From: Odiellus spinosus
Taxonomy: Eukaryota; Arthropoda; Arachnida; Opiliones; Phalangiidae
DNA length: 64,000 bases
Reading direction: 5' to 3'
NCBI GenBank assembly: GCA_963920705.1
Contig: OY987227.1
Span: 27,695,935-27,759,934 of the forward strand
Shown: in pieces, positions 1 to 64,000 of the stretch
Numbering within the stretch: the first letter of the stretch is position 1
Layout: each line of letters begins with the position of its first letter
The notes under the pieces: generated by a model
The model's database searches: none
What the model saw: the letters and a program-made list of their open reading frames with translations, nothing else
What the model was told of the DNA's origin: nothing
Translations under genes and position numbers: made by a program

Positions 1-23
1 TACAGACAGCGTTCCATCTTCAA
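1..23 (-). CDS. Putative exon continuing past the left edge
   Basis: On the minus strand a typical acceptor, TTATTATTACAG (AG at 25-24), is followed by TTGAAGATGG…, read as (V)EDGTLSV when joined to the G left by the donor at 173. The intervening 149-bp intron (172-24) is AT-rich, as small introns are. Only seven codons are visible, so support rests on the acceptor and phase match. The gene would continue left of the window. Confidence 0.38.
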
Positions 24-172
24 CTGTAATAATAAGTTTAGGGAAATAAAGTTAGAAGACTCTTCGCCCTTCCTCAACCCCATCTTTTATGGAAAAGCTC
101 CTTCGTGATGCTGTAATTTTCCACCTATATTGAGGTATAATTAAAAAAATTGGCGGCGCTTCGGAGGGTTAC

Positions 173-270
173 CAGTTGGCGAAAAAGTTACAATAACTTT
201 ATGGTCGACTCGCGCATCAGTTGGCGTATCTTTATCTAAAATCTCTTCAGTATAGCGGATGATACGGAAG
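173..270 (-). CDS. Putative exon of an unrecognised gene (98 bp)
   Basis: The minus strand reads FRIIRYTEEILDKDTPTDAR followed by VDHKVIVTFSPT, then a donor ACTG|GTAACC (GT at 172-171). A possible acceptor, CATAAACCAG, ends at 271. The exon would enter in phase 2 and leave in phase 1. It joins in frame to the segment at 1-23, giving …VTFSPT-V-EDGTLSV. I do not recognise the protein. The spacing of D-x-D-T-P followed by a beta-strand-like segment faintly recalls CSPG/FRAS repeats, but this is not an identification. In an overlapping frame just upstream (about 247-340) a second protein-like stretch, EEVVIDEFGIPILINQLPYH, runs into a stop. A one-base frameshift between the two, meaning a pseudogene or a sequence error, is therefore an alternative. 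Confidence 0.42.
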
Positions 271-273
271 CTG

Positions 274-872
274 GTTTATGAGAATGGGTATTCCGAATTC
301 GTCAATTACTACTTCCTCCGAAGAATGGACTTCTGGTGGTACACGAAGTACAGAAAGAAGGATTTATTTTATTCCGCGATCCCTATAGAAGCCAATTTCC
401 ATTCGTTAGACGTTGGATCCCGCCCTCGTTTCAGCCCTACTATTGGACGAGGAAAAAAAAGGGAAGAAGTAGGGGACGCGGTGAGTTGATCTTAAAGACC
501 CCTATTTCGCGGCTATTCTTATGCCGAGGGACTTTTATATTCTGTTTCCGTATTCCTTGGGTTTTCCTCCTCGACACAAAAACAGGCTCCTATATAACAA
601 GGACTATCTATAACAGTAAACAGCTTCTCTACAAGCAACCTTTTCCATTTTTTTATTCCAGGAATATATTCCCCCAATATTTTCTCGGTTTGTATTTTAT
701 GTCCCAGCATCTCGGTGGGAAACGGTTGTAACTAAATCTATTGATGATATTTGGGTCCAAATGATCAACGTAATAGAATGGCTTCATTTATAACTCATGA
801 GTTAAAAATTAAGCTAATATTAACTAAGCTATTTGAAATTGGATCAATTATACGTTAAATGAAAACATCCAT
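274..872. other. No gene supported
   Basis: Open frames exist on both strands (for example plus 336-731 and minus 519-710), but they overlap each other and show no recognisable motif. Apart from the minus-strand peptide at about 247-340 noted with the first putative exon, nothing here can be assigned. Confidence 0.5.
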
Positions 873-876
873 TTAA

Positions 877-1268
877 AGGGAGAATGCAACCTAATTACAA
901 GTGATTTTTTATCGATTCCTTATCGTTTAAATAGGCCTAATCCATCGATAAAAAGTTTACAATACAAATATTAAACTAGAATTAAATTTAAAACTTACCC
1001 TGAAAATAGGCTTAGCGGGATTCACGGAGATCCTGAATCGCGTCCGTGTAAGGTCTAGCGACCAATGAGCGAAGGCCCGTCGTTCGCGCGAGATCTCCAC
1101 GAGACTTACGTCGCGCGCGATTGGTCGCTAGACCTTACACGCGAGGAAATCAGGAGCTCCATGAATCCCACTAAGCCTATTTTCAGGGTAAGTTTTAAAT
1201 TTATTAGGCCTATTTAAACAATAAGGAATCGATAAAAAAATCACTTGTTGTTAGGTTGCATTCTCCCT
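877..1268 (+). mobile_element. Family B foldback element, copy 1 (392 bp, TTAA target)
   Basis: The element begins AGGGAGAATGCAACCTAATT and ends in the inverted counterpart GGTTGCATTCTCCCT. It is flanked by TTAA at 873-876 and 1269-1272. The two arms of about 170 bp are imperfect inverted repeats. They carry the shared blocks ATCGATTCCTTAT, AATAGGCCTAATCC, CCTGAAAATAGGCTTAG and GGTCTAGCGACCAAT. The centre is GC-rich (TCGTTCGCGCGAGATCTCC). It has no coding capacity. TTAA duplication is typical of piggyBac-like (and Kolobok) transposons, so this is a non-autonomous foldback element of that type by inference. Confidence 0.9.
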
Positions 1269-1738
1269 TTAAGGGTGATCTTTGTTTTGACGCAAAAACT
1301 AGATTCTTGGCAAAGAAAAAATTCTTGACTGAAAACGCGGCTTAAGATTAAACTTGGAGCTAAAAATGGAAGAGCTTATGAAATTATTTTCAGAATCACC
1401 GTGCCTTTAATACCTATTTCAACTAAATTACCAAGTTTTCTTCCAAATGAAATAAAAATCTCGGCTCTAGGCATAGTTGAAACTTTTCTCATTGGGTTAA
1501 ACATTTGAGTTACTGTATAGTTGCAGAAACTCACTAATACATTTCCCAAAATTCTCTTCTCTCTCTATAGCGCGAATGCGAAAAGGTATACAACAACGTC
1601 AGGCGTATTTTTCTTTTTTTTTTTTGGTACTGGAGAGAGTGGAGGAGAAGGGGTCAAAGAAAATATAATAGATTTCTAGTACTGTATATATATCTTCCAA
1701 GTTAGTCGCGAAACGCCTGAGCGGCATATACCTCGAAT

Positions 1739-2076
1739 CAGAAGCCGATGAAACCCTCCTTTGAAGTCTACTACTCCCTGGTCTCGTCTACCCCTCTCTG
1801 TATGGGTTAGTTTCAAAAAGCGCGATTCGTACGCCTCCTAACGGTAGATATTTTCGGAGCGGGAGTTCGTCCAGCGAATATCTCTAGCAGCCTCGGAGTT
1901 CGTCAATAAAACGTCGTCGTTTGTGGAGAGAGAGAATTTCCAATTTTGCGTAGACAGGGGGGTATGAAGTAGGACCCCTCCGATCTCGTAAAATTGTGAA
2001 TTTTATCCATACAGAGAGGAGCGCTATATCGAACATTAGAGTAGTAGACTTCAAAGGAGGGTTTCATCGGCTTCTG
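1739..2076 (+). mobile_element. Family A MITE-like element, copy 1 (338 bp)
   Basis: The element begins CAGAAGCCGATGAAACCCTC and ends CGGCTTCTG, with terminal inverted repeats of about 39 bp. A second inverted block, CCTCTCTGTATGGGT, lies inside each end. The internal part carries CCTAACGGTAGATATTTTCG and ACGTCGTCGTTTGTGGAGAG, as in the other copies. Unlike the other seven copies it has no matching 7-bp duplication: the left flank is CTCGAAT and the right flank is TATATAA. It may be a recombinant or have a rearranged flank. Confidence 0.88.
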
Positions 2077-2799
2077 TATATAACAAAATACGCGTGGTGT
2101 GGTGTGGCGCATTGGCTGCGAAAGCAGAGCTAGGTTCCTTTCATAAAATTTCTTTTCTCTCCGTCTCACTCTTGTTATAGTTTCTACGGATTGTATGTTT
2201 ACTCTAGGTTTTCTTTTTTAACAATGTTAGCGTGTTATTTTATTTTTTATTTCTAGGGTTTTTCTTTTGTCTAGTACTCCCCCGTTATCATTGTTGGTTT
2301 ATTTTGACGTTAACCTATCGAGCGCCAGATTAAAACGCCATTTTCGTTTATTAATTACAAGCGTCATTATATAAGAGGGAGTTTCACGAATATAGCGTAC
2401 ACGGCCTATATTAAGCACTATTCTTTCGAAAGTATAAGGAGACGTTCTTTTTTTTTATTGTGAATTGAAAAATCCCTCTCTTCTCTGTAGTTTCGCGATT
2501 AATTTTTAATTTTTACGTTTCTATTCCAGAGAGTTTGGTTAGAATAAAGATACGTGGAAAATTACACGCGTAAAGGGAAGATGAAGTGTTTAACTTTTTA
2601 TTTTTCCAGCTTCTCTCCTAGTTTTGTGGGAGAATTTATCCTAAAGCAAACTTTGAAGCACCCTTATTGGCCCGCGACAATCACGTGTATTTTTTATTGG
2701 AAACGGAGAAGTTAGGTGGCTTGTGAGTTTTGAAAAAGCTTCGTTTACAGTCCCGTTTCGGATTAAGAAGTTAAAGAATGTGGTTCGCCTACTAAACAA
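2077..2799. other. Non-coding AT-rich sequence, nothing recognised
   Basis: No gene, RNA or repeat copy was recognised. Short homopolymer runs are the only structure seen. Confidence 0.5.
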
Positions 2800-3027
2800 T
2801 TGAGTATTTCGGGAGATGGCATAATAAGCGGGCGTTCTGGCGAGCGAATAAGTCGTTTTCGCGAGGTCTTTCTCGTGAAAGTACTACATCATATCGGAAA
2901 AAAATTACATTTTTAACTTTTTCATTTTGATGTTTCTGAAGATTACATCAACACAGAGGCATAAAATTTTGAATATGGCGTTTTAATAGCTGGATAAAAC
3001 TAAAAAATGATGTCAGCCCCACTTTAA
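2800..3027 (+). repeat. Family G dispersed repeat, copy 1 (partial)
   Basis: It shares an ordered set of blocks with other family G copies: GCGAGGTCTTTCTCGTGAAAGTACT, GAATATGGCGTTTTAATA and the end block GTCAGCCCCACTTTAA. The same order occurs at 36014-36430 and, inverted, at 43935-44215. The ends of this family do not form obvious inverted repeats. Confidence 0.65.
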
Positions 3028-3271
3028 CCATTTTGGAGGATTAAAAAACTTCCGAAAAAGCTGAAAAGTAGCTTAAAATAATAAAACTTGTTTTCTGAAT
3101 TTAGCAGATACAAAAATTAAATATACATAAAACAGGAATTTTGATTTAAAATTTTAAATGATATGCCATGAAGCAATTTACATAGTATATAGTTTTGATA
3201 ACTATCATATACGTGAGATTAGTAAGGGATTAAAAGCAAACATTTCTTATAGCCTTAAGCTCATGGTCGTA

Positions 3272-3313
3272 GTAATAAACGATTAATAAACGATTAATAA
3301 ACGATTAATAAAC
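3272..3313 (+). repeat. 11-bp tandem repeat (GATTAATAAAC, about 3.7 copies)
   Basis: Three perfect copies of GATTAATAAAC follow a partial copy TAATAAAC. Nothing else is associated with it. Confidence 0.9.
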
Positions 3314-6065
3314 GCGGAGAGAAAAGAGATGGTTTCTCGCTATAGCCTTCAGACTAGAGATATTACCAGATAAAGATGACCTAATCGAAATAGATTTTTA
3401 TTGGTTAGCTATATATCACGTGTCTTATCCTAGACTTTGTATTATTTAGTAATTTTAAGGTTGAGCGTTTTTCTGATTGGCCAACGATATTTTAAGCTTA
3501 TCCTTCCTTTCAAAAAGGTTTAAAATATTTTTTAATCAAATTTTTTACTTAATATTAGTGAATTATGGACTCATTCAAAGATAATCTACAGAAAAATCAC
3601 TTGTTTTTTGGACTTCAATCTCTTTTTTGATCATTTATTTTCACCCATCCTAGAATCACGACCAATTTGGCCACTAAAAACGCGTATTATTCATAACGGG
3701 GACATAGTAGTTTCTACGCGTTTGCGTTTGATTAATACCAAAATTTTTCATCCATCTCGCTAGGGATTCTTTCCCTAAAATTCCCTAAACCTAGGCAATC
3801 AAAAAATAAAAAAAAGTTGATGACGTTATTAAATTTAACGACTATTTCTAACGAGAACAAATTGAGAATAGTGATAAGGATAAACTCCCAAGCCAAAGCT
3901 AACTTTCGTTAGAAGAAAATTTGCATAGCCCTGAATAGAAAAACGCTTCGTCAAAAGAATCTACCCCTTTTTTTAACCCCCTCAAAACTTAGAAAATTAT
4001 GTATACGAGTAATCCGTGATCTCCGTTAATGTCCTTTCGTGTTTTTTTTTCCTTCTTTACTCCATTCTAGCGAAAGTAGATGGAGAGAGAAAATTCTCTC
4101 GCTCAATACACTTCATTCGCCCAAATTACTCGTTTCCCAATTCATTGTATCAACCAAACTACCCAGTCAATTTTAAAAGAAAAATCCAATTTGACCTAAG
4201 CCTAACTTCGCTAAAAGGTTAAGCCGTCACAGGATATAGGAGATCGTTAAATAGGGGGGGGGGGGGGCTCCATTATACTCGGATTTTGAACACCCTACTC
4301 ATCGATTCTTTTTACTAACCAAAGGACATAGAGAGGAGATGGTTTAAAAAAAATAATCCGAAAAAAGTCTAAAAAGAAAAAAAAAAAAAAAAGAGAGAGA
4401 GAGGCTTGATATGCAAATAACCCCTTTACCCCCAAAACATCCTGTCTTTAGACTCTTTACCTAGAATTTGACGTAGAAAAGGAGATTGTACCCTTCCTCT
4501 TCCGAAAAATCAATGTTTCTCCCCTTTGGAGGTTATAGTGGCCCAAAAAAAAAAATTATCTCGAATATATATCTTTTATTTTTGGAATTTTTTTTTTCTC
4601 CTGCATTGTGATAAACAAGTTTGTGGAGAAATATTTTTAGGGTGGCATACCCTTAGTATCGATAAAGTCTATTCTATTTTCCAGTAAAGGATATTGTACA
4701 GACTAGGTAGGGTTTTTTTTTTATTTTTTTGAAGGGATGGTGAAAGAGAAAATTTTCAAAAGTCTCGTTCATACTTGAGGGCAAAATCGGTTCCGAAACC
4801 GGTACTCGTTGGTTTCCATTTGTCCTCGGTTCACACACAAAAACACGGTTCGCACCAGTTCGTTCCTAAGCCAAGACTTATCGTCGTTTTAAAAATTCCC
4901 AGAATTTAAAAAAATATTTATAATTATCTCATCTTAATTAGTTCATCTTGTTTGAAACTCTTTGCTTAAATATTTTAAGGTACATATACTATAGTATAAA
5001 ATGGAGGCTAAAAACCCTCCGCTGTGTAGTCTTGATATCTGAATTAGAGTATAATTATTGATATAACTTTCTTGTGTCTCTGAATTGGGCAAAAAATGGT
5101 GAAAAATTCTGATTTTCCCATTAAATATAAACCTTATATTAGGCTTAATAAAATGCTGGTATAATTTAACTGTCAGAATTGATTATAAATGGTAGTACGA
5201 GACCTTATTTAATTTCAAACAAAGGACTTCGACGTATATCCTTCTGGGCAAATTCAAATTAAGTGATTAGCTATGTCGTAAAACTGAACCTTTGTCGATA
5301 GTACTAAGCTACGGGGCGTTGTTAACTTTTAAGGAATAAAATTATGAACTTTTGGTAATATCCAAATATAAAATAATATACGCAATGTAATTGGTTTTGC
5401 GAAAACTTGGAAAATTTTACGTGAATTGGAATCCGCGTCCATTGTTGATGGAGCGCGCAAAATATATAGTTAATTCTCCCTTTACTCGCTTCAAATGATA
5501 GACTTATTTTGGGAGTAAAACCCCTGGCAGTATATTTGCGGATCACGATTTTCAAACTTTCAATTTCACACACGACCGAATACCTTGGAGATGTTTAACT
5601 TGAATTGGAGGCCCCGCCCCCCTTCCCACCATCAAACCCTACGAGTGGATATAAATTTATATCGAAATCGGGGAAATCTTTCGAACGTAAATATTTCCTC
5701 CGCGTTGAAGTTAATAGATATGGACGGCCTTGAAAGTATAACGCGTTCTATACTATCTTATTTTACGGTTCCCGAGGTACTCCGTATAAATAAATTTAAA
5801 CCTAAAATTTAAAACTACGCGGTTAATCAATATGCTAAATATTTTAGAGCGTAGAAAGATAGGCTCGCTGTTTTCCCTTTCTGTTGGTTTAGAACTAGGT
5901 AAACTAAATTAATTTTACCGTTGGATCAACTATTTATTTTTTATTAAATTTGTTTGAAGTGAAGCATTCATACATTTTATTTTTTATTTGACTTTTTTCG
6001 AAGGCCTATGTATTATTTTTTAGTTTTGGGTTGACGCGATAATTAATGATAATTTTCAAAAGATA
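3314..6065. other. Non-coding stretch with homopolymer runs
   Basis: No gene is supported. A G14 run lies at 4254-4267 and an A run followed by GA repeats at about 4377-4403. A GTTCATACTTGAGG…GGTTCACAC segment at about 4768-4842 vaguely resembles family H termini. The minus-strand open frame at 5322-5573 and the plus frame at 5585-5812 have no recognisable product. Confidence 0.5.
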
Positions 6066-6180
6066 GGACTTTCTGGAATAAGTACTTTTACGAAAAAGAC
6101 CGCGCGAAAGCAACCTTATTACGTGCAGAACGCGCGAGAATCTAAGATAGCCACGTGACCATAGTGATGACGTAGTATTG
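6066..6180 (-). repeat. Family G dispersed repeat, fragment
   Basis: It carries CTGGAATAAGTACTTTTACG, AACGCGCGAGAATCTAAG and GTGACCATAGTGATGACGTA in the inverted order of family G. It matches the reverse complement of 36014-36285 and the plus reading of 44100-44210. Only one end of the element is present. Confidence 0.6.
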
Positions 6181-7148
6181 CGGGAAATATTTATTTTAAA
6201 TAATTCGAAAACTGTGATTATAAAATATGAATTTTTACTGTCGCCGTAAATGCTTCTATGACATATGTATATATATTTTGAATCGTTTTTTAACGATTTT
6301 TCCGAAAATGCTACTTAATTTCCTTTTTTAGTTCATGGAAAATTCGTTACTGCCTCACTTTTAAGGGAGGGTGAAGAAGAAAAGGAGGCGACTTAAAATA
6401 AAATTATTATTCGCGTATTAACAATATTCGAAAAATGTCTCTTAACATAGAAAATAAGCGGGAAAGATTCAGATTTTGGGACTCAATAGATGATTGTATA
6501 AATAGCTCAGTTCGGCTTGATCAACTTGTTAGTTTAGCGGCCGCGTCACTGTAGACGTCACTCATTCCCTAGAGTTCCGGATGTATAAAGAGCGCAGGCG
6601 CGGAGAAAGCGGGCGTTAAGCTTGAGAGTAAAACTAGAGATCTTTAGAATTTTGTCATTCTGACTGCGGGCGCCGTGTTTTTGTACAAGAAACGTCACGG
6701 GTGACGTCGACGCTCAACTTACGAAAAAGGACTCCTCCCTTTTATCTATTTATCTAATAAAAGAAGAACCTTCGACAAATTAAACGCGAGCAGCCCTGTT
6801 GCACGCGCAAAATAATCAAGAACGTTATAAAGCAGGATTGAATCATGGTTTCGAGTTTCGACTATTCATTATAATTTAAAATAAAAATATTTAAAGATTA
6901 ACCGCGTGCACTATTTCATTTTATGGAAAATCATAAATAAACTTCAAATCTAATGCTACGCGAATATCGCTGCCATCATCAGAAGCGATGCGGTTAATAT
7001 TTTTTTTTTCCTTTAAATTATTACATGGTTTCTATTTCTACTCTGAAAGTTGTTTGCGCTGATACGAGGTTACGGCAATATTAAATGTAGAATATGCGAT
7101 TCATTCATTTTTAAACGAACGCAACCGATACTCTCTCGTACGTGATAC
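6181..7148. other. Non-coding, nothing recognised
   Basis: Mixed AT-rich sequence. The segment from about 6530 to 6720 is richer in GC and contains ACGTCAC-type motifs. No exon or RNA gene could be supported. Confidence 0.45.
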
Positions 7149-7155
7149 GTTTTAT

Positions 7156-7494
7156 CAGAAGCCGATGAAACCCTTCTTTGAAGTCTATTACTCCGGGGTC
7201 TTGTTTACCCCTCTCTGTATGGGTTAGTTTCAAAAAGCGCGATTCGTACGCCTCCTAACGGTAGATATTTTCTTAGCGGGAGTTCGTCGAGCGAATATCT
7301 CTAGCAGCCTCGGAGTTCGTCAAAAAAAAACGTCGTCGTTTGTGGAGAGAGAGAATTTCCAATTTTCCGTAGACAGGGGGGATGAAGTAGGACCCCTTCT
7401 AACTCGTAAAATTGGGAATTTTACCCATACAGAGAGGAGCGCTATATGGAACATTAGAGTAGTAGACTTCAAAGGAGGGTTTCATCGGCTTCTG
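7156..7494 (+). mobile_element. Family A element, copy 2 (339 bp, TSD GTTTTAT)
   Basis: The CAGAAGCCGATG…CGGCTTCTG element is flanked by GTTTTAT at 7149-7155 and 7495-7501. The left arm has a private change (CCCTTCTTTG instead of CCCTCCTTTG) that the right arm lacks. The internal sequence is collinear with the other copies. The open frame at 7342-7524 runs out of the repeat and is not a gene. Confidence 0.95.
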
Positions 7495-7501
7495 GTTTTA
7501 T

Positions 7502-8285
7502 GGAGAGGTTATAGAAAAGGTTAAAATATTATATTCCGTTTTAAGTCTCAAAATAGCTCTAGAAATTAATAGTAAACAATAAATAAGTAGGGTTAGTTTT
7601 CTGAAGCAACGCCACAGTCGCTGCTGAAAGACATATCGTCCCGATTAATGCCAGACTTCGTAGTCGAGATGTCGTCATTCCACTTGAGTTTATTTATTGT
7701 CAACGTTCAAGGGATGGGAACTAATTTTTCAATGGAGTTTCAATAGTTGTTACCATAAAGAGGAGGAGCTTACTAAGGGGATGTTGTTGTCTACGTCTTC
7801 AACTACGTAATAAGCTCGTAAAGCTCATATCGCTGGTGAGTTAATTACTTTTCTGGAGTTAAGTAATGAGCTTTTGATATTAGAAGTATAGAATCTTATT
7901 CTCTAAGAGGATGTTTATTATGTTACATTTTTAAAATTCCTTCCACGTTGTTTTCTAATGACTAAGAGCTAATCTATTATTCTTTCAATATATTGGAAAA
8001 CATCGGAAACCTTTTCGACAATAATACAGAGGTAAACTGGCTTGTCCGATCGATTCTCTTATTCCAACAAAAATTCTCTTTTAACGTTATATAACGTTAA
8101 AAATATTCTTTCAAAAATAGCGTAAGAAAATAATGCCCTACACGAGAAAAGTGGAGTTTAATCGCTTGTCGAATAATTGAACTGCTAAAAATATACTAAC
8201 ATAATATGTAGGGCCTATTTATTTCAATCGATTTCGAGAACGATTGCTCAAGTTTTATTTTTACGAAATAAAACTCAAATTTAAA
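7502..8285. other. Non-coding, nothing recognised
   Basis: No gene or repeat copy was recognised. Confidence 0.5.
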
Positions 8286-8356
8286 TAGAGGTCGGGGTTT
8301 GGACGAGATATTTCTGATTAATTTATTTTTATTCATAATTTGAAATTATCCACAGG
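8286..8356 (-). repeat. Family J repeat, partial copy
   Basis: GAGGTCGGGGTTTGGACGAG followed by ATTTCTGATT…TCATAATTTGAAATTATCC is the reverse complement of the right end of the copy at 57574-57746. The other end is missing. Confidence 0.65.
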
Positions 8357-8498
8357 AAGTCTTTATAGCTACGGTCGCACTACCATTTCTTAATCGATTT
8401 GAAATGGTAATATCAAACCGATATTAAAATCGCCAGGAATCGTTTTATTGTATCGATTTATTGTAGCTTCGTCTTACGGTTGTTGAAACCGAATCTGT

Positions 8499-8766
8499 AG
8501 CCGCGTTCACACTAGAGACTTTGAACCCGTTTTAAACCGTTTTGGAAAGGTCAAATTATAAAATTTTGGGGTCACCCGTATAGACCTTTGATCAAGAAAC
8601 AAAATTAATATCTGAAAAAAGTCGATTTGACGACTCGAAACGGTTCCAAAGTGTCAAGTGTGAACGTATAGCTTGTATGAAACTGGTTCCCGAAGCAGTT
8701 TCGAGAAATCGAACCGTTCAAACGAATCTAGAAAAACGTTTTGCTAGGCCTAGTATGAACAGGGCT
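8499..8766 (+). mobile_element. Family H element with inverted ends (268 bp)
   Basis: The left end is AGCCGCGTTCACACTAG and the right end, read in reverse complement, is AGCCCTGTTCATACTAG. The inside holds AACCGTTTTGGAAAGGTC and AAAGTGTCAAGTGTGAACG. Parts recur at 52797-52943 and 62455-62537, and the left end recurs at about 54829. No convincing target duplication was found. Confidence 0.65.
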
Positions 8767-9446
8767 TTAGTAATATCTCTAAGCCCTTATAATACATCTT
8801 ATTGTAATTCTATTATCCCCTTTAATGATATTTAATTTTTAAAACATGGTTTATGTAAACTAATAAATCTTTAAACGTTACATTGCTTTAGGAAATTTTT
8901 AGGATTTTAGTTTTTAAAATGCACTCTTTGACGTTTCACTGATTTATATTCCTAAGCCTTGGTTTAACGCCTCTTGTAATTGTAACCATTGCACTACCCT
9001 CCACGTAGCTCTAAATATTTATTTTAATTAACTGTTAAATAAACTGCAGTCTGGTTAATTTATGTTTATATTTTCCTAGATAAATATTATGGTTAAAAAA
9101 GACTGGCGTGTAAAAATTATAACTGGTGGTTAGCGGTCAATTAATGTTTACTTAATTACATTTTTTCTCGTTATGTTTCTGTATATATACAAAGTTTACT
9201 TGGGTCACGAAGGGAAGTCAGTCAGTTAGTTTGCCTCGCGGGTCACAACGATATTTGCCAACAAACTTTCGCTCTTAATGACTTTTTCCCAGTTCCAGAC
9301 CCGACTTGGCGACAAAATTAAGCGGCAGCTCTTATTTTATAGCTAATGATCAAATATTAAAACTCGGAGCTAAAACAAAATATCTGAAATTTACTCGGAA
9401 AACCAATAATTAGATGGTTTAAAAGGATAATGAAGAAGAGATAATC
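8767..9446. other. Non-coding, nothing recognised
   Basis: AT-rich sequence without a supported gene or repeat copy. Confidence 0.5.
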
Positions 9447-9613
9447 GAGGTTTGTACAAGATAATCCACAAATATTTGGTTAATCAGTTAATCATTAAAA
9501 TAATCGGTTAATTATTCGCCTTTACATTACATTTTTCATAGACTTTCCGTGGATAATTTCAAATTATGAGTAAAGCTAAAACAATCAGGGTATCTTGTAC
9601 AAACACCGACCTC
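9447..9613 (+). mobile_element. Family J element, copy with both ends (167 bp)
   Basis: The left end is GAGGTTTGTACAAGATAATC. The right end in reverse complement is GAGGTCGGTGTTTGTACAAG, so the termini are inverted repeats of about 20 bp. The interior block AATATTTGGTTAATCAGTTA is shared with 35481 and 57574. It has no coding capacity. Confidence 0.75.
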
Positions 9614-10334
9614 TAGTTCGGGCTAAATTTCAAATTCCCAATTTTAAAAAGTGATCATACTGAAAAGAAAATTATATTTAACTACCCCTTTAAAATAATA
9701 TTTCTGATCAATATTAAATTGAGAGGGGGGTGGGGGTGATGGAGTATTTTTCCAAATGCTTTTATCATCCTTTGAAAACCCATTGGATCGTAAATTTCTT
9801 GACAAGGTATAGGGGTGGGACCGAGTTAGGAGCGGGAGGTTTAAAAATTGTCTCTTCTACACCTCCGACCCCCTTCCCCTTCTCCCAGCCTCCATTCGGG
9901 TTGTCCTCCCCACGATTCGCTCTACTTCAATCCCTCGTATCCCGCATCAAATTTCAATTAAAGCGAGTAAACCACAATCCCCCTATACGATTTTTCTTCT
10001 AACAGCTAGTCCACCCTCACCCCTCGCTTATAGTTTAGGAGGAAAAAAAAGGAAAAACGCCCGCGCGAAGAGAATCTTCACTTATCTTTTTGAGAAAGGA
10101 AAAGACGGGGAAAAAATCTTAATCGGACAAGTGCTGTTGGATAATGCGATGGGTGGAGAGAGAAGACATGGGAGGGGGAAGGAGAAAATGTCCTTTAGAG
10201 TTTGGGATGAAAACAAGACGGTGGAACCAGCATTAAAGGCTAGATTTATTTATTCAAATTATTATTTGTGATATTCGTACCATTTTATGTCTTAAATTAC
10301 ATCTATATGTAGAGCTATAGGAATCGGATAATTA
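9614..10334. other. Non-coding; open frame without recognisable product
   Basis: A pyrimidine-rich open frame at 9730-10002 has low-complexity composition and no motif. Nothing else was recognised. Confidence 0.45.
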
Positions 10335-10725
10335 ATAACTTGGAATATCTATTGATAACTAGGCTTTTATTAATATCAGATAAATTGTTAAAATAAAACC
10401 ATAAATTATATAAAAGTATCAAATGGATAAGAATTATCCGTAGATAAAATTGCAGCTTGATTAATAAACAAAATTACGCGTTTATTCAAACGGATAATGC
10501 GTAGATAAAAATATGAGGTTTCTCGAAATCCGTGTTGGATGAAATATAATAATTATATTTTAATCTAAATTGAAAGGAACAGCTCGACTAAATTACTACA
10601 TTCTAGCCTCGAGATCACTATTTGGGTTAAAATCCGCGAAGAAACTCGAGTTTAAATTTTATTATCCGAATGAACTTTCATTTCTAAATTGTTGCATAAT
10701 TCGAATGAAAAGAAACAAAGTTCTC
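10335..10725 (+). repeat. Family I dispersed repeat, copy 1
   Basis: It is collinear with 54300-54740. Shared blocks are AATTACGCGTTTATTCAAAC, GAGGTTTCTCGAAATCCGTG, AATATAATAATTATATTTTA and AAATCCGCGAAGAAACTCGAG. The start (TTGATAACTAGGCTTTT) also matches 63917-64000 at the right window edge. The boundaries are approximate and no termini or target duplication were defined. Confidence 0.75.
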
Positions 10726-13272
10726 ACTTCTCAGCACCTATAGGAAACTATTCGCGATGTAACTGAGTGTATTCCTATTTTTTTATAAGATTTCGGTAAC
10801 TTTCTAACACGTAATACGTGTGTGAAAATACAAAATACAATAATCCAGAACGTCTTAAAATATTATCTATTTAAATTTTGAAGTTATTTAAAAATGCGTC
10901 AACGTAGGGGAACGGTTCAATTACTTAACAATGTCTCGTACGTTTTTACAACTACATCAGCAGGGACAAATATAACATATACACCAGATGAAAGTAGTTT
11001 TAAGGTATAGCCAAAAAGGAATAATGGGAAATAAGAGGAGACCTACTATAGCTAGCTCGCTGGAAAGCGTTCTCTCGTTTTGTTATACCAAAAACTCCCT
11101 CAACAAAATCAGTTTCTTTATCAACAACGAGAAGAGAGAGAGAGAGAAAAAAAAACCCTCCAACGTGCGGCGAAATAAGAGGAGAGTAAAGGTTTAGGGA
11201 ACCAAAAAAAATTAGAACCGATGAATCACGAGGTTCGAGCCGGGGATCGAAAGCTCGGTAACTAGCGTCTCGTCGCGGATATAAGAAAAATCCAGGCGGG
11301 GGCGACAAATACGAGAGAATCTTGCTTTACCCACCCATTCCCCGCTTCTCAATTCTATCCTTTAGCTTCTTTGTTTCGTTAGGGACTCTTCATCGTTCTT
11401 CTAAATCCCCTCTCTACAATTCCGTCATTCTAGTTAGAAACAATAAAGGGAAAGGCGAGAGGCGAGAGATGTAAGCTCAAAAAAGTAATAATAACAAGAT
11501 GGTATATTGACTTTTTTTGTGTATACAATTATATTTCGTTTTATCGTTAATTTAAATCAGTTTGGCGATTAACAATGGATAGATGCAGTTGAAGAGCGAC
11601 CTCTAACGGCCCAAATAGTACGGGCCAAAGTAGTAATTAAGAAAAGCCTCACGCGTGTTTACCGTTTTACAAACAATTTGTATTATTTAAATGCAAACAA
11701 AATTCCTCTTTCAAACGCTTCTAAAATATTATTTCTGACTAAAAAACCATGCTACACTCATGATAAATGTTTTTCATGATATCATGGATCATTTGAGTTT
11801 GAATTGTTATAGCAAAGTGACTCAGAAATTAAAAATTACATTAACTCGTCGTTAATGACGACAAACACGAAAGGATACTGAGAATTAGGTTTAACCTTTG
11901 ACCTCTTTTAGAATTCTTAAATTCTAAATTTTGGTAATTTTCCAGAGCAAACCGTACATTACCATTACCGTGGTAATTTACCGCGTGAATTACTAAAGTT
12001 AATTTTCGATTTAGAACAATAGCCTGCTTTGAATAAATAATATGAAGAGGCTCACGTGGTTTTGTTTGCCGTTAGAGGACGCTTTAAGAATACCAGGTAA
12101 TTTCTTATCCATATTATATTGGGAGCCTTTCTCAGAGGCTGACAGTTTAAAAGCTTGTGCTCAAACACGAAAAATAAAAAAACACTAACAGGAATTGTAT
12201 GGTCGTTTGGTGAAATTAGAATTAAGTTTAAGAATTTCATATTTTCCATAAAGAGTGTGAACAGAGACTAAAAGAGAAACTACAAGACAATTAAAGAGGA
12301 ACGCTATATAAAATATTAAAATACTAAACTTCAAAGGAACATTCATTACCATCTTCCAATAATTTTCCCTTTTCTTCTGACGTTGCATATTTTATAGCAG
12401 GCTTTTCCTATTGTCTACTTCATACTATAACTACAACTACTTTAGAGTAATACAATCCTCAAACGATGGTTTTTGGTGGATAAATAAAAAGCCACGGTCC
12501 CGCTTTTAGCCTCGGGGCGATATTGGCTCAAGTTGAATGAACGGATTTGGGCTCTTCCTTCTCGACGTGTTCTTTCGCTTCCGTCTATATCCCTCTCTTC
12601 CGAAGTACAGTCTTTTGATCTAAAGATGAGGGCAACGACTCTAGCTCTAGCTAGAGCTATAGATATATAGAAAGCTGAACGTTTGGAGGATTCCATCCTA
12701 TTCGCCCTCGCTTCCTCTATCTTAAAGGATTGTACAATGCGATGGGGGTGTCGGGAATATCAAGGGGGTGGTAGGAAACGGGTCGATTCTTTCCCTTTTT
12801 TTGCTAAAAACGACTGTCTTATTTCATTTTTCCTATACCCAGTATACATTTACTTGAGTATATCTGGGGATTCTATTGATTGTGGTAGCAGGTTGATTGT
12901 GATTTCAATTTGCAAAGTAAATGTTATTGTTATTGTCTAATTACGAAGATCTGATACTTAAATAATTTTAATTATAAACTTCTGTTAAGCGTTTCCCAAG
13001 ATTTTGTTCATTGGAGTATTAATTTAACCACGGTTGTTTACTTGTTTCAATGTTTTTTAATCATCCTGATGTGTAGATAACATTACTGGCACATTGAAAT
13101 ATGTTTGTTTTCCTTTGATCTGAGCCTATAATTCGGCTTTTCCCTGAACAACGGTGTACTGTACGTGGAACACTTTTAAAGGCTCCCATAGGAAATACAT
13201 TATAAATTTGTTATTATGTTTTTAACTCGTGTCCAACGTCAGTTGAACTTACTTAATCGGTGACAACCTCAC
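10726..13272. other. Non-coding; several unassignable open frames
   Basis: Open frames at 10988-11308 (both strands), 12052-12388 and 12442-12940 overlap or contradict one another and lack recognisable domains. A GA-rich run lies at about 11132-11160. No splice-bounded exon could be supported. Confidence 0.45.
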
Positions 13273-13276
13273 TTAA

Positions 13277-13487
13277 AGGGAGAATATAACCTAACAACTG
13301 ATTTTGGAGATCTCATTGGTCGCTAGACCTTACAGGGAGGCAATTCAGGATCTCCGTGAATCCCGTTAAGCCTATTTTTCGGGCAAGTTTAACATTTGTT
13401 TTGTAAACTTTTTATCGGTGGATTAGGCCTATTTAAATGACAAGGAATCGATAAAAAAATCACTTGTTATTAGGTTGCATTCTCCCT
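13277..13487 (+). mobile_element. Family B element, internally deleted copy 2 (211 bp)
   Basis: It is flanked by TTAA at 13273-13276 and 13488-13491. The left end (AGGGAGAATATAACCTAACA) passes within about 35 bp to the centre (GGAGATCTCATTGGTCGCTAG). Most of the left arm is therefore lost while the right arm is complete. Other copies are 392-432 bp. Confidence 0.9.
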
Positions 13488-13491
13488 TTAA

Positions 13492-14133
13492 ATACTGTAG
13501 AATTTCATTATCTTGCAGCCGATGAAATTAGATAAAATTAAGTAGGAATTAGGATGTTACGTAAACGATTATTTCCACGCAGAGAACATTTTCTCAGCGC
13601 GAGAACGGAAATAAAGATTGGATTTCTATTTCCCCGAACTTAGGGTACAATTTGTTCCGCCTGAGAATTGGCTGGTTGCGTAATGAGGGCTATAGAACTT
13701 GAACATTGGCTCTTAGTACAAATCACTCTTTTTTACTCGTAGCGGTCTAGTAATGATAATATATACAATGGCTATATATTGGGGTCCTTTATTGTTCCAG
13801 ATGACCCCCCGGAGCTGTTATTTTCGTAGATAAATTGAGACAGCTTCCGAATAAAGAAAAAATACCAATAGAGAAACTAGTAGGCCCAGAATTGAGTTAG
13901 GATAACCGCTCTGCAGTTTTAATAAAATTAAACCTTAATAATATTCTTAAATTAACGATCCTGCTATCACCAAAATGGAGTTAAATACTTGTTCGATATA
14001 AAAGAAAATATTCTGGTCCTCCAGTGGCCCTTCGGGTTTCAATATTCTTTATTAAACAAGCTTTTAACGAATAATTCGTATCCATTTGATATTCCGAGCT
14101 CTACTAATATTAGTAAAGCATTTTTAGCACGAA
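13492..14133. other. Non-coding, nothing recognised
   Basis: No gene or repeat copy was recognised. Confidence 0.5.
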
Positions 14134-14140
14134 TCAGAGT

Positions 14141-14421
14141 CAAGGAGGATTAGACAAGGAGAGGAAATGTGGGGCTGCGTTGAGTTAGAGAGAGAAGAGC
14201 CAACCTCCCACTCGGGTGGAAAGGGGGGATAGGAAATTCTCGAGGTAAACTGTTGTCACGTGGTCGCTAGCTAGCGCGTCTCATAAAGGATTCGTTTTAC
14301 CCACGTGACAACATTTTACCACGAAACGTCTCTACCCCCGTTCTCCCAGAGTGGGAGTTTAGGCCGACGCAGTAGGAACCGCGCCGTCCCCACATTTCTT
14401 CTCCTTGTCTAATCCTCCTTG
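14141..14421 (+). mobile_element. Family C near-palindromic element, copy 1 (281 bp, TSD TCAGAGT)
   Basis: It is flanked by TCAGAGT at 14134-14140 and 14422-14428. Both ends read CAAGGAGGATTAGACAAGGA when oriented inward, a variant found in no other copy. The centre is the palindrome TCGCTAGCTAGCG, between GTTGTCACGTGG and CCACGTGACAACA. It has no coding capacity. Confidence 0.95.
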
Positions 14422-14428
14422 TCAGAGT

Positions 14429-15736
14429 CAACGATGACGTCATTAGCAAAACTATATTTTTTTCTCCAAGTTTTGTATCTCGAGATAAAAGTAAAGATGA
14501 TGAAAAAAGCAAAAAAATGGGAAAAGGTCGTTGACAATCAGGCTTAGCGAAACATCTAGCGTCCAAAAATCACGAAAGACACTTATTGGGAAAAATAGCG
14601 TGGTAGGGAATACGAGTGGAGACGCGGCTACGCTTATTATTAGGAACATGCCCCGGAGGAAAGCAATTGTACTAAAAATGGGCAACCTACGCGTATACGG
14701 GTTAGGGGATATTGGGGAGATTCCTGGGAATATAACCCCTAAAGTGGAAGAGCGAGCTTTTTATTTATTTTTTGCTTCCCTTTTTTTTCCCTCTTTCCTT
14801 TATCGCGGTTTACTATGCTTTTTTTCCCAGAACTCTTGACGAGATGAATATTGTAATAAGAAATTGGAAAAATGATCATCTCTTTGTCGATGACATTTTT
14901 TTTTTTTTCTCTCTCTTCACTTTAGGGGCTCCAGGCGGGTTGTATTTAGGCCAGCTAGCTACTTCAATGGGGTCCTCCTACAGTTATACGTTCTGTACTT
15001 TACTTTTAACGTTATAGCCAATATCTATCCTAGTAGACATCGATTTTATGCTAAATTTAAAAGAAAAATACGTATTTTAAGCACTTATTATTGATCATAC
15101 CTGGATTATTCTAAGATCACTTTTTATTTATATGGTAATATCTATTTTGGTATTCGTTCGAGGAAACTAGATCGTTTAAGTCCCCTTTATCGAAATTAAA
15201 ATTGAGTATTTCGGAAAAAATTTGTGTATATATTTTATGTAGGTAAAGATAACATGACACGCGATAGATGATTCTTTTAGTATAATAGAAATAACATTTA
15301 AAGTGTTTTTTTCAATTTGGTCTATTGTCAATTACTATTACAACAAGCCTATAAAAAGTAGGACAGTTGTTCGAGTTAAAAACTATCTTAGAACATAATC
15401 ATTTAAAAATAACTTTCCCATATTTATTCCTAAGATCATTACAGAAACATTAATTAGAAGGGGTGTTGCCAACGACTTCGTTTATCCAATAATATATTAA
15501 CATTGGAATCAAGCGGCCTTATTTATGTTATTCCGGTTATTCAACTCCACTTGACCGATTTAAGGCTTGTATATAAGAAAAAAACAACCATATATATATA
15601 AAAATAAATAAATTGAAGCTGTACAGAAAAAAACCCAATGGTATGTCCTAGCTCCGTCGCCTAAATAAAGCCTTGAACCTATAAATATCTATTTTGTTTT
15701 CCACTACCCATTCACCAACTTTTTCGCACTGCATAC
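14429..15736. other. Non-coding; one strong acceptor-like site
   Basis: TGACGTCA lies at 14435-14442. On the plus strand a T/C-rich run ending CTTCACTTTAG at about 14924 is followed by an open frame (GAPGGLYLGQLATSMGSSYS), but no canonical donor follows. The frame at 14531-14839 is unrecognised. No gene is called. Confidence 0.4.
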
Positions 15737-15743
15737 ACACAGA

Positions 15744-16032
15744 CAAGAAGGATCAGATAAGGAGAGGAAAAGTGGGAACGGCGCGGCTCCTACGTCGGCC
15801 TAAACTCCCACTCTGGGAGAACGCGGGACAGACGGGGGTAGAGATGCTTCGTGGTAAATTGTTGTCACGTGGGTAAAACGAATCCTTTATGAGACGCGCT
15901 AGCTAGCGACCACGTGACAACAGTTTACCTCGAGAATTTCCTATCCCTCCTTTCCACCCGAGTGGGAGGTTGGCTCTTCTCTCTCTAGCTCAACGCAGCC
16001 CCACTTTTCCTCTCCTTATCTGATCCTTCTTG
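15744..16032 (-). mobile_element. Family C element, copy 2 (289 bp, TSD ACACAGA)
   Basis: It is flanked by ACACAGA at 15737-15743 and 16033-16039. Both ends read CAAGAAGGATCAGATAAGGA inward and then GAGGAAAAGTGGG. It is inverted relative to copy 1, with the AACGGCGCGGCTCC half first. The plus-strand frame at 15694-15876 partly lies in it and is not a gene. Confidence 0.95.
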
Positions 16033-16039
16033 ACACAGA

Positions 16040-17264
16040 CAACCTTTCGTTATTTTTTACTGAGAGACCGATCGAAACCTCCGCAAAGTCTCGTAAAGAG
16101 TTCATAAAAGTCGTCCAATAAGACGATAAAAAGGCCTAGCTAAAGCTCGTCTTCTATTTTAGAAGTAGCGGAGTTAAAGTCTGGGAGAAATAGTTAGGCC
16201 TTCAAATTATCCCAGCCTTCCATTCTATTTTCTCTAACGCGATGGACAATCTATAACTGGAAGGGCTAAAAAGCCATCGAGAAATGTGTATAGTAAGTAA
16301 CAAAATAGGTTTACAGCGAAGGTAATGCTATATAGAATATCTCGCACCCTTAAAAGGGTGGAAAATAGAAGGCATTGTAGCTTTAAGCGCGCTAAAAACC
16401 TAAGGCGATTTTAAGTACGTAGGAAGAAGAGAAAAACGACTTCATCTAATATTCACGGCCCGGCTCTTAAACAAAGACAATTTTAGCTTTTTGAGAGAGC
16501 GAGAGAGGAAATTTCCGGACTACAAATTGAGGACCATAAATAAGGCTTAAGCATTGACTAAGATACTCCCCTTCGCCCAAAGTAAAGTCACCGTTGTTCC
16601 GGCGGTAAAGAAAAATCTACGGGGCAGTTGGACCAACTGAATTGTAGTTCAGTTGATAACGAGTATACCTTCATTTCTAGGTAAGATTTAACATTGAGTA
16701 TTCTTCCGCCTAAGCTTTGGGTTATTTATCAACTCCTCTTAAAAATTAGAAAGAGATCTAGGTGAAAAAGGGTCACGTCAGTTAGGGACCGCCCAAGAAG
16801 TAACGTTACAGCTAGTCTATATCTACCGGAATAAAATGGATTCGAAATAGTAGAGAATGAGACGGGGGGGTCCGGGTGCAGCCTCGTGGGTAGATATTCA
16901 AATGAGCAAAGACCCGAGAAGGAAAACTTTTAGCAAAACGATATATTTTTATCTCGTTTATTTAACCTTAATCCCTTGTTCTAGAAAACCAAATTTACAC
17001 CGAGGTGCCGTGAGAAACTCATTAACTCTCTTACTATAGGTACCGTAGATGTAAATCAACTCCACCCTCAGAAATAGGGGTTTCCGTACGGGATCATTTA
17101 TTTTTGTAACTAGTGTTAATGTATAGTATTGCGCTTTTAGTCACGCTATCGCGGATTTCTCGTAAAAACTAAATTTTCTGTAGCAATTTACGAAAGATCG
17201 TTAAAAAATGAATATATATCACATAGAAAACATTACCACAACAATAAAAAAAAAAATCATATAA
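16040..17264. other. Non-coding, nothing recognised
   Basis: No gene or repeat copy was recognised. The open frame at 16857-17039 is unassignable. Confidence 0.5.
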
Positions 17265-17271
17265 TCGAAAC

Positions 17272-17607
17272 TAGAAGTAGATGAAACCCTCCTTTGAAGT
17301 CTATTACTCCCGGGTCTTGTCTACCCCTCTCTGTATGGGTTATTCTCAAAAGGCGCGATTCGTACGCCTCCTAACGGTAGATATTTTCGGAGCGGGAGTT
17401 CGTCGAGCGAATATCTCTAGCAGCCTCGGAGTTCGTTAAAAAACGTCGTCGTTTGTGGAGAGAGAGAATTTAAAATTTTCCGTAGACAGGGGGGATGAAG
17501 TAGGACCCCTTCTAACTCGTAAAATTGGGAATTTTACCCATACAGAGAGGAGCGCTATATGGAACATTGGAGTAGTAGACTTCAAAAGAGTGTTTCATCG
17601 GCTTCTG
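17272..17607 (+). mobile_element. Family A element, copy 3 (336 bp, TSD TCGAAAC)
   Basis: It is flanked by TCGAAAC at 17265-17271 and 17608-17614. The left terminus is degenerate (TAGAAGTAGATG) while the right is intact (CGGCTTCTG). The interior is collinear with the other copies. Confidence 0.95.
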
Positions 17608-17639
17608 TCGAAACTTATGAAAGTTAAAAATCCCCTTCA

Positions 17640-17690
17640 AGTTACAGTTTTGCGCCGTCTATTTCGTGAAAGTACTTAATCCAGGAAGTA
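17640..17690 (+). repeat. Family G fragment
   Basis: It contains GCGCCGTCTATTTCGTGAAA followed by GTACTTAATCCAG, matching the core of the copies at 36245 and 60965. The remainder is absent. Confidence 0.55.
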
Positions 17691-18569
17691 TAACTTGTTA
17701 GTTAAATACGTTTATTACAAATTATAATACGTCATCAAGTTCCGTAAAACATGTCAAGTCAAAGTATAAAACAGCTAAATCTATAATAAATAAAGTATCG
17801 CGTATTATAATTGTAATTTTAGGATTTTGAAGAGATTTCGAGATTTTACAGCTGTGTTTGGGAGATATTTTGGGATTCCAATGTTAATTTTACATTGAGA
17901 GATTTTGGATTTGGCCTAAAGTGTACGGGATTTTGGCAAGTGTCAACGACCCCTCGGTTTACGAGGCTCTTAAAAATCGCGGGAAATGAAAGTTGTTTTG
18001 GTTTGAAATGAGGTGGGTTGCCCTATATCTATTCAGCAGTGTGGAAACTGATAATTTCAAGACTATGACTAATTTTTTTCTTACGAGTTCGCTAGAAGTA
18101 AATTGTTTATATTCTTTGCTTTAAAATTTGAAATATTTATTGAAGGCTAGCGCGTATTTATCTTTATCAGATATTGATACAAACTGTTTAACCGACAATT
18201 TGTCTATTCAACCTCTTTTTAACTGATTTTTGCATTTAAATTATTCGTCCAAACCAGCTCTTTTGTTTTGAGCAGATATCTACTGGTTAATTTTAATTAA
18301 GAACTCTGATCAATTCCACCAGTCCTTCAGTTGGCAGCAACCGCGTTCAAGCTAAGTTCGCGGTATATAACGGGGGGAGCCTAGCTTCGCGTGTTTTGAT
18401 AACTAAATGTGGAATTGACTGTAATGTCATTACTTGACGAAATCAATGTATAAAAGATATCTTGATATATAGGTGTATGGCCTTTTCAAGTACGATTTAT
18501 CAACCTTATACTAACTTTATGTATAAAACGTAAAATAAAAGGAAATGAAAAATAAAATATTAGACTTAC
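17691..18569. other. Start of the EXT1 intron after the 120-bp exon; nothing else recognised
   Basis: This lies directly downstream of the GTAAGT donor on the minus strand. A segment at about 17920-17955 (GTGTACGGGATTTTGGCAAG then TGTCAACGACCCC) shares words with 50470-50506. No exon was found. Confidence 0.5.
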
Positions 18570-18689
18570 CTCTAAGGTTGTGTAGACGATTTTCTCAACC
18601 GAAGCGAAGTAAGTGTCGTAGAGCACCTGGGTCTGTTGTCGAAGCACGTGGACACGCGTGTTAGGAATGGAACGTAGAATGTCCGGAAC
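18570..18689 (-). CDS. EXT1: EXT1 exostosin glycosyltransferase, next internal exon (120 bp)
   Basis: This exon continues directly from the 202-bp exon and encodes 40 codons, VPDILRSIPNTRVH… to …SVEKIVYTTLE. This is the segment linking the N-terminal GT47 domain to the C-terminal GT64 domain; the LRQQTQVLYDTYF stretch matches the family. The acceptor is CATGTCAG (AG at 18691-18690), preceded by a long CTTTCTTTCT tract. The donor is the consensus GAG|GTAAGT (GT at 18569-18568). Both boundaries are phase 0 and the length of 120 bp equals human EXT1 exon 4. The next expected segment, which contains a W-N-x-x-P-G motif, was not seen on the minus strand between 1 and 18569, so the following intron may run past the window edge. 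Confidence 0.95.
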
Positions 18690-20914
18690 CTGACATGACC
18701 GGCCAAGGCAAGGAGAAAGAAAGAAAGGAAAAATATCTTTTAAAGTCAAATGCCAAAATTTATTATCAATGAAAACGTAAAAATGAAAAACTAGTATTGG
18801 CTTCGTGTCGAGGCTGGAAACTCGGGAGTTTCGCCTTTTCTCCGACATTTGACATTTTTAACGCTTTATTAGATTTTATTTAAAATAGATTTTGACAGTT
18901 AAGACACTCGGAAAAATTGCGCCTATACACCCGAGTCTCCTTCTATTCGAGAGTATATTTTATATAGTTTGCGCAAACTTTTAATCTCTATGAAGTTCAA
19001 TATTGCGTATTAATACGCGTCTTTTTTCGATATTTTGAAAAATGATCTTGAACCAACCAAAAATATGGATCTCTTCATATATATATACTTCAGACGTAAT
19101 TTAATAAGAGACAGATTGAGAAATATTGCGAGATAAAGTGTACATCTATGTTATCTTCGATAGTGCATTGGTAACTTGATACAGTAACGTACGCGTACGC
19201 GTTCATCTTGTAATATTTTAGGTTAGGTTTGATAATCCTTCGAACAAGTTCTCCCTCCAACAAAGCCGTACCTAGAACTAGTCCTTATAAACTAAGCTAG
19301 TAATTTTTCGTTTTGTTAAGCTATGGAGTGAAATTTGAAACCACTCGCGTAGAATCTAGTTGCCAACAGATAGTTATCAACATTATTAGTAGATGTCAAT
19401 TTGCTCTTGTGATCACGTGGCCAAATCATAAACACGGGATGAAGAAACATGAAAACTCATATAATTAAGCTATCCACCCTCCCTTAAAGGGAGGATGCAA
19501 CCTAACAAGTGATTTTTTATCGATTCCTTATTGTTGAAATAGGCCTAATCCACTATTTAAAAAATTTACAAACAAATATTAAACTAGAAATAAATTTAAA
19601 ACTTACCCTGAAAATAGGCTTAGTGGGATTCATGGAGCTCCTGATTCCCTCCCGTGTAAGGTCTAGCGACCAATCGCGCGCGACGTAAGTCTCGTGGAGA
19701 TCTCGCGCGAACGACGGACCTTTGCTCATTGGTTTCTAGACCTTACACGGACGCAATTCAGGATCTCCATGAGTCCCGCTAAGCCTATTTTCCGGGTAAG
19801 TTTTAAATTTATTTCTAGTTTAATATTTGTATTGTAAACTTTTTATCGGTGGATTGGGCTTATTTAAACGATAAGGAATCGATAAAAAAAATCACTTGTA
19901 ATTAGGTTGCATTCTCCCTTTAAAGAATATATTCAATAGCGAGGTTTACAATTAACGCGAATAAGCTTTGGAGGAGAGAACTTAAGATTTCTGGAGAATG
20001 AAGATGTATATCCCGCAACATGAGCGTCCTTTTCTAATTTCTATATGGCCACATCGAATATTAAGCATAAGACCCGGGTTTTAAAATGCAAGCTTTATCT
20101 CGCGTCCTATCGGGAAATTGGTGTCCGTAGTTTGGTTCAGCAGCTGATGGCACTCAACTCCTAGGCTCCAGAATATTAAGTTCTCTACAATAATAAGTCG
20201 TGTCTTTATCGCTCGGAGCTCTTTCACGCGTGTATACCAATTTCGATATTTCGTCCAATCATATCACCGAGCGATAGATCGACGGAAACTATATAACTTG
20301 GCTTTAAAGATATTCAATATTTACGTAGATTTCTCTAGAAAATAGGCTAAAATATACGGAATACGTCTGCTTGGTGAACTATCTAGTACAGGGCGACTTA
20401 TATGGACGGTCTCTCGTAAGCTGCTACTAATCCTTTTTAAGCAAAACAGGGAGGGGGGCATTTCAATATGTATTGAAACTGATAAGTCTAAGCTTAATTT
20501 AAGTGTGGTTTACATTGGCGAAGCCAATTATCTATTAGAGACCGACTTAGGGACGACCAATCGTATACTTGTCCTTGATAAGCAAAGGACAGGTTCAGAT
20601 AAGCCTAATCTGAGAATCATTTTGAATTCGATAAAATGTGGTTTACGTTCACTTAAGTTCATATTGCAAAAACAATTATTCACCAACGAACGTTTTGTGA
20701 CAGACTTTTGGTAATAGTGAAATACACTAAATGTAAATACGTCTGTAGAAGTATTTCGAAGTTATCTCGTCAGCTACCGAGTAGGGGCAAAAGTAGATAT
20801 CTGTAAGTTTTTTTATCTTTACGACCTCTTATATATAGAGGCTGGTATGGAAAAATAGGAGGGAGAAATTGGCGAGGGGATATCGGTATATAGATAAAAA
20901 AGTTGTGTACCAAC
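18690..20914 (-). other. EXT1 intron between the two recognised exons (2,225 bp)
   Basis: This is a GT-AG intron on the minus strand, bounded by CAG|GTTGGT and CATGTCAG|GTT. Joining the exons at these sites gives the uninterrupted peptide …[16 protein letters not shown]…. The intron contains a complete family B foldback element at 19488-19919 with TTAA target duplications. The stretch at 20470-20665 holds short inverted segments, such as TGTCCTT…AAGGACA at 20571-20592. No other gene is supported. The plus-strand open frame at 20505-20714 has no recognisable product. Confidence 0.9.
19488..19919 (+). mobile_element. Family B foldback element, copy 3 (432 bp, inside EXT1 intron)
   Basis: It is flanked by TTAA at 19484-19487 and 19920-19923. 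It begins AGGGAGGATGCAACCTAACA and ends in the inverted counterpart. Both arms are full length and the centre (CGCGCGACGTAAGTCTCG) is inverted relative to copies 1 and 4. It sits in the 2.2-kb EXT1 intron between the two recognised exons. Confidence 0.93.
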
Positions 20915-21116
20915 CTGCAGTAGTAGCCTTTCATCGGCCCAGATGGTGGCCTGGTCCCACTGGATGACTTCGGCGAACGGAAGTTCCCAGCCGTTACTTA
21001 GAATGACCGGAATGCAACTAGCCTGTAGCGCTTCCAAAAAACGGAAAGAACCTAAACGACGACCGCGAGGAACCAGGCAGAAAGTTGAATTCTGCATCAG
21101 AACTTTGTAATCGTAC
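20915..21116 (-). CDS. EXT1: EXT1 exostosin glycosyltransferase, internal exon (202 bp)
   Basis: This exon encodes part of exostosin-1, a Golgi type II membrane enzyme that polymerises heparan sulfate together with EXT2. The 67 codons begin [20 protein letters not shown] and end WADERLLLQ, which is the conserved end of the GT47 exostosin domain. The [18 protein letters not shown] block is intact, including the Gly-Arg pair that is altered in human hereditary exostoses (human Gly339/Arg340 by my numbering). On the minus strand the acceptor is TTTGTCATTACAG (AG at 21118-21117) behind a pyrimidine-rich tract. The donor is CAG|GTTGGT (GT at 20914-20913). The first base completes a codon begun in the preceding exon and the exon ends in phase 0. 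From recalled human splice positions (c.962, c.1056, c.1164), its length equals human exons 2 plus 3 (94+108). The identity is near certain; the rest of the gene was not found. Confidence 0.96.
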
Positions 21117-22278
21117 CTGTAATGACAAAGCAAAGAAAAATACTCGTAAGTTCGAGGTATTATTAAAACAATAGGTTCATTAACTATTAATTAGTTATTG
21201 GGTTTGTTAAAAATTACCCGTTATATTTAAAAAAAATACCAAAAACCGTCTTTGGTTTAAATATTCAATATATAATAAGAAAAACTAATTGAGGCGAGGG
21301 GGCATACACTAGCTAACTCGGGTGTACAAAATTTTCAAACTCTTTGCACTATCAAAGTTGTGAACTCAAGAGTTCTAACTCGCTGCACTTTCAAAGCTGA
21401 ACTCAGTGAACTCGGGTGTACAGCGATTTTAAGAGTGTCGAACCCCTCGGATAAACTATTCGTATATGGGAACAAATCCCCCAGACTTCTTTAAAAAAAG
21501 ATAGCGAGGCACGGGAGGCGTGTATGAGAACCACCCCAAAGAAGAATATATAGGAAAAAACTTTTTATATTTTTCTTTCAGTTGCGGGTAAAAGAGGCTG
21601 TACGATGGATATAAGATATACCTAGAGGGTAGAATGAAGCTCGGAATAGGCTACTTTCGAGTCGGCCCGGGAGTCAATAAGGTTAGCGCAGTAGAGGCTA
21701 TACAGATAAGTCTCATTGAGTTTTCCCTTAGCCAGATTGCTTGATCTAATAAAGTCGCGAGCGAGTCCTAGCTTGGCGCTTGCCAGACGTACTACGCCTA
21801 AAATTTCCCCCAAAACGCGTTAAGGCACTAAACCTCACTCTTCCCCGAATGATCTCTATGTCTACCCTTTCTATAGACGTTCCAGCGTAGATAATATACG
21901 AACGAAGAGGAAAGAGCTATACGAGACATGGAATAAATGGAATATCCCAATGGAAAACTTATTTAATCTAGGGAAACTCAATGAAGAATGCGCATTCTAA
22001 GGTAATATCACATAAATCGCGAGCTTCGTTAAGTTAAGGGAATGCATTAACCCTGTTTCAATTAAATTTTAGTTTTCTTAATTGTCCTAATGGTCTCTTT
22101 CTCAAATCCATTAGGCGTAAGCATTGAACACTAGCTATTAAGCTAATTTATCTCCAAAATCTAGCTTCAACTTTACAGTTTCTTAAACAATGACTGTCGA
22201 TTAGTGTTTTAATAAAAATTACAACCAATTTCGCGATTCTACGCGCGGGGTTGGTTTAGTGGACTATTCGGAACCTAA
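21117..22278. other. Upstream side of the EXT1 202-bp exon; a small imperfect duplication
   Basis: On the EXT1 strand this is intron sequence. AACTCGGGTGTACA occurs at about 21315 and 21408. Between them lie two related segments, CTTTGCACTATCAAAGTTGTGAACTC and GCTGCACTTTCAAAGCTGAACTC. A minus-strand frame at 21622-21813 is unassignable. EXT1 exon 1 was not found. Confidence 0.5.
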
Positions 22279-22285
22279 TTATAAA

Positions 22286-22622
22286 CAGAAGCCGATGAAA
22301 CCCTCCTTTGAAGTCTACTACTCCCATGTTCCATATAGCGCTCCTCTCTGTATGGGTAAAATTCCCAATTTTACGAGTTAGAAGGGGTCCTACTTCATCC
22401 CCCCTGTCTAAGGAAAATTGGAAATTCTCTCTCTCCACAAACGACGACGTTTTTTGGACGAACTCCGAGGCTGCTAGAGATATTCGCTCGACGAGCTCCC
22501 GCCCCGAAAACATCTACCGTTAGGAGGCGTACGGATCGCGCCTTTTGAGAATAACCCATACAGAGAGGGGCAGGCAAGACCCGGGAGTAATAGACTTCAA
22601 AGGAGGGTTTCATCGGCTTCTG
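22286..22622 (-). mobile_element. Family A element, copy 4 (337 bp, TSD TTATAAA)
   Basis: It is flanked by TTATAAA at 22279-22285 and 22623-22629. It is inverted relative to copies 1-3: the CAATGTTCCATATAGCGC-type end comes first. Three overlapping open frames at 22256-22613 are repeat sequence, not genes. Confidence 0.95.
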
Positions 22623-22832
22623 TTATAAATCATATCCTAGAAAAGGAAACCTAAAAAATAAACTTCTAGTGACTAAGTTTAAGTTCGCGGTATTTGAAAG
22701 GTTTTTCAAGAGCTCGTTGCACACAGATTTCGCAACTATATTTCGTGCTTCAAATCCAGCGTATCGCCTGATTACTCACTTTCGGTGTGGATTCATTACT
22801 CTTCTGTTATAGATCACCAATTAAACCGTTAA

Positions 22833-23008
22833 GGCCCGTTAACAAAAGAGCGGCAAGCTTAAGCGTAAGCCGATGCATGGAACAATAACAAGAGGAGGCA
22901 TAGGTTCCAAAATCTCATTTTTAAACGATGTATGAACCTATGCCTCCTGTTATTATTGCTCCATGCATCAGATTACGCTTCAGCTTTCCACTCTTTTGTA
23001 AATCGGCC
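22833..23008 (+). mobile_element. Family D palindromic element in TTAA (176 bp)
   Basis: Its arms are about 75 bp. The left end reads GGCCCGTTAACAAAAGAG and the right end inward reads GGCCGATTTACAAAAGAG. The arms also share GATGCATGGA(A/G)CAATAA and GAGGCATAGGTTC. It is flanked by TTAA at 22829-22832 and 23009-23012. It has no coding capacity and only one copy was seen. The TTAA target suggests a piggyBac-like origin. Confidence 0.9.
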
Positions 23009-23012
23009 TTAA

Positions 23013-25850
23013 GGGTTTTATTTAAAAACCTATTTACACATTAAAAGTTAGTAAAGCTTGGTTCATTCGTTTTCTAAAAGCGCGTCGAACTAAGAAATTA
23101 CATAAAACTACGCTAAATGTTTGTCTGTTTTTATGGATTTTCGAAATCTAACCAACACAAAGTTGGGAAGCTTCTGAAATTACAATAGTATTATGTTGAT
23201 TTATATATCCACGCAAAATCTTTTCCGTTGACCGCGTAATTTCATTCCCTTTTCTTCGTTTCACGGAGCTTCGAAATCGGAATTAGATTACCCCGATTCC
23301 TCGCGTTGATAGATATAGAGAATTTCTCCATCTCGGCACTATTACAGCCCTCCATTTCATTCAACTATTTTGAGCCAGTGGAGTTATTTCGGGGAAGGAG
23401 ACTTAAGGCGTAGACTGGGGGTTACCTTCGAAAGCCGTCCGGTTAGCGTTTGATTCTAATAGGTTTAAAGGAATCAAGGAATCGTTGGCGGGCGGGAGCG
23501 TTGATGTAGAGACGTTTCTGGTGGCTGGGCTAGCTTCGTAGGAGATATAGGCCAGCTCTCTCTCGTCTCTTATTAAACTGGCTACTTCAATTAGGAAAGC
23601 GGTCCGAATTTTGCTCCCCCAAAACCAGGCTCGCCTCGTTTCCACCCCTGTCTAACTATAAATCTAATTCCTTTGCCTAGCCATCCTTACGCGCGAATAT
23701 GGGAGAGTTCTAAAGGCGCATTCGCGAAGCGCGCCAGATCTCTAGGGTTTTACGCGTAATATTGACAGCACCTGGATGGGACTGAATTTCTCCCATAAAA
23801 TGATAAAACCGAATTTTCATTAAGTTTCAGCTTTTTACGGTTCTTAGTAGAATCATAAAATTACGGCCCAGTACCCAGATTACGATGTTTAAAAAGCTCT
23901 TCGAGCGATATACCGCAAAAAAAGAACAAGGGTAAACTTGAACTATTGATATTTTACCAAAACTTTGATTTTTAAGGAAAGACGACAAAGATGGGCAAAA
24001 AAAAAGGACGGGAATAAAAACGCACCGAAACTGAAACGAAAAATCAGCCAAAATGGAAATACAAAGTCCAATATGGTATTAAAACCGCGCTTAAAAGCTC
24101 ATAAATTGAGCTAAAAACGAGAAAAACGCGGTAGAATAAATTAAATTAGCTATATAGATTTAACGGAAATTACTTCAATAAAATAATCTTCCAAAGAAAG
24201 TTTTAAAAATAGTTTCATTGAATTTTAATATATAATATTCTTACGAATTAATTATCTAGACTTTTAAAACTGATATCGGAAATCAATAAGACGAGGCGAG
24301 GCATCTTAAAATTAATTACAGCCATTTCTCTGGCGTTTGTGAATGTTCCTTAAGTTGGAAGACGGCCCGAATAATATCCATTACTTATTTGGCCATCTCG
24401 TATCTCGTGGCGTTCGTGTCAGCTATAAACTTCTCTCCTTTTCACCCGCTCGCTTTGCTATCTAGGATAATAAAGCTAATAACGGGTAAGCCGCGACGCG
24501 TCAGAGAGAGCTGGAAATTGATAAGAGGACTCGATCGTTTGGCTGTATTATTTGTTATACATTGAACGTATTCCTTTTCTTAATTTCAAGAGGATTATTC
24601 GGTGCAGAAACCATCCATCTCTATAAGAGAAATATCCGTATTATTGAACGAGGGGAGAACGTAAACTCTTCGAAGTTTCCACGTGAAATGAAACGCATTG
24701 TCCATCCCAACGCAAGATTCAGCGTTTAAAGTAACAATAAATCTATTTGAGAAATAACCGCCATATTAAAGTAACTCTATAGCCGTTTTGCAGAAGGCCT
24801 AAGCATTAAATTATTATTTTTTTTTATGATATTACACCTTTTCGTAGGTGCGTTTAGAAAGAAACTTCTACAAGTGCAACGTTTTCCTCTAGATGACGTA
24901 GAAAGAAGGTAAATCACGTTTGTCTGTATGTTTTTGCAGAGAGAAAGCATTTAAGCAACTAAAAAACGTGTGGGAATGCACCAGCATAAACTGTTACGTT
25001 ATAGCTGTATACAACTTTGTTTATAGTTACAAAGAAAACTGGTTTTTTTAATGATCAATTTTACGCTAAGCTAGCAAATTTTCATTTGGAATTCGTGAAA
25101 AATCAGCCCCACTTTAATTAAACGCAAAAGCGTAGAAAGATGTCTAGATTTTCAAAAGATTGAATCTTAATCTCCTCACTAAAACTTGCGAAGAGAGTGA
25201 CATATATATTTATATTTAACCCCTTTTTTTTTCAACTATCGTTCATTCTAATTACATTTGGTTTTCATTATAATACAGTTTCAGGGTCACTCAACGTTTG
25301 AAGTCCGTCGCGTTAGCGTTAATTCCTTCCAAAGGTCCTCTACATGTTTCCCCAATTCTGATAATAAGCGAATTAAGAGCGAACCTCGAACCGAAATGAA
25401 TTCTGTAGATGAGACACAAACTCCAATCTCAATTCTAGATATTGGCTATACCACCCATATATACCATCCTCCACGGTTTATGTCCCTCTCAACCTTTCGT
25501 ATCTGTTTCCAGGGGGCCTGTTTCTCATTTCCTGAGATCCCGAGACTGTGTAGGTTCGCTCATTGGGAAGAGGTACGAACGGAGAAAGGGGAGGGGTGTT
25601 GAAGGTCCGGTGGGTTTTCCACGCTAGCCTCGCGATGGCCTTTTATATTTTATACAGTTTCGTGTCCATACAGAGGGCACCCTTCACCCGTCGACGGGCG
25701 ACACGAACGTGGTCAGGCATTCCGTTGTAGGATAAAATGGGGAGGGGGGCTAAGATTCGCCCGGTATAGGAATACCGAAGATGCTTTACAACACTGCCAA
25801 TGAGGCGATTTCTCTTTTCCACCTCCTCTCGTGTCACTGTATCTCTAAAC
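23013..25850. other. Non-coding; one unassigned splice-bounded-looking frame
   Basis: On the minus strand 23401-23660 reads open from a TTAGACAG site to a GAAGGTAAC site, with a serine/asparagine-rich peptide (…STSTLPPANDSLIPLNLLES…). I recognise no family and the acceptor lacks a pyrimidine tract, so no gene is called. TCAGCCCCACTTTAATTAAA at about 25104 resembles a family G end. Confidence 0.4.
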
Positions 25851-26207
25851 ACAGGGTGTTTCTTTCTGTCTGTAAATAGCTTTTTCGACCAGTATTTAAC
25901 CAGATATTGTCTATTTAGGTGTATTTGCGTTCAAAAGGTTTATAAAATTCTAAATGGTGAGGCAAATTCACAAACACACGGCGATAGAAGGGAGATCCCT
26001 TCTATCTCGCGTGTCTTGCCCGGCCGTCGAGATTTGGAATCTGATTAACTCTAGGAAGAATATTCTGGATCTGTACAAATTTCGGTATACTTTGGGTGAA
26101 TCCATGAACTGGATCACTTCATTGTCACCCGCAGTATGTCGTCTTATAAACTTGAAGGATCATTTATTTATGGTATTAATTTTAGGCCTAGAAGCGTTAC
26201 ACCCTGT
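25851..26207 (+). mobile_element. Possible element with ACAGGGTGT termini (357 bp)
   Basis: ACAGGGTGTTTC at 25851 and its inverse TTACACCCTGT ending at 26207 could be short terminal inverted repeats like those of Tc1/mariner-type elements. Between them is a hairpin at 25981-26009 (GCGATAGAAGGG…CCCTTCTATCTCGC). No TA duplication is clear. The overlapping frames at 25800-26298 have no recognisable transposase motif. Confidence 0.35.
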
Positions 26208-26298
26208 ATGGTGTATCGGAGGGCAACGGGGTCTTTCCCCCGCCTACAAGCGTCCATCTCTCACCACTCTAACAATTCGTCGTTCGCTTATGGTCTAG

Positions 26299-29200
26299 GC
26301 TCAGGATATTAAATTCTAGCGATTCGTATACCACGACGTGATACTAACTAGAGGAGGAAATGTTTGATGTTTGCTTCCTCATATACTCTCACCCCCTCTA
26401 GCTAGTTCTATCCCTCGGAACTTGGTCGGATCTCATTCGGAGCCTATACATATATACTCTCTTTTTCTCGCTCACTCCCCAAACTGATTGAATAAAGAGT
26501 TTTGGTCCCATTTACTTTGCAACGCAATTCCACTTCGCGCCTGAGTTAGGTCAACAAAACTACTTTTTGCCCCGCAGTTTGACTTCTTTTTAGTTAGTAA
26601 AGTTAATAAAAAATAAGGGGAGAGGGAAAGAGATAGAGAGTGCGCGATTGGTAAAGAGATATCGTGTAGTATTTTTCAAGTGGGAATACCGCGTTTTCAG
26701 GAATAATAATTTAAGCGTTATTCAAACGAAAGTTACCTTTTCATAAGGTTATGAATTTAACGTGGTTTGATATTCACGGTGGTCTTATTCAATTAACCAA
26801 AGTTATACGAATTCCGAGCTCTACTACAATCGAATTTGGCAATGAAATATAAGTTTAATGTAAGTTTAAAACGGCCATTATAACGTTATTAGGAAATCAC
26901 TGAATTAAACTCAACCTAGTCATTTTCACAGTGGAAAATTTTTTTATCCGCCTGTAAAATATATATTTTTTGGTAGAATATTAATTTCGTTTTTTTTTTA
27001 TGCAAAATGCCTGAGCGAAAACGAACCATTAATCACCTTTAATTAACGAAACATTTATCAGGATTCCAATGGTAAATAATCAAATTAAAACCTTCAATTT
27101 TGTTTCCAATTTTATTTTCGTTTTTATGTTCTTTAAGATAAATATCCAAAGAGCGTGGTTTTATACTTCAAGCATTGATGGATTGATCAAAAATTTCATT
27201 AGCAACTAAAGCCAAAGCAATAATTTACTAGCGGGTTTATACCGAGCTGTTTTATCACTTCATCAATCATATTACGAACGCCAAGAGATGTAAAAATATC
27301 TGGCGTGGTTCGTGGACCACGAGAAATAAACCAAACTATATATACCTTGTGTACTTAATTATTAAAGCCTTGTCGTAAAAGGGGGGAGAGGGGTTGAACA
27401 TTGTAAATAGCGTGTTTAAACGAACCCCCTTTTAATGATCGTATAGCGATTGACCAAAGATTCGCCGCGGCTTTCCTCTAGCTGGCGCCCCCCGATCAAT
27501 GAATTTGACAACAGAAGGGCTACTTAATTATTAAACTAAAATTTCTAACGTTTCACGATACAACTCCATTTTGGGAATGGGGTTTCGACGTTCAACAATT
27601 AGTGCCAAAATGAGCATCTCATACTAGTTAGAGAATACGTCTCTATTGACGTGTTAACAACGTAACACGCTTTACAAGCCCAACTCTCGCGAAGTGCTAA
27701 GTGGTTTTAGGTTTAAAAGGAATTTGTACATTAATTGATATTATTTCTTACTTTGGAATTAGACCCATGAACAAATCACCACAATAAAATTAGAAAAAAA
27801 GCTAGTTCGCGAGAGAACTCTTAAGAACCAGTCAAGGGGTTCCTCTCTCCCAACTCAAAATATCGTGGAAGAGTCCAAACCACTCGAGTCAGACAGGGGT
27901 GATGACTTTTGTGGCTATTTTTAAGTGAGATATAAAACTGGACCTTTGCTACGGGGCGTTGTTTACTTTTATGGAACAAAGAGATAAGACTTTTGGTATA
28001 AATTACCTCAAAATTAAACTTTAAAAAAGTAGATCAAAGTTACGACATTTCACTAATCCCATAGAACCCCCAAGTCCATCAGTGAAAATAATAAAATTAT
28101 GTAAACTTACTAAACATTTTCACATTCCACTAACTTCATATAGTATAACCGTAAAATTCCATTCTATTCCTTACGATTTTTCAACGCGTAGAAAGCTACG
28201 ATATAGCCTTTATCTTTGTTTCGTTAACTTTGAGAATAAAGACAGCCTCGGCTTTTAGCGTGCTACCAATTCAACGCGCTTAATACTATATAATAAACAT
28301 CGTTATAGCCTTGTCCAAATTCACTTCCTCCCAAATTCAACTAAACTAAATCTAAAGTGGTATAAAGAAGGAGGAACTAGCTGGGGAGAGAAGTTTTTGG
28401 GGGGTTAGGGTTAGGCTAGCATTCGATATTAATCTTTTCCCCTAGAGAGCAACATCAGGAAAGCGAATTTTAGAAATAAGGAAAAGAATTCGGGAGGATC
28501 TCCGCGAGTTCCTCTCTCTCTTTTCGCCTCGGAGAAGAGTAAAGTACGTCTCGTTTATTCGATCATGAATTGGTAGTACTCGCGAAAGCCAGGCTTACTT
28601 TATATTCCAGTAACTAAATCAAAAGAGATAACTGGTAGAGTAACTTCGTAAATGTTACTCGATAAAGGGGGAATACCCTAAAGAGTAGAGAGGTCCGGTC
28701 CGAGAAGGTTGAAGTAATACTATCTAAACCGGTGTGGTTGTTTTTACCAAGAGTGGATCAGTTTTGGAGTACGGAACCGTCTAGCTAAGGGCATTTGGTA
28801 CAAATATATCTCTTAGTTTTTGCTCTAGGACCTTGAAAGGGACGCCTTGCAAAACGAGGAGGCATGAATTAGACAGGGGGGCTATCATGGACGCTGTTAG
28901 CGGCCTCACCAACCGGTAGATGAGATATTAAAAAGAATTCCTTAAGCGAACATTTAAATTTATACGCTGCATTTTGTCGCTTAAAGACAGTGTCCAATCG
29001 TAGACCGTAAGGGAAACGGAAACAGAGTATCCCTCCCGGTTGTATAGTAAAATAATTCGCTTTTAATTGTTTTTCGCGCCAGGCACTGCTATAACAATGA
29101 AATCAGTGGGTGATGTAATGCGCTACTGTGTTTATATGGACCTACTCAGCTCCATAATTGATCCACTCTTGTTTTTTACTCGGAGCAGTTCTATCAGGGT

Positions 29201-30754
29201 TTTATCCATCCTCCACTTTATATTTCTTCGTTGGTTCAAATAAGTCGAACGGACGGTTATAGTTCGTATAGGGAATAGACAGGTCGAGGAACTTGAAGAT
29301 AGAAAGAGAGCGAGAGAGAGAGACGTTGGGTTACTCAAATATTTGCTTTCCTTCTCCTACTTCTTGGTCTTCTACGAGTTCTGGACGTTGGCTTTTCCCT
29401 ATATACCGACTGACTGCTAGTACTATATTTTACTGCCCAATGTCCTTACGCCCACTTTCCAAGTTTGCCAAGAGAGAGAGCGAAAATCTTAAGGATTACG
29501 GCGAAAGTGAATAATAAATAAATCCAGAATTTATTAAACGATAGATTCCGTTTCAAATAATAATAATTTGGGATTAAGAAAATGGTTTTTGCCGGAAGAG
29601 AGCTCTAAATATAGATAAATTCGCTTTACTGACTTTACGGAACAATAACTAAAATAACGACTGTCAAAGAATTAACAGTCTAGACTTGGTACCAGTTGGC
29701 CCAATAGTTAAATAAATGTAAAATTCAACGAGCTCCCAAAATATAAATGTCTTAAATAAATATATATTTGATCATAAAGATTGACAGTGGGATATTTGAT
29801 CACGGTATCCTTGTTGTTGTGGCGCTATTACAGCAAAAACCTGATAGTAAAGTCACCTTTTAGGTGCAAAATGGATTTTTCGAAGCTCTTACTGGAAATA
29901 TAGAAAAATTGGGGAAGAGAAGTCACGTGATGTGACGTCACACTAGCTATATTGGTGAAAAACAATAGAACCAAATACTTGAAATTAATAAACTGAGATC
30001 AAACACTTCATGGTAGCTTTCGGACCGCGGTTCATATTCAGCCGCTTACATTATTTCATAAATGCAAAAATGAAGGTTCTATTATTATACAATAATTATA
30101 ACAGGCAGTGGTTAAGTAATCCGATCACGTGATTCTTTTCCACACGTCTATGTTTCACTCTACTACTACTGGTGATCAAGTCCGAGTAACATGATTTCGG
30201 ACTATTAAGATCAGCCAATAATTACTGTGAAAATTTCAAACTAACACCAACAAGAACTGCTGACGTTTCGTTCACGAAAATACAATATATTTTGCTGATC
30301 CAGCATGATTTTTAATAACCTTAATTTTTTTTTTCATGTGTAAACTACGATTGAAAATTTCAAGCGAATTAACTCTTCTAAAAAAGATTATCCTTTAAGA
30401 AATTACGTTTCTTTTTCTTCTTCTGATCTTAAACTTGTGAATAGGATGTTACTCATAAATCTCGCCTTTCCTTCGGTGTTTACTCGTAAAAATCTCCGGT
30501 TTTCTGTTCTTTTAGGATTAAGTTTTTTTAAACACGAGAAAAAACTGCTTAAGACTTTAAACAAGGACTGATAATAAAACATACTTAACTCTGAAGTCAA
30601 GCTTCCTTTCCCTCCTTAAAAAGAACTAACCCATTTTCTTCGAAAAAAAAACTACCACTAATACAATTAATCAGGCGATTTTTTTTTTTTTTTTTTACAG
30701 TGAGGGTAGGCTGTAAGTGTAAATTTCAAAGGGGACCCCCCCAAAATCCGCTAT
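26299..30754. other. Non-coding stretch, nothing firmly recognised
   Basis: About 4.5 kb of AT-rich DNA. GA-rich runs occur at about 29300-29322 and 29471-29482, and TGACGTCA at 29933-29940. Open frames at 29132-29514 and 30403-30600 have no recognisable product. No MITE copy of the named families was seen here. Confidence 0.5.
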
Positions 30755-30761
30755 ATGCAAG

Positions 30762-31042
30762 CAAGGAGGATCAGAGAAGGAGAGGAAATGTGGGGACGGC
30801 GCGGTTCCTACTGCGTCGGCCTAAACTCCCACTCTGGGAGAACGGGGGTAGAGACGTTTCGTGGTAAAATGTTGTCGCGTGGGTAAAACGAATTCTTTAT
30901 GAGACGCGCTAGCTAGCGACCACGTGACAACAGTTTACCTCGAGAATTTACTATCCCCCCTTTCCACCCGAGTGGGAGGTTGGCTCTTCTCTCTCTAACT
31001 CAACGCAGCCCCACATTTCCTCTCCTTCTCTGATCCTCCTTG
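30762..31042 (-). mobile_element. Family C element, copy 3 (281 bp, TSD ATGCAAG)
   Basis: It is flanked by ATGCAAG at 30755-30761 and 31043-31049. Both ends read CAAGGAGGATCAGAGAAGGA inward, a variant private to this copy and identical in the two arms. The half-order is the same as in copy 2. Confidence 0.95.
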
Positions 31043-31049
31043 ATGCAAG

Positions 31050-33151
31050 ATTAGTAAAGAGACATGAGAAGCGGACTAAAAATTAACCCACGTGACTGTT
31101 TGTAATCCTGGCTTGATTTGCGGAGAGCGGCCATTTTAATTACTATACTAACAACTGAATAGATGATCTCTGAATAGAATGGCAACTATAAATAATGCGT
31201 TTAATATAAACTTGTATACACTTCTATAGTCTACTGTTTAATTGAGAAACCTTTCCTAAAATTGAATTAGTTGTTTAATTACGGCATAAGCACGCTTATA
31301 ATTAGTCTAATTTATTATTTAATTGTAATTTAGTAAAACTCTCTCGATTAACCACTAGATTATAAAACGATAGACAACGCGCTGTGATTATTTAAGTCTT
31401 AACCATCATTATTTTAAATAAGATTTTAGAAATTCAGTTAAACAAATAATTACATATTTCCATAATTCTATAATTTAAAATAGTGAAAGCCGTTTATTTT
31501 GGAGGCATTCGTTTTTTCCTTACAAGTGAACAAAGATACCACGATTTCTGAATCGCCCACTCCCACTTTAAACACTAAACAAAAATGAATGCAAAATATT
31601 TTTTGACAAGAAGAATAAAGATATGGAAACCTTTATGTCTCCGCGGTTTACATTTCTCAACACACAATATTTCCCCAATGGAAAACGGCATAAATTTTTA
31701 TAGCAAGAGTGGTTTTATTAGGAAATAAATAAGACTGGGTTTCAATTTAACTCGTATTTTCCTTTAGAAAATATAAATATTTTTGGCTGTATATGAATTA
31801 GCTAAAAAAAAAGCGGTTTATGCAAATTTTTGTCTTGTTTGATAGTAAAAAGAAAATAATCGGTTAATATTTTTAAGACTTGGCTTTGTATATGAAAATT
31901 TGCATATTCAAAGTTTTTATTTTTTATTATACGTCTAAATAGCTTAAGGCTTAGTACGTTTATTTATGAATAGTTCATTCAATAGGTGTTACACCCTTGG
32001 AAAGAACCTAAATTACGTTGAATATTTCATATACTTATTCAGTATTACATCAGGGCTGCCCAAACCCAGGCCCACAGGTCTCAATAGTAGCCCGCCAACG
32101 CGTTTGAATTTATCCGCGATCAGCGGCGGTCGGTTGCCGCCTCGTGATTGGTCGACTTAAAATATTACACGTCACGTCCTCAGGGAATGACCTGTTCGTT
32201 GCAAATTATGTTTATCTTGATCCACGGATTCAAATCATCTCAGAAAGCCCAAATTTCCTTATAGGAAATATGTTTTTTTTTCCCAAAATATATTTTAGAG
32301 ATTGAACTCGCTTGAAACCATTAAGAGTTAGAGCTCCCTAACCCCGTAATGTTGTTCCAGCTTTAATTGCGAAAAGCAACGTACAAATCTTAGTTAATAG
32401 GGTCTGCTTACGCCAAACATTCGAGTTTTTTCAAAAATGTCTATTAACACAAAATTATAGGACATATAAGGAAATACAGGATAATATTAGGACACCTTGT
32501 ATATACTTTTCAGGTTTGACGACTTATGCCAACTCCTCTTGAACTGAAGTAGGTAGGTCAATATGATGGAAACAATGGGTTTCTATATTATCTACCATTC
32601 GTAAAATGCGTTTTAGGTCTAATCCTCGCCACCCTGTTCCAAAATTAGGCTCATTTCCATTTCATTTCAATTAAAAAGCAAAAAAGAAAAAGCAATCCAG
32701 CGGAGGAAATTTGTCCCATATTTTTAAACAAGCATTCAAACTCAAGTTTGATTAATTTACATTCCGCGGTGGACCAACCTTCCCCGAGCTTCCACTCAAA
32801 ATAAATATTAAAAAACTAATTACTCTTACGCGTCATCTGTATTCTCTTTTTTGGGGGGAACAAAAGTTTTAATTTCGTTAATGACTTCCGAAATAGAAAA
32901 CGAATAAGCGAATTTTTTTTTCGTTCCTCCCAGGAAAGCGCGAATGTCACGCGCATACGGACTAATTTTTTTTCGATCTATAAGTACGCTTTAGGACGCG
33001 AAATATTCCGCCGCTTTTTTGGTTCCTTCATTTTTGGTTACGCAAAAACTAGTTTTCCGTCGCTATAGCGATCATGCTAATTTCCGCCGCCCTTGGCATT
33101 GTCAAACGTAGGGTCCTACGGGAAGATAAGATGCCAAGTGTCTTTAAATAC
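31050..33151. other. Non-coding, nothing recognised
   Basis: AT-rich sequence. The frame at 31966-32160 ends in a GC-richer piece (about 32051-32155) that I cannot assign. Confidence 0.5.
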
Positions 33152-33497
33152 GCTTTCGTGGTTCCATTCCTTTTAGATTTTGACCATTCGTACTAGATTT
33201 TCCAACTCTAAGGCCCAAACCAACGTCTTGGCTTTTTCGTGCGATTATCTCTACTAGATTTTGTCCATCCATACTAGATTTTCCAACTCTATAACCAACT
33301 AAATCATGTTGGCTTTTTCGTATAATTATCTCCACTAGATTTTATCCATCCCTACTAGATTTTCCAACTCTATGGCCCGTCCCATCATGTTGGCTTTTTC
33401 GTGTAATTATCGCCACTAGATTTTGTCCAGCCTACTAGATTTTCCAACTCTATGGCCCGTCCCATTATGTTGGCTTTTTCGCGTGATTATCTGTACT
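33152..33497 (+). repeat. 81-bp tandem repeat, about 4.3 copies
   Basis: ACTAGATTTTCCAACTCTA recurs at 33192, 33273, 33354 and 33434. Each copy is followed by TTGGCTTTTTCGTGTAATTATC and ACTAGATTTTGTCCA. The unit is thus itself made of two halves that each begin ACTAGATTTT. The last copy is one base shorter. The minus frame at 33144-33335 is a product of the array. Confidence 0.93.
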
Positions 33498-33727
33498 ATT
33501 TAAGGAAAACAAATCGTCTTGTTGCGTAACTACAGTGGCCGGGCCGCGACCCATCTTGTTTTTGGGACCTTGTCGCTAATCAAATGAAAATTATGCGTAA
33601 GGTTTCTACGTGCGTTTTTCGCTAGAGAAGAGAGAAAACAGAATGTCAGAATTTCTTTTTTTTTTTTTTTTCCTTTTTCTGTGCGAGATGTTTCGCGTGA
33701 ATAAACCGGCGGCCTGCCGGGTATCAA

Positions 33728-34033
33728 ATGGCTTCACCATACTTTAGTACAATAGAACAGAGGGTGGTTGAAGTATCGCGTTACGAGAGGGCCTCCACGG
33801 ATATCCGTTTTCAAACCTTCAATTTTTTTTTTATATTTTTCCTCTTGTCTACTTCTCAAACCGCGAATTTGTCTACATACGAGATCAGCCACCTTGCCCA
33901 AACTTTATTGTACTATTGCAATTGGCGTACGTCTAAACAGAACTATATATATGTTATTAGGTTTAGTTTAAATAATATAATGTTCATATTTAATTTTAAT
34001 AGACCAACATTTTATCATGGAACAATAATTTAA
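33728..34033. other. Open frames without recognisable product
   Basis: Two overlapping plus-strand frames occur here (33728-34033 and 33768-33971). Both are hydrophobic and T-rich, and neither has a motif. They directly abut the AT-rich array and are not called as genes. Confidence 0.4.
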
Positions 34034-34099
34034 TTTAATCATTAACCCAATATTTTATCATTAGACCATAATTAAATCATGAAAAATACTATTATTTTA

Positions 34100-34580
34100 T
34101 TAATGAGCGTTAATTTTGTTTCATTATAAATGAGCGATAATTTCATTATTCATGAGTAATAAATAAAATTAATTTAATTATCGAAGAGCCTATAATTATT
34201 ATTCATTATCGATGAGCGATGATTTCATTATTCATTATCGATGAGCGATAATTTCATTATTCATTATCGATGAGCGATAATTTCATTATTCATTATCGAG
34301 GAACGATAATTTCATTATTCATTATCGAAAAGCGATAATTTCATTATTCATTATCGAAAAGCGATAATTTCATTATTCATTATCGAAAAGCGATAATTTC
34401 ATTATTCATTATCGACGAGCGATAATTTCATTATTCATTATCGACGAGCGATAATTTCATTATTCATTATCGACGAGCGATAATTTCATTATTCATTATC
34501 GACGAGCGATAATTTCATTATTCATTATCAATTTAATTATTAATTTAATTTATAATTGATGAGCGATAATTCAATTATAT
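34100..34580 (+). repeat. 29-bp tandem array of small hairpins (11 core units)
   Basis: Core units begin at 34214 and repeat every 29 bp to 34504, with decayed units on both sides. Each unit contains the inverted pair ATTATCG-5 nt-CGATAAT followed by TTCATTATTC. The stem is constant while the 5-nt loop changes in blocks: ATGAG (3 units), AGGAA (1), AAAAG (3), ACGAG (4). Confidence 0.93.
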
Positions 34581-36013
34581 TAGGGATTATAATATATGAT
34601 TTCAAATTTATTTTAATATAGAAGATATTAAAGCCATAGACAGGTATAGTTACGCAACAACGGTATTGATCCAATCTGACCAGGACCTGACCTAAAGTCC
34701 CTTCAACAACGGATCTCTTTCCGTGATCAATCGAGTATTACATCAGTCAACCCAGGTTAGTTCCATATTTTAACAACATAATACGAACCGGAAACAGTTG
34801 CTTACTCGAGTTTACATTTTATCTAAACCCTGTACCAACCCCCCTAGACATTTGTGAAATATTGTCCCAGCCGTCTTCACCAGGAGTTTTGAGAGTCCGG
34901 GAACTATATTCTACTAAATAACGATGAAAGATTTCAGCACGCGTGATACTACAATCGTTTTTATGTCCAAAAAAAAACGTGTAAATGGCGATAAAATTAC
35001 TTTGTTCGTGATGAAATCCGAGATTGAATTCGAATTGTTTAGTCCATCCATTTTATTACGGACAATATATTGAATAACATATATATATATGTATAATGAG
35101 ACCATTACACTCGTCTCTTATCCCGCCTTTGTCCTTTATTATTTCTAAATGTTTGGACGAATCGCGACGTTTTTCATATTTATCCGCGCTATGGTTTCCA
35201 ACCCTTTTTCCTCTTTTTATTCCGCGACTGGCAAAAGGGACACGCTCTAAACGCGGGAAAAATGCATCGTGTAAGCTCATAAACAGTTCGCTTTTTACAC
35301 ACACGCCTCTCCCTGAATAATATATTAAAAATATTTAAAGGGCAAGTCTTGTTGAAATTATAGGTTTCAAAACAATAGTACCCAATGTAAAAGAAAATGA
35401 AGTTTACACATAGACGAAACACGTGACATCTAATAAGGAAAAACGATGATAGTATATAATGTTTTACATTCGCTACGATAGAGGTCGGGGTTTGAACAAG
35501 ATAATCCACGAATATTTGGTTAATCAGTCAATTTTGTTGTTACTGATTTTAGTTCAAAACCTCTCAATTAGTTCTATTTCGATAATAACTTGAGACTAGT
35601 TCTTTAACCGCGAAGCCATGGAGGGAAAGAAACCCGAGCTGTTGGTTTTGGTTTTTGGTGTGGGTGGGAAACCAAAAGGAAACAGGTTTTGGGCCGAGTT
35701 ATTCTCGCGTTTTGCACTCTAGAAAGGAAGGTATCCAACCGGACACTACAAAATTATTTTCCCATAATTATGGGTATACATAGAATGTTGTTACACTTTT
35801 GGCTTCCTCTTTGATGCATAGAAACGGTTCCTTTCCTAAATTTCATCCGTAAAATTTTGTATATGAATAATATATACAAAACGATATACGAAATAAGAAA
35901 AATTAATCAATGATTTTTTTCGGTTGGATTTAAAATTGAGACTAATAGAAGAAAATCAGGCGAGTTTCCAGATTATAAATTATGCAATTAAGCTACAGTC
36001 ACACTATATATAA
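34581..36013. other. Non-coding; contains a family J end at 35481
   Basis: GAGGTCGGGGTTTGAACAAG at 35481-35500 continues into AATATTTGGTTAATCAGTCA and then diverges, so it is a partial family J copy. Open frames at 35056-35509 lie on both strands and are unassignable. Confidence 0.5.
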
Positions 36014-36430
36014 TACTACGTCATGGCACTATGGTCGCGTGGCTTTTCTAGAGTTTACAGTTGATATTCGCGCGTTCTTGCACTGTAAGTGTTAAAGGCC
36101 TAGGATTTCTTCCGCCTGTAACCCGCGTGTTTCACCGGAAGTGGGCTCACCTTCTGAGCTTCCCATTTGGGTAGAAAGGCAAGAGAAAGCCTGGAGGATG
36201 AGTTTGTTTCCAGGGTGACAGGCAAAAGTAATCTTAGGCCTTTAAGGTCGTTTTCGCGTGGTCTTTATCGTGAAAGTACTTAATCCAGAAAAAATCGTAC
36301 CTTTCGAACGAAAATTATCGTTGTAAAAATAAAGTAACTCGTATATTGGAAAAATAAGCTACGGTATTTTAAATAAGCCGATAAAACAAAAGAAAAACTG
36401 AATTAAAAAATTTGTGTCAGCCTCACTTTA
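36014..36430 (+). repeat. Family G dispersed repeat, longest copy (about 417 bp)
   Basis: It runs from TACTACGTCATGGCACTATG through ATTCGCGCGTTCTTGCAC and GAAAGTACTTAATCCAG to GTCAGCCTCACTTTA. Blocks match 2800-3027, 6066-6180 (inverted), 43935-44215 (inverted) and 60955-61136. The segment at about 36090-36240 is not shared with the shorter copies. The ends are not inverted repeats. Confidence 0.65.
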
Positions 36431-38725
36431 ACGTTAAAGTCGCGTCCTGATAAATAAAACTTGAAACACAAAAGAGATTCTACAGAATATTTAAGGTATA
36501 TTAAAATTATTTTTCAAAACAGGGGTTTTTATAGGTGTGGGCCTACTTTCTCCTCTATGAAGTATAAACATTGGGTATCAATCCGCCTTAGATTTTTTTA
36601 TCAATTACTCCAACTCGACCCTCTTGTATACAAGCATAGTTGTCCAAACAAAGCCGAAAGGTATAACGTATACAAAAACAAGAAGGCAACATACGAAAAA
36701 AAAAAAGAACAGAAGCCAAAAAAAATGAGTCTACGCCCTGGCAAATAAAACATTGCTTACAATGAAAACCCATTAACATCGGAACTGAAAAGAGTGGAAC
36801 GACAAAGAACCAAAAAAAGGAGGAAGAAATTGCTGGGGGAGGGGGAGGAGGGTATGAAAATGGAAGTCGTTTTTCAGGATGGAAGTGCTACTGAAGACGA
36901 AAGAAGAATAGCCCCATATTTAAAGGAAAACATGGAGCTCAAAATAGAAGAGCTTCAAGTTTCCCTTTAACTCGAGAAAATGGAGAAATTGGGGCTTTGA
37001 CTGCAGTAGCAACTTACGCTTAAAATTTACATTATGATCTTTTTTTATATTTTTCAATTTCTTTCTATAATTAATTTCATCCGGAGCTGGTAGCTAGCTC
37101 TAGGCTGTCCATGATATTCTAAGAAATTGAGAAAAACCTAGCTTTGCAAGTACTGTCAACTCGAGATGGAATTACTTACGTACAGCGTTAGAAAAATAAT
37201 AAATTTACATTGAAAAACTGATTTTTCTATATCAATTTTGATCCTTTCTAAGACTGTTAATTTTGTAGGCGAGAATGGAGCGCGATGGTTATATTAACAC
37301 GTAGAAACAACTGATTTTTTTTTTTTTTTTTTTTTGCGTTTCTCTTCACGTTTAATGGTTTCTTTGTGCAAATTTCCATTCCCCCTGCTCGGATATTGTA
37401 TAATTACGTAATTTTTCTGATATATTAATGAATCCTAGAAATGAATTTCGCTCCCACGGGGTGCTGTATCTTTTTATCCGCCCTAAAGAAAAGGTTTTTT
37501 TTATTTTGAGAAAATAAAAATAAAAACTTTGGATAATGGTGACCCCACCCTAGCCCGGATGACCCCGCCTCTTTATATAATGTAATGTAAGGGTGTCTAC
37601 ATTGCCCCTAAATTAATAATTTAAACTGAATTCATAGCCACGCGGAGGGATACTCGATTATATAAAGTCGCGGGAAAAAGTAGTATTAGAAATCTTTGGC
37701 GTGAAATGTCTTTTTTTTTTTTTTTTGTTCTGATAAGGGCTTTCTGAGAAATGAAATTTCGAAGGGATGACAAATTTATCGCTAGTCTGAAGAAAACCAT
37801 TCATTAAAGTTCAAGTCTCACATTTCACTTCGATGAGAGTTATATTGTTAAATATTTCCCTCCTAGTATTTTCTGGTCATAGTTCGTGATTTTGAACACA
37901 AATATATATTTTTCTATAATTTCGGTACAAATATCCATATATATTTTTCTAGTAAAATTATTTGTTAATCCTATTAAACAAAAACACGAATTTCATTGCG
38001 ACTTGTCCTTGAAAAAGCAGGCTAGATGTGCGCTTTTTCCACGCTTTACACCCTCACCCTTACTCGCTGAGCCTTTTAAAGTGATTATTAATGTATTATC
38101 TTAGAGAGACCCGACTTCGAGAACGTTTACGGTACGGTTAATTTTCCTTCTCTTCTTCTTTTAAGATATTCTTTAGAGATCAGATGAGGCGTAAGGACGG
38201 GAGAAACTGATCTTTAATGATCTTCACCCCCAGCTCTATCTCAATTTTTTTTTGCTCGGCTGTTATCGAGGATGGTATAAAGTTCACAATGCCTTATTAC
38301 CATAAAATTTGTGTATTCTCCGTAAGGCGTTTCTAACAAGAGCCGCGCGTTCTTTTGAGAGACTTTAAAATCTCTTGTTTGAACCGTATTACGAAGGTCA
38401 AATTGCGAGATTTAACATTCAAAACGGTTGGAAAGTAGATACGTATGATTTTGTCAAAGGGGATTGAGAATAGAACACGTGGCAGTCGCGTGAATACCAC
38501 GTGGTTTAAAATTGGCACGCGCGTGCCATCGTGATTGGATATTTCCACGAGGATACAATGTTTTCGAAAATTCCCACGCGAGTCTGAAATAGTTATATTT
38601 CTTCTCAGAAATTCCGAATTTTTTTGGTCCGGACTGGTTGAAACTGGGCTTCAATTTCCAAAGGATGACAAAGGTTTAAAATGGAACGAAAACCACCCAT
38701 GATGAGCAAAGACCCTTGGTTAAAG
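36431..38725. other. Non-coding; homopolymer runs
   Basis: A long T run lies at about 37316-37335 and another at 37711-37726. Lysine-rich frames near 36461-36779 reflect A-rich DNA. No gene is supported. Confidence 0.5.
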
Positions 38726-39006
38726 CAAGAAGGATCAGATAAGGAGAGGAAATGTGGGGCTGCGTTGAGTTAGAGAGAGAAGAGCCAACCTCCCACTCGG
38801 GTGGAAAGGGGGGATAGGAAATTCTCGAGGTAAACTGTTGTCACGTGGTCGCTAGCTAGCGCGTCTCATAAAGGATTCGTTTTACCCACGTGACAACATT
38901 TTACCAAGAAACGTCTCTACCCCCGTTCTCCCAGAGTGGGAGTTTAGGCCGACGCAGTAGGAACCGCGCCGTCCCCACATTTCCTCTCCTTATCTGATCC
39001 TTCTTG
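38726..39006 (+). mobile_element. Family C element, copy 4 (281 bp, no TSD)
   Basis: Both ends read CAAGAAGGATCAGATAAGGA then GAGGAAATGTGGGG inward, again identical in the two arms. The flanks GTTAAAG and GTACTAC do not match, so this is the only family C copy without a 7-bp duplication. Confidence 0.92.
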
Positions 39007-39050
39007 GTACTACGTGGTAGCCCAATTTTATGGTTGAAAATTAACATTAA

Positions 39051-39108
39051 AGGAACAATGCAACAGTAATAACAACCGATTATCGTTTGAACAGGTTTCA
39101 TTTTCCCT
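39051..39108 (+). mobile_element. 58-bp family B relic in TTAA
   Basis: The left end is AGGAACAATGCAACAG and the right end inward is AGGGAAAATGAAACCTG. Both resemble family B termini (AGGGAGAATGCAACCTAA). It is flanked by TTAA at 39047-39050 and 39109-39112. Nearly the whole interior is missing. It starts 45 bp from the end of a family C copy. Confidence 0.65.
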
Positions 39109-39112
39109 TTAA

Positions 39113-39600
39113 ATTGAGTATTCTAACCGAATCCCTCTTTTTGGTAACCGCCAGGAAAGACTATTTTAAAATAATTATTTATATATTTCAATTATTTAAG
39201 TCGAGTCATATTTCATTAGGCGTTATTTTAAATTGTTACACATTCGAGTCTAAGTAGAATTGTAGGATTTAAAGCGTACGCTGTTATGTCAATTAAAATT
39301 CCATTAATTGTCTACGCGTTCTGCACTGAATATTCCCCGTTTAATTGAAAATTTGATTAATTACTGAATAGTTCCGAATTTTTTAGATTAATTTCGGTTC
39401 CATATTGCTACGTAACTTCCAAAAATGCACGTCGGCAAAATTAAACATATTTTATAATTTAATCCTGGTATTATAACATTTAAAATACATTTTTTGATAT
39501 AATTCATCAGCTAAAAATATTATAAAAAGGGTTGGTTAAATTTTAATTTAATTGAAATAATTATTGAAGGAATCACATGTACTCAAAGAAAAACATATCA
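39113..39600. other. Non-coding, nothing recognised
   Basis: AT-rich sequence without a gene or repeat copy. Confidence 0.5.
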
Positions 39601-39607
39601 ATAACAG

Positions 39608-40085
39608 CAGAAGCCGATGAAACCCTCCTTTGAAGTCTACTACTCCAATGTTCCATATAGCGCTCCTCTCTGTATGGGTAAAATTCACAATTTTACGAGT
39701 TAGAAGGGGTCCTACTTCATCCCCCCTGTCTACGGAAAATTGGAAATTCTCTCCACAAACGACGACGTTTTTTGGACGAACTCCGAGGCTGCTAGAGATA
39801 TTCGCTCGACGAGCTCCCGCTCCAAAAACATCTACCGTTAGGAGGCGTACGAATCGCGCCTTTTGAGAATAACCCATACAGAGAGGGGTAAACAAGACCC
39901 GGGAGTAATAGACTTCAAAGGGGTATCGTCCCAATTGATCGACTTTTAAGTGATCGAAACCAGTTTTTTGGATTAAATGATCGAAATATTTAGGTTAGGT
40001 TAGGTTAGTTTTTTAACTCAATCGATCATATGAAATTCGATCATTTCGACCCAAATCCTTCAAAGGAGGGTTTCATCGGCTTCTG
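39608..40085 (-). mobile_element. Family A element, copy 5, interrupted by a nested insertion (TSD ATAACAG)
   Basis: It is flanked by ATAACAG at 39601-39607 and 40086-40092. It is inverted relative to copies 1-3. The distal arm is split at 39921 by a 136-bp insertion (39922-40057) that duplicated CTTCAAAGG. Without it the copy would be about 333 bp. The open frames on both strands at 39548-39934 are repeat sequence. Confidence 0.95.
39922..40057 (+). mobile_element. Nested 136-bp insertion with 9-bp duplication and TTAGG tract
   Basis: It is bounded by CTTCAAAGG at 39913-39921 and 40058-40066. The ends are imperfect inverted repeats: left GGTATCGTCCCAATTGATCG, right inward GATTTGGGTCGAAATGATCG. 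GATCGA or its complement occurs five times. Near the middle is TTAGGTTAGGTTAGGTTAG (39990-40008), the arthropod-type telomere unit. A 9-bp duplication would fit a Mutator-like element, and 8 bp a hAT. Confidence 0.8.
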
Positions 40086-40092
40086 ATAACAG

Positions 40093-41489
40093 AGATAATG
40101 GTTATCTTATTTCGAACTGAGACGTATCCTTTCAAATTAATTACTAATTTTACGTACCAGTAGCTAAAATTCAAAAAATATAAAAATAACCACGAAAAAA
40201 TATAATTTCTGTCAAACTTTAAAAAATATTTTTTTCCGTTCTTTTCTCCAAACGTTCAGTAATATATACAGTTTCCTTTAACCTGTTAGCCATTGGGTCA
40301 AATATAAGCCCGGGCAAAAAATGAGTCTTTCTCGCTTTTCGTGTTCCGGATACGCTGTATCCAAAAAAATGTGATATTTTTGGAGTCAAGAAAAAGTTAA
40401 AGGTGGACTAAAACCGAGTTTTTATTCGCCGAAAGAAGAAATATAAGAAATACGACGGAAAAGGGGTTGAATAAAAAAAAACCAAAAAAAAAAATTTGAG
40501 ATTCTCGGCGCTCGTTACGTCTGGATCAAGTCAAAAAAGCGCAAATTTCTTTTCGAGCCGTAAACCCAGCGGGTTCTTCAAAGAAGGCCGAAACCCCACG
40601 CGCACTGAAACCATGAATCATTCCAATAAATAGGCTTTTCATTCAGCTAACCGTGTAGAATAGTTTCCATATTATAGGGGGCCCAGCGTGAGGCGAGGGG
40701 GACACACTATAAGGCTATTTTTTTTTTAAATTTAGTTTCACCATAAACGTTTTTGTGGGCTTATCTTTCGGTAAATGTAAGTTCTGTCCGTGTTTTATAC
40801 CTTGTCAGGGAATACCTCAAATATCAGGGAATTTGAATACTGACGAAAAAAAATCAGGGATATGTATGGAAGTACCTAATAAAAAGTTATTTTTACCCAT
40901 TCCTTGCTTTTTAAATAGGCCTAAGCCATCAGGAAATTGTTTTACAAACAAATATTAAACTAGAAATGAATTTTAAAACTTACAGGAAAATAGGCTTAGC
41001 TGGATTCGTGTTTTTTTTTTTTACTTGATCTTCGAATAAATAGTCTATTTTTCATCAAACAGATAATATACATCAGAATTTAGTAGATTTTATCCAATTA
41101 ATAATTATAGGAATTGCCAGCTCTATCTATATATAGTGAATAATATCACAGAGACTTGACCAACGTGTTTCCTTCTCGCCATCCCAAAACGTTCCGAGAT
41201 CCAAGATGAAATTTTTCAACCCCGAGAAAGTAAAAAAGTAAAAAAAAGAAAAAGATTTCTCTGAGGAGCGAAAAAATTTCTAGGCGTCCCATTTTTGACA
41301 GATTCCACTGCCTTCCCGTCTGCCTTTCCATACTAAAACGCAACGCAGTCTCCGAACGAGTTAGAAGAAGGAAAAAAAAAGGTTTAAATTCTTCTAGCTC
41401 CCTACGCTTGGAATTACATTAAATCTTATATGGTTCTATCCGCTGATTTAGAGCCGATGAAGTTAAAGTCGGGCAGAAAGATATGGTAC
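40093..41489. other. Non-coding; truncated family B-like words
   Basis: At 40911-41010 the words AATAGGCCTAAGCCATC, AATATTAAACTAGAAATGAA and GGAAAATAGGCTTAGCTGG are the left-arm sequence of family B without its termini. This is a degraded copy. No gene was seen. Confidence 0.5.
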
Positions 41490-41635
41490 CAGTAATGACG
41501 TCATTACGTGTATTTCTTTCGTCCCGCCTTTCAGTATTATTACGTCTAAACCAGTGGACAACCCGCTTAAAATCGATTTCGCCTCGAGTTGGCAGCGCGC
41601 TCAAAGCCTAGCTACCCTTTATATCCATTATTTCT
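41490..41635 (+). repeat. Family O dispersed repeat, fullest copy
   Basis: It begins at the 16-bp palindrome GTAATGACGTCATTAC (41492-41507), continues with CCCGCCTTTCAGTATTATTACG, and ends with CGAGTTGGCAGCGCGCTCAA then AGCCTAGCTACCCTTTAT. The first part recurs at 44549-44650 and the second at about 42948, 58842 and, weaker, 48672 and 59848. The boundaries are uncertain. Confidence 0.5.
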
Positions 41636-41989
41636 TCGCTTAGAGATAGAGGTAGCTAATGTTTGCCCCACATTGTCATTAGGACCCCGCGTCTTTTTCT
41701 AGTTCTTTAAAAGTTTTCTAAAAATCGCGAAAGCTTCGGTTGAGAAAAATGTGTGTAGGCTATCGGACGGTCTCGAGCTTGCCCGGGGAATTTTAAATTT
41801 TGAGCAGGCGGGTGGCGTGTAAAACGGAAATTACTAGGATGAAACGAAGAGTGTTACGACCCGGGCTGACACTTTGCATGCGCGCGCGGGAATGGTTAGG
41901 GACTATATATTAAGACCCATTTACAAGCCCAATTTTTCAGCTCTAAAACATTTCAGAACAAAAAAAAATAAAATAAAACTTTAAAAATC

Positions 41990-42290
41990 AGTAATGGATA
42001 TATATATGTAAAATTTAGGATAAAATAGGAAGAAATTCTTGTAAAATATAGGATAAAGTAGGAAGGAATTGTAAAATATAGGATGAAATAGGAAGAAATT
42101 GTAAAATATAGGATGAAATAGGAAGGAATTGTAAAATACAGGATAAAATAGGAAGAAATTGTAAAAATATAGGATAAAATAGGAAGAAATTGTAAAATAT
42201 AGGATAAAATTGGAAGAAATTGTAAAATATAGGATAAAATTGGAAGAAATTGTAAAATATAGGATAAAATAGGAAGACAGTATATAATAG
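41990..42290 (+). repeat. 30-bp tandem repeat, about 9 copies
   Basis: The unit is ATAGGATAAAATAGGAAGAA followed by ATTGTAAAAT. Because 30 is a multiple of three, one minus-strand frame stays open through the array and reads as FLPILSYILQ repeats (41953-42300). This is not a membrane protein gene. Confidence 0.93.
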
Positions 42291-43934
42291 GAATTACCAT
42301 TAAATTATTGGAGAAAAAAAGGTAGCTAAGCGAAGAAAAACTAGCTCTTTTCTCTAAGCACCAGCAGACAAGAAATAATTGCGAGAGCGTCTGGAAACTA
42401 GTACACTGTTAATCCAATAATAGGCAAGGAGATAAAACAAAACTTTACGAAACTTGTCCCACAGAGAAACCGTTCCTTTTTCCGGACTAACTTAGACTCA
42501 AAGCAAATAATATCTGATAATAAAATCATGGCCTGTTTTTAAACTACAAGAATTTATTATTATTCCTAAACCCTGTATGAAAGCTTCTCTGCGGACACTG
42601 ATGCTCAGCACTTTAAACACTTCTACAGGCGTCTATGCATCAGCTAAATTTCAAGTCAAAATTATAATTCAGGTTCCTCCCATAAATGCAATTTTAAATA
42701 AAATATTCCACATCAAAATTACATTCTTCTAAGAAGACTTTTTGCATTTTCTTGTTAAAACGTTTTTAATAAAATATCAGAAACTTAAACCTAAAAATCG
42801 ATTAATTATAATAAAAATTAATCTGACGCGCGCATTTAAATACGAGGGTAATTCTCTGTTCGACAAAGAGGAGTTTTTTTTTAGTCCTTCATTTTAAAAA
42901 TCATAGCGGAAAAATAATCCCTATAAATACGTCGACTCGCGACTTGAATTGACAGCGCCAATAAAGCTAGGTACCCTTTAATATTTACCCAAAGAGAAAC
43001 GAGCCACGATTAGGTTTGTACGCGCTGTAAACTTAAAATCGTATTCGAACTATATAGCCCATTTTGGGGAAATAGGAAAACCTCTTTTTCTCGACTTTTT
43101 CTAGGTCTCGAAAAGAAAATTTGAGCTGACGTCGGCTTGGCGCATTAGAGAAAGCCTCTATCCTACGTAAGGAAAGTAGAAGGGTATAGGGAATTGAGAG
43201 AGGAGAAAAAAAAATAACTGCGTAGAGCGACGATGACGATTCGATTTTGCTGAATGCGTAATGGTAGTTGGCGTTTAGAAAGAAGGGCGGGGAAGGAGGT
43301 AATATATGTGTAGATGGTTTCGACTCATTTTTTCAGCACTCGTGATCTTAGCCTACCTCTATCTCTTTGTAAATAAATTATAGAGATGATGGTTAGCGTA
43401 ACATCGCGCGTACTGTAAAACTAAGGTGAAATATACGATAGGAGAAACTAAGATGTCTTACGTGGGGACCAAGGAATGAAGATTCGTTCGCGTATACCTA
43501 AGTAATAAAGGGAATATTCAGGGCCATAAATTCAAGTCTTTCGCACACCGGGTTGATTTTCATTTACTAAATAGTATTAATTCGGCTCTGGCTGTTTGAT
43601 AAAGGGGGCACCAGAGACAAGCCCCCGGAGGAGGCGAAAAACACTCATTTGGGGCCCTAAAAAAGATCATTTTAAAATATAAGTTTCCCCAAAAATTTAA
43701 TTTCAAGGCAGGGCCTTCTAATTTCTACTTTAAATAACTTGGATAGCGTGACTGTTTCGCTTGTAAGATACATTCTTAGTTCAAAGATTACCCATACACA
43801 ATTTTTCATATTTTTCAGGATATATTTGAGACAACCCACTTTTTGAAATTATCTTAACTACACGGAATCACGGAGAAAATGAAGATGGTAGTAAATTATT
43901 TTAAGCCGTGAATATAAAGAAAACTGATGTACAG
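42291..43934. other. Non-coding, nothing firmly recognised
   Basis: A family O-like piece lies at about 42948-42980 (TTGAATTGACAGCGCCAATAA). No gene was seen. Confidence 0.5.
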
Positions 43935-44215
43935 TTAAAGTGAGGCTGAATGCGTATGGATTATAGTTTTAACTTTATCATAGTATTAAAACGCCATATT
44001 TAAAATTTTAGACCTCTGTCGGTTGACGCTTTATAAAGAAACTTCCAAAATGAAAATTTCAAAAACCTAGTTTATTTTCGGAATGTAATTTACGAGAATT
44101 TTCTGGATTAAGTACTTTTACGAAAGAGACGGCGCGAAAGAGATCTTTACAAGTGTTAGAACGCGCGAGAATCAACTGTAGGCTTTACAATAACTAGGCG
44201 ACCATAATAAAACTT
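43935..44215 (-). repeat. Family G dispersed repeat, inverted copy
   Basis: It begins with TTAAAGTGAGGCTGAATGCG and continues with TATTAAAACGCCATATTTAA, CTGGATTAAGTACTTTTACG and AACGCGCGAGAATCAACTG, then GGCGACCATAATA. This is the reverse of the order at 36014-36430. Confidence 0.65.
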
Positions 44216-44548
44216 ATTTCGGAGATTTTTTTTTTTTTTTAATTTCTGTAATTTTTTGTTCTATGTCATACGTTCGTTAAACTCGAATTGTGATGGTGGG
44301 GTGGGTCTTTCGAGTGTGATTCTGGCTGTATTCGCATTTCGATTTAAGGGTACGTATTTAAATTACCTTTTGTTAAATTAAATCCGCATCCAATTAAATC
44401 TTTAAGCGCTATCAAAAAAGTATTTTTTTTTCATAATTGGATTGGGCTGTACAATGCGCGACAGGTCTTAAGAGAAAAACCCCTCATTTTTCATTCCATC
44501 CACTGTCTTAATAGGCAATGTGTTAATATTTCGCGAGTACGAGATATT

Positions 44549-44650
44549 TCTAATGACGTCATTACTCGCGCGATCTATTTCCCCGCCTTTACCACTATTG
44601 TTTCTAATACATTTGACGGAGTTAAGCCTTTATTTCGCTTTATTCAAGAT
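44549..44650 (+). repeat. Family O repeat, partial copy
   Basis: TAATGACGTCATTA (44551-44564) is followed by CGCGCGATCTATTTCCCCGC and CTTTACCACTATTGTTTCTAA, collinear with 41492-41550. The distal GTTGGCAGC part is missing. Confidence 0.45.
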
Positions 44651-45164
44651 CTTAACTCGGACATCGGACCATGGAATAAAAATGAAAGGGGGGGGGGGGG
44701 TATTATATCACTAGCTAGGCCGAACTGTGCCATCCCCCATTTGACGTATAAAAACTAGAAGGAGGAGAAAATAGTAAAAAAAAGGGGGGGATGGGGAAAT
44801 GGTAAGGAATAGGTGATCTAAAAAAGAAATAGTATTCTTATCGATCTCAATCTGCCACGTTTGGGACTCCCAATATATATCAAGGGAGGGGGAGTAAAAA
44901 AAAACTGTTACACTTTGCGGAATTCATCAATTTCACAAACCCCTTTAGTATACGTATATACTCGAAGGAGCAAGTCTCATTTATAGAAATAATTCATCGT
45001 ATTACGAAAGGTCACGTTTCAATTAAAAATTTAAATTGATTATTCATATTGACTTCAATTAACGACGATTAGCTCCCACCCCTCCTAACAAGTCACGTCC
45101 AGACTAGGGTCACTTTAGACCCAAGCTCAAATAGAAAGAAATATTAACAACGAAATCTTGAAAT
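44651..45164. other. Non-coding; G13 run
   Basis: An uninterrupted run of 13 G lies at 44688-44700, with purine-rich DNA at 44758-44800. No gene was seen. Confidence 0.55.
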
Positions 45165-45515
45165 CATTTGAGAAATCTAAAGTTATTAAGGAAATCACAT
45201 TTATTCATCTTTGAAATTATTGTGGAAATCATAAAATCATTGGCCAAATACAGAAATCATTGTGGAAATCATGAAATCATTAAGTGGAAATAGAGAAACC
45301 ATTGTGGAAATAATGAAATCATCGGCGAAAATTGAGAATCAATGTGGAAATCATGAAATCATCGGCATAACTGAAAAATGATTGTGGAAATCATGAAATC
45401 ATCAGCGAAATAGAGAAATCAGTGTGGAAATTAGGAAATTCGCGAAACTGTGAAATGATTGTGGAAATCATGAAATCATTAAATCATGAAATCATTGTGG
45501 AAATTAGGAAATCAC
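45165..45515 (+). repeat. About 40-bp tandem repeat, 8 degenerate copies
   Basis: TGTGGAAAT recurs at 45221, 45261, 45303, 45343, 45383, 45423, 45460 and 45496, each within ATTGTGGAAATCATGAAATC. The period is 36-42 bp, so the array has decayed. The frame at 45422-45730 starts inside the array and is not supported as a gene. Confidence 0.88.
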
Positions 45516-46236
45516 GGCAGTGGCATGAGGGCTTGCGTATACAATTCCCACAGTTTAAATGGACCCTCTCGAAATTCATTGAAATGACGTATGATATCAT
45601 TTCTCTAGATGAACGTCGCGTTAACCAAAAAAGAACGAATTTAAACGAGACTTTTCCTTTAAAGAGATATATACGGAATGGTCCGCAAACCGAACCTTAC
45701 CGAAAATGGACACTCAATATATTCCGATAGAAATGGGGGTAACAGACCCCCGATTGGTGAGAGGGGAGGGAAGGGAAAGTGGATCTAGGAAGAAAAAAAA
45801 TAATAAAACCTTTTCCATCTATTATTTCTTCTCCTCCTTGCTATATTGGGTCACGCCCCCTATTTTCTTGATCTCAAACTGTACGGAACAAAAAAAAAAA
45901 GTCTAAAAAGTTTTAATGCTTCATCGATAGGTTTTTTTTTTTTTGGACCGAAACCGACTTTTATTTTATTTTATTTTGAGATCAATGTTATTTTAAAGAA
46001 GTTTTAACCTTTAGGGAAGGATTAGTGAAGAATAAACTTAAAATTTACTCGTACGTTATTGTCTAAATTTAATTCAAGTATTTTTGTGACGCCACGAAAA
46101 TTAAATAAATTATATTTGGTGATTTCTAGCTGCAAAGATAAAATTTAAAATATTTTAGTTCATGTAGCGTAATCTTTTTCAGTTTCATAAAAATATAAAA
46201 TTACACTTTAAAGTTTAATCGAAATATATTACTTTA
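45516..46236. other. Non-coding, nothing recognised
   Basis: Open frames at 45422-45906 show no recognisable domain. A T run lies at about 45931-45944. Confidence 0.45.
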
Positions 46237-46243
46237 TAATCAT

Positions 46244-46569
46244 CAGAGGTATTTGAAGTCTATTACTCCGGGGTCTTGTCTACCCCTCTCTATATGGGTT
46301 AGTTTCAAAAAGCGCGATTCGTACGACTCCTAACGGTAGATATTTTCGGAGCGGGAGTTCGTCGAGCGAATATCTCTAGCAGCCTCGGAGTTCGTCAAAA
46401 AAACGTCGTCGTTTGTGGAGAGAGAGAATTTCCAATTTTCCGTAGACAGGGGGGTATGAAGTAGGACCCCTCCGATCTCGTAAAATTGTGAATTTTACCC
46501 ATACAGAGAGGAGCTCTATATCGAACATTAGAGTAGTAGACTTCAAAAGGAGGGTTTCATCTACTTCTG
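46244..46569 (+). mobile_element. Family A element, copy 6, left terminus deleted (326 bp, TSD TAATCAT)
   Basis: It is flanked by TAATCAT at 46237-46243 and 46570-46576. The left end reads CAGAGGTATTTGAAGTC, having lost about 11 bp of the terminal repeat. The right end reads CATCTACTTCTG instead of CATCGGCTTCTG. The intact duplication shows that the deletion followed insertion. Confidence 0.94.
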
Positions 46570-46576
46570 TAATCAT

Positions 46577-46969
46577 TTATAGAGGAAAAATAAACCTAAC
46601 ATCAAATGTAGAACACGAATATTATTATGATTGTTAAAGTTTAAATGGTCCCAGAATAACCTTCGATTTTTTTTTCTTCTTTTGTTAGCTACACGACTTC
46701 CTTGTCATTGTGGACAAACTCGGGATTGTTATGAATAATTTAATAACCTTTAGGGTTTCTTAAAATACTCTCAAACACGCGATATTGTAGCTTTGTTATC
46801 GAACATTTTTTATATCTATATTTTAAGGGTTCTTTAACCAATTATCATAGTTCCTGGTGGTTAGCTTCAATAACAGAGTTAACCGCGATCCTATAATTCC
46901 TATAATAACCTATAATTTCGAGATTGTCTTATAAAATATACCTTTTAAATATTTAACCCGAGTAACGAT
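46577..46969. other. Non-coding, nothing recognised
   Basis: No gene or repeat copy was recognised. Confidence 0.5.
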
Positions 46970-47063
46970 AATCGGGGTTACGATAAGATAATCCGCAAAT
47001 ACTTGGATAATCCGTTGATTATTAATTATTGCGAATAAGGATAAAACAATCAAACCCCTACTT
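46970..47063 (+). repeat. Family J repeat, short copy
   Basis: ATCGGGGTTACGATAAGATA and ATCCGCAAATACTTGGATAA are followed by AAGGATAAAACAATCAAACCCC. Both ends of family J are present in a degenerate, shortened form. Confidence 0.6.
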
Positions 47064-49278
47064 CATACGTAAATTAAAGACAATCGTTAGGCGAGTTTCA
47101 GTGATATTTTTACCAATATTTGAACGCTTCTAATAGATTAATCTTCATTAATCCTTAAAACATTTTCTACTAATCCAATTCGGGAGTTAATATAAGGTTG
47201 ATCCTGAATTTTTCTTATAAATTAACGTACATTAATTCTTGCCACATTTTAACGGGTTACTGTACCGGTTCCTATTTTTATAAAAATAATAAATAACAAA
47301 TCTCGCTCTATTATTCAGAAAAGACTATTTTATTTTAGCCCTCGGGTATTTTTTTTTTCTAGTTGCATCGTGAAAAAGGTCATAATATTTATCAGAAGGT
47401 CTTTGGGTTTAATCGAGCGTGACCGAGTCTTAGCTCTCTCTCTCTCTCTCGTCTATTGATGGCGCTCGCGAATGGAAACCTTGGGAAGCTGGCCCGCAGT
47501 GCTCCCACGGGCGTGGTTAGCGGGAGAAAGGGATAGAAACGAGACATTAAGGCATCCCGGATCGCCACCTCCGCCGCGAGGAAAAAAAAAAATATGCCCC
47601 TTTATTCGTTTCATCCTTATCCTTCAGGGTCACTCGATGAGACTATTTTTTCATCCCGTTCCTCTCCTCCCGGAGCAAAAACTCATCCGTCTTAATTTCT
47701 AGGGCATAAGAGTAACGCCTCTCTTTCGCGCCATCCTTCCTTCTTACTCTCCATCGCCATTGATATCGGGCGAAAACCCCTCCGTAATCCCCGATTTTGT
47801 AGGAATGCGATGGCTTACGCTCGCTTCGATGGCCCTTATAACGTAGATACAACCGAGAAGAGCGGATATATAAACAGAGACGGATATCTATACACTGGGC
47901 CATTGGCGCTATCCGGGGAGATCGAATCAGGTGATCAGCGTGCGCTTCAACCTCCAGCTGATGCCATTTTCTAGCCAACTATTCATTACTGGAAGATTTT
48001 TTTTATTGGGTGTTTTTGCCAACATTGGGAGAATGATTTTGCCATAATTAGTCACATTTAAATAACTTTGTCTAGCCGTTTAAGAAATTATTTAAATCTG
48101 GATTTATATGATTTTTCCCTTCACTGAAACTCAAATTTTACCATATTTGTTAATTTAAATTACGCGCCTAATGAGAGGTTAATAATAAATAAACGTTTTT
48201 GTAGAAGTTTCGACGAATATAGACCCTTTTCAATTCATTTCAAAAGAGTGTTAGTAAACATGAAGTAGCAGTCTCGTAAATTAAATATTAATTAATTACC
48301 ATAGTCAATAAAGTAAGCAAGTAGGGTTGAAAATAAAATCGGGTTCTTCTCCTTATGGTAAGACCCGCGTTACATTTGCCTATATTCGTAGCGCACTAAT
48401 TTATTCTAATTTTGAAATAAATTCAATCAATTAAAACAGCGAGTGTTTAACTAATTTTTTATCCGATCACATTTCTCTTATAGAATGAGTATCATTGTTA
48501 AGTAGCCACTGGTGGCTCATGATGCTTTTCTACAAACTAGTTCCAAATCTGGCAAAAATCCCGCCTTCAAAAGCGCTTTTCTTCTTTCGCGACAGTTGGG
48601 TTATAAATCACCTTAGCCTTTCCGAGTTTTTCATACAGTATAGAGAGTCGCGTACTATAGTCAATTTCTTCCTGGAGTCGGCAGCACCCGCAAAACTCGG
48701 CTAATCGTTACCTCCATTGTTTGTTTATTTCGAGAGGAAGTAGAAGCTTACTTTCGGGCGCGTTGCTAACTCGAATTGGAATTGATTATAGCTAAAAGGG
48801 AGGGAGATAGATACACTCAGTCCTCTCCTAATGTTTGGACTCCGGCGCGCGTTTTTCAGGTGTCCAAAGTAAGACTAACGACTTTGTCAAATCAAGGCTA
48901 ACCCCTCGCTGTCCCCATGCCTTTTATATATAGTATCTAGCACGCGACCCTTTGGCGATGTCCGATGTGACGAATTATACGATGAAGCTGACCTCTGAGC
49001 TCTAGCTTACCGCCTATACGACAGTCGACACGGGGGAGAAAGGATCCCATTTTTTTCCGACTTCCCAACACCCTTTACTTAATTTATTCCAGTCAGAAAA
49101 TATATAACTCGAGAACGTTATCGCGGAGGGTTAAACGATGTTAAATTTTACGCCGTAAAAGTAGTCGGTATTATTTTCGGCTGTCTTTAATGACAATATC
49201 CGTTCGGCTTTCGTCAGTAAACGAGTAAACCGCTATAGAGTTAGAGCTGTCGAGTTTTCTGTAATTTGAGCATTATAT
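47064..49278. other. Non-coding; a GC-richer patch with unassigned frames
   Basis: The patch at about 47455-47975 is richer in GC than its surroundings. It has a TC repeat at about 47437-47450 and open frames on both strands (plus 47472-47702; minus 47643-47978, containing WHQLEVEAHADHLIRSPRIA). I recognise neither, and no consistent pair of splice sites was found. Confidence 0.4.
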
Positions 49279-49280
49279 TA

Positions 49281-49492
49281 TAGACTTTTTGCTGCGCCTT
49301 ATGAAGGGGGCGGCCATTTTGCCCGTTCCCCTTAGTTCGCCCCCCCAATCCGCCATTTTGGTAACCCAGAAACGAGTAGGCAGAGCCACTACCACCTCGT
49401 TTCTGGGTGACCAAAATGGCGGATTGGGGGGTCGAAACTAAGGGGAACGGAAAAAATGGCAGCTCCCTTCATAAGGCGCGGCAAAAAGTCTA
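49281..49492 (+). mobile_element. Family E palindromic element in TA (212 bp)
   Basis: The left end is TAGACTTTTTGCTGCGCCTT and the right end inward is TAGACTTTTTGCCGCGCCTT. The arms are about 95 bp and share CGTTCCCCTTAGTT, CCCCCCAATCCGCCATTTTGG and ACCCAGAAACGAG, around a central GTAGGCAGAGCCACTACCAC. TA lies on both sides (49279-49280 and 49493-49494), as in Tc1/mariner-type MITEs. It is a single copy here. Confidence 0.88.
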
Positions 49493-49743
49493 TAGCAGAG
49501 GTATATAAAATAAAGGTGACACAAAGTTAGATAATCGCGACAAACCATTATTAAGTTTCCTTAAATTACATCGATTGGGGTATTTTTTATTTTCTCGACT
49601 CTATCGAGATGCTCATCCGAGTGAAGCCAACATTACAGAGTAGATGGTCGTCGTACTCCGAAAGCATTTAGGAAGAGTTTTCCTTCCCATCTTATGTCCT
49701 TCTGGTGTCTATTACTACCTTTATTACCTCATCAAAGTAAAAC

Positions 49744-50080
49744 CAGAAGCCGATGAAACCCTCCTTTGAAGTCTATTACTCCCGGGTCTTGTCTACCCCT
49801 CTCTGTATGGGTTATTCTCAAAAGGCGCGATTCGTACGCCTCCTAACGGTAGATGTTTTCGGAGCGGGAGCTCGTCGAGCGAATATCTCTAGCAGCCTCG
49901 GAGTTCGTCCAAAAAACGTCGTCGTTTGTGGAGAGAGAGAATTTCTAATTTTCCGTAGACAGGGGGGATGAAGTAGGACCCCTTCTAACTCGTAAAATTG
50001 GGAATTTTACCCATACAGAGAGGAGCGCTATATGGAACATTGGAGTAGTAGACTTCAAAGGAGGGTTTCATCGGCTTCTG
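49744..50080 (+). mobile_element. Family A element, copy 7 (337 bp, TSD GTAAAAC)
   Basis: It is flanked by GTAAAAC at 49737-49743 and 50081-50087. Both termini are intact and the interior is collinear with copies 3 and 4. The frame at 49753-49971 is repeat sequence. Confidence 0.96.
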
Positions 50081-50087
50081 GTAAAAC

Positions 50088-51250
50088 GCGTGGCATATAT
50101 ATCCTATAATGATATTGAACCCTTTTCATTTTCGGTACTCCCCATCTACGCCTCTTTTCTATCTCAGAATCGCCGTTTCCTTCTCGACGATAAACTCAGA
50201 GACTAGCCACTCCTTGGAGTACAAGCTCCAACTTTCTTGCAGATACGAGCGTTCAGACTACCTGAAACTATTGACGTCACTGTTTTCATTCGCGAGCTAT
50301 ATGGGGCAGACACTCTTGAATTTAGAACAGAGGGCTCTGATTCTTCCCAAAACCCGTATACTTTGGTCGAAATCCAAAATCTTTTATCGTTGTCTAGAGG
50401 GAATTATCATTAAAATCCCAAAATTACTCGTAAAAACCGCTTTAAAATCTCTAGATAATCCTGAAATCCCGTACACAATAATGGCAAGTGTCCGACCCCG
50501 TCGAATAGAATGTTAGTCTGGTTGGTGATAAAATTCCACTAGGTAGCGTTTGATTTTCTCTTTTTTTAGCATTTTACACAAAAAAGGCTTAAAATAGTTT
50601 AGCTTGTGGTCCAGAGATGGGTAGTCTCTTATACGAAAGCAGCGTCTGTCTCGAGGAAACCGGAAACTCGCTTGACCAATTAGAAGTTTGGCGTCTGACG
50701 CGGGTCGATGATGACGGAGATATTTCTTTTTTATTTCCCTTGTAATAATAATAATGGGCGATCCTAACTGTACGACTCTTCTCGTTCGCGTTATTGTCGT
50801 TCTCTGTAAAGCGTTTCGACGTTGTTCACTCTTTAGTAGATTGGTCCTTTGGGAAAGACCTGGTTTTGACTAATAGTTCTCGGAAACGGAAATGACAATT
50901 TGATGTTGTTATTGTTACATCGATTATACGGTTTATATAGTAACGGAGCTCCACCTCTCGGACGGATTTTTACCCGCCCCTTTCTATATCGCCAAGTTCT
51001 TGATCCCATAAATTTTACACTCACAATAAGAAAAGAGGTTTTGGATTATTATCCTACATAGAATTGAAGCGATTTTCTTCCGCGTTTTTAAATAAAAAAG
51101 GTACACGCGACGTATCGCGGCCGTTTATGCCATTAGATTCTGATGCGGCTAAAATGATTACTTAATCCGTTAATCGGTGTACAGGGAATCCGAGAGTGAT
51201 TAGCCAAAATTACGCGGAGATGGTGATCAATGCGCCATCTTCGCGCGTAA
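50088..51250. other. Non-coding; one 135-codon frame without recognisable product
   Basis: The plus frame at 50109-50516 starts 8 bp after a MITE duplication and has no motif. Its end (CCCGTACACAATAATGGCAA then GTGTCCGACCCC) shares words with about 17920-17955, suggesting decayed repeat rather than coding sequence. Confidence 0.45.
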
Positions 51251-51257
51251 CAAAAGT

Positions 51258-51549
51258 CAAGAAGGATCAGATAAGGAGAGGAAAAGTGGGGCTGCGTTGA
51301 GTTAGAGAGAGAAGAGCCAACGTCCCACTCGGGTGGAAAGGGGGGATAGGAAATTCTCGAGGTAAACTGTTGTCACGTGGTCGCTAGCTAGCGCGTCTCA
51401 TAAAGGATTCGTTTTACCCACGTGACAACAATTTACCACGAAGCGTCTCTACCCCCGTCTGTCCCCCGTTCTCCCAGAGTGGGAGTTTAGGCCGACGCAG
51501 TAGGAGCCGCGCCGTTCCCACTTTTCCTCTCCTTATCTGATCCTTCTTG
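51258..51549 (+). mobile_element. Family C element, copy 5 (292 bp, TSD CAAAAGT)
   Basis: It is flanked by CAAAAGT at 51251-51257 and 51550-51556. Both ends read CAAGAAGGATCAGATAAGGA then GAGGAAAAGTGGG inward. Near the right side it carries an extra CTGTCCCCCGTT segment shared with copy 6 and, inverted, similar in copy 2. Confidence 0.96.
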
Positions 51550-51556
51550 CAAAAGT

Positions 51557-52504
51557 GAAGAATTAAAGTGATTTTCATTTAATCCCATCTGATAATACTT
51601 AATTTAAATCCACAGAAATAGGTAGGTTTAAGAATTTATATTTTTTACAAAGCTTCAATAAAGCCCTTTGACAGACATTACTAACAATTCGATGAAGAAC
51701 CACGTCGCTTTTTGGAAAGCAATATATATTCCTTGATCTGTTATATATTTTATATATATAAGAATAAAAGTCCCGGGCACGGATTTATGGGGTGTCAGCG
51801 TTTGTCAACATCGCGACGCTAGTTCAACCATGCCCTATACCCTCACCCATCGTTACTTTCTATAGCTTCCAAAGGAAAGTCCGGTCCAGAAAATCTGGGG
51901 GTTTTGTTTCGCGGGCGTATGGGTCATAATAATAGGCGAAGAGTGCGCGGGGCTGTTTCGGTAGGGGGGGCTTTTGCCCCGTTTCCGGAGCGCCGACACG
52001 AGTCCCTTCGGGAGGTTTTGCGGAGAAAGCGGTTCCGCCTGGATTGAGGGAACTCTATAGCTCGGGAATCCCGCTGGATATAAGGAGTGAAGAGATAGGG
52101 GGCTTTAGCGCAACCCATTCGGTCCAGCGAACGTTCGGGGATATCTAATGTACGCCTCGTCAATTTGGCTTAGCGTCGCCTCTCTCTTAGCAAAATTCTT
52201 GGGTTAGGAACTACTCTATAGGGTAAAAGTGGAACAACGCGGTAAGTCTTAACTTTCCAAGAAAGTTCTCGACCTACAATGGTTTTTAATTGGAGCCCTG
52301 AATATATACCCAAAACTACGTCGCTCTTTGGATTTAATTTTATAGTAAATGGCCCCTCTATGAGTTAACCGTTTTCTAAAGTTAATAATAAAGGGAGAAT
52401 GAAGCCGTACAAGAAATATCTTGCTATTGATTATTTATCATAAAATTGTTTTGAGCCTGTTTACAATTCATTTTATTAACTTGCTCGTAAAGAAGGCTTA
52501 ACAA

Positions 52505-52506
<2 letters not shown>
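51557..52506. other. Non-coding; GC-richer patch at 51900-52200
   Basis: The minus frame at 51924-52163 is arginine-rich and unrecognised. AAAGGGAGAATGAAGCC at about 52390 looks like a lone family B end. No gene is supported. Confidence 0.45.

Positions 52507-52550
<44 letters not shown>
52507..52550 (+). repeat. (AT)22 microsatellite
   Basis: An uninterrupted AT dinucleotide tract of 44 bp. Confidence 0.99.
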
Positions 52551-52554
<4 letters not shown>

Positions 52555-52796
52555 TATCTCGCCCCTACCAATCACGTGAAAGATCCGGGTACCTTAAGCA
52601 TGTAGTTTGAAACGTTAGATTGTCAGAATAAAGCGTGTGATTGTCTGGAACGTTTACGAATATGTTGTATTGGATGGCATTAATATTGTACGTACGTACT
52701 AATTGCATTCCCGAAATAACTAAATTAATTTCAGAGAGAATTACTGCATTATTACTGTTACGAATTGAAATGTAATTCCGTTGTGGAGTTGACTCG

Positions 52797-52943
52797 AGCC
52801 CTGTTTACACTAGATACTTTAAAACCGTTTTGGAAAGGTCGAATCATAAAATGTATGGGTCACCGTTGAATATCTTTTGACCGAGTTACGCAAGAGTCCC
52901 TCAAACCTGCTTAAAAACGTTTTTAAAGTGTCAAGTGTGAACG
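52797..52943 (+). repeat. Family H element, short copy (147 bp)
   Basis: AGCCCTGTTTACACTAGATA at the left and AAAGTGTCAAGTGTGAACG at the right form imperfect inverted ends. The block AACCGTTTTGGAAAGGTCGA is shared with 8535-8555. No target duplication was identified. Confidence 0.65.
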
Positions 52944-54299
52944 CAACTTTTATAGAGGTTTCGTCACGTTTATCCACTAACCTCGAATTACCCTGAATTA
53001 ACTGAATTTCACTAATATTTTTAAATTTCCCTGAATTATTAGCCTTTAAATTATTTTACTTAAATTTCCAGGTTTATATGAACCCTGGCGATTGATTATT
53101 AAAACTATTTCCTTCATCACTCAATTAAAATATAGCCTATGAAATTGGAATATACGTCATAATTTCCCCTCGTCAAATCATCTTTCGACTATCGAAACAT
53201 ACAATATTTTTCCATTAAGGTTCTATATTTGTGGCTATCGACCTCTTTCGCGCCTTTGACGAATCTACAATGTTACGGGTATAGGGATTTTCCGCGGGGT
53301 AATGGATATATGGATTGGAATTTTAAGGTTTTAAAATTTATGGATTAGACGTAAGTTAAGATATTAGCCAATTAAGTTCTATACTCGTTACGCTTCGAGT
53401 AATATCCACCCCCTCGTTTAAACCCCTTTGGGAGTTAAAAGAGTCCTGAAAGGACCGAGCGAGAGAGCTAGTGAACCCGGGCGTATACAATCCTATACTT
53501 AGCCCCACGACGAAGCGAGCCTTATCGGGGTTTTGAGACTTTATAGGCTTTAGAGAAACTGTCGGGCCTAGAATACGCGATATTAGGTCGTCATTTTCGA
53601 GCTCGGCCTATATTTTAAGTTACACTCTTAAAAAGAATATAATTTAATATTAAAATACTACATTTCTATTCGAATTTAGGTTCGTTTCAAGTTGGCAACC
53701 CGAATTTCCTTTTAACATATATCGAGCCCATCATACATCGGGGTATCCGTCTTGAAAGCGAGCTTACTAAATATTGAAAAAACGCTTTTTCTAGCCTAAT
53801 TTTGGTTCAATTCAAGATTGTATACGAATATATCTTCGATAGTTTATATCGAATGGGTTAAAAGCAATAGATGAAAAAGGGGCAGTGAATAATAAAAGCC
53901 TGTTATTGATTTGTCATTATTTTTACCTTTAACTCTATTGGTTCTATACCGGTAGATGAATAATGTCAAATTATTCAGCCAAGACGCGTCTGACGCTATA
54001 TTCCATCACTGACGCGATCGATTTTTAGGCCCCGTGGCTTTGATATATTAAGTAATATTAAGGTGGGTGGAAAGGGATTGTCTCCGTCTTTCGTTCTAGA
54101 GATATACGTAACAGAGAGCTCATTGGATTATTATACCTGCCTTATTTCCGCCTATACTCTTCTAAATATCTGTCAGTTGGCTAATTTGGGAGAATGGTAT
54201 CGTTAAAATAGATTAGATTTAAAATTCTTCGAGAATTGAAGTCTATTTCACACGGTTAAATTACAGCGACTTTTGTAGATGAGCTCGAAATCGCATAAT
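52944..54299. other. Non-coding, nothing recognised
   Basis: No gene, RNA or named repeat was recognised in this AT-rich stretch. Confidence 0.5.
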
Positions 54300-54740
54300 G
54301 AATGGATATTCTAAGTTTTTTTTCCGATAATTTAATATCGGATAAATTGTTAACATAAAACAACAAATTATATAAACAGACGCGTATCAAATGCGGGATA
54401 CGAATTAGACCAGGAGATAAAATTTTACGCTATTGATTAATAAACTAATTACGCGTTTATTCAAACGGATAATGCGAAGATTAAAATATGAGGTTTCTCG
54501 AAATCCGTGTAGAATGAAATATAATAATTATATTTTAATCTAAATTGAAAGGAACAGCTACTAAATTACTACACTTTAGCTTCGAGATCTCAATTTGGGT
54601 TAAAATCCGCGAAGAAACTCGAGTTTCAAATGTTTCTTATCGGCGAATGAATAACTCGTATCAATTTCCTATAACAATGAGTACGAATAAAAAGTTCGCT
54701 GTTATATTCAGATACGTTAACTCGAATAAGCAATTAATGT
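54300..54740 (+). repeat. Family I dispersed repeat, copy 2
   Basis: It is collinear with 10335-10725 over more than 300 bp with small gaps. It shares TTATATAAACAGACGCGT with the window-edge copy at 63917-64000. The open frame at 54545-54823 lies mainly in the repeat and is not called. Confidence 0.75.
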
Positions 54741-54828
54741 TTTCGCGAACGGATAATATCCGATTGACATTCACGATGGTCATATTCAATTATCAAAAGG
54801 TATACGGATTTAGTGAGACATAAGCCGC

Positions 54829-54915
54829 GTTCACACGAGACAATGAAACCGTTTTCAAACCAAAGTCATAAGATTCGCTTTTAAACTCGCAATTATAAGA
54901 GTGTGACAATTTCCA
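54829..54915 (+). repeat. Family H fragment (left end)
   Basis: AGCCGCGTTCACACGAGAC followed by AAACCGTTTTCAAACC matches the left end of the copy at 8499. The right part is not recognisable. Confidence 0.5.
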
Positions 54916-55498
54916 AGTTTTGAGATATGATAGTAAATTCTACTTCGAGTTGCCAAAAAATATAAAGATATGCCCCTTTAACTAAATGCAAGTATAAATG
55001 AGCGAAATTGGAAGGTATTTAGGATAGTACGCGCAGTAAGAAAGAAATTGAAATAGAGAGTAGACTTAGTAGACTAAATGATGCGGATCAACTAAATAAA
55101 CATGGGGATTCCAAAAAAAAAAAACTCAAATAGACACACTCATTTAATAAATTAAAACACCTAAATCTTCAAAACGGAGAGAATTGGTTTAGGAAAGAGA
55201 TAAAAAAATTGGCAAAGATCGTAAGGAAAAGTAATTCGACGTGAAAGTGACTTGGGCCTAAGGCGACTAATGGGCTAGTCGCAATTAGCCAAGCGTATTG
55301 CCGACCTGGCGCGCACGCCTCAAGATCTCCTTTAATTCTTCATCGTCTCCCTCGCAGGACTTCAAGTTCTTTTTCTAACTTAGTTTTATTTTTTTATTTC
55401 CAGAAAAAGTTCAGACTTAATCCCTTTACTTTTTGAGAGTGCAACGACAAAGAATTAACTTCTATTTTTTCGCGCATTCGTTTATTGGAGACCATCGC
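54916..55498. other. Non-coding, nothing recognised
   Basis: No gene or repeat copy was recognised. Confidence 0.5.
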
Positions 55499-55502
55499 TT
55501 AA

Positions 55503-55933
55503 AGGGAGAATGCAACCTAATTACAAGTGATTTTTTATCGATTCCTTATTGTTTAAATTGGCCTAATCCACCGATAAAAAGTTTACAATACAAATATTAA
55601 ACTAGAAATAAATTTAAAACTTACCCTGAAAATAGGCTTAGCGGGATTCATGGAGATCCTGAATCGCGTCCGTGTCAGGTCTAGCGACCAATGAGCAAAG
55701 GCCCGTCGTTCACGCGAGATCTCCACGAGACTTACGTCGCGCGCGATTGGTCGCTAGACCTTACACGCGAGGAAATCAGGAGCTCCGTGAATTCCACTAA
55801 GCCTATTTTCCGGGTAAGTTTTAAATTTATTTCTAGTTTAATATTTGTTTGTAAATTTTTTTAATAGTGGATTAGGCCTATTTAAACAATAAGGAATCGA
55901 TAAAAAAATCACTTGTTAGGTTGCATCCTCCCT
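55503..55933 (+). mobile_element. Family B foldback element, copy 4 (431 bp)
   Basis: It is flanked by TTAA at 55499-55502 and 55934-55937. Both arms are complete. The centre (TCGTTCACGCGAGATCTCC) is in the same orientation as copy 1, with which it is nearly collinear. Confidence 0.94.
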
Positions 55934-56238
55934 TTAACCTTTCTTTTTTGGAATATTAATACGGGACCAGGGATCACGGACTCTTACGTCTATGAATCTT
56001 CGGAATAAGCTACAATTAGTGCGGACGAAGTTATATATTTTACATCTAAAACCTTAATTGAGGCTGTCGCCATTTTCATCGAATGCGGATTATTTTTTAG
56101 ATTATCATATTAAAATTCCAATTTTAAAAATTTGTAAGTTATGGTTGACGCGCTCTTAAGACGCTTCAAAATGTCACAAATTACCGAATGTGCTTGAAAT
56201 ACTGATTGCGCAATGAATTAAAAGCACTCCATACGACC

Positions 56239-56529
56239 AAGAAGGATCAGATAAGGAGAGGAAAAGTGGGGCTGCGTTGAGTTAGAGAGAGAAGAGCCAA
56301 CCTCCCACTCGGGTGGAAAGGGGGGATAGGAAATTCTCGAGGTAAACTGTTGCCACGTGGTCGCTAGCTAGCGCGTCTCATAAAGGATTCGTTTTACCCA
56401 CTTGACAACAATTTACCACGAAGCATCTCTATCCCCGTCTGTCCCCCGTTCTCCCAGAGTGGGAATTTAGGCCGACGCAGTAGGAGCCGCGCCGTTCCCA
56501 CTTTTCCTCTCCTTATCTGATCCTTCTTG
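56239..56529 (+). mobile_element. Family C element, copy 6 (291 bp, TSD ATACGAC)
   Basis: It is flanked by ATACGAC at 56232-56238 and 56530-56536. It is almost identical to copy 5 throughout, with both ends CAAGAAGGATCAGATAAGGA then GAGGAAAAGTGGG inward. The minus frame at 56394-56645 runs out of the repeat and is not a gene. Confidence 0.96.
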
Positions 56530-56536
56530 ATACGAC

Positions 56537-57573
56537 TAATCCAAAGACGCGACACATTTTGCTCGCTTAATCTCCTTGAGTTTTGATTATTTTCACTCGC
56601 AGAATCGCGCGTGCCAGAGAACGTGTCGCGGGGATCAAGGTACAAAAATTGAATATTTCGCCAATCCGCTGAATTTTGAGATAATCTGGGGCAGCAACTC
56701 CAACATTAAGTTAAACGCAAAAAAGTAGTTATATCGAAATTATATCAAAAATAATTTGTTTTAGTTATCCTTCGAGACACAACTGAGGTATGGAAAATGT
56801 ACAAATAAAAATGACTGTCAATTAAAAACCTTAAATTCAAATTATGTTGTACACAATTAATTTCTCAACCAAAAATATGACAGCCTCACTTTAAGTCTCA
56901 AGGTTTGCAACAATACCCACGTATTATCAGTAGTTGAATTCTCAGAGTGAGTAAGTCGGGGCTATATAAGATGGGAGTTTACTTCCCAGCCGAACTTGTT
57001 AGAGTTGTTGAAAGACGGACGGAAAGAGGATGGAAAGGGGGGGGGAAGAGTGTTTGGAGGCATAGCCAACCTCTAGAAAGTAAAACCTGGGGAAAATAAA
57101 AACGGGGGGGGGGGATAGCTAGGGTAGAAAAAGAATAGGATGAGCCGAACCGTCTACCCCTTCTATGTAAGCGTATTCGCGACGAATCCTACAATGTAGT
57201 GGAAAGCGTAGAACCCCCACTATTTTCGTAAAGGGATACCCAAATTACACGATAATTAACTTTCAAGTGAGGGGGAGATCGTGAATTTCATCGAGCCCAA
57301 CTGAAAAGTTACGTTATAGTTTAGTTCGAAGAGTGTATTCACACGCGGACGTCTTGTTATGGTTAGTTTCCATTATGGCATGGTTAGCTATGATTGGTTA
57401 GTTTCCACTATGGTATCAAATTGAACCATTTTCGTTTTAAGTCCTCTTATAACTTCCCAAAAGCGCAAAAGAAACTTATTTGTCGCGCAAGGCCTAGTGG
57501 AAACACTGTTGTACGATGTTAATCTATTCGTTAGTCAATTCTTTAGTCAATGATGAGAATTTCCATGGTTCTA
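56537..57573. other. Non-coding; family G end and a small duplication
   Basis: GACAGCCTCACTTTAAG at about 56880 is a family G-type end. GGTTAGTTTCCA(T/C)TATGG occurs twice at about 57361 and 57397. Poly-G runs lie near 57037 and 57103. No gene was seen. Confidence 0.45.
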
Positions 57574-57746
57574 GAGGTCGGGGTTTTGATAAAATAATCC
57601 GCAAATATTTGGTTAATCAGTTAATTATTAATAATAATCAGTTAAATATTTCAATTACATTGGATGTATCATTGACTTCCAATGGATAATTTCAAATTAT
57701 GAATAAAGATAAAACAGTCAGAAATATCTTGTCCAAACCCTGATCT
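57574..57746 (+). mobile_element. Family J element, copy with both ends (173 bp)
   Basis: The left end is GAGGTCGGGGTTTTGATAAA and the right end inward is AAGATCAGGGTTTGGACAAG. The interior AATATTTGGTTAATCAGTTA and GGATAATTTCAAATTATGA are shared with 9447-9613. No target duplication was identified. Confidence 0.72.
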
Positions 57747-60253
57747 TGACTTTAAAGAGCAGTTGTTAAAAGAATAGGCAGGTGTTTAACTCCTAAGACC
57801 TTGAGTATGAAACGCCAGCATATTCTTTTAATGTTAGAACATTACAAGCGCTGTTGAAGGCTGAAATAATACGATTGGCCCAATTTTTTTATTTTTTTAC
57901 ATGGTTCACGTTTTAACATAACTAGCTAGATAAAGTTAGGCACTTCCCTCAAAGTGTTTTATACACTTTTGCTATAATATATTTGATGAACTGTATAACA
58001 TAAAACATATGAAATTTATTTTTGTTAAAAAATACTTGTCAGGTGTCTCTTTAAGTATCCCTTGGTATAACTATCTTCATCTATTTCCCGTTACATAACA
58101 CATCCATTCATTAATTGACGCTACACGTTCATATATATATATATAGTTACAAGGTCCACCATTCGGCGTGGCTCTGAGAAGGAAAATATCGAAGTGAGGT
58201 ATATATAAAGTCTGGGAGCAGAAACGAGCGGAGCAGAAGAGGGAAGACGGTAGAGAGGGGGGCGGGGTTTGATCTAATACATCCCGAAGGCTATCGCGAA
58301 GCCGAGGTGGGAGAAGAATCATTTACGGTCCGCTGCTTACCGATTTGGTCAGCGAAGCGGAAGTCATCTCGTTTTCGTTGCCGACCGGGCGAGGGTGCGG
58401 GGCGAGCCGAAGGAGAAGAGAAAGTCACCCCCCCTATACCTAACCCGTCTATAGCCCGGTCTTCCGATAAGGCCAACGAGCCCGTTTTACTCCACCCTTC
58501 TCTTTATTCTTAAGGTATAAACCTTCGTTCTCTTCGCTCGCCGACTTCATTAAGACGGCCAAGTGAGACGAGCCGAAAAAGAAGTGGAAGAAAGAAAAGA
58601 CGAAAGAAAAAAAAAATATATATATATATATATTCGTCTTTTTCTATCCGGTAAAACAGTGTAGCATCCCCCCTTGGCCGCTTTGGGTCGTCTTTCGTCT
58701 AAAGCTCGCTTATAAACCTTACCTTTATTCTGATACCACCGTTTTTACTAAGAAAAAATAAAAAAATAAGGGGAGAGGAGATTGAGAGGAAGGAAAAATC
58801 TAAGTTACGCCAGATCTAAAAGAGAACATAAACTAAAATCAATTTCACTTGGAGTTGGCAGCGTACTCAAAGCGAAGCTTTATAATTTGTTGATACCTGA
58901 AAAATCAAGCTAACTTTAACGCGTTTGCTAATTCTTAAATATTTTTTATTTCAGTCTGATTTTTACAACTTAGATAATTAACTTACCGCGAAACATTTGG
59001 TAAGTTTATATAATAATTTGCGAATATATTAACAGTCGAAAACGTATAAGACGAATCAGCTTCGTTATCAGAGTCTAGTACAATATCCATAAAATTATAT
59101 ATAAATAATATTTAATATTATAATTTGAAAGCGACTATATAATTTAAAATTGATGTACCGACGCTTTATTTCCCAATTAAATCAAATTAAAGGGGATTCG
59201 GGAATGGTTTATTAGTTTATAGTAACATTTTCTGGCAAAGTGCTTTTTAATTAAGTTTGGGCGACGTTGTCATATAATTTCGTTGTCTTGTTTTCCCCTC
59301 CTCTCCCCCCGCGATTGCGCGGCTATTCGTCCCTTCCTACCCACGCCCGTTTTCACTCATTTAACTTTAATATCCTTAACTCGGTATTAATATTTAGCGA
59401 GAGGAGAACAGACCGTATCGAGACACCAGAACCGAGCAGAGAGAAAGAGAGAGAGAGATGCGTGGCTATAAAAATATTTTTAAAACTAGTTGGTCTAGTA
59501 ATTTCAGCCTGGTATATGAATGGTATATGAATGGTATAACGCGCTCGGCTCATTTACGTGTCGTCGGGACATTAATATGGAAATTGGAAAGAGGAGTTAT
59601 AGGAGCGAAAGAGGTTGGAATGTGTCTTTGGGAAGAGTAGGAGGGCGAAGAGTCATTACCATAAAACGGCCCAAGAACCTAAAATATTCCCGAACGTTAT
59701 TACTATACACATTTGGAAAGGGGCTCGTGAGAAAGAAAGCTCTAGTATTGGGTTTTGCGGCTTGTGGAGAGAGGAATATATATTTTTACTCGTAACAAGG
59801 TCAGCCAGGCGTATTAGATCCAAGATTTGAAAAATATATAACATATGTCTATTTCACTTCGAATTGACATGGGTAGCGTTTGAAACTCTGTTTTCGTTTA
59901 TCTAAAAAGGCGTAGAGAGCCGAAATCTCTTCTTATCCGAACTTGAGCTTCAGTTTTTAAACTTTCAAACTCGCCTTTAAAGGTTTAAAATAATTATATT
60001 ACAATTAATTGGTCAACCAATCATAAACAGGTACCAAAATATTTAATTTATCTGATCATTTTGGCTCATTTTCAAATTCCCTGACTTTTCTCCGACCTTT
60101 TGGGCCAATTTCGTGACAGCCTCGCATTAAAATTTTCATAATTAATCATTAAATCATTTACTCGAGGGATTTAAAAATAATAGTGGATATGTTTCTAGAA
60201 TATAAACCAATCTATAACGCGTTAATTTGCGTTTTTTTGTTTTTAACTCGCCA
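57747..60253. other. Non-coding; GC-rich patch at 58200-58520
   Basis: The patch is rich in GC and CpG with open frames on both strands (plus 58307-58513; minus 58291-58476). It could be a promoter or first exon, but no splice site or motif decides this. TA repeats lie at 58617-58632. Family O-like words occur at about 58842-58880 and 59848-59890. Frames at 59267-59844 are unassignable. Confidence 0.4.
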
Positions 60254-60255
60254 TA

Positions 60256-60437
60256 TTCAGGGTGGTTTAGATCAAAAAGATCAATAGCTTTTATCAAGGG
60301 CAAATATTGCCATTGGGCGCGTTGTCGTCTGTCGCGAGTTAAGCCTAATTCATTCCAATTCAATTAGATTAGCACGCGCTTAATGTTTCATCCATCCATA
60401 AAAGCTATTGACGTTTTTTGATCCGAACCACCCTGTA
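60256..60437 (+). mobile_element. Element with (TA)CAGGGTGGTT termini in TA (182 bp)
   Basis: The left end is TTCAGGGTGGTTTAGATCAA and the right end inward is TACAGGGTGGTTCGGATCAA. The inverted repeats of about 43 bp extend to GTCAATAGCTTTTAT. TA lies on both sides (60254-60255 and 60438-60439). CAGGGTGG-type ends in TA fit Tc1/mariner-derived MITEs. It has no coding capacity. Confidence 0.82.
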
Positions 60438-60439
60438 TA

Positions 60440-60954
60440 CGGCGCAGCGAACCCGCCACAAATGTTTACAGTCACATTGCCATCCCCTATTTCACTCCAG
60501 CTTTGAATTCGAGCAGGCTTACCCGCAACGCGCGAGGATAGCTGGCGGGAAAAATCCCCTTTAGTGGTTTTAATAATTCACGGCTATCAGTTCGCGTGGA
60601 GGAGAAAAAGGGGAGCGTAGAATGGACTGGCTAAATAATTTATCACGCAATCAACGACGACGGACGGCAACTCGGATAAAAATCCCATAATTAGAAGGGG
60701 TCTCTTTTATTAGGATACTTAATTATATTGTTTAAAGTCTCCCCCAATTGGTTTTTCTCCACACACACACACAAAAAAGGAAAAATTCCCATAGGAGAAA
60801 GTGTATTTGGCTTGACGTTATTAAGAACAGTTATTTTTCTTTCTATAGAGGCATAGTTTATAATTATTTTTGCCAGAACCCGACGCGATAAACAAAGACG
60901 TATCTTAGCCTAATATGAAACACGCAAATTCCAAATATATTAAAATAAGGTGAT
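60440..60954. other. Non-coding, nothing recognised
   Basis: No gene or repeat copy was recognised. A short CA repeat lies at about 60763-60773. Confidence 0.5.
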
Positions 60955-61136
60955 AAGGTTACTTTCGCGCGGTTTATTTCGTAAAAGTACTTAGTCCAGA
61001 AAGTCCTAGTTCGTTCTAGAAATACTTTTGACTTTTTTGAAGCTTTTTAAAGAAAGCATCAACCCAAATTAGGTATACAATTTTGAATACCTAGCTTTGA
61101 AATAGTATATGATGAAACTAAGCTTATAATCCATAG
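60955..61136 (+). repeat. Family G copy, interrupted by a family A element
   Basis: GCGCGGTTTATTTCGTAAAA, GTACTTAGTCCAGAAAG and TATAATCCATAG follow the family G order. The sequence resumes after the family A insertion as TCCATAGGCATTAG (61478-61491), matching ATCCATACGCATTCAG in the inverted copy at 43935. The terminal CAGCCTCACTTTA is lost. Confidence 0.65.
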
Positions 61137-61477
61137 CAGAAGCCGATGAAACCCTCCTTTGAAGTCTATTACTCCCTGGTCTTGTCTACCCCTCTCTGTA
61201 TGGGTTAGTTTCAAAAAGCGCGATTCGTACGCCTCCTAACGGTAGATATTTTCGGAGCGAGAGTTCGTCCAGCGAATATCTCTAGCAGCCTCGGAGTTCG
61301 TCAAAAAAAAACGTCGTCATTTGTGGAGAGAGAGAATTTCCAATTTTCCGTAGACAGGGGTGGTATGAAGTAGGACCCCTCCGATCTCGTAAAATTGGGA
61401 ATTTTACCCATACAGAGAGGAGCGCTATATCAAACATTAGAGTAGTAGACTTCAAAGGAGGGTTTCATCGGCTTCTG
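61137..61477 (+). mobile_element. Family A element, copy 8, nested in family G (341 bp, TSD TCCATAG)
   Basis: It is flanked by TCCATAG at 61130-61136 and 61478-61484. Both termini are intact. The left half resembles copy 1 (TACTCCCTGGTC and GAGTTCGTCCAGCG), so these two form a subgroup. Confidence 0.96.
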
Positions 61478-61696
61478 TCCATAGGCATTAGAAAAAAAAA
61501 AACAATACTCTGGCATGAACTAATATAATGGAATATTGCATCCATGATGTTAAAGATAGATTCATTCGCTTCTTCCGTCAAGGACTAGACTGTCTTCCCC
61601 AATTTGTAAACACCAAATATTTGTTTAAAGGCCTTGGTTTTCTTCCCCCTGTCACCCTGTGTTGATACTTTCCCTCGGGACATCTCCCGTAATGTA

Positions 61697-61755
61697 GGCT
61701 TACCAACGAACACGATTTTGGAGATGATCTCCAAAAATATGATCGTTGGTAAGCC
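61697..61755. repeat. 59-bp two-tier hairpin
   Basis: The outer arms are GGCTTACCAACGA (61697-61709) and TCGTTGGTAAGCC (61743-61755). The inner arms are TTTTGGAGAT and ATCTCCAAAA around one G (61716-61736). The flanks carry weak further complementarity (ACTTTCCCTCGGG with CCTGGGGGAAAGT). The open frames on both strands here result from this symmetry. It may be the core of a palindromic element whose ends I could not define. Confidence 0.75.
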
Positions 61756-62454
61756 CAAATTAGAGAAGAAGCCCCTGGGGGAAAGTAAAACGGCCACGTC
61801 ATTCGCTTTCGGGTTTTCCAAGAGTCTATAACTAAATGACAGCAAAAACCCATTATTTGGGGCGCGTTCAGGGACGCTCAACGGAGAGTCTGTTGATTAG
61901 ACGTTGAACTCGATACTGTTTTTCGCGTTACAGGTTTCTACGTCACGTTCCTCAACGGAATAATGACGTAGAATGGTGAGGAAGTTCATCTTTAAATTTA
62001 ATCAAGGATATTTAAGTGGGATTCATTGAAACTTTAATTTCAGCCAAATTCTTATGGGTCAAGGAATCATGTCGTAAAAAAGAAAAGTCCCCTTAGCAGA
62101 AGCGGATGAGTTACTCGAAGTTGAGAAAGGCTAACTTCATTGTCTAACAAAATAACGACAAAAAGGATCGAGTACATGCTAAACTATTAGAAATGAATAT
62201 TTGTATCGGGTTTAAATATGGTCTAAAAGGGGTTTAATCAAAGGTTAAGGACACTTTGGTTTTTAAAAATAACAACTAGATTGAAACTCTATTTGGATTT
62301 AAAAAAAAAAGTACTAATATGGCTTGAATTGGTTACTCGAAGGGTTTAAACGAATATTCATAGTCTGAAACTTTAGTACCAGAAGGGTATAAGAAGGTTT
62401 GCATTTGTGGATAATTTCAAAGCCCTAATAAAAACCCTTATTCCTAACGAGAAA
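61756..62454. other. Non-coding, nothing recognised
   Basis: No gene or repeat copy was recognised. Confidence 0.5.
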
Positions 62455-62537
62455 TCAAATTAATATCTAAAAAAGTCGATTTGACGACTCGAAACGGTTT
62501 GAAAACGGTTTCAAAGTGTCAAGTGTGAACGTAGCTA
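62455..62537 (+). repeat. Family H fragment (right part)
   Basis: AAGTCGATTTGACGACTCGA and AAAGTGTCAAGTGTGAACGTA match 8619-8671 almost base for base, with an extra ACGGTTTGAA duplication. The left end is missing. Confidence 0.65.
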
Positions 62538-63916
62538 AAGTGTCTAGTGACAATGCGATGACGTCATCATTGAATAAATTCTAAGTGTACCTATTTTCCT
62601 ACGGGTTAAAATAGAAAAGTATCTCGCTAAAAGATCACGAGGTATACTACCCCTTTAACCGAGGGATGTCCAAATGAGTTTTCTCAAATCCTGATCACGT
62701 ACCACGGTACGATAAGTCGTAAAAATAAAAAAAAATGATCCACCCCCGAAAACGGTTTACTCTAGCAACTGAAACGGACCATATTGGTCTCAAACAGACC
62801 TTAGAATCTATAAGTTAATATACCTTCCCCTATTTTTTTTATATTTTTTTCGATGAAAAGCGCCAGGATCTTTTGAAGAAAAAAATATTCCTAATATTCT
62901 TTAGGGTATTATAGTACACGTGGGTTTACGCTCGCGTTCAATCTTACTGGGAACTATTTCCATTTAATAAGCCGAGGGAATATTACGTCATCCTATAACA
63001 GGACGCGTCCAATAGGATTGCGTAGGATTTTCTACCAAAAGCCGCGATGGCACTTTATGTTAACTCGCCATATCCTCTAATACTAATAAAAGATAAGACG
63101 GTTCCATCACCGAGTTGGATTTGGGAACCTTCAAACACTGACAAGAAACGCGCGAATCTTTTATGTCTCAGTAAAAAAAAAAAAAATTGTAACAAGAACC
63201 CGGTTTTTCGGCGCCATGGAGGTAAAGTTAGCTCATTGGGGGGCCAGGTTTTTTTAGTCTAAAGGGATTGTTCCACGTCAAAAATTGATTTTTAAATTTC
63301 AAGCGTCACAGGGGGACATGTTGATAAACTATAAATTAACAAGCGAGGAAACATTTGATAAGTTTTAATGTTTTGACGCGTATTTTAACACCACTAATCT
63401 TCATCACCCCTTTGAGATAATCCAAAATGGATTTGTTATAAAGATAACTATTTTCTGTCAAAACAGAGCTCCATATCGTATGTTTAGTATCAAAATCAGC
63501 CAAGGGGAATGTGTTAAAATGAATGAAATTAACGCTACCATAATAGGGGCCCAAGAGAAAATATTTTTGGAACCTCTTTTCCAGACTGCACGAATTTTGT
63601 GGTATTTCAACATTGCTGACGCCAAAAACGTGGCTATAAGATTTCAATGGGTGACCCAGGGGTTAAACCATTAGGAAATTACGGCTTGATGTGTTTTTTT
63701 AAGACATTATTTCAAAAATAATTATTTTAACAATAATTTTGAAGAAATAAGAGTGTACTTGAGATTTGTAATTTTTTTTGGGTTGGTTTTATTCCTTGCG
63801 TTTAAAAGGGAGAGTGTAAAGCAAAAACCTTGGGGATATTTGGAATTTTTATCACTAATAATATAGAGTAAAAGATTATTTTAGATTTAATCACTATTTG
63901 GGAAAAGGATATCCAT
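62538..63916. other. Non-coding; unassigned frames
   Basis: TGACGTCA lies at 62559-62566. Overlapping frames at 63336-63674 on both strands (plus peptide …EKIFLEPLFQTARILWYFNI…) are unrecognised, as is plus 63047-63262. No splice-bounded exon is supported. Confidence 0.4.
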
Positions 63917-64000
63917 TGATAACTAGGCTTTTTTCAGATAATTTTATCTCGGTTAAATTGTTTGTTAATATAAATCCACAAATTATATAAACAGACGCGT
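63917..64000 (+). repeat. Family I repeat, cut by the window edge
   Basis: TTGATAACTAGGCTTTTTTC and TTATATAAACAGACGCGT match the starts of the copies at 10335 and 54300. The rest would lie beyond the window. Confidence 0.7.

Follow-up and report, generated by a model that had tools for sequence, protein, structure and literature searches.

Matched terminal repeats define a small number of heavily amplified subfamilies in a probable P-type MITE of Odiellus spinosus

Introduction

Galileo, a P-superfamily element of Drosophila, is described in the cited accounts as having a 7-bp target duplication and two TIRs that are 98–100% identical within one copy, and one central region occurs with the TIRs of different subfamilies (D, E and X), each of them matched (PMC3573991, PMC4168063). 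The Drosophila P element, in the account used here, is cut by its transposase 17 nt inside its 31-bp inverted repeat (PMC7776569), and breaks at P elements undergo template gap repair, according to the sections of the study available to us (PMC3887531). For the P-MITEs of Anopheles gambiae, the authors propose an origin by ectopic gap repair (PMC1562414, as far as the text consulted extends). Here we describe a short element from the harvestman Odiellus spinosus, family C, whose two ends are also matched within each type and in which different end types can also share a core.

Results

The window, a stretch of 64,000 nucleotides from contig OY987227.1, holds six copies of family C, and we compared them with family A. 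The relevant features are listed below, with end types given as the states at sites 5/11/15.

14141..14421, forward strand: family C copy 1, 281 bp; ends G/T/C, T at site 28; 7-bp target duplication TCAGAGT
15744..16032, reverse strand: family C copy 2, 289 bp; 292-type core; ends A/C/T, A at site 28; target duplication ACACAGA
30762..31042, reverse strand: family C copy 3, 281 bp; ends G/C/G, T at site 28; target duplication ATGCAAG
38726..39006, forward strand: family C copy 4, 281 bp; 281 core with ends A/C/T; flanks GTTAAAG/GTACTAC, without target duplication
51258..51549, forward strand: family C copy 5, 292 bp; 292-type core; ends A/C/T, A at site 28; target duplication CAAAAGT
56238..56529, forward strand: family C copy 6, 292 bp; 292-type core; ends A/C/T, A at site 28; target duplication ATACGAC
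22286..22622, forward strand: family A comparison copy; 7-bp target duplication TTATAAA; unlike arms
49744..50080, reverse strand: family A comparison copy; target duplication GTAAAAC

The end sequence of family C is CAAGRAGGATYAGANAAGG. The pattern GGATNAGANAAGG has 12 matches in the window, and these are the twelve family C arm ends (shuffle mean 0.06). The TIR spans 33–34 bp, and the inner arms pair imperfectly (74–77%). The original prediction held that the arm ends of each copy match each other, and this is borne out in all six copies, with coordinates and variants in agreement: both arms read G/T/C in copy 1, G/C/G in copy 3 and A/C/T in copies 2, 4, 5 and 6. Its paired inner AAATG/AAAAG variant corresponds to site 28, which is T or A and has the same state in both arms, and its one single-arm difference in the end stretch of copy 1 is found at site 23 of the right arm. 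An Rfam scan of the window gave no match at the gathering score.

Family C is a young MITE, non-coding and present in high copy number, and most likely owes its movement to a P-superfamily transposase. Its length of 281–292 bp, TIRs, target duplications and near-identical copies (at least 40 listed) are those of a MITE, and the window contains no ORF of at least 150 aa starting from ATG, GTG or TTG. An exact 7-bp target duplication flanks 71 of 76 and 35 of 39 extracted copies, and 71 sites give a target motif, TNN-RYNNNRY-NNA, that is palindromic about the centre of the duplication. It is these two properties, together with two scars holding 14–15 nt of end sequence (see below), that give family C the look of a P-superfamily MITE. 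A 7-bp target duplication is also made by 1360/Hoppel. Elements of the hAT superfamily have an 8-bp target duplication and a TIR whose second base is A and whose fifth is G; the 7-bp duplication of family C, and A at position 5 in 82 of 113 copies, do not agree with hAT membership. The long, internally repetitive TIRs of Foldback-type elements are likewise not those of family C, given its short TIR and imperfectly pairing inner arms. The genome has 68 matches to the Tnp_P_element domain, and none of the six loci inspected (L049–L051 and L092–L094; L049 and L050 are mutual duplicates) contained a P-like gene that carries the ends of family C. The P-like locus in L051 has other ends. A search for viral contigs with one form of the end motif found none, in a collection where records near this genome may be missing.

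Outside full copies, the end motif has three exact matches, two of them independent (shuffled motifs: mean 0.035, at most 2). At L032:1672-1701, two 15-nt end tags are flanked by 7-bp repeats. At L049:2082, a 14-nt tag is present on one side, and a related element in L051 lacks the tag. This reading of the sequence suggests that excision leaves about 14–15 nt of family C end sequence at the donor site; neither scar holds exactly 17 nt, and a P-type cut lies at about 17 nt. No family A scars were found in the same DNA.

The family C copies analysed across the genome are those ranked highest in our searches and are neither a complete nor a random set. We fetched and read all 39 places besides copy 2 listed with the copy 2 core, and 20 of the 40 listed for copy 5, mostly lower-ranked ones. 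The sets that are blind to end type come from core-only searches and from 10-kb stretches, and leave out most exact copies of copies 1 and 4. Twenty such stretches, 18 of them drawn from seven contigs and two adjoining the window, contained only two family C copies.

The variants of each copy had been called private, and this is wrong. Copy 1 belongs to a set of at least 40 genome copies that show 100% identity over its 281 bp, one-arm difference included, and 39 other copies match copy 4 at 99–100% identity among the matches listed; most of these copies are known by listed identity, not by base-by-base reading. The matches listed by the core-only search include 40 copies whose 193-bp core is identical. 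They fall into three end types (22 are copy 1-like, 12 copy 3-like and 5 copy 4-like), and one has lost its left end. In each of the 39 intact ones, the two arms agree at sites 5, 11 and 15. Between the copy 3 and copy 4 subfamilies, the only differences are those at sites 5 and 15, present in both arms, and the 251 bp between are identical. The matched ends are marks of a few mass-copied subfamilies, not mutations private to single copies, and our comparison shows that each matched arm pair represents a subfamily copied from a master whose ends were already matched.

Further combinations appear in a table of 113 copies, which omits L052, an element that has lost its left end, and L101, whose right arm is unreadable. 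L5 and R5 agree in all 113. Five copies are discordant at site 5, 11 or 15 (L073, L079, L087, L118 and L120), each the sole one of its haplotype in the sample, and a matched A/C/C type is present in L078, L115 and L122. L062 combines G/C/G ends and a 281 core with 292-type states at site 28 (both arms), R34 and R44, and its joins lie between sites 15 and 28 at both ends. In L118, the exchange is at one side only, with a join between sites 5 and 15. Core sites b85 and b166 each occur in both states with G/C/G ends as well as with G/T/C ends. The A/C/T-281 copies that we extracted, 29 in all, hardly differ from one another; the type is absent among 39 more divergent copies, a sample that was drawn with the core of copy 2 and may miss it. 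In the copy 1 subfamily, R23 is fixed in one arm only, outside the tag. Elements of different end type appear to have exchanged their middles.

Over 112 copies (L122 was dropped in addition to L052 and L101), the arms of one copy differ at 0.375 sites and arms of different copies at 1.898, and 0 of 2000 permutations were as low. The smaller distance within copies agrees with the original prediction, but inside each of the four subfamilies the two distances are equal. Later arm changes were counted in the four end-type groups of at least three copies (104 copies), leaving out discordant copies and small groups (L062, L078 and L115), and none of 20 is common to both arms. The equal distances and the lack of shared later changes rule out homogenisation of the arms after insertion; the two arms mutate independently once inserted. 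We obtained the outcome named beforehand as refuting the prediction, a small number of fixed subfamilies within which the arms show no additional pairing, and continuing arm-to-arm homogenisation is unsupported.

Family A, for which loss of pairing had been claimed, indeed shows no clear pairing: its arms differ by 2.615 within and 2.692 between copies (13 copies; 145 of 2000 permutations as low), and 3 of the 13 have a TAG variant that is confined to the left arm. This set leaves out the copies at 17273, 39608 and 46252, which have displaced or incomplete ends, and includes one from L049. In the excluded copy at 17273, it is the right arm that has the TAG variant.

Discussion

The earlier reading of the matched ends is partly supported. 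It was right that chance does not suffice for the pairing: three subfamilies have an identical core and yet differ in matched fashion at both ends, which implies a concerted process or selection when the subfamilies arose.

We give an even chance to ectopic gap repair at P-type breaks as the explanation of one core with different matched ends. P-type excision of family C would leave the end tags of about 14–15 nt at the donor site, and the break would be repaired from another family member, a step that we infer, so that both old end tags were kept and the interior was refilled from the template. The products would share a core yet differ in their ends, the two ends of each product being matched, and at both ends the join would lie just inward of nt 15–17. 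Some products would then have been amplified, the best example being the copy 4 subfamily (A/C/T ends, 281 core), and the arms of each inserted copy would mutate independently. Exchanges with both joins at 15–28 are only two, the copy 4 subfamily and L062, and this interval fits 17 nt without proving it. The copy 4 exchange could alternatively be plain descent, and the states of b166 could be recurrent mutation. Counting against gap repair are the one-sided exchange in L118, the fixation of R23 in one arm outside the tag, scars of 14–15 and not 17 nt, and the six P-like loci without family C ends. The gap-repair study also reports no conversion where the template lay on a different chromosome (PMC3887531), which again weighs against this account.

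Selection for matched ends, the last alternative of the original prediction, is the strongest competitor of gap repair, and in our view it is rather unlikely. Here exchange and mutation would be random, and only elements with ends suiting the same transposase variant would mobilise well and become masters. One transposase processes both ends of an element, the amplified types are all matched and each discordant copy is a lone haplotype, all as selection would have it. However, L062, a singleton in the sample, is still matched with its joins on both sides, the copy 1 subfamily was strongly amplified despite unmatched site 23, and family A spread with asymmetric arms. The identity of the core across end types is left unexplained by selection alone, and to our reading selection fits less well than exchange of the interior with the ends kept together.

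Homogenisation could instead have acted within a master before amplification, with hairpin replication, or gap repair from the wrong end, transferring the sequence of one arm to the other. This would account directly for the paired changes at 5, 11, 15 and 28, and in the part of the P-element study that we draw on, the 5′ end had taken the place of the 3′ end in 38 of 38 flies with one gap-repair rearrangement (PMC3887531). We nevertheless regard it as improbable: no pairing exists inside the four subfamilies and no later change is common to both arms, the arm differences from site 34 inward remain distinct, which would require each tract to end inside the repeat, and none of the 113 copies has A in one arm and G in the other at site 5. 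Plain subfamily descent, in which end types arose by ordinary substitution along one lineage and the shared core is merely unchanged, is similarly hard to credit. Nearly all sampled copies trace to few masters, and the matched A/C/C type is a possible intermediate, but descent requires several matched double changes within 15 bp with none in the intervening 251 bp, and b85 and b166 must have changed in parallel in the lines with G/C/G and with G/T/C ends. The near-identity of the A/C/T-281 copies and their absence among the more divergent ones, within the limits of that sample, and the mosaic-like L062 and L113 also speak against it.

Ectopic gap repair would replace apparent arm-to-arm homogenisation by a testable account in which cores move and ends stay together. 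More tentatively, and with some doubt on our part, P-type breaks might be a means of swapping modules: a cut at 17 nt would leave two matched tags, between which ectopic gap repair would insert a new core. If so, MITE families would be cassettes of ends and cores that recombine freely, with the two ends staying together across some 250 bp of shuffled sequence, and the join position of a chimera would be a genome-readable record of the transposase cut site. If joins follow the cut, the cutting mechanism could be read from genome sequence alone, and whole-element trees of MITE subfamilies would be misleading.

Among known systems, 1360/Hoppel belongs to the P superfamily, as proposed for family C, and is likened on that ground and not by its TIRs (PMC4168063, in the part used). 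Tags left by the Drosophila P element cut would resemble the family C scars, a likeness by description and not by sequence, and the P element makes an 8-bp target duplication, compared with 7 bp in family C (PMC7776569, as excerpted). The A. gambiae P-MITEs are, like family C, short and non-coding with P-type TIRs; in contrast, they have 8-bp duplications and identified P masters, by the account available (PMC1562414), where family C has 7-bp duplications and the six loci inspected yielded no master. Galileo, on the passages cited, shares with family C the 7-bp duplication, the matched TIRs and the one central region with several matched end types. Its target motif, GTANTAC, is similar to the RYNNNRY of family C, which has T at −3, and the flanks differ (PMC3573991, PMC4168063). 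The TIRs of Galileo are long, and about 570 bp per end differ between such subfamilies in these same accounts, whereas in family C the type-specific end covers at most about 15–27 bp of a 33-bp TIR in an element of 281–292 bp.

Copies of family C in the window

The window (G000:C3:27695935-27759934; assembly of 443 Mb in 286 contigs) contains, at the predicted places, six copies of family C, a short non-coding MITE, with lengths of 281, 289 or 292 bp and terminal repeats of 33–34 bp. Arm sites are numbered from the element end, and the bases at sites 5, 11 and 15 define the end type.

14141..14421, copy 1, end type G/T/C
15744..16032, copy 2, end type A/C/T
30762..31042, copy 3, end type G/C/G
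38726..39006, copy 4, end type A/C/T
51258..51549, copy 5, end type A/C/T
56238..56529, copy 6, end type A/C/T

As originally predicted, the arms of each copy agree at sites 5, 11, 15 and 28, and the only between-arm difference within the terminal stretch is at site 23 of copy 1. Five of the six copies have an exact 7-bp target duplication, which copy 4 lacks. The window has no ORF of at least 150 aa starting from ATG, GTG or TTG, and an Rfam scan of it returned nothing at gathering score; one of the five translated window frames submitted has an Exostosin_GT47 Pfam match. Tandem arrays occupy 34140–34616 (unit 29 bp), 41983–42344 (unit about 10–30 bp) and 33174–33512 (unit about 81 bp).

Matched ends are an attribute of subfamilies

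The pattern is real but is mostly the ordinary subfamily structure of a young MITE burst. Its unexpected part is that several matched end sets occur on one core and that two subfamilies differ in their outermost 15 bp only.

The arm variants had been called private to each copy, which is wrong: a genome search with copy 1 gave 1415 candidates, and all 40 scored matches, copy 1 itself included, are 100% identical over 281 bp. Since these copies are identical, the site 23 difference between the arms likewise marks the subfamily. With copy 4 as query, at least 40 copies at 99–100% identity are among the matches listed. The 27 fetched besides copy 4 (L002–L028) all differ from it at base 182, which is peculiar to copy 4, and each carries at most one further change; only one of these 18 changes is in the arms, at site 29 of a single arm in L019.

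We also searched with the core alone (positions 45–237 of copy 1), and the core is identical in all of the best 40 copies listed, copy 1 included. Eighteen of these are shared with the copy 1 list and five with the copy 4 list; the remaining 17, which were fetched, comprise 12 G/C/G copies, four G/T/C copies and one (L052) without its left end. Sites 5, 11 and 15 match between the arms in all 39 intact copies. Because the list spans G/C/G, G/T/C and the copy 4 type, three matched end types are found on one core. Matched ends are an attribute of subfamilies.

The prediction that arms would be closer within than between copies holds for the sampled copies taken together (0.375 within versus 1.898 between; 112 copies, 33 sites; none of 2000 permutations as low) but not inside four subfamilies, where the two values are equal: A/C/T-281 (29 copies), A/C/T-292 (39), G/C/G-281 (17) and G/T/C-281 (12), 281 and 292 denoting core types by element length. 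For 67 distinct copies from core-only searches and random stretches, the distances are 0.552 and 2.001. None of 20 later arm changes, among 104 copies, is common to both arms. After the founding of a subfamily, the arms mutate independently, and given the equal distances inside subfamilies and the lack of shared later changes, the pairing belongs to subfamilies rather than to copies.

Family A, as expected, has no pairing comparable to that of family C (2.615 within versus 2.692 between in 13 copies, with 145 of 2000 permutations giving a value as low). For the most part its arms are fixed in distinct left and right forms, and a TAG variant is found in the left arm only of three of the 13 copies and in the right arm of an excluded copy at 17273. 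Elements of family A (e.g., 22286–22622, 49744–50080 and 61137–61477) also have 7-bp duplications and start with CA, which suggests that they may use the same transposase class as family C.

More divergent copies

A divergent sample was taken from 20 of the 40 places with the copy 5 core and from 39 places with the copy 2 core other than copy 2. Across the 113 copies tabulated together, the left and right arms never disagree at site 5, and they disagree at sites 11, 15 and 28 in two, three and two copies, respectively. Five copies are discordant at site 5, 11 or 15 (L073, L079, L087, L118 and L120), and an additional matched end type, A/C/C, occurs in L078, L115 and L122. At L070:93–373, a copy 1-type element flanked by 7-bp repeats GTCTCAT is nested in an older family C element, whose right end is A/C/C with A28.

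Most of the best 40 matches to the copy 5 core lie near contig ends (median distance 0.94 Mb), with 37 within 2.5 Mb, where 9.0 are expected if uniform; they are located on contigs C1, C3–C8, C11, C14, C16 and C17. The corresponding counts are 9/40 for copy 1, 8/40 for copy 4 and 5/20 for the copy 2 top 20. Exact target duplications are present at 17 of the 20 fetched copy 5-core places and all differ, so these are separate insertions. The clustering reflects either a burst preferring chromosome ends or regional gene conversion.

Possible exchange of cores between end types

Subfamilies A/C/T-281 and G/C/G-281 differ only at sites 5 and 15 of each arm, and the intervening 251 bp are identical. 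Mixed elements also occur: L062 combines G/C/G ends and a 281 core with 292-type states at R34, at R44 and at site 28 of both arms; in L113, G/C/G ends and arms coexist with the 292-type 11-bp segment; and L119–L121 and L125 have 292-type sites without this segment. Exchange on one side only is seen in a single case, L118.

The states of core sites b85 and b166 cut across end types.

Core states at b85/b166
G/T: most near-identical copies of both G/C/G and G/T/C
G/C: copy 3 and L069b
A/C: divergent copies, five G/C/G (L123, L128, L130, L132, L133) and two G/T/C (L129, L131)
A/T: two divergent G/T/C copies (L124, L127)

This distribution is due either to core transfer between end types or to parallel change at both sites.

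Transposase class and excision scars

Target duplications of 7 bp are present in 71 of 76 and 35 of 39 extracted copies (two sets), and the target motif is palindromic, TNN|RYNNNRY|NNA (71 sites). Judged from its sequence, family C is likely a member of the P superfamily. The Tnp_P_element domain has 68 matches genome-wide; two of six P-like loci inspected have long reading frames (926 and 766 aa), and in none of the six was a partner gene bearing family C ends found.

We looked for end sequence apart from full copies in 324,248 bases (the window and 34 loci above 1 kb). At L032:1672–1701, a scar consists of two 15-nt tags, one of them with a mismatch, flanked by ATATGAC repeats. A 14-nt tag at L049:2082 is also present in the duplicate L050 and is missing from a related element in L051. 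Shuffled motifs gave a mean of 0.035 exact matches and at most 2. L049 and L050 are 6-kb segments of contig C4 in inverted orientation, separated by about 239 kb and 99.9% identical, each with a P-like transposase fragment; they either stem from a recent inverted segmental duplication or belong to a larger repeat.

A search for short palindromes enclosed by repeats yielded two cases in which the repeats are 7 bp long, the L032 scar and L030:9173–9210; none with repeats of that length arose in five rounds of block-shuffled sequence. The L030 site, two 17-nt palindromic arms (CATGGATTAATTATAAG) between repeats GGTAATG, is apparently an excision scar of another P-like element. Other repeat lengths gave two matches (6 bp), one (8 bp) and one (9 bp); the 9-bp match coincides with the L030 site, and a single site, L046:5896–5921 (8-bp repeat GATATGTG), accounts for the 8-bp match and one 6-bp match and may be the scar of a further element.

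Proposed mechanism

As read from the two scars, excision would leave a donor site with 14–15 nt of end sequence; the cut of P transposase lies 17 nt into its repeat (PMC7776569). Repair of the donor break from another family member would then keep both end tags and replace the interior. Gap repair of the P-element is established, and the same source reports that templates on other chromosomes gave no conversion (PMC3887531). Gap repair has also been put forward as the origin of P-MITEs (PMC1562414). What would be new in this case is that the joins fit the position of the cut; no paper stating such a fit to a transposase cut position was found in the literature searched, as far as its text was accessible.

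In Galileo, an element of the P superfamily, one central region carries the TIRs of three subfamilies (PMC3573991); the authors attribute this to an exchange whose two breakpoints both lie within the element. Like Galileo, family C has several matched end sets on one core.
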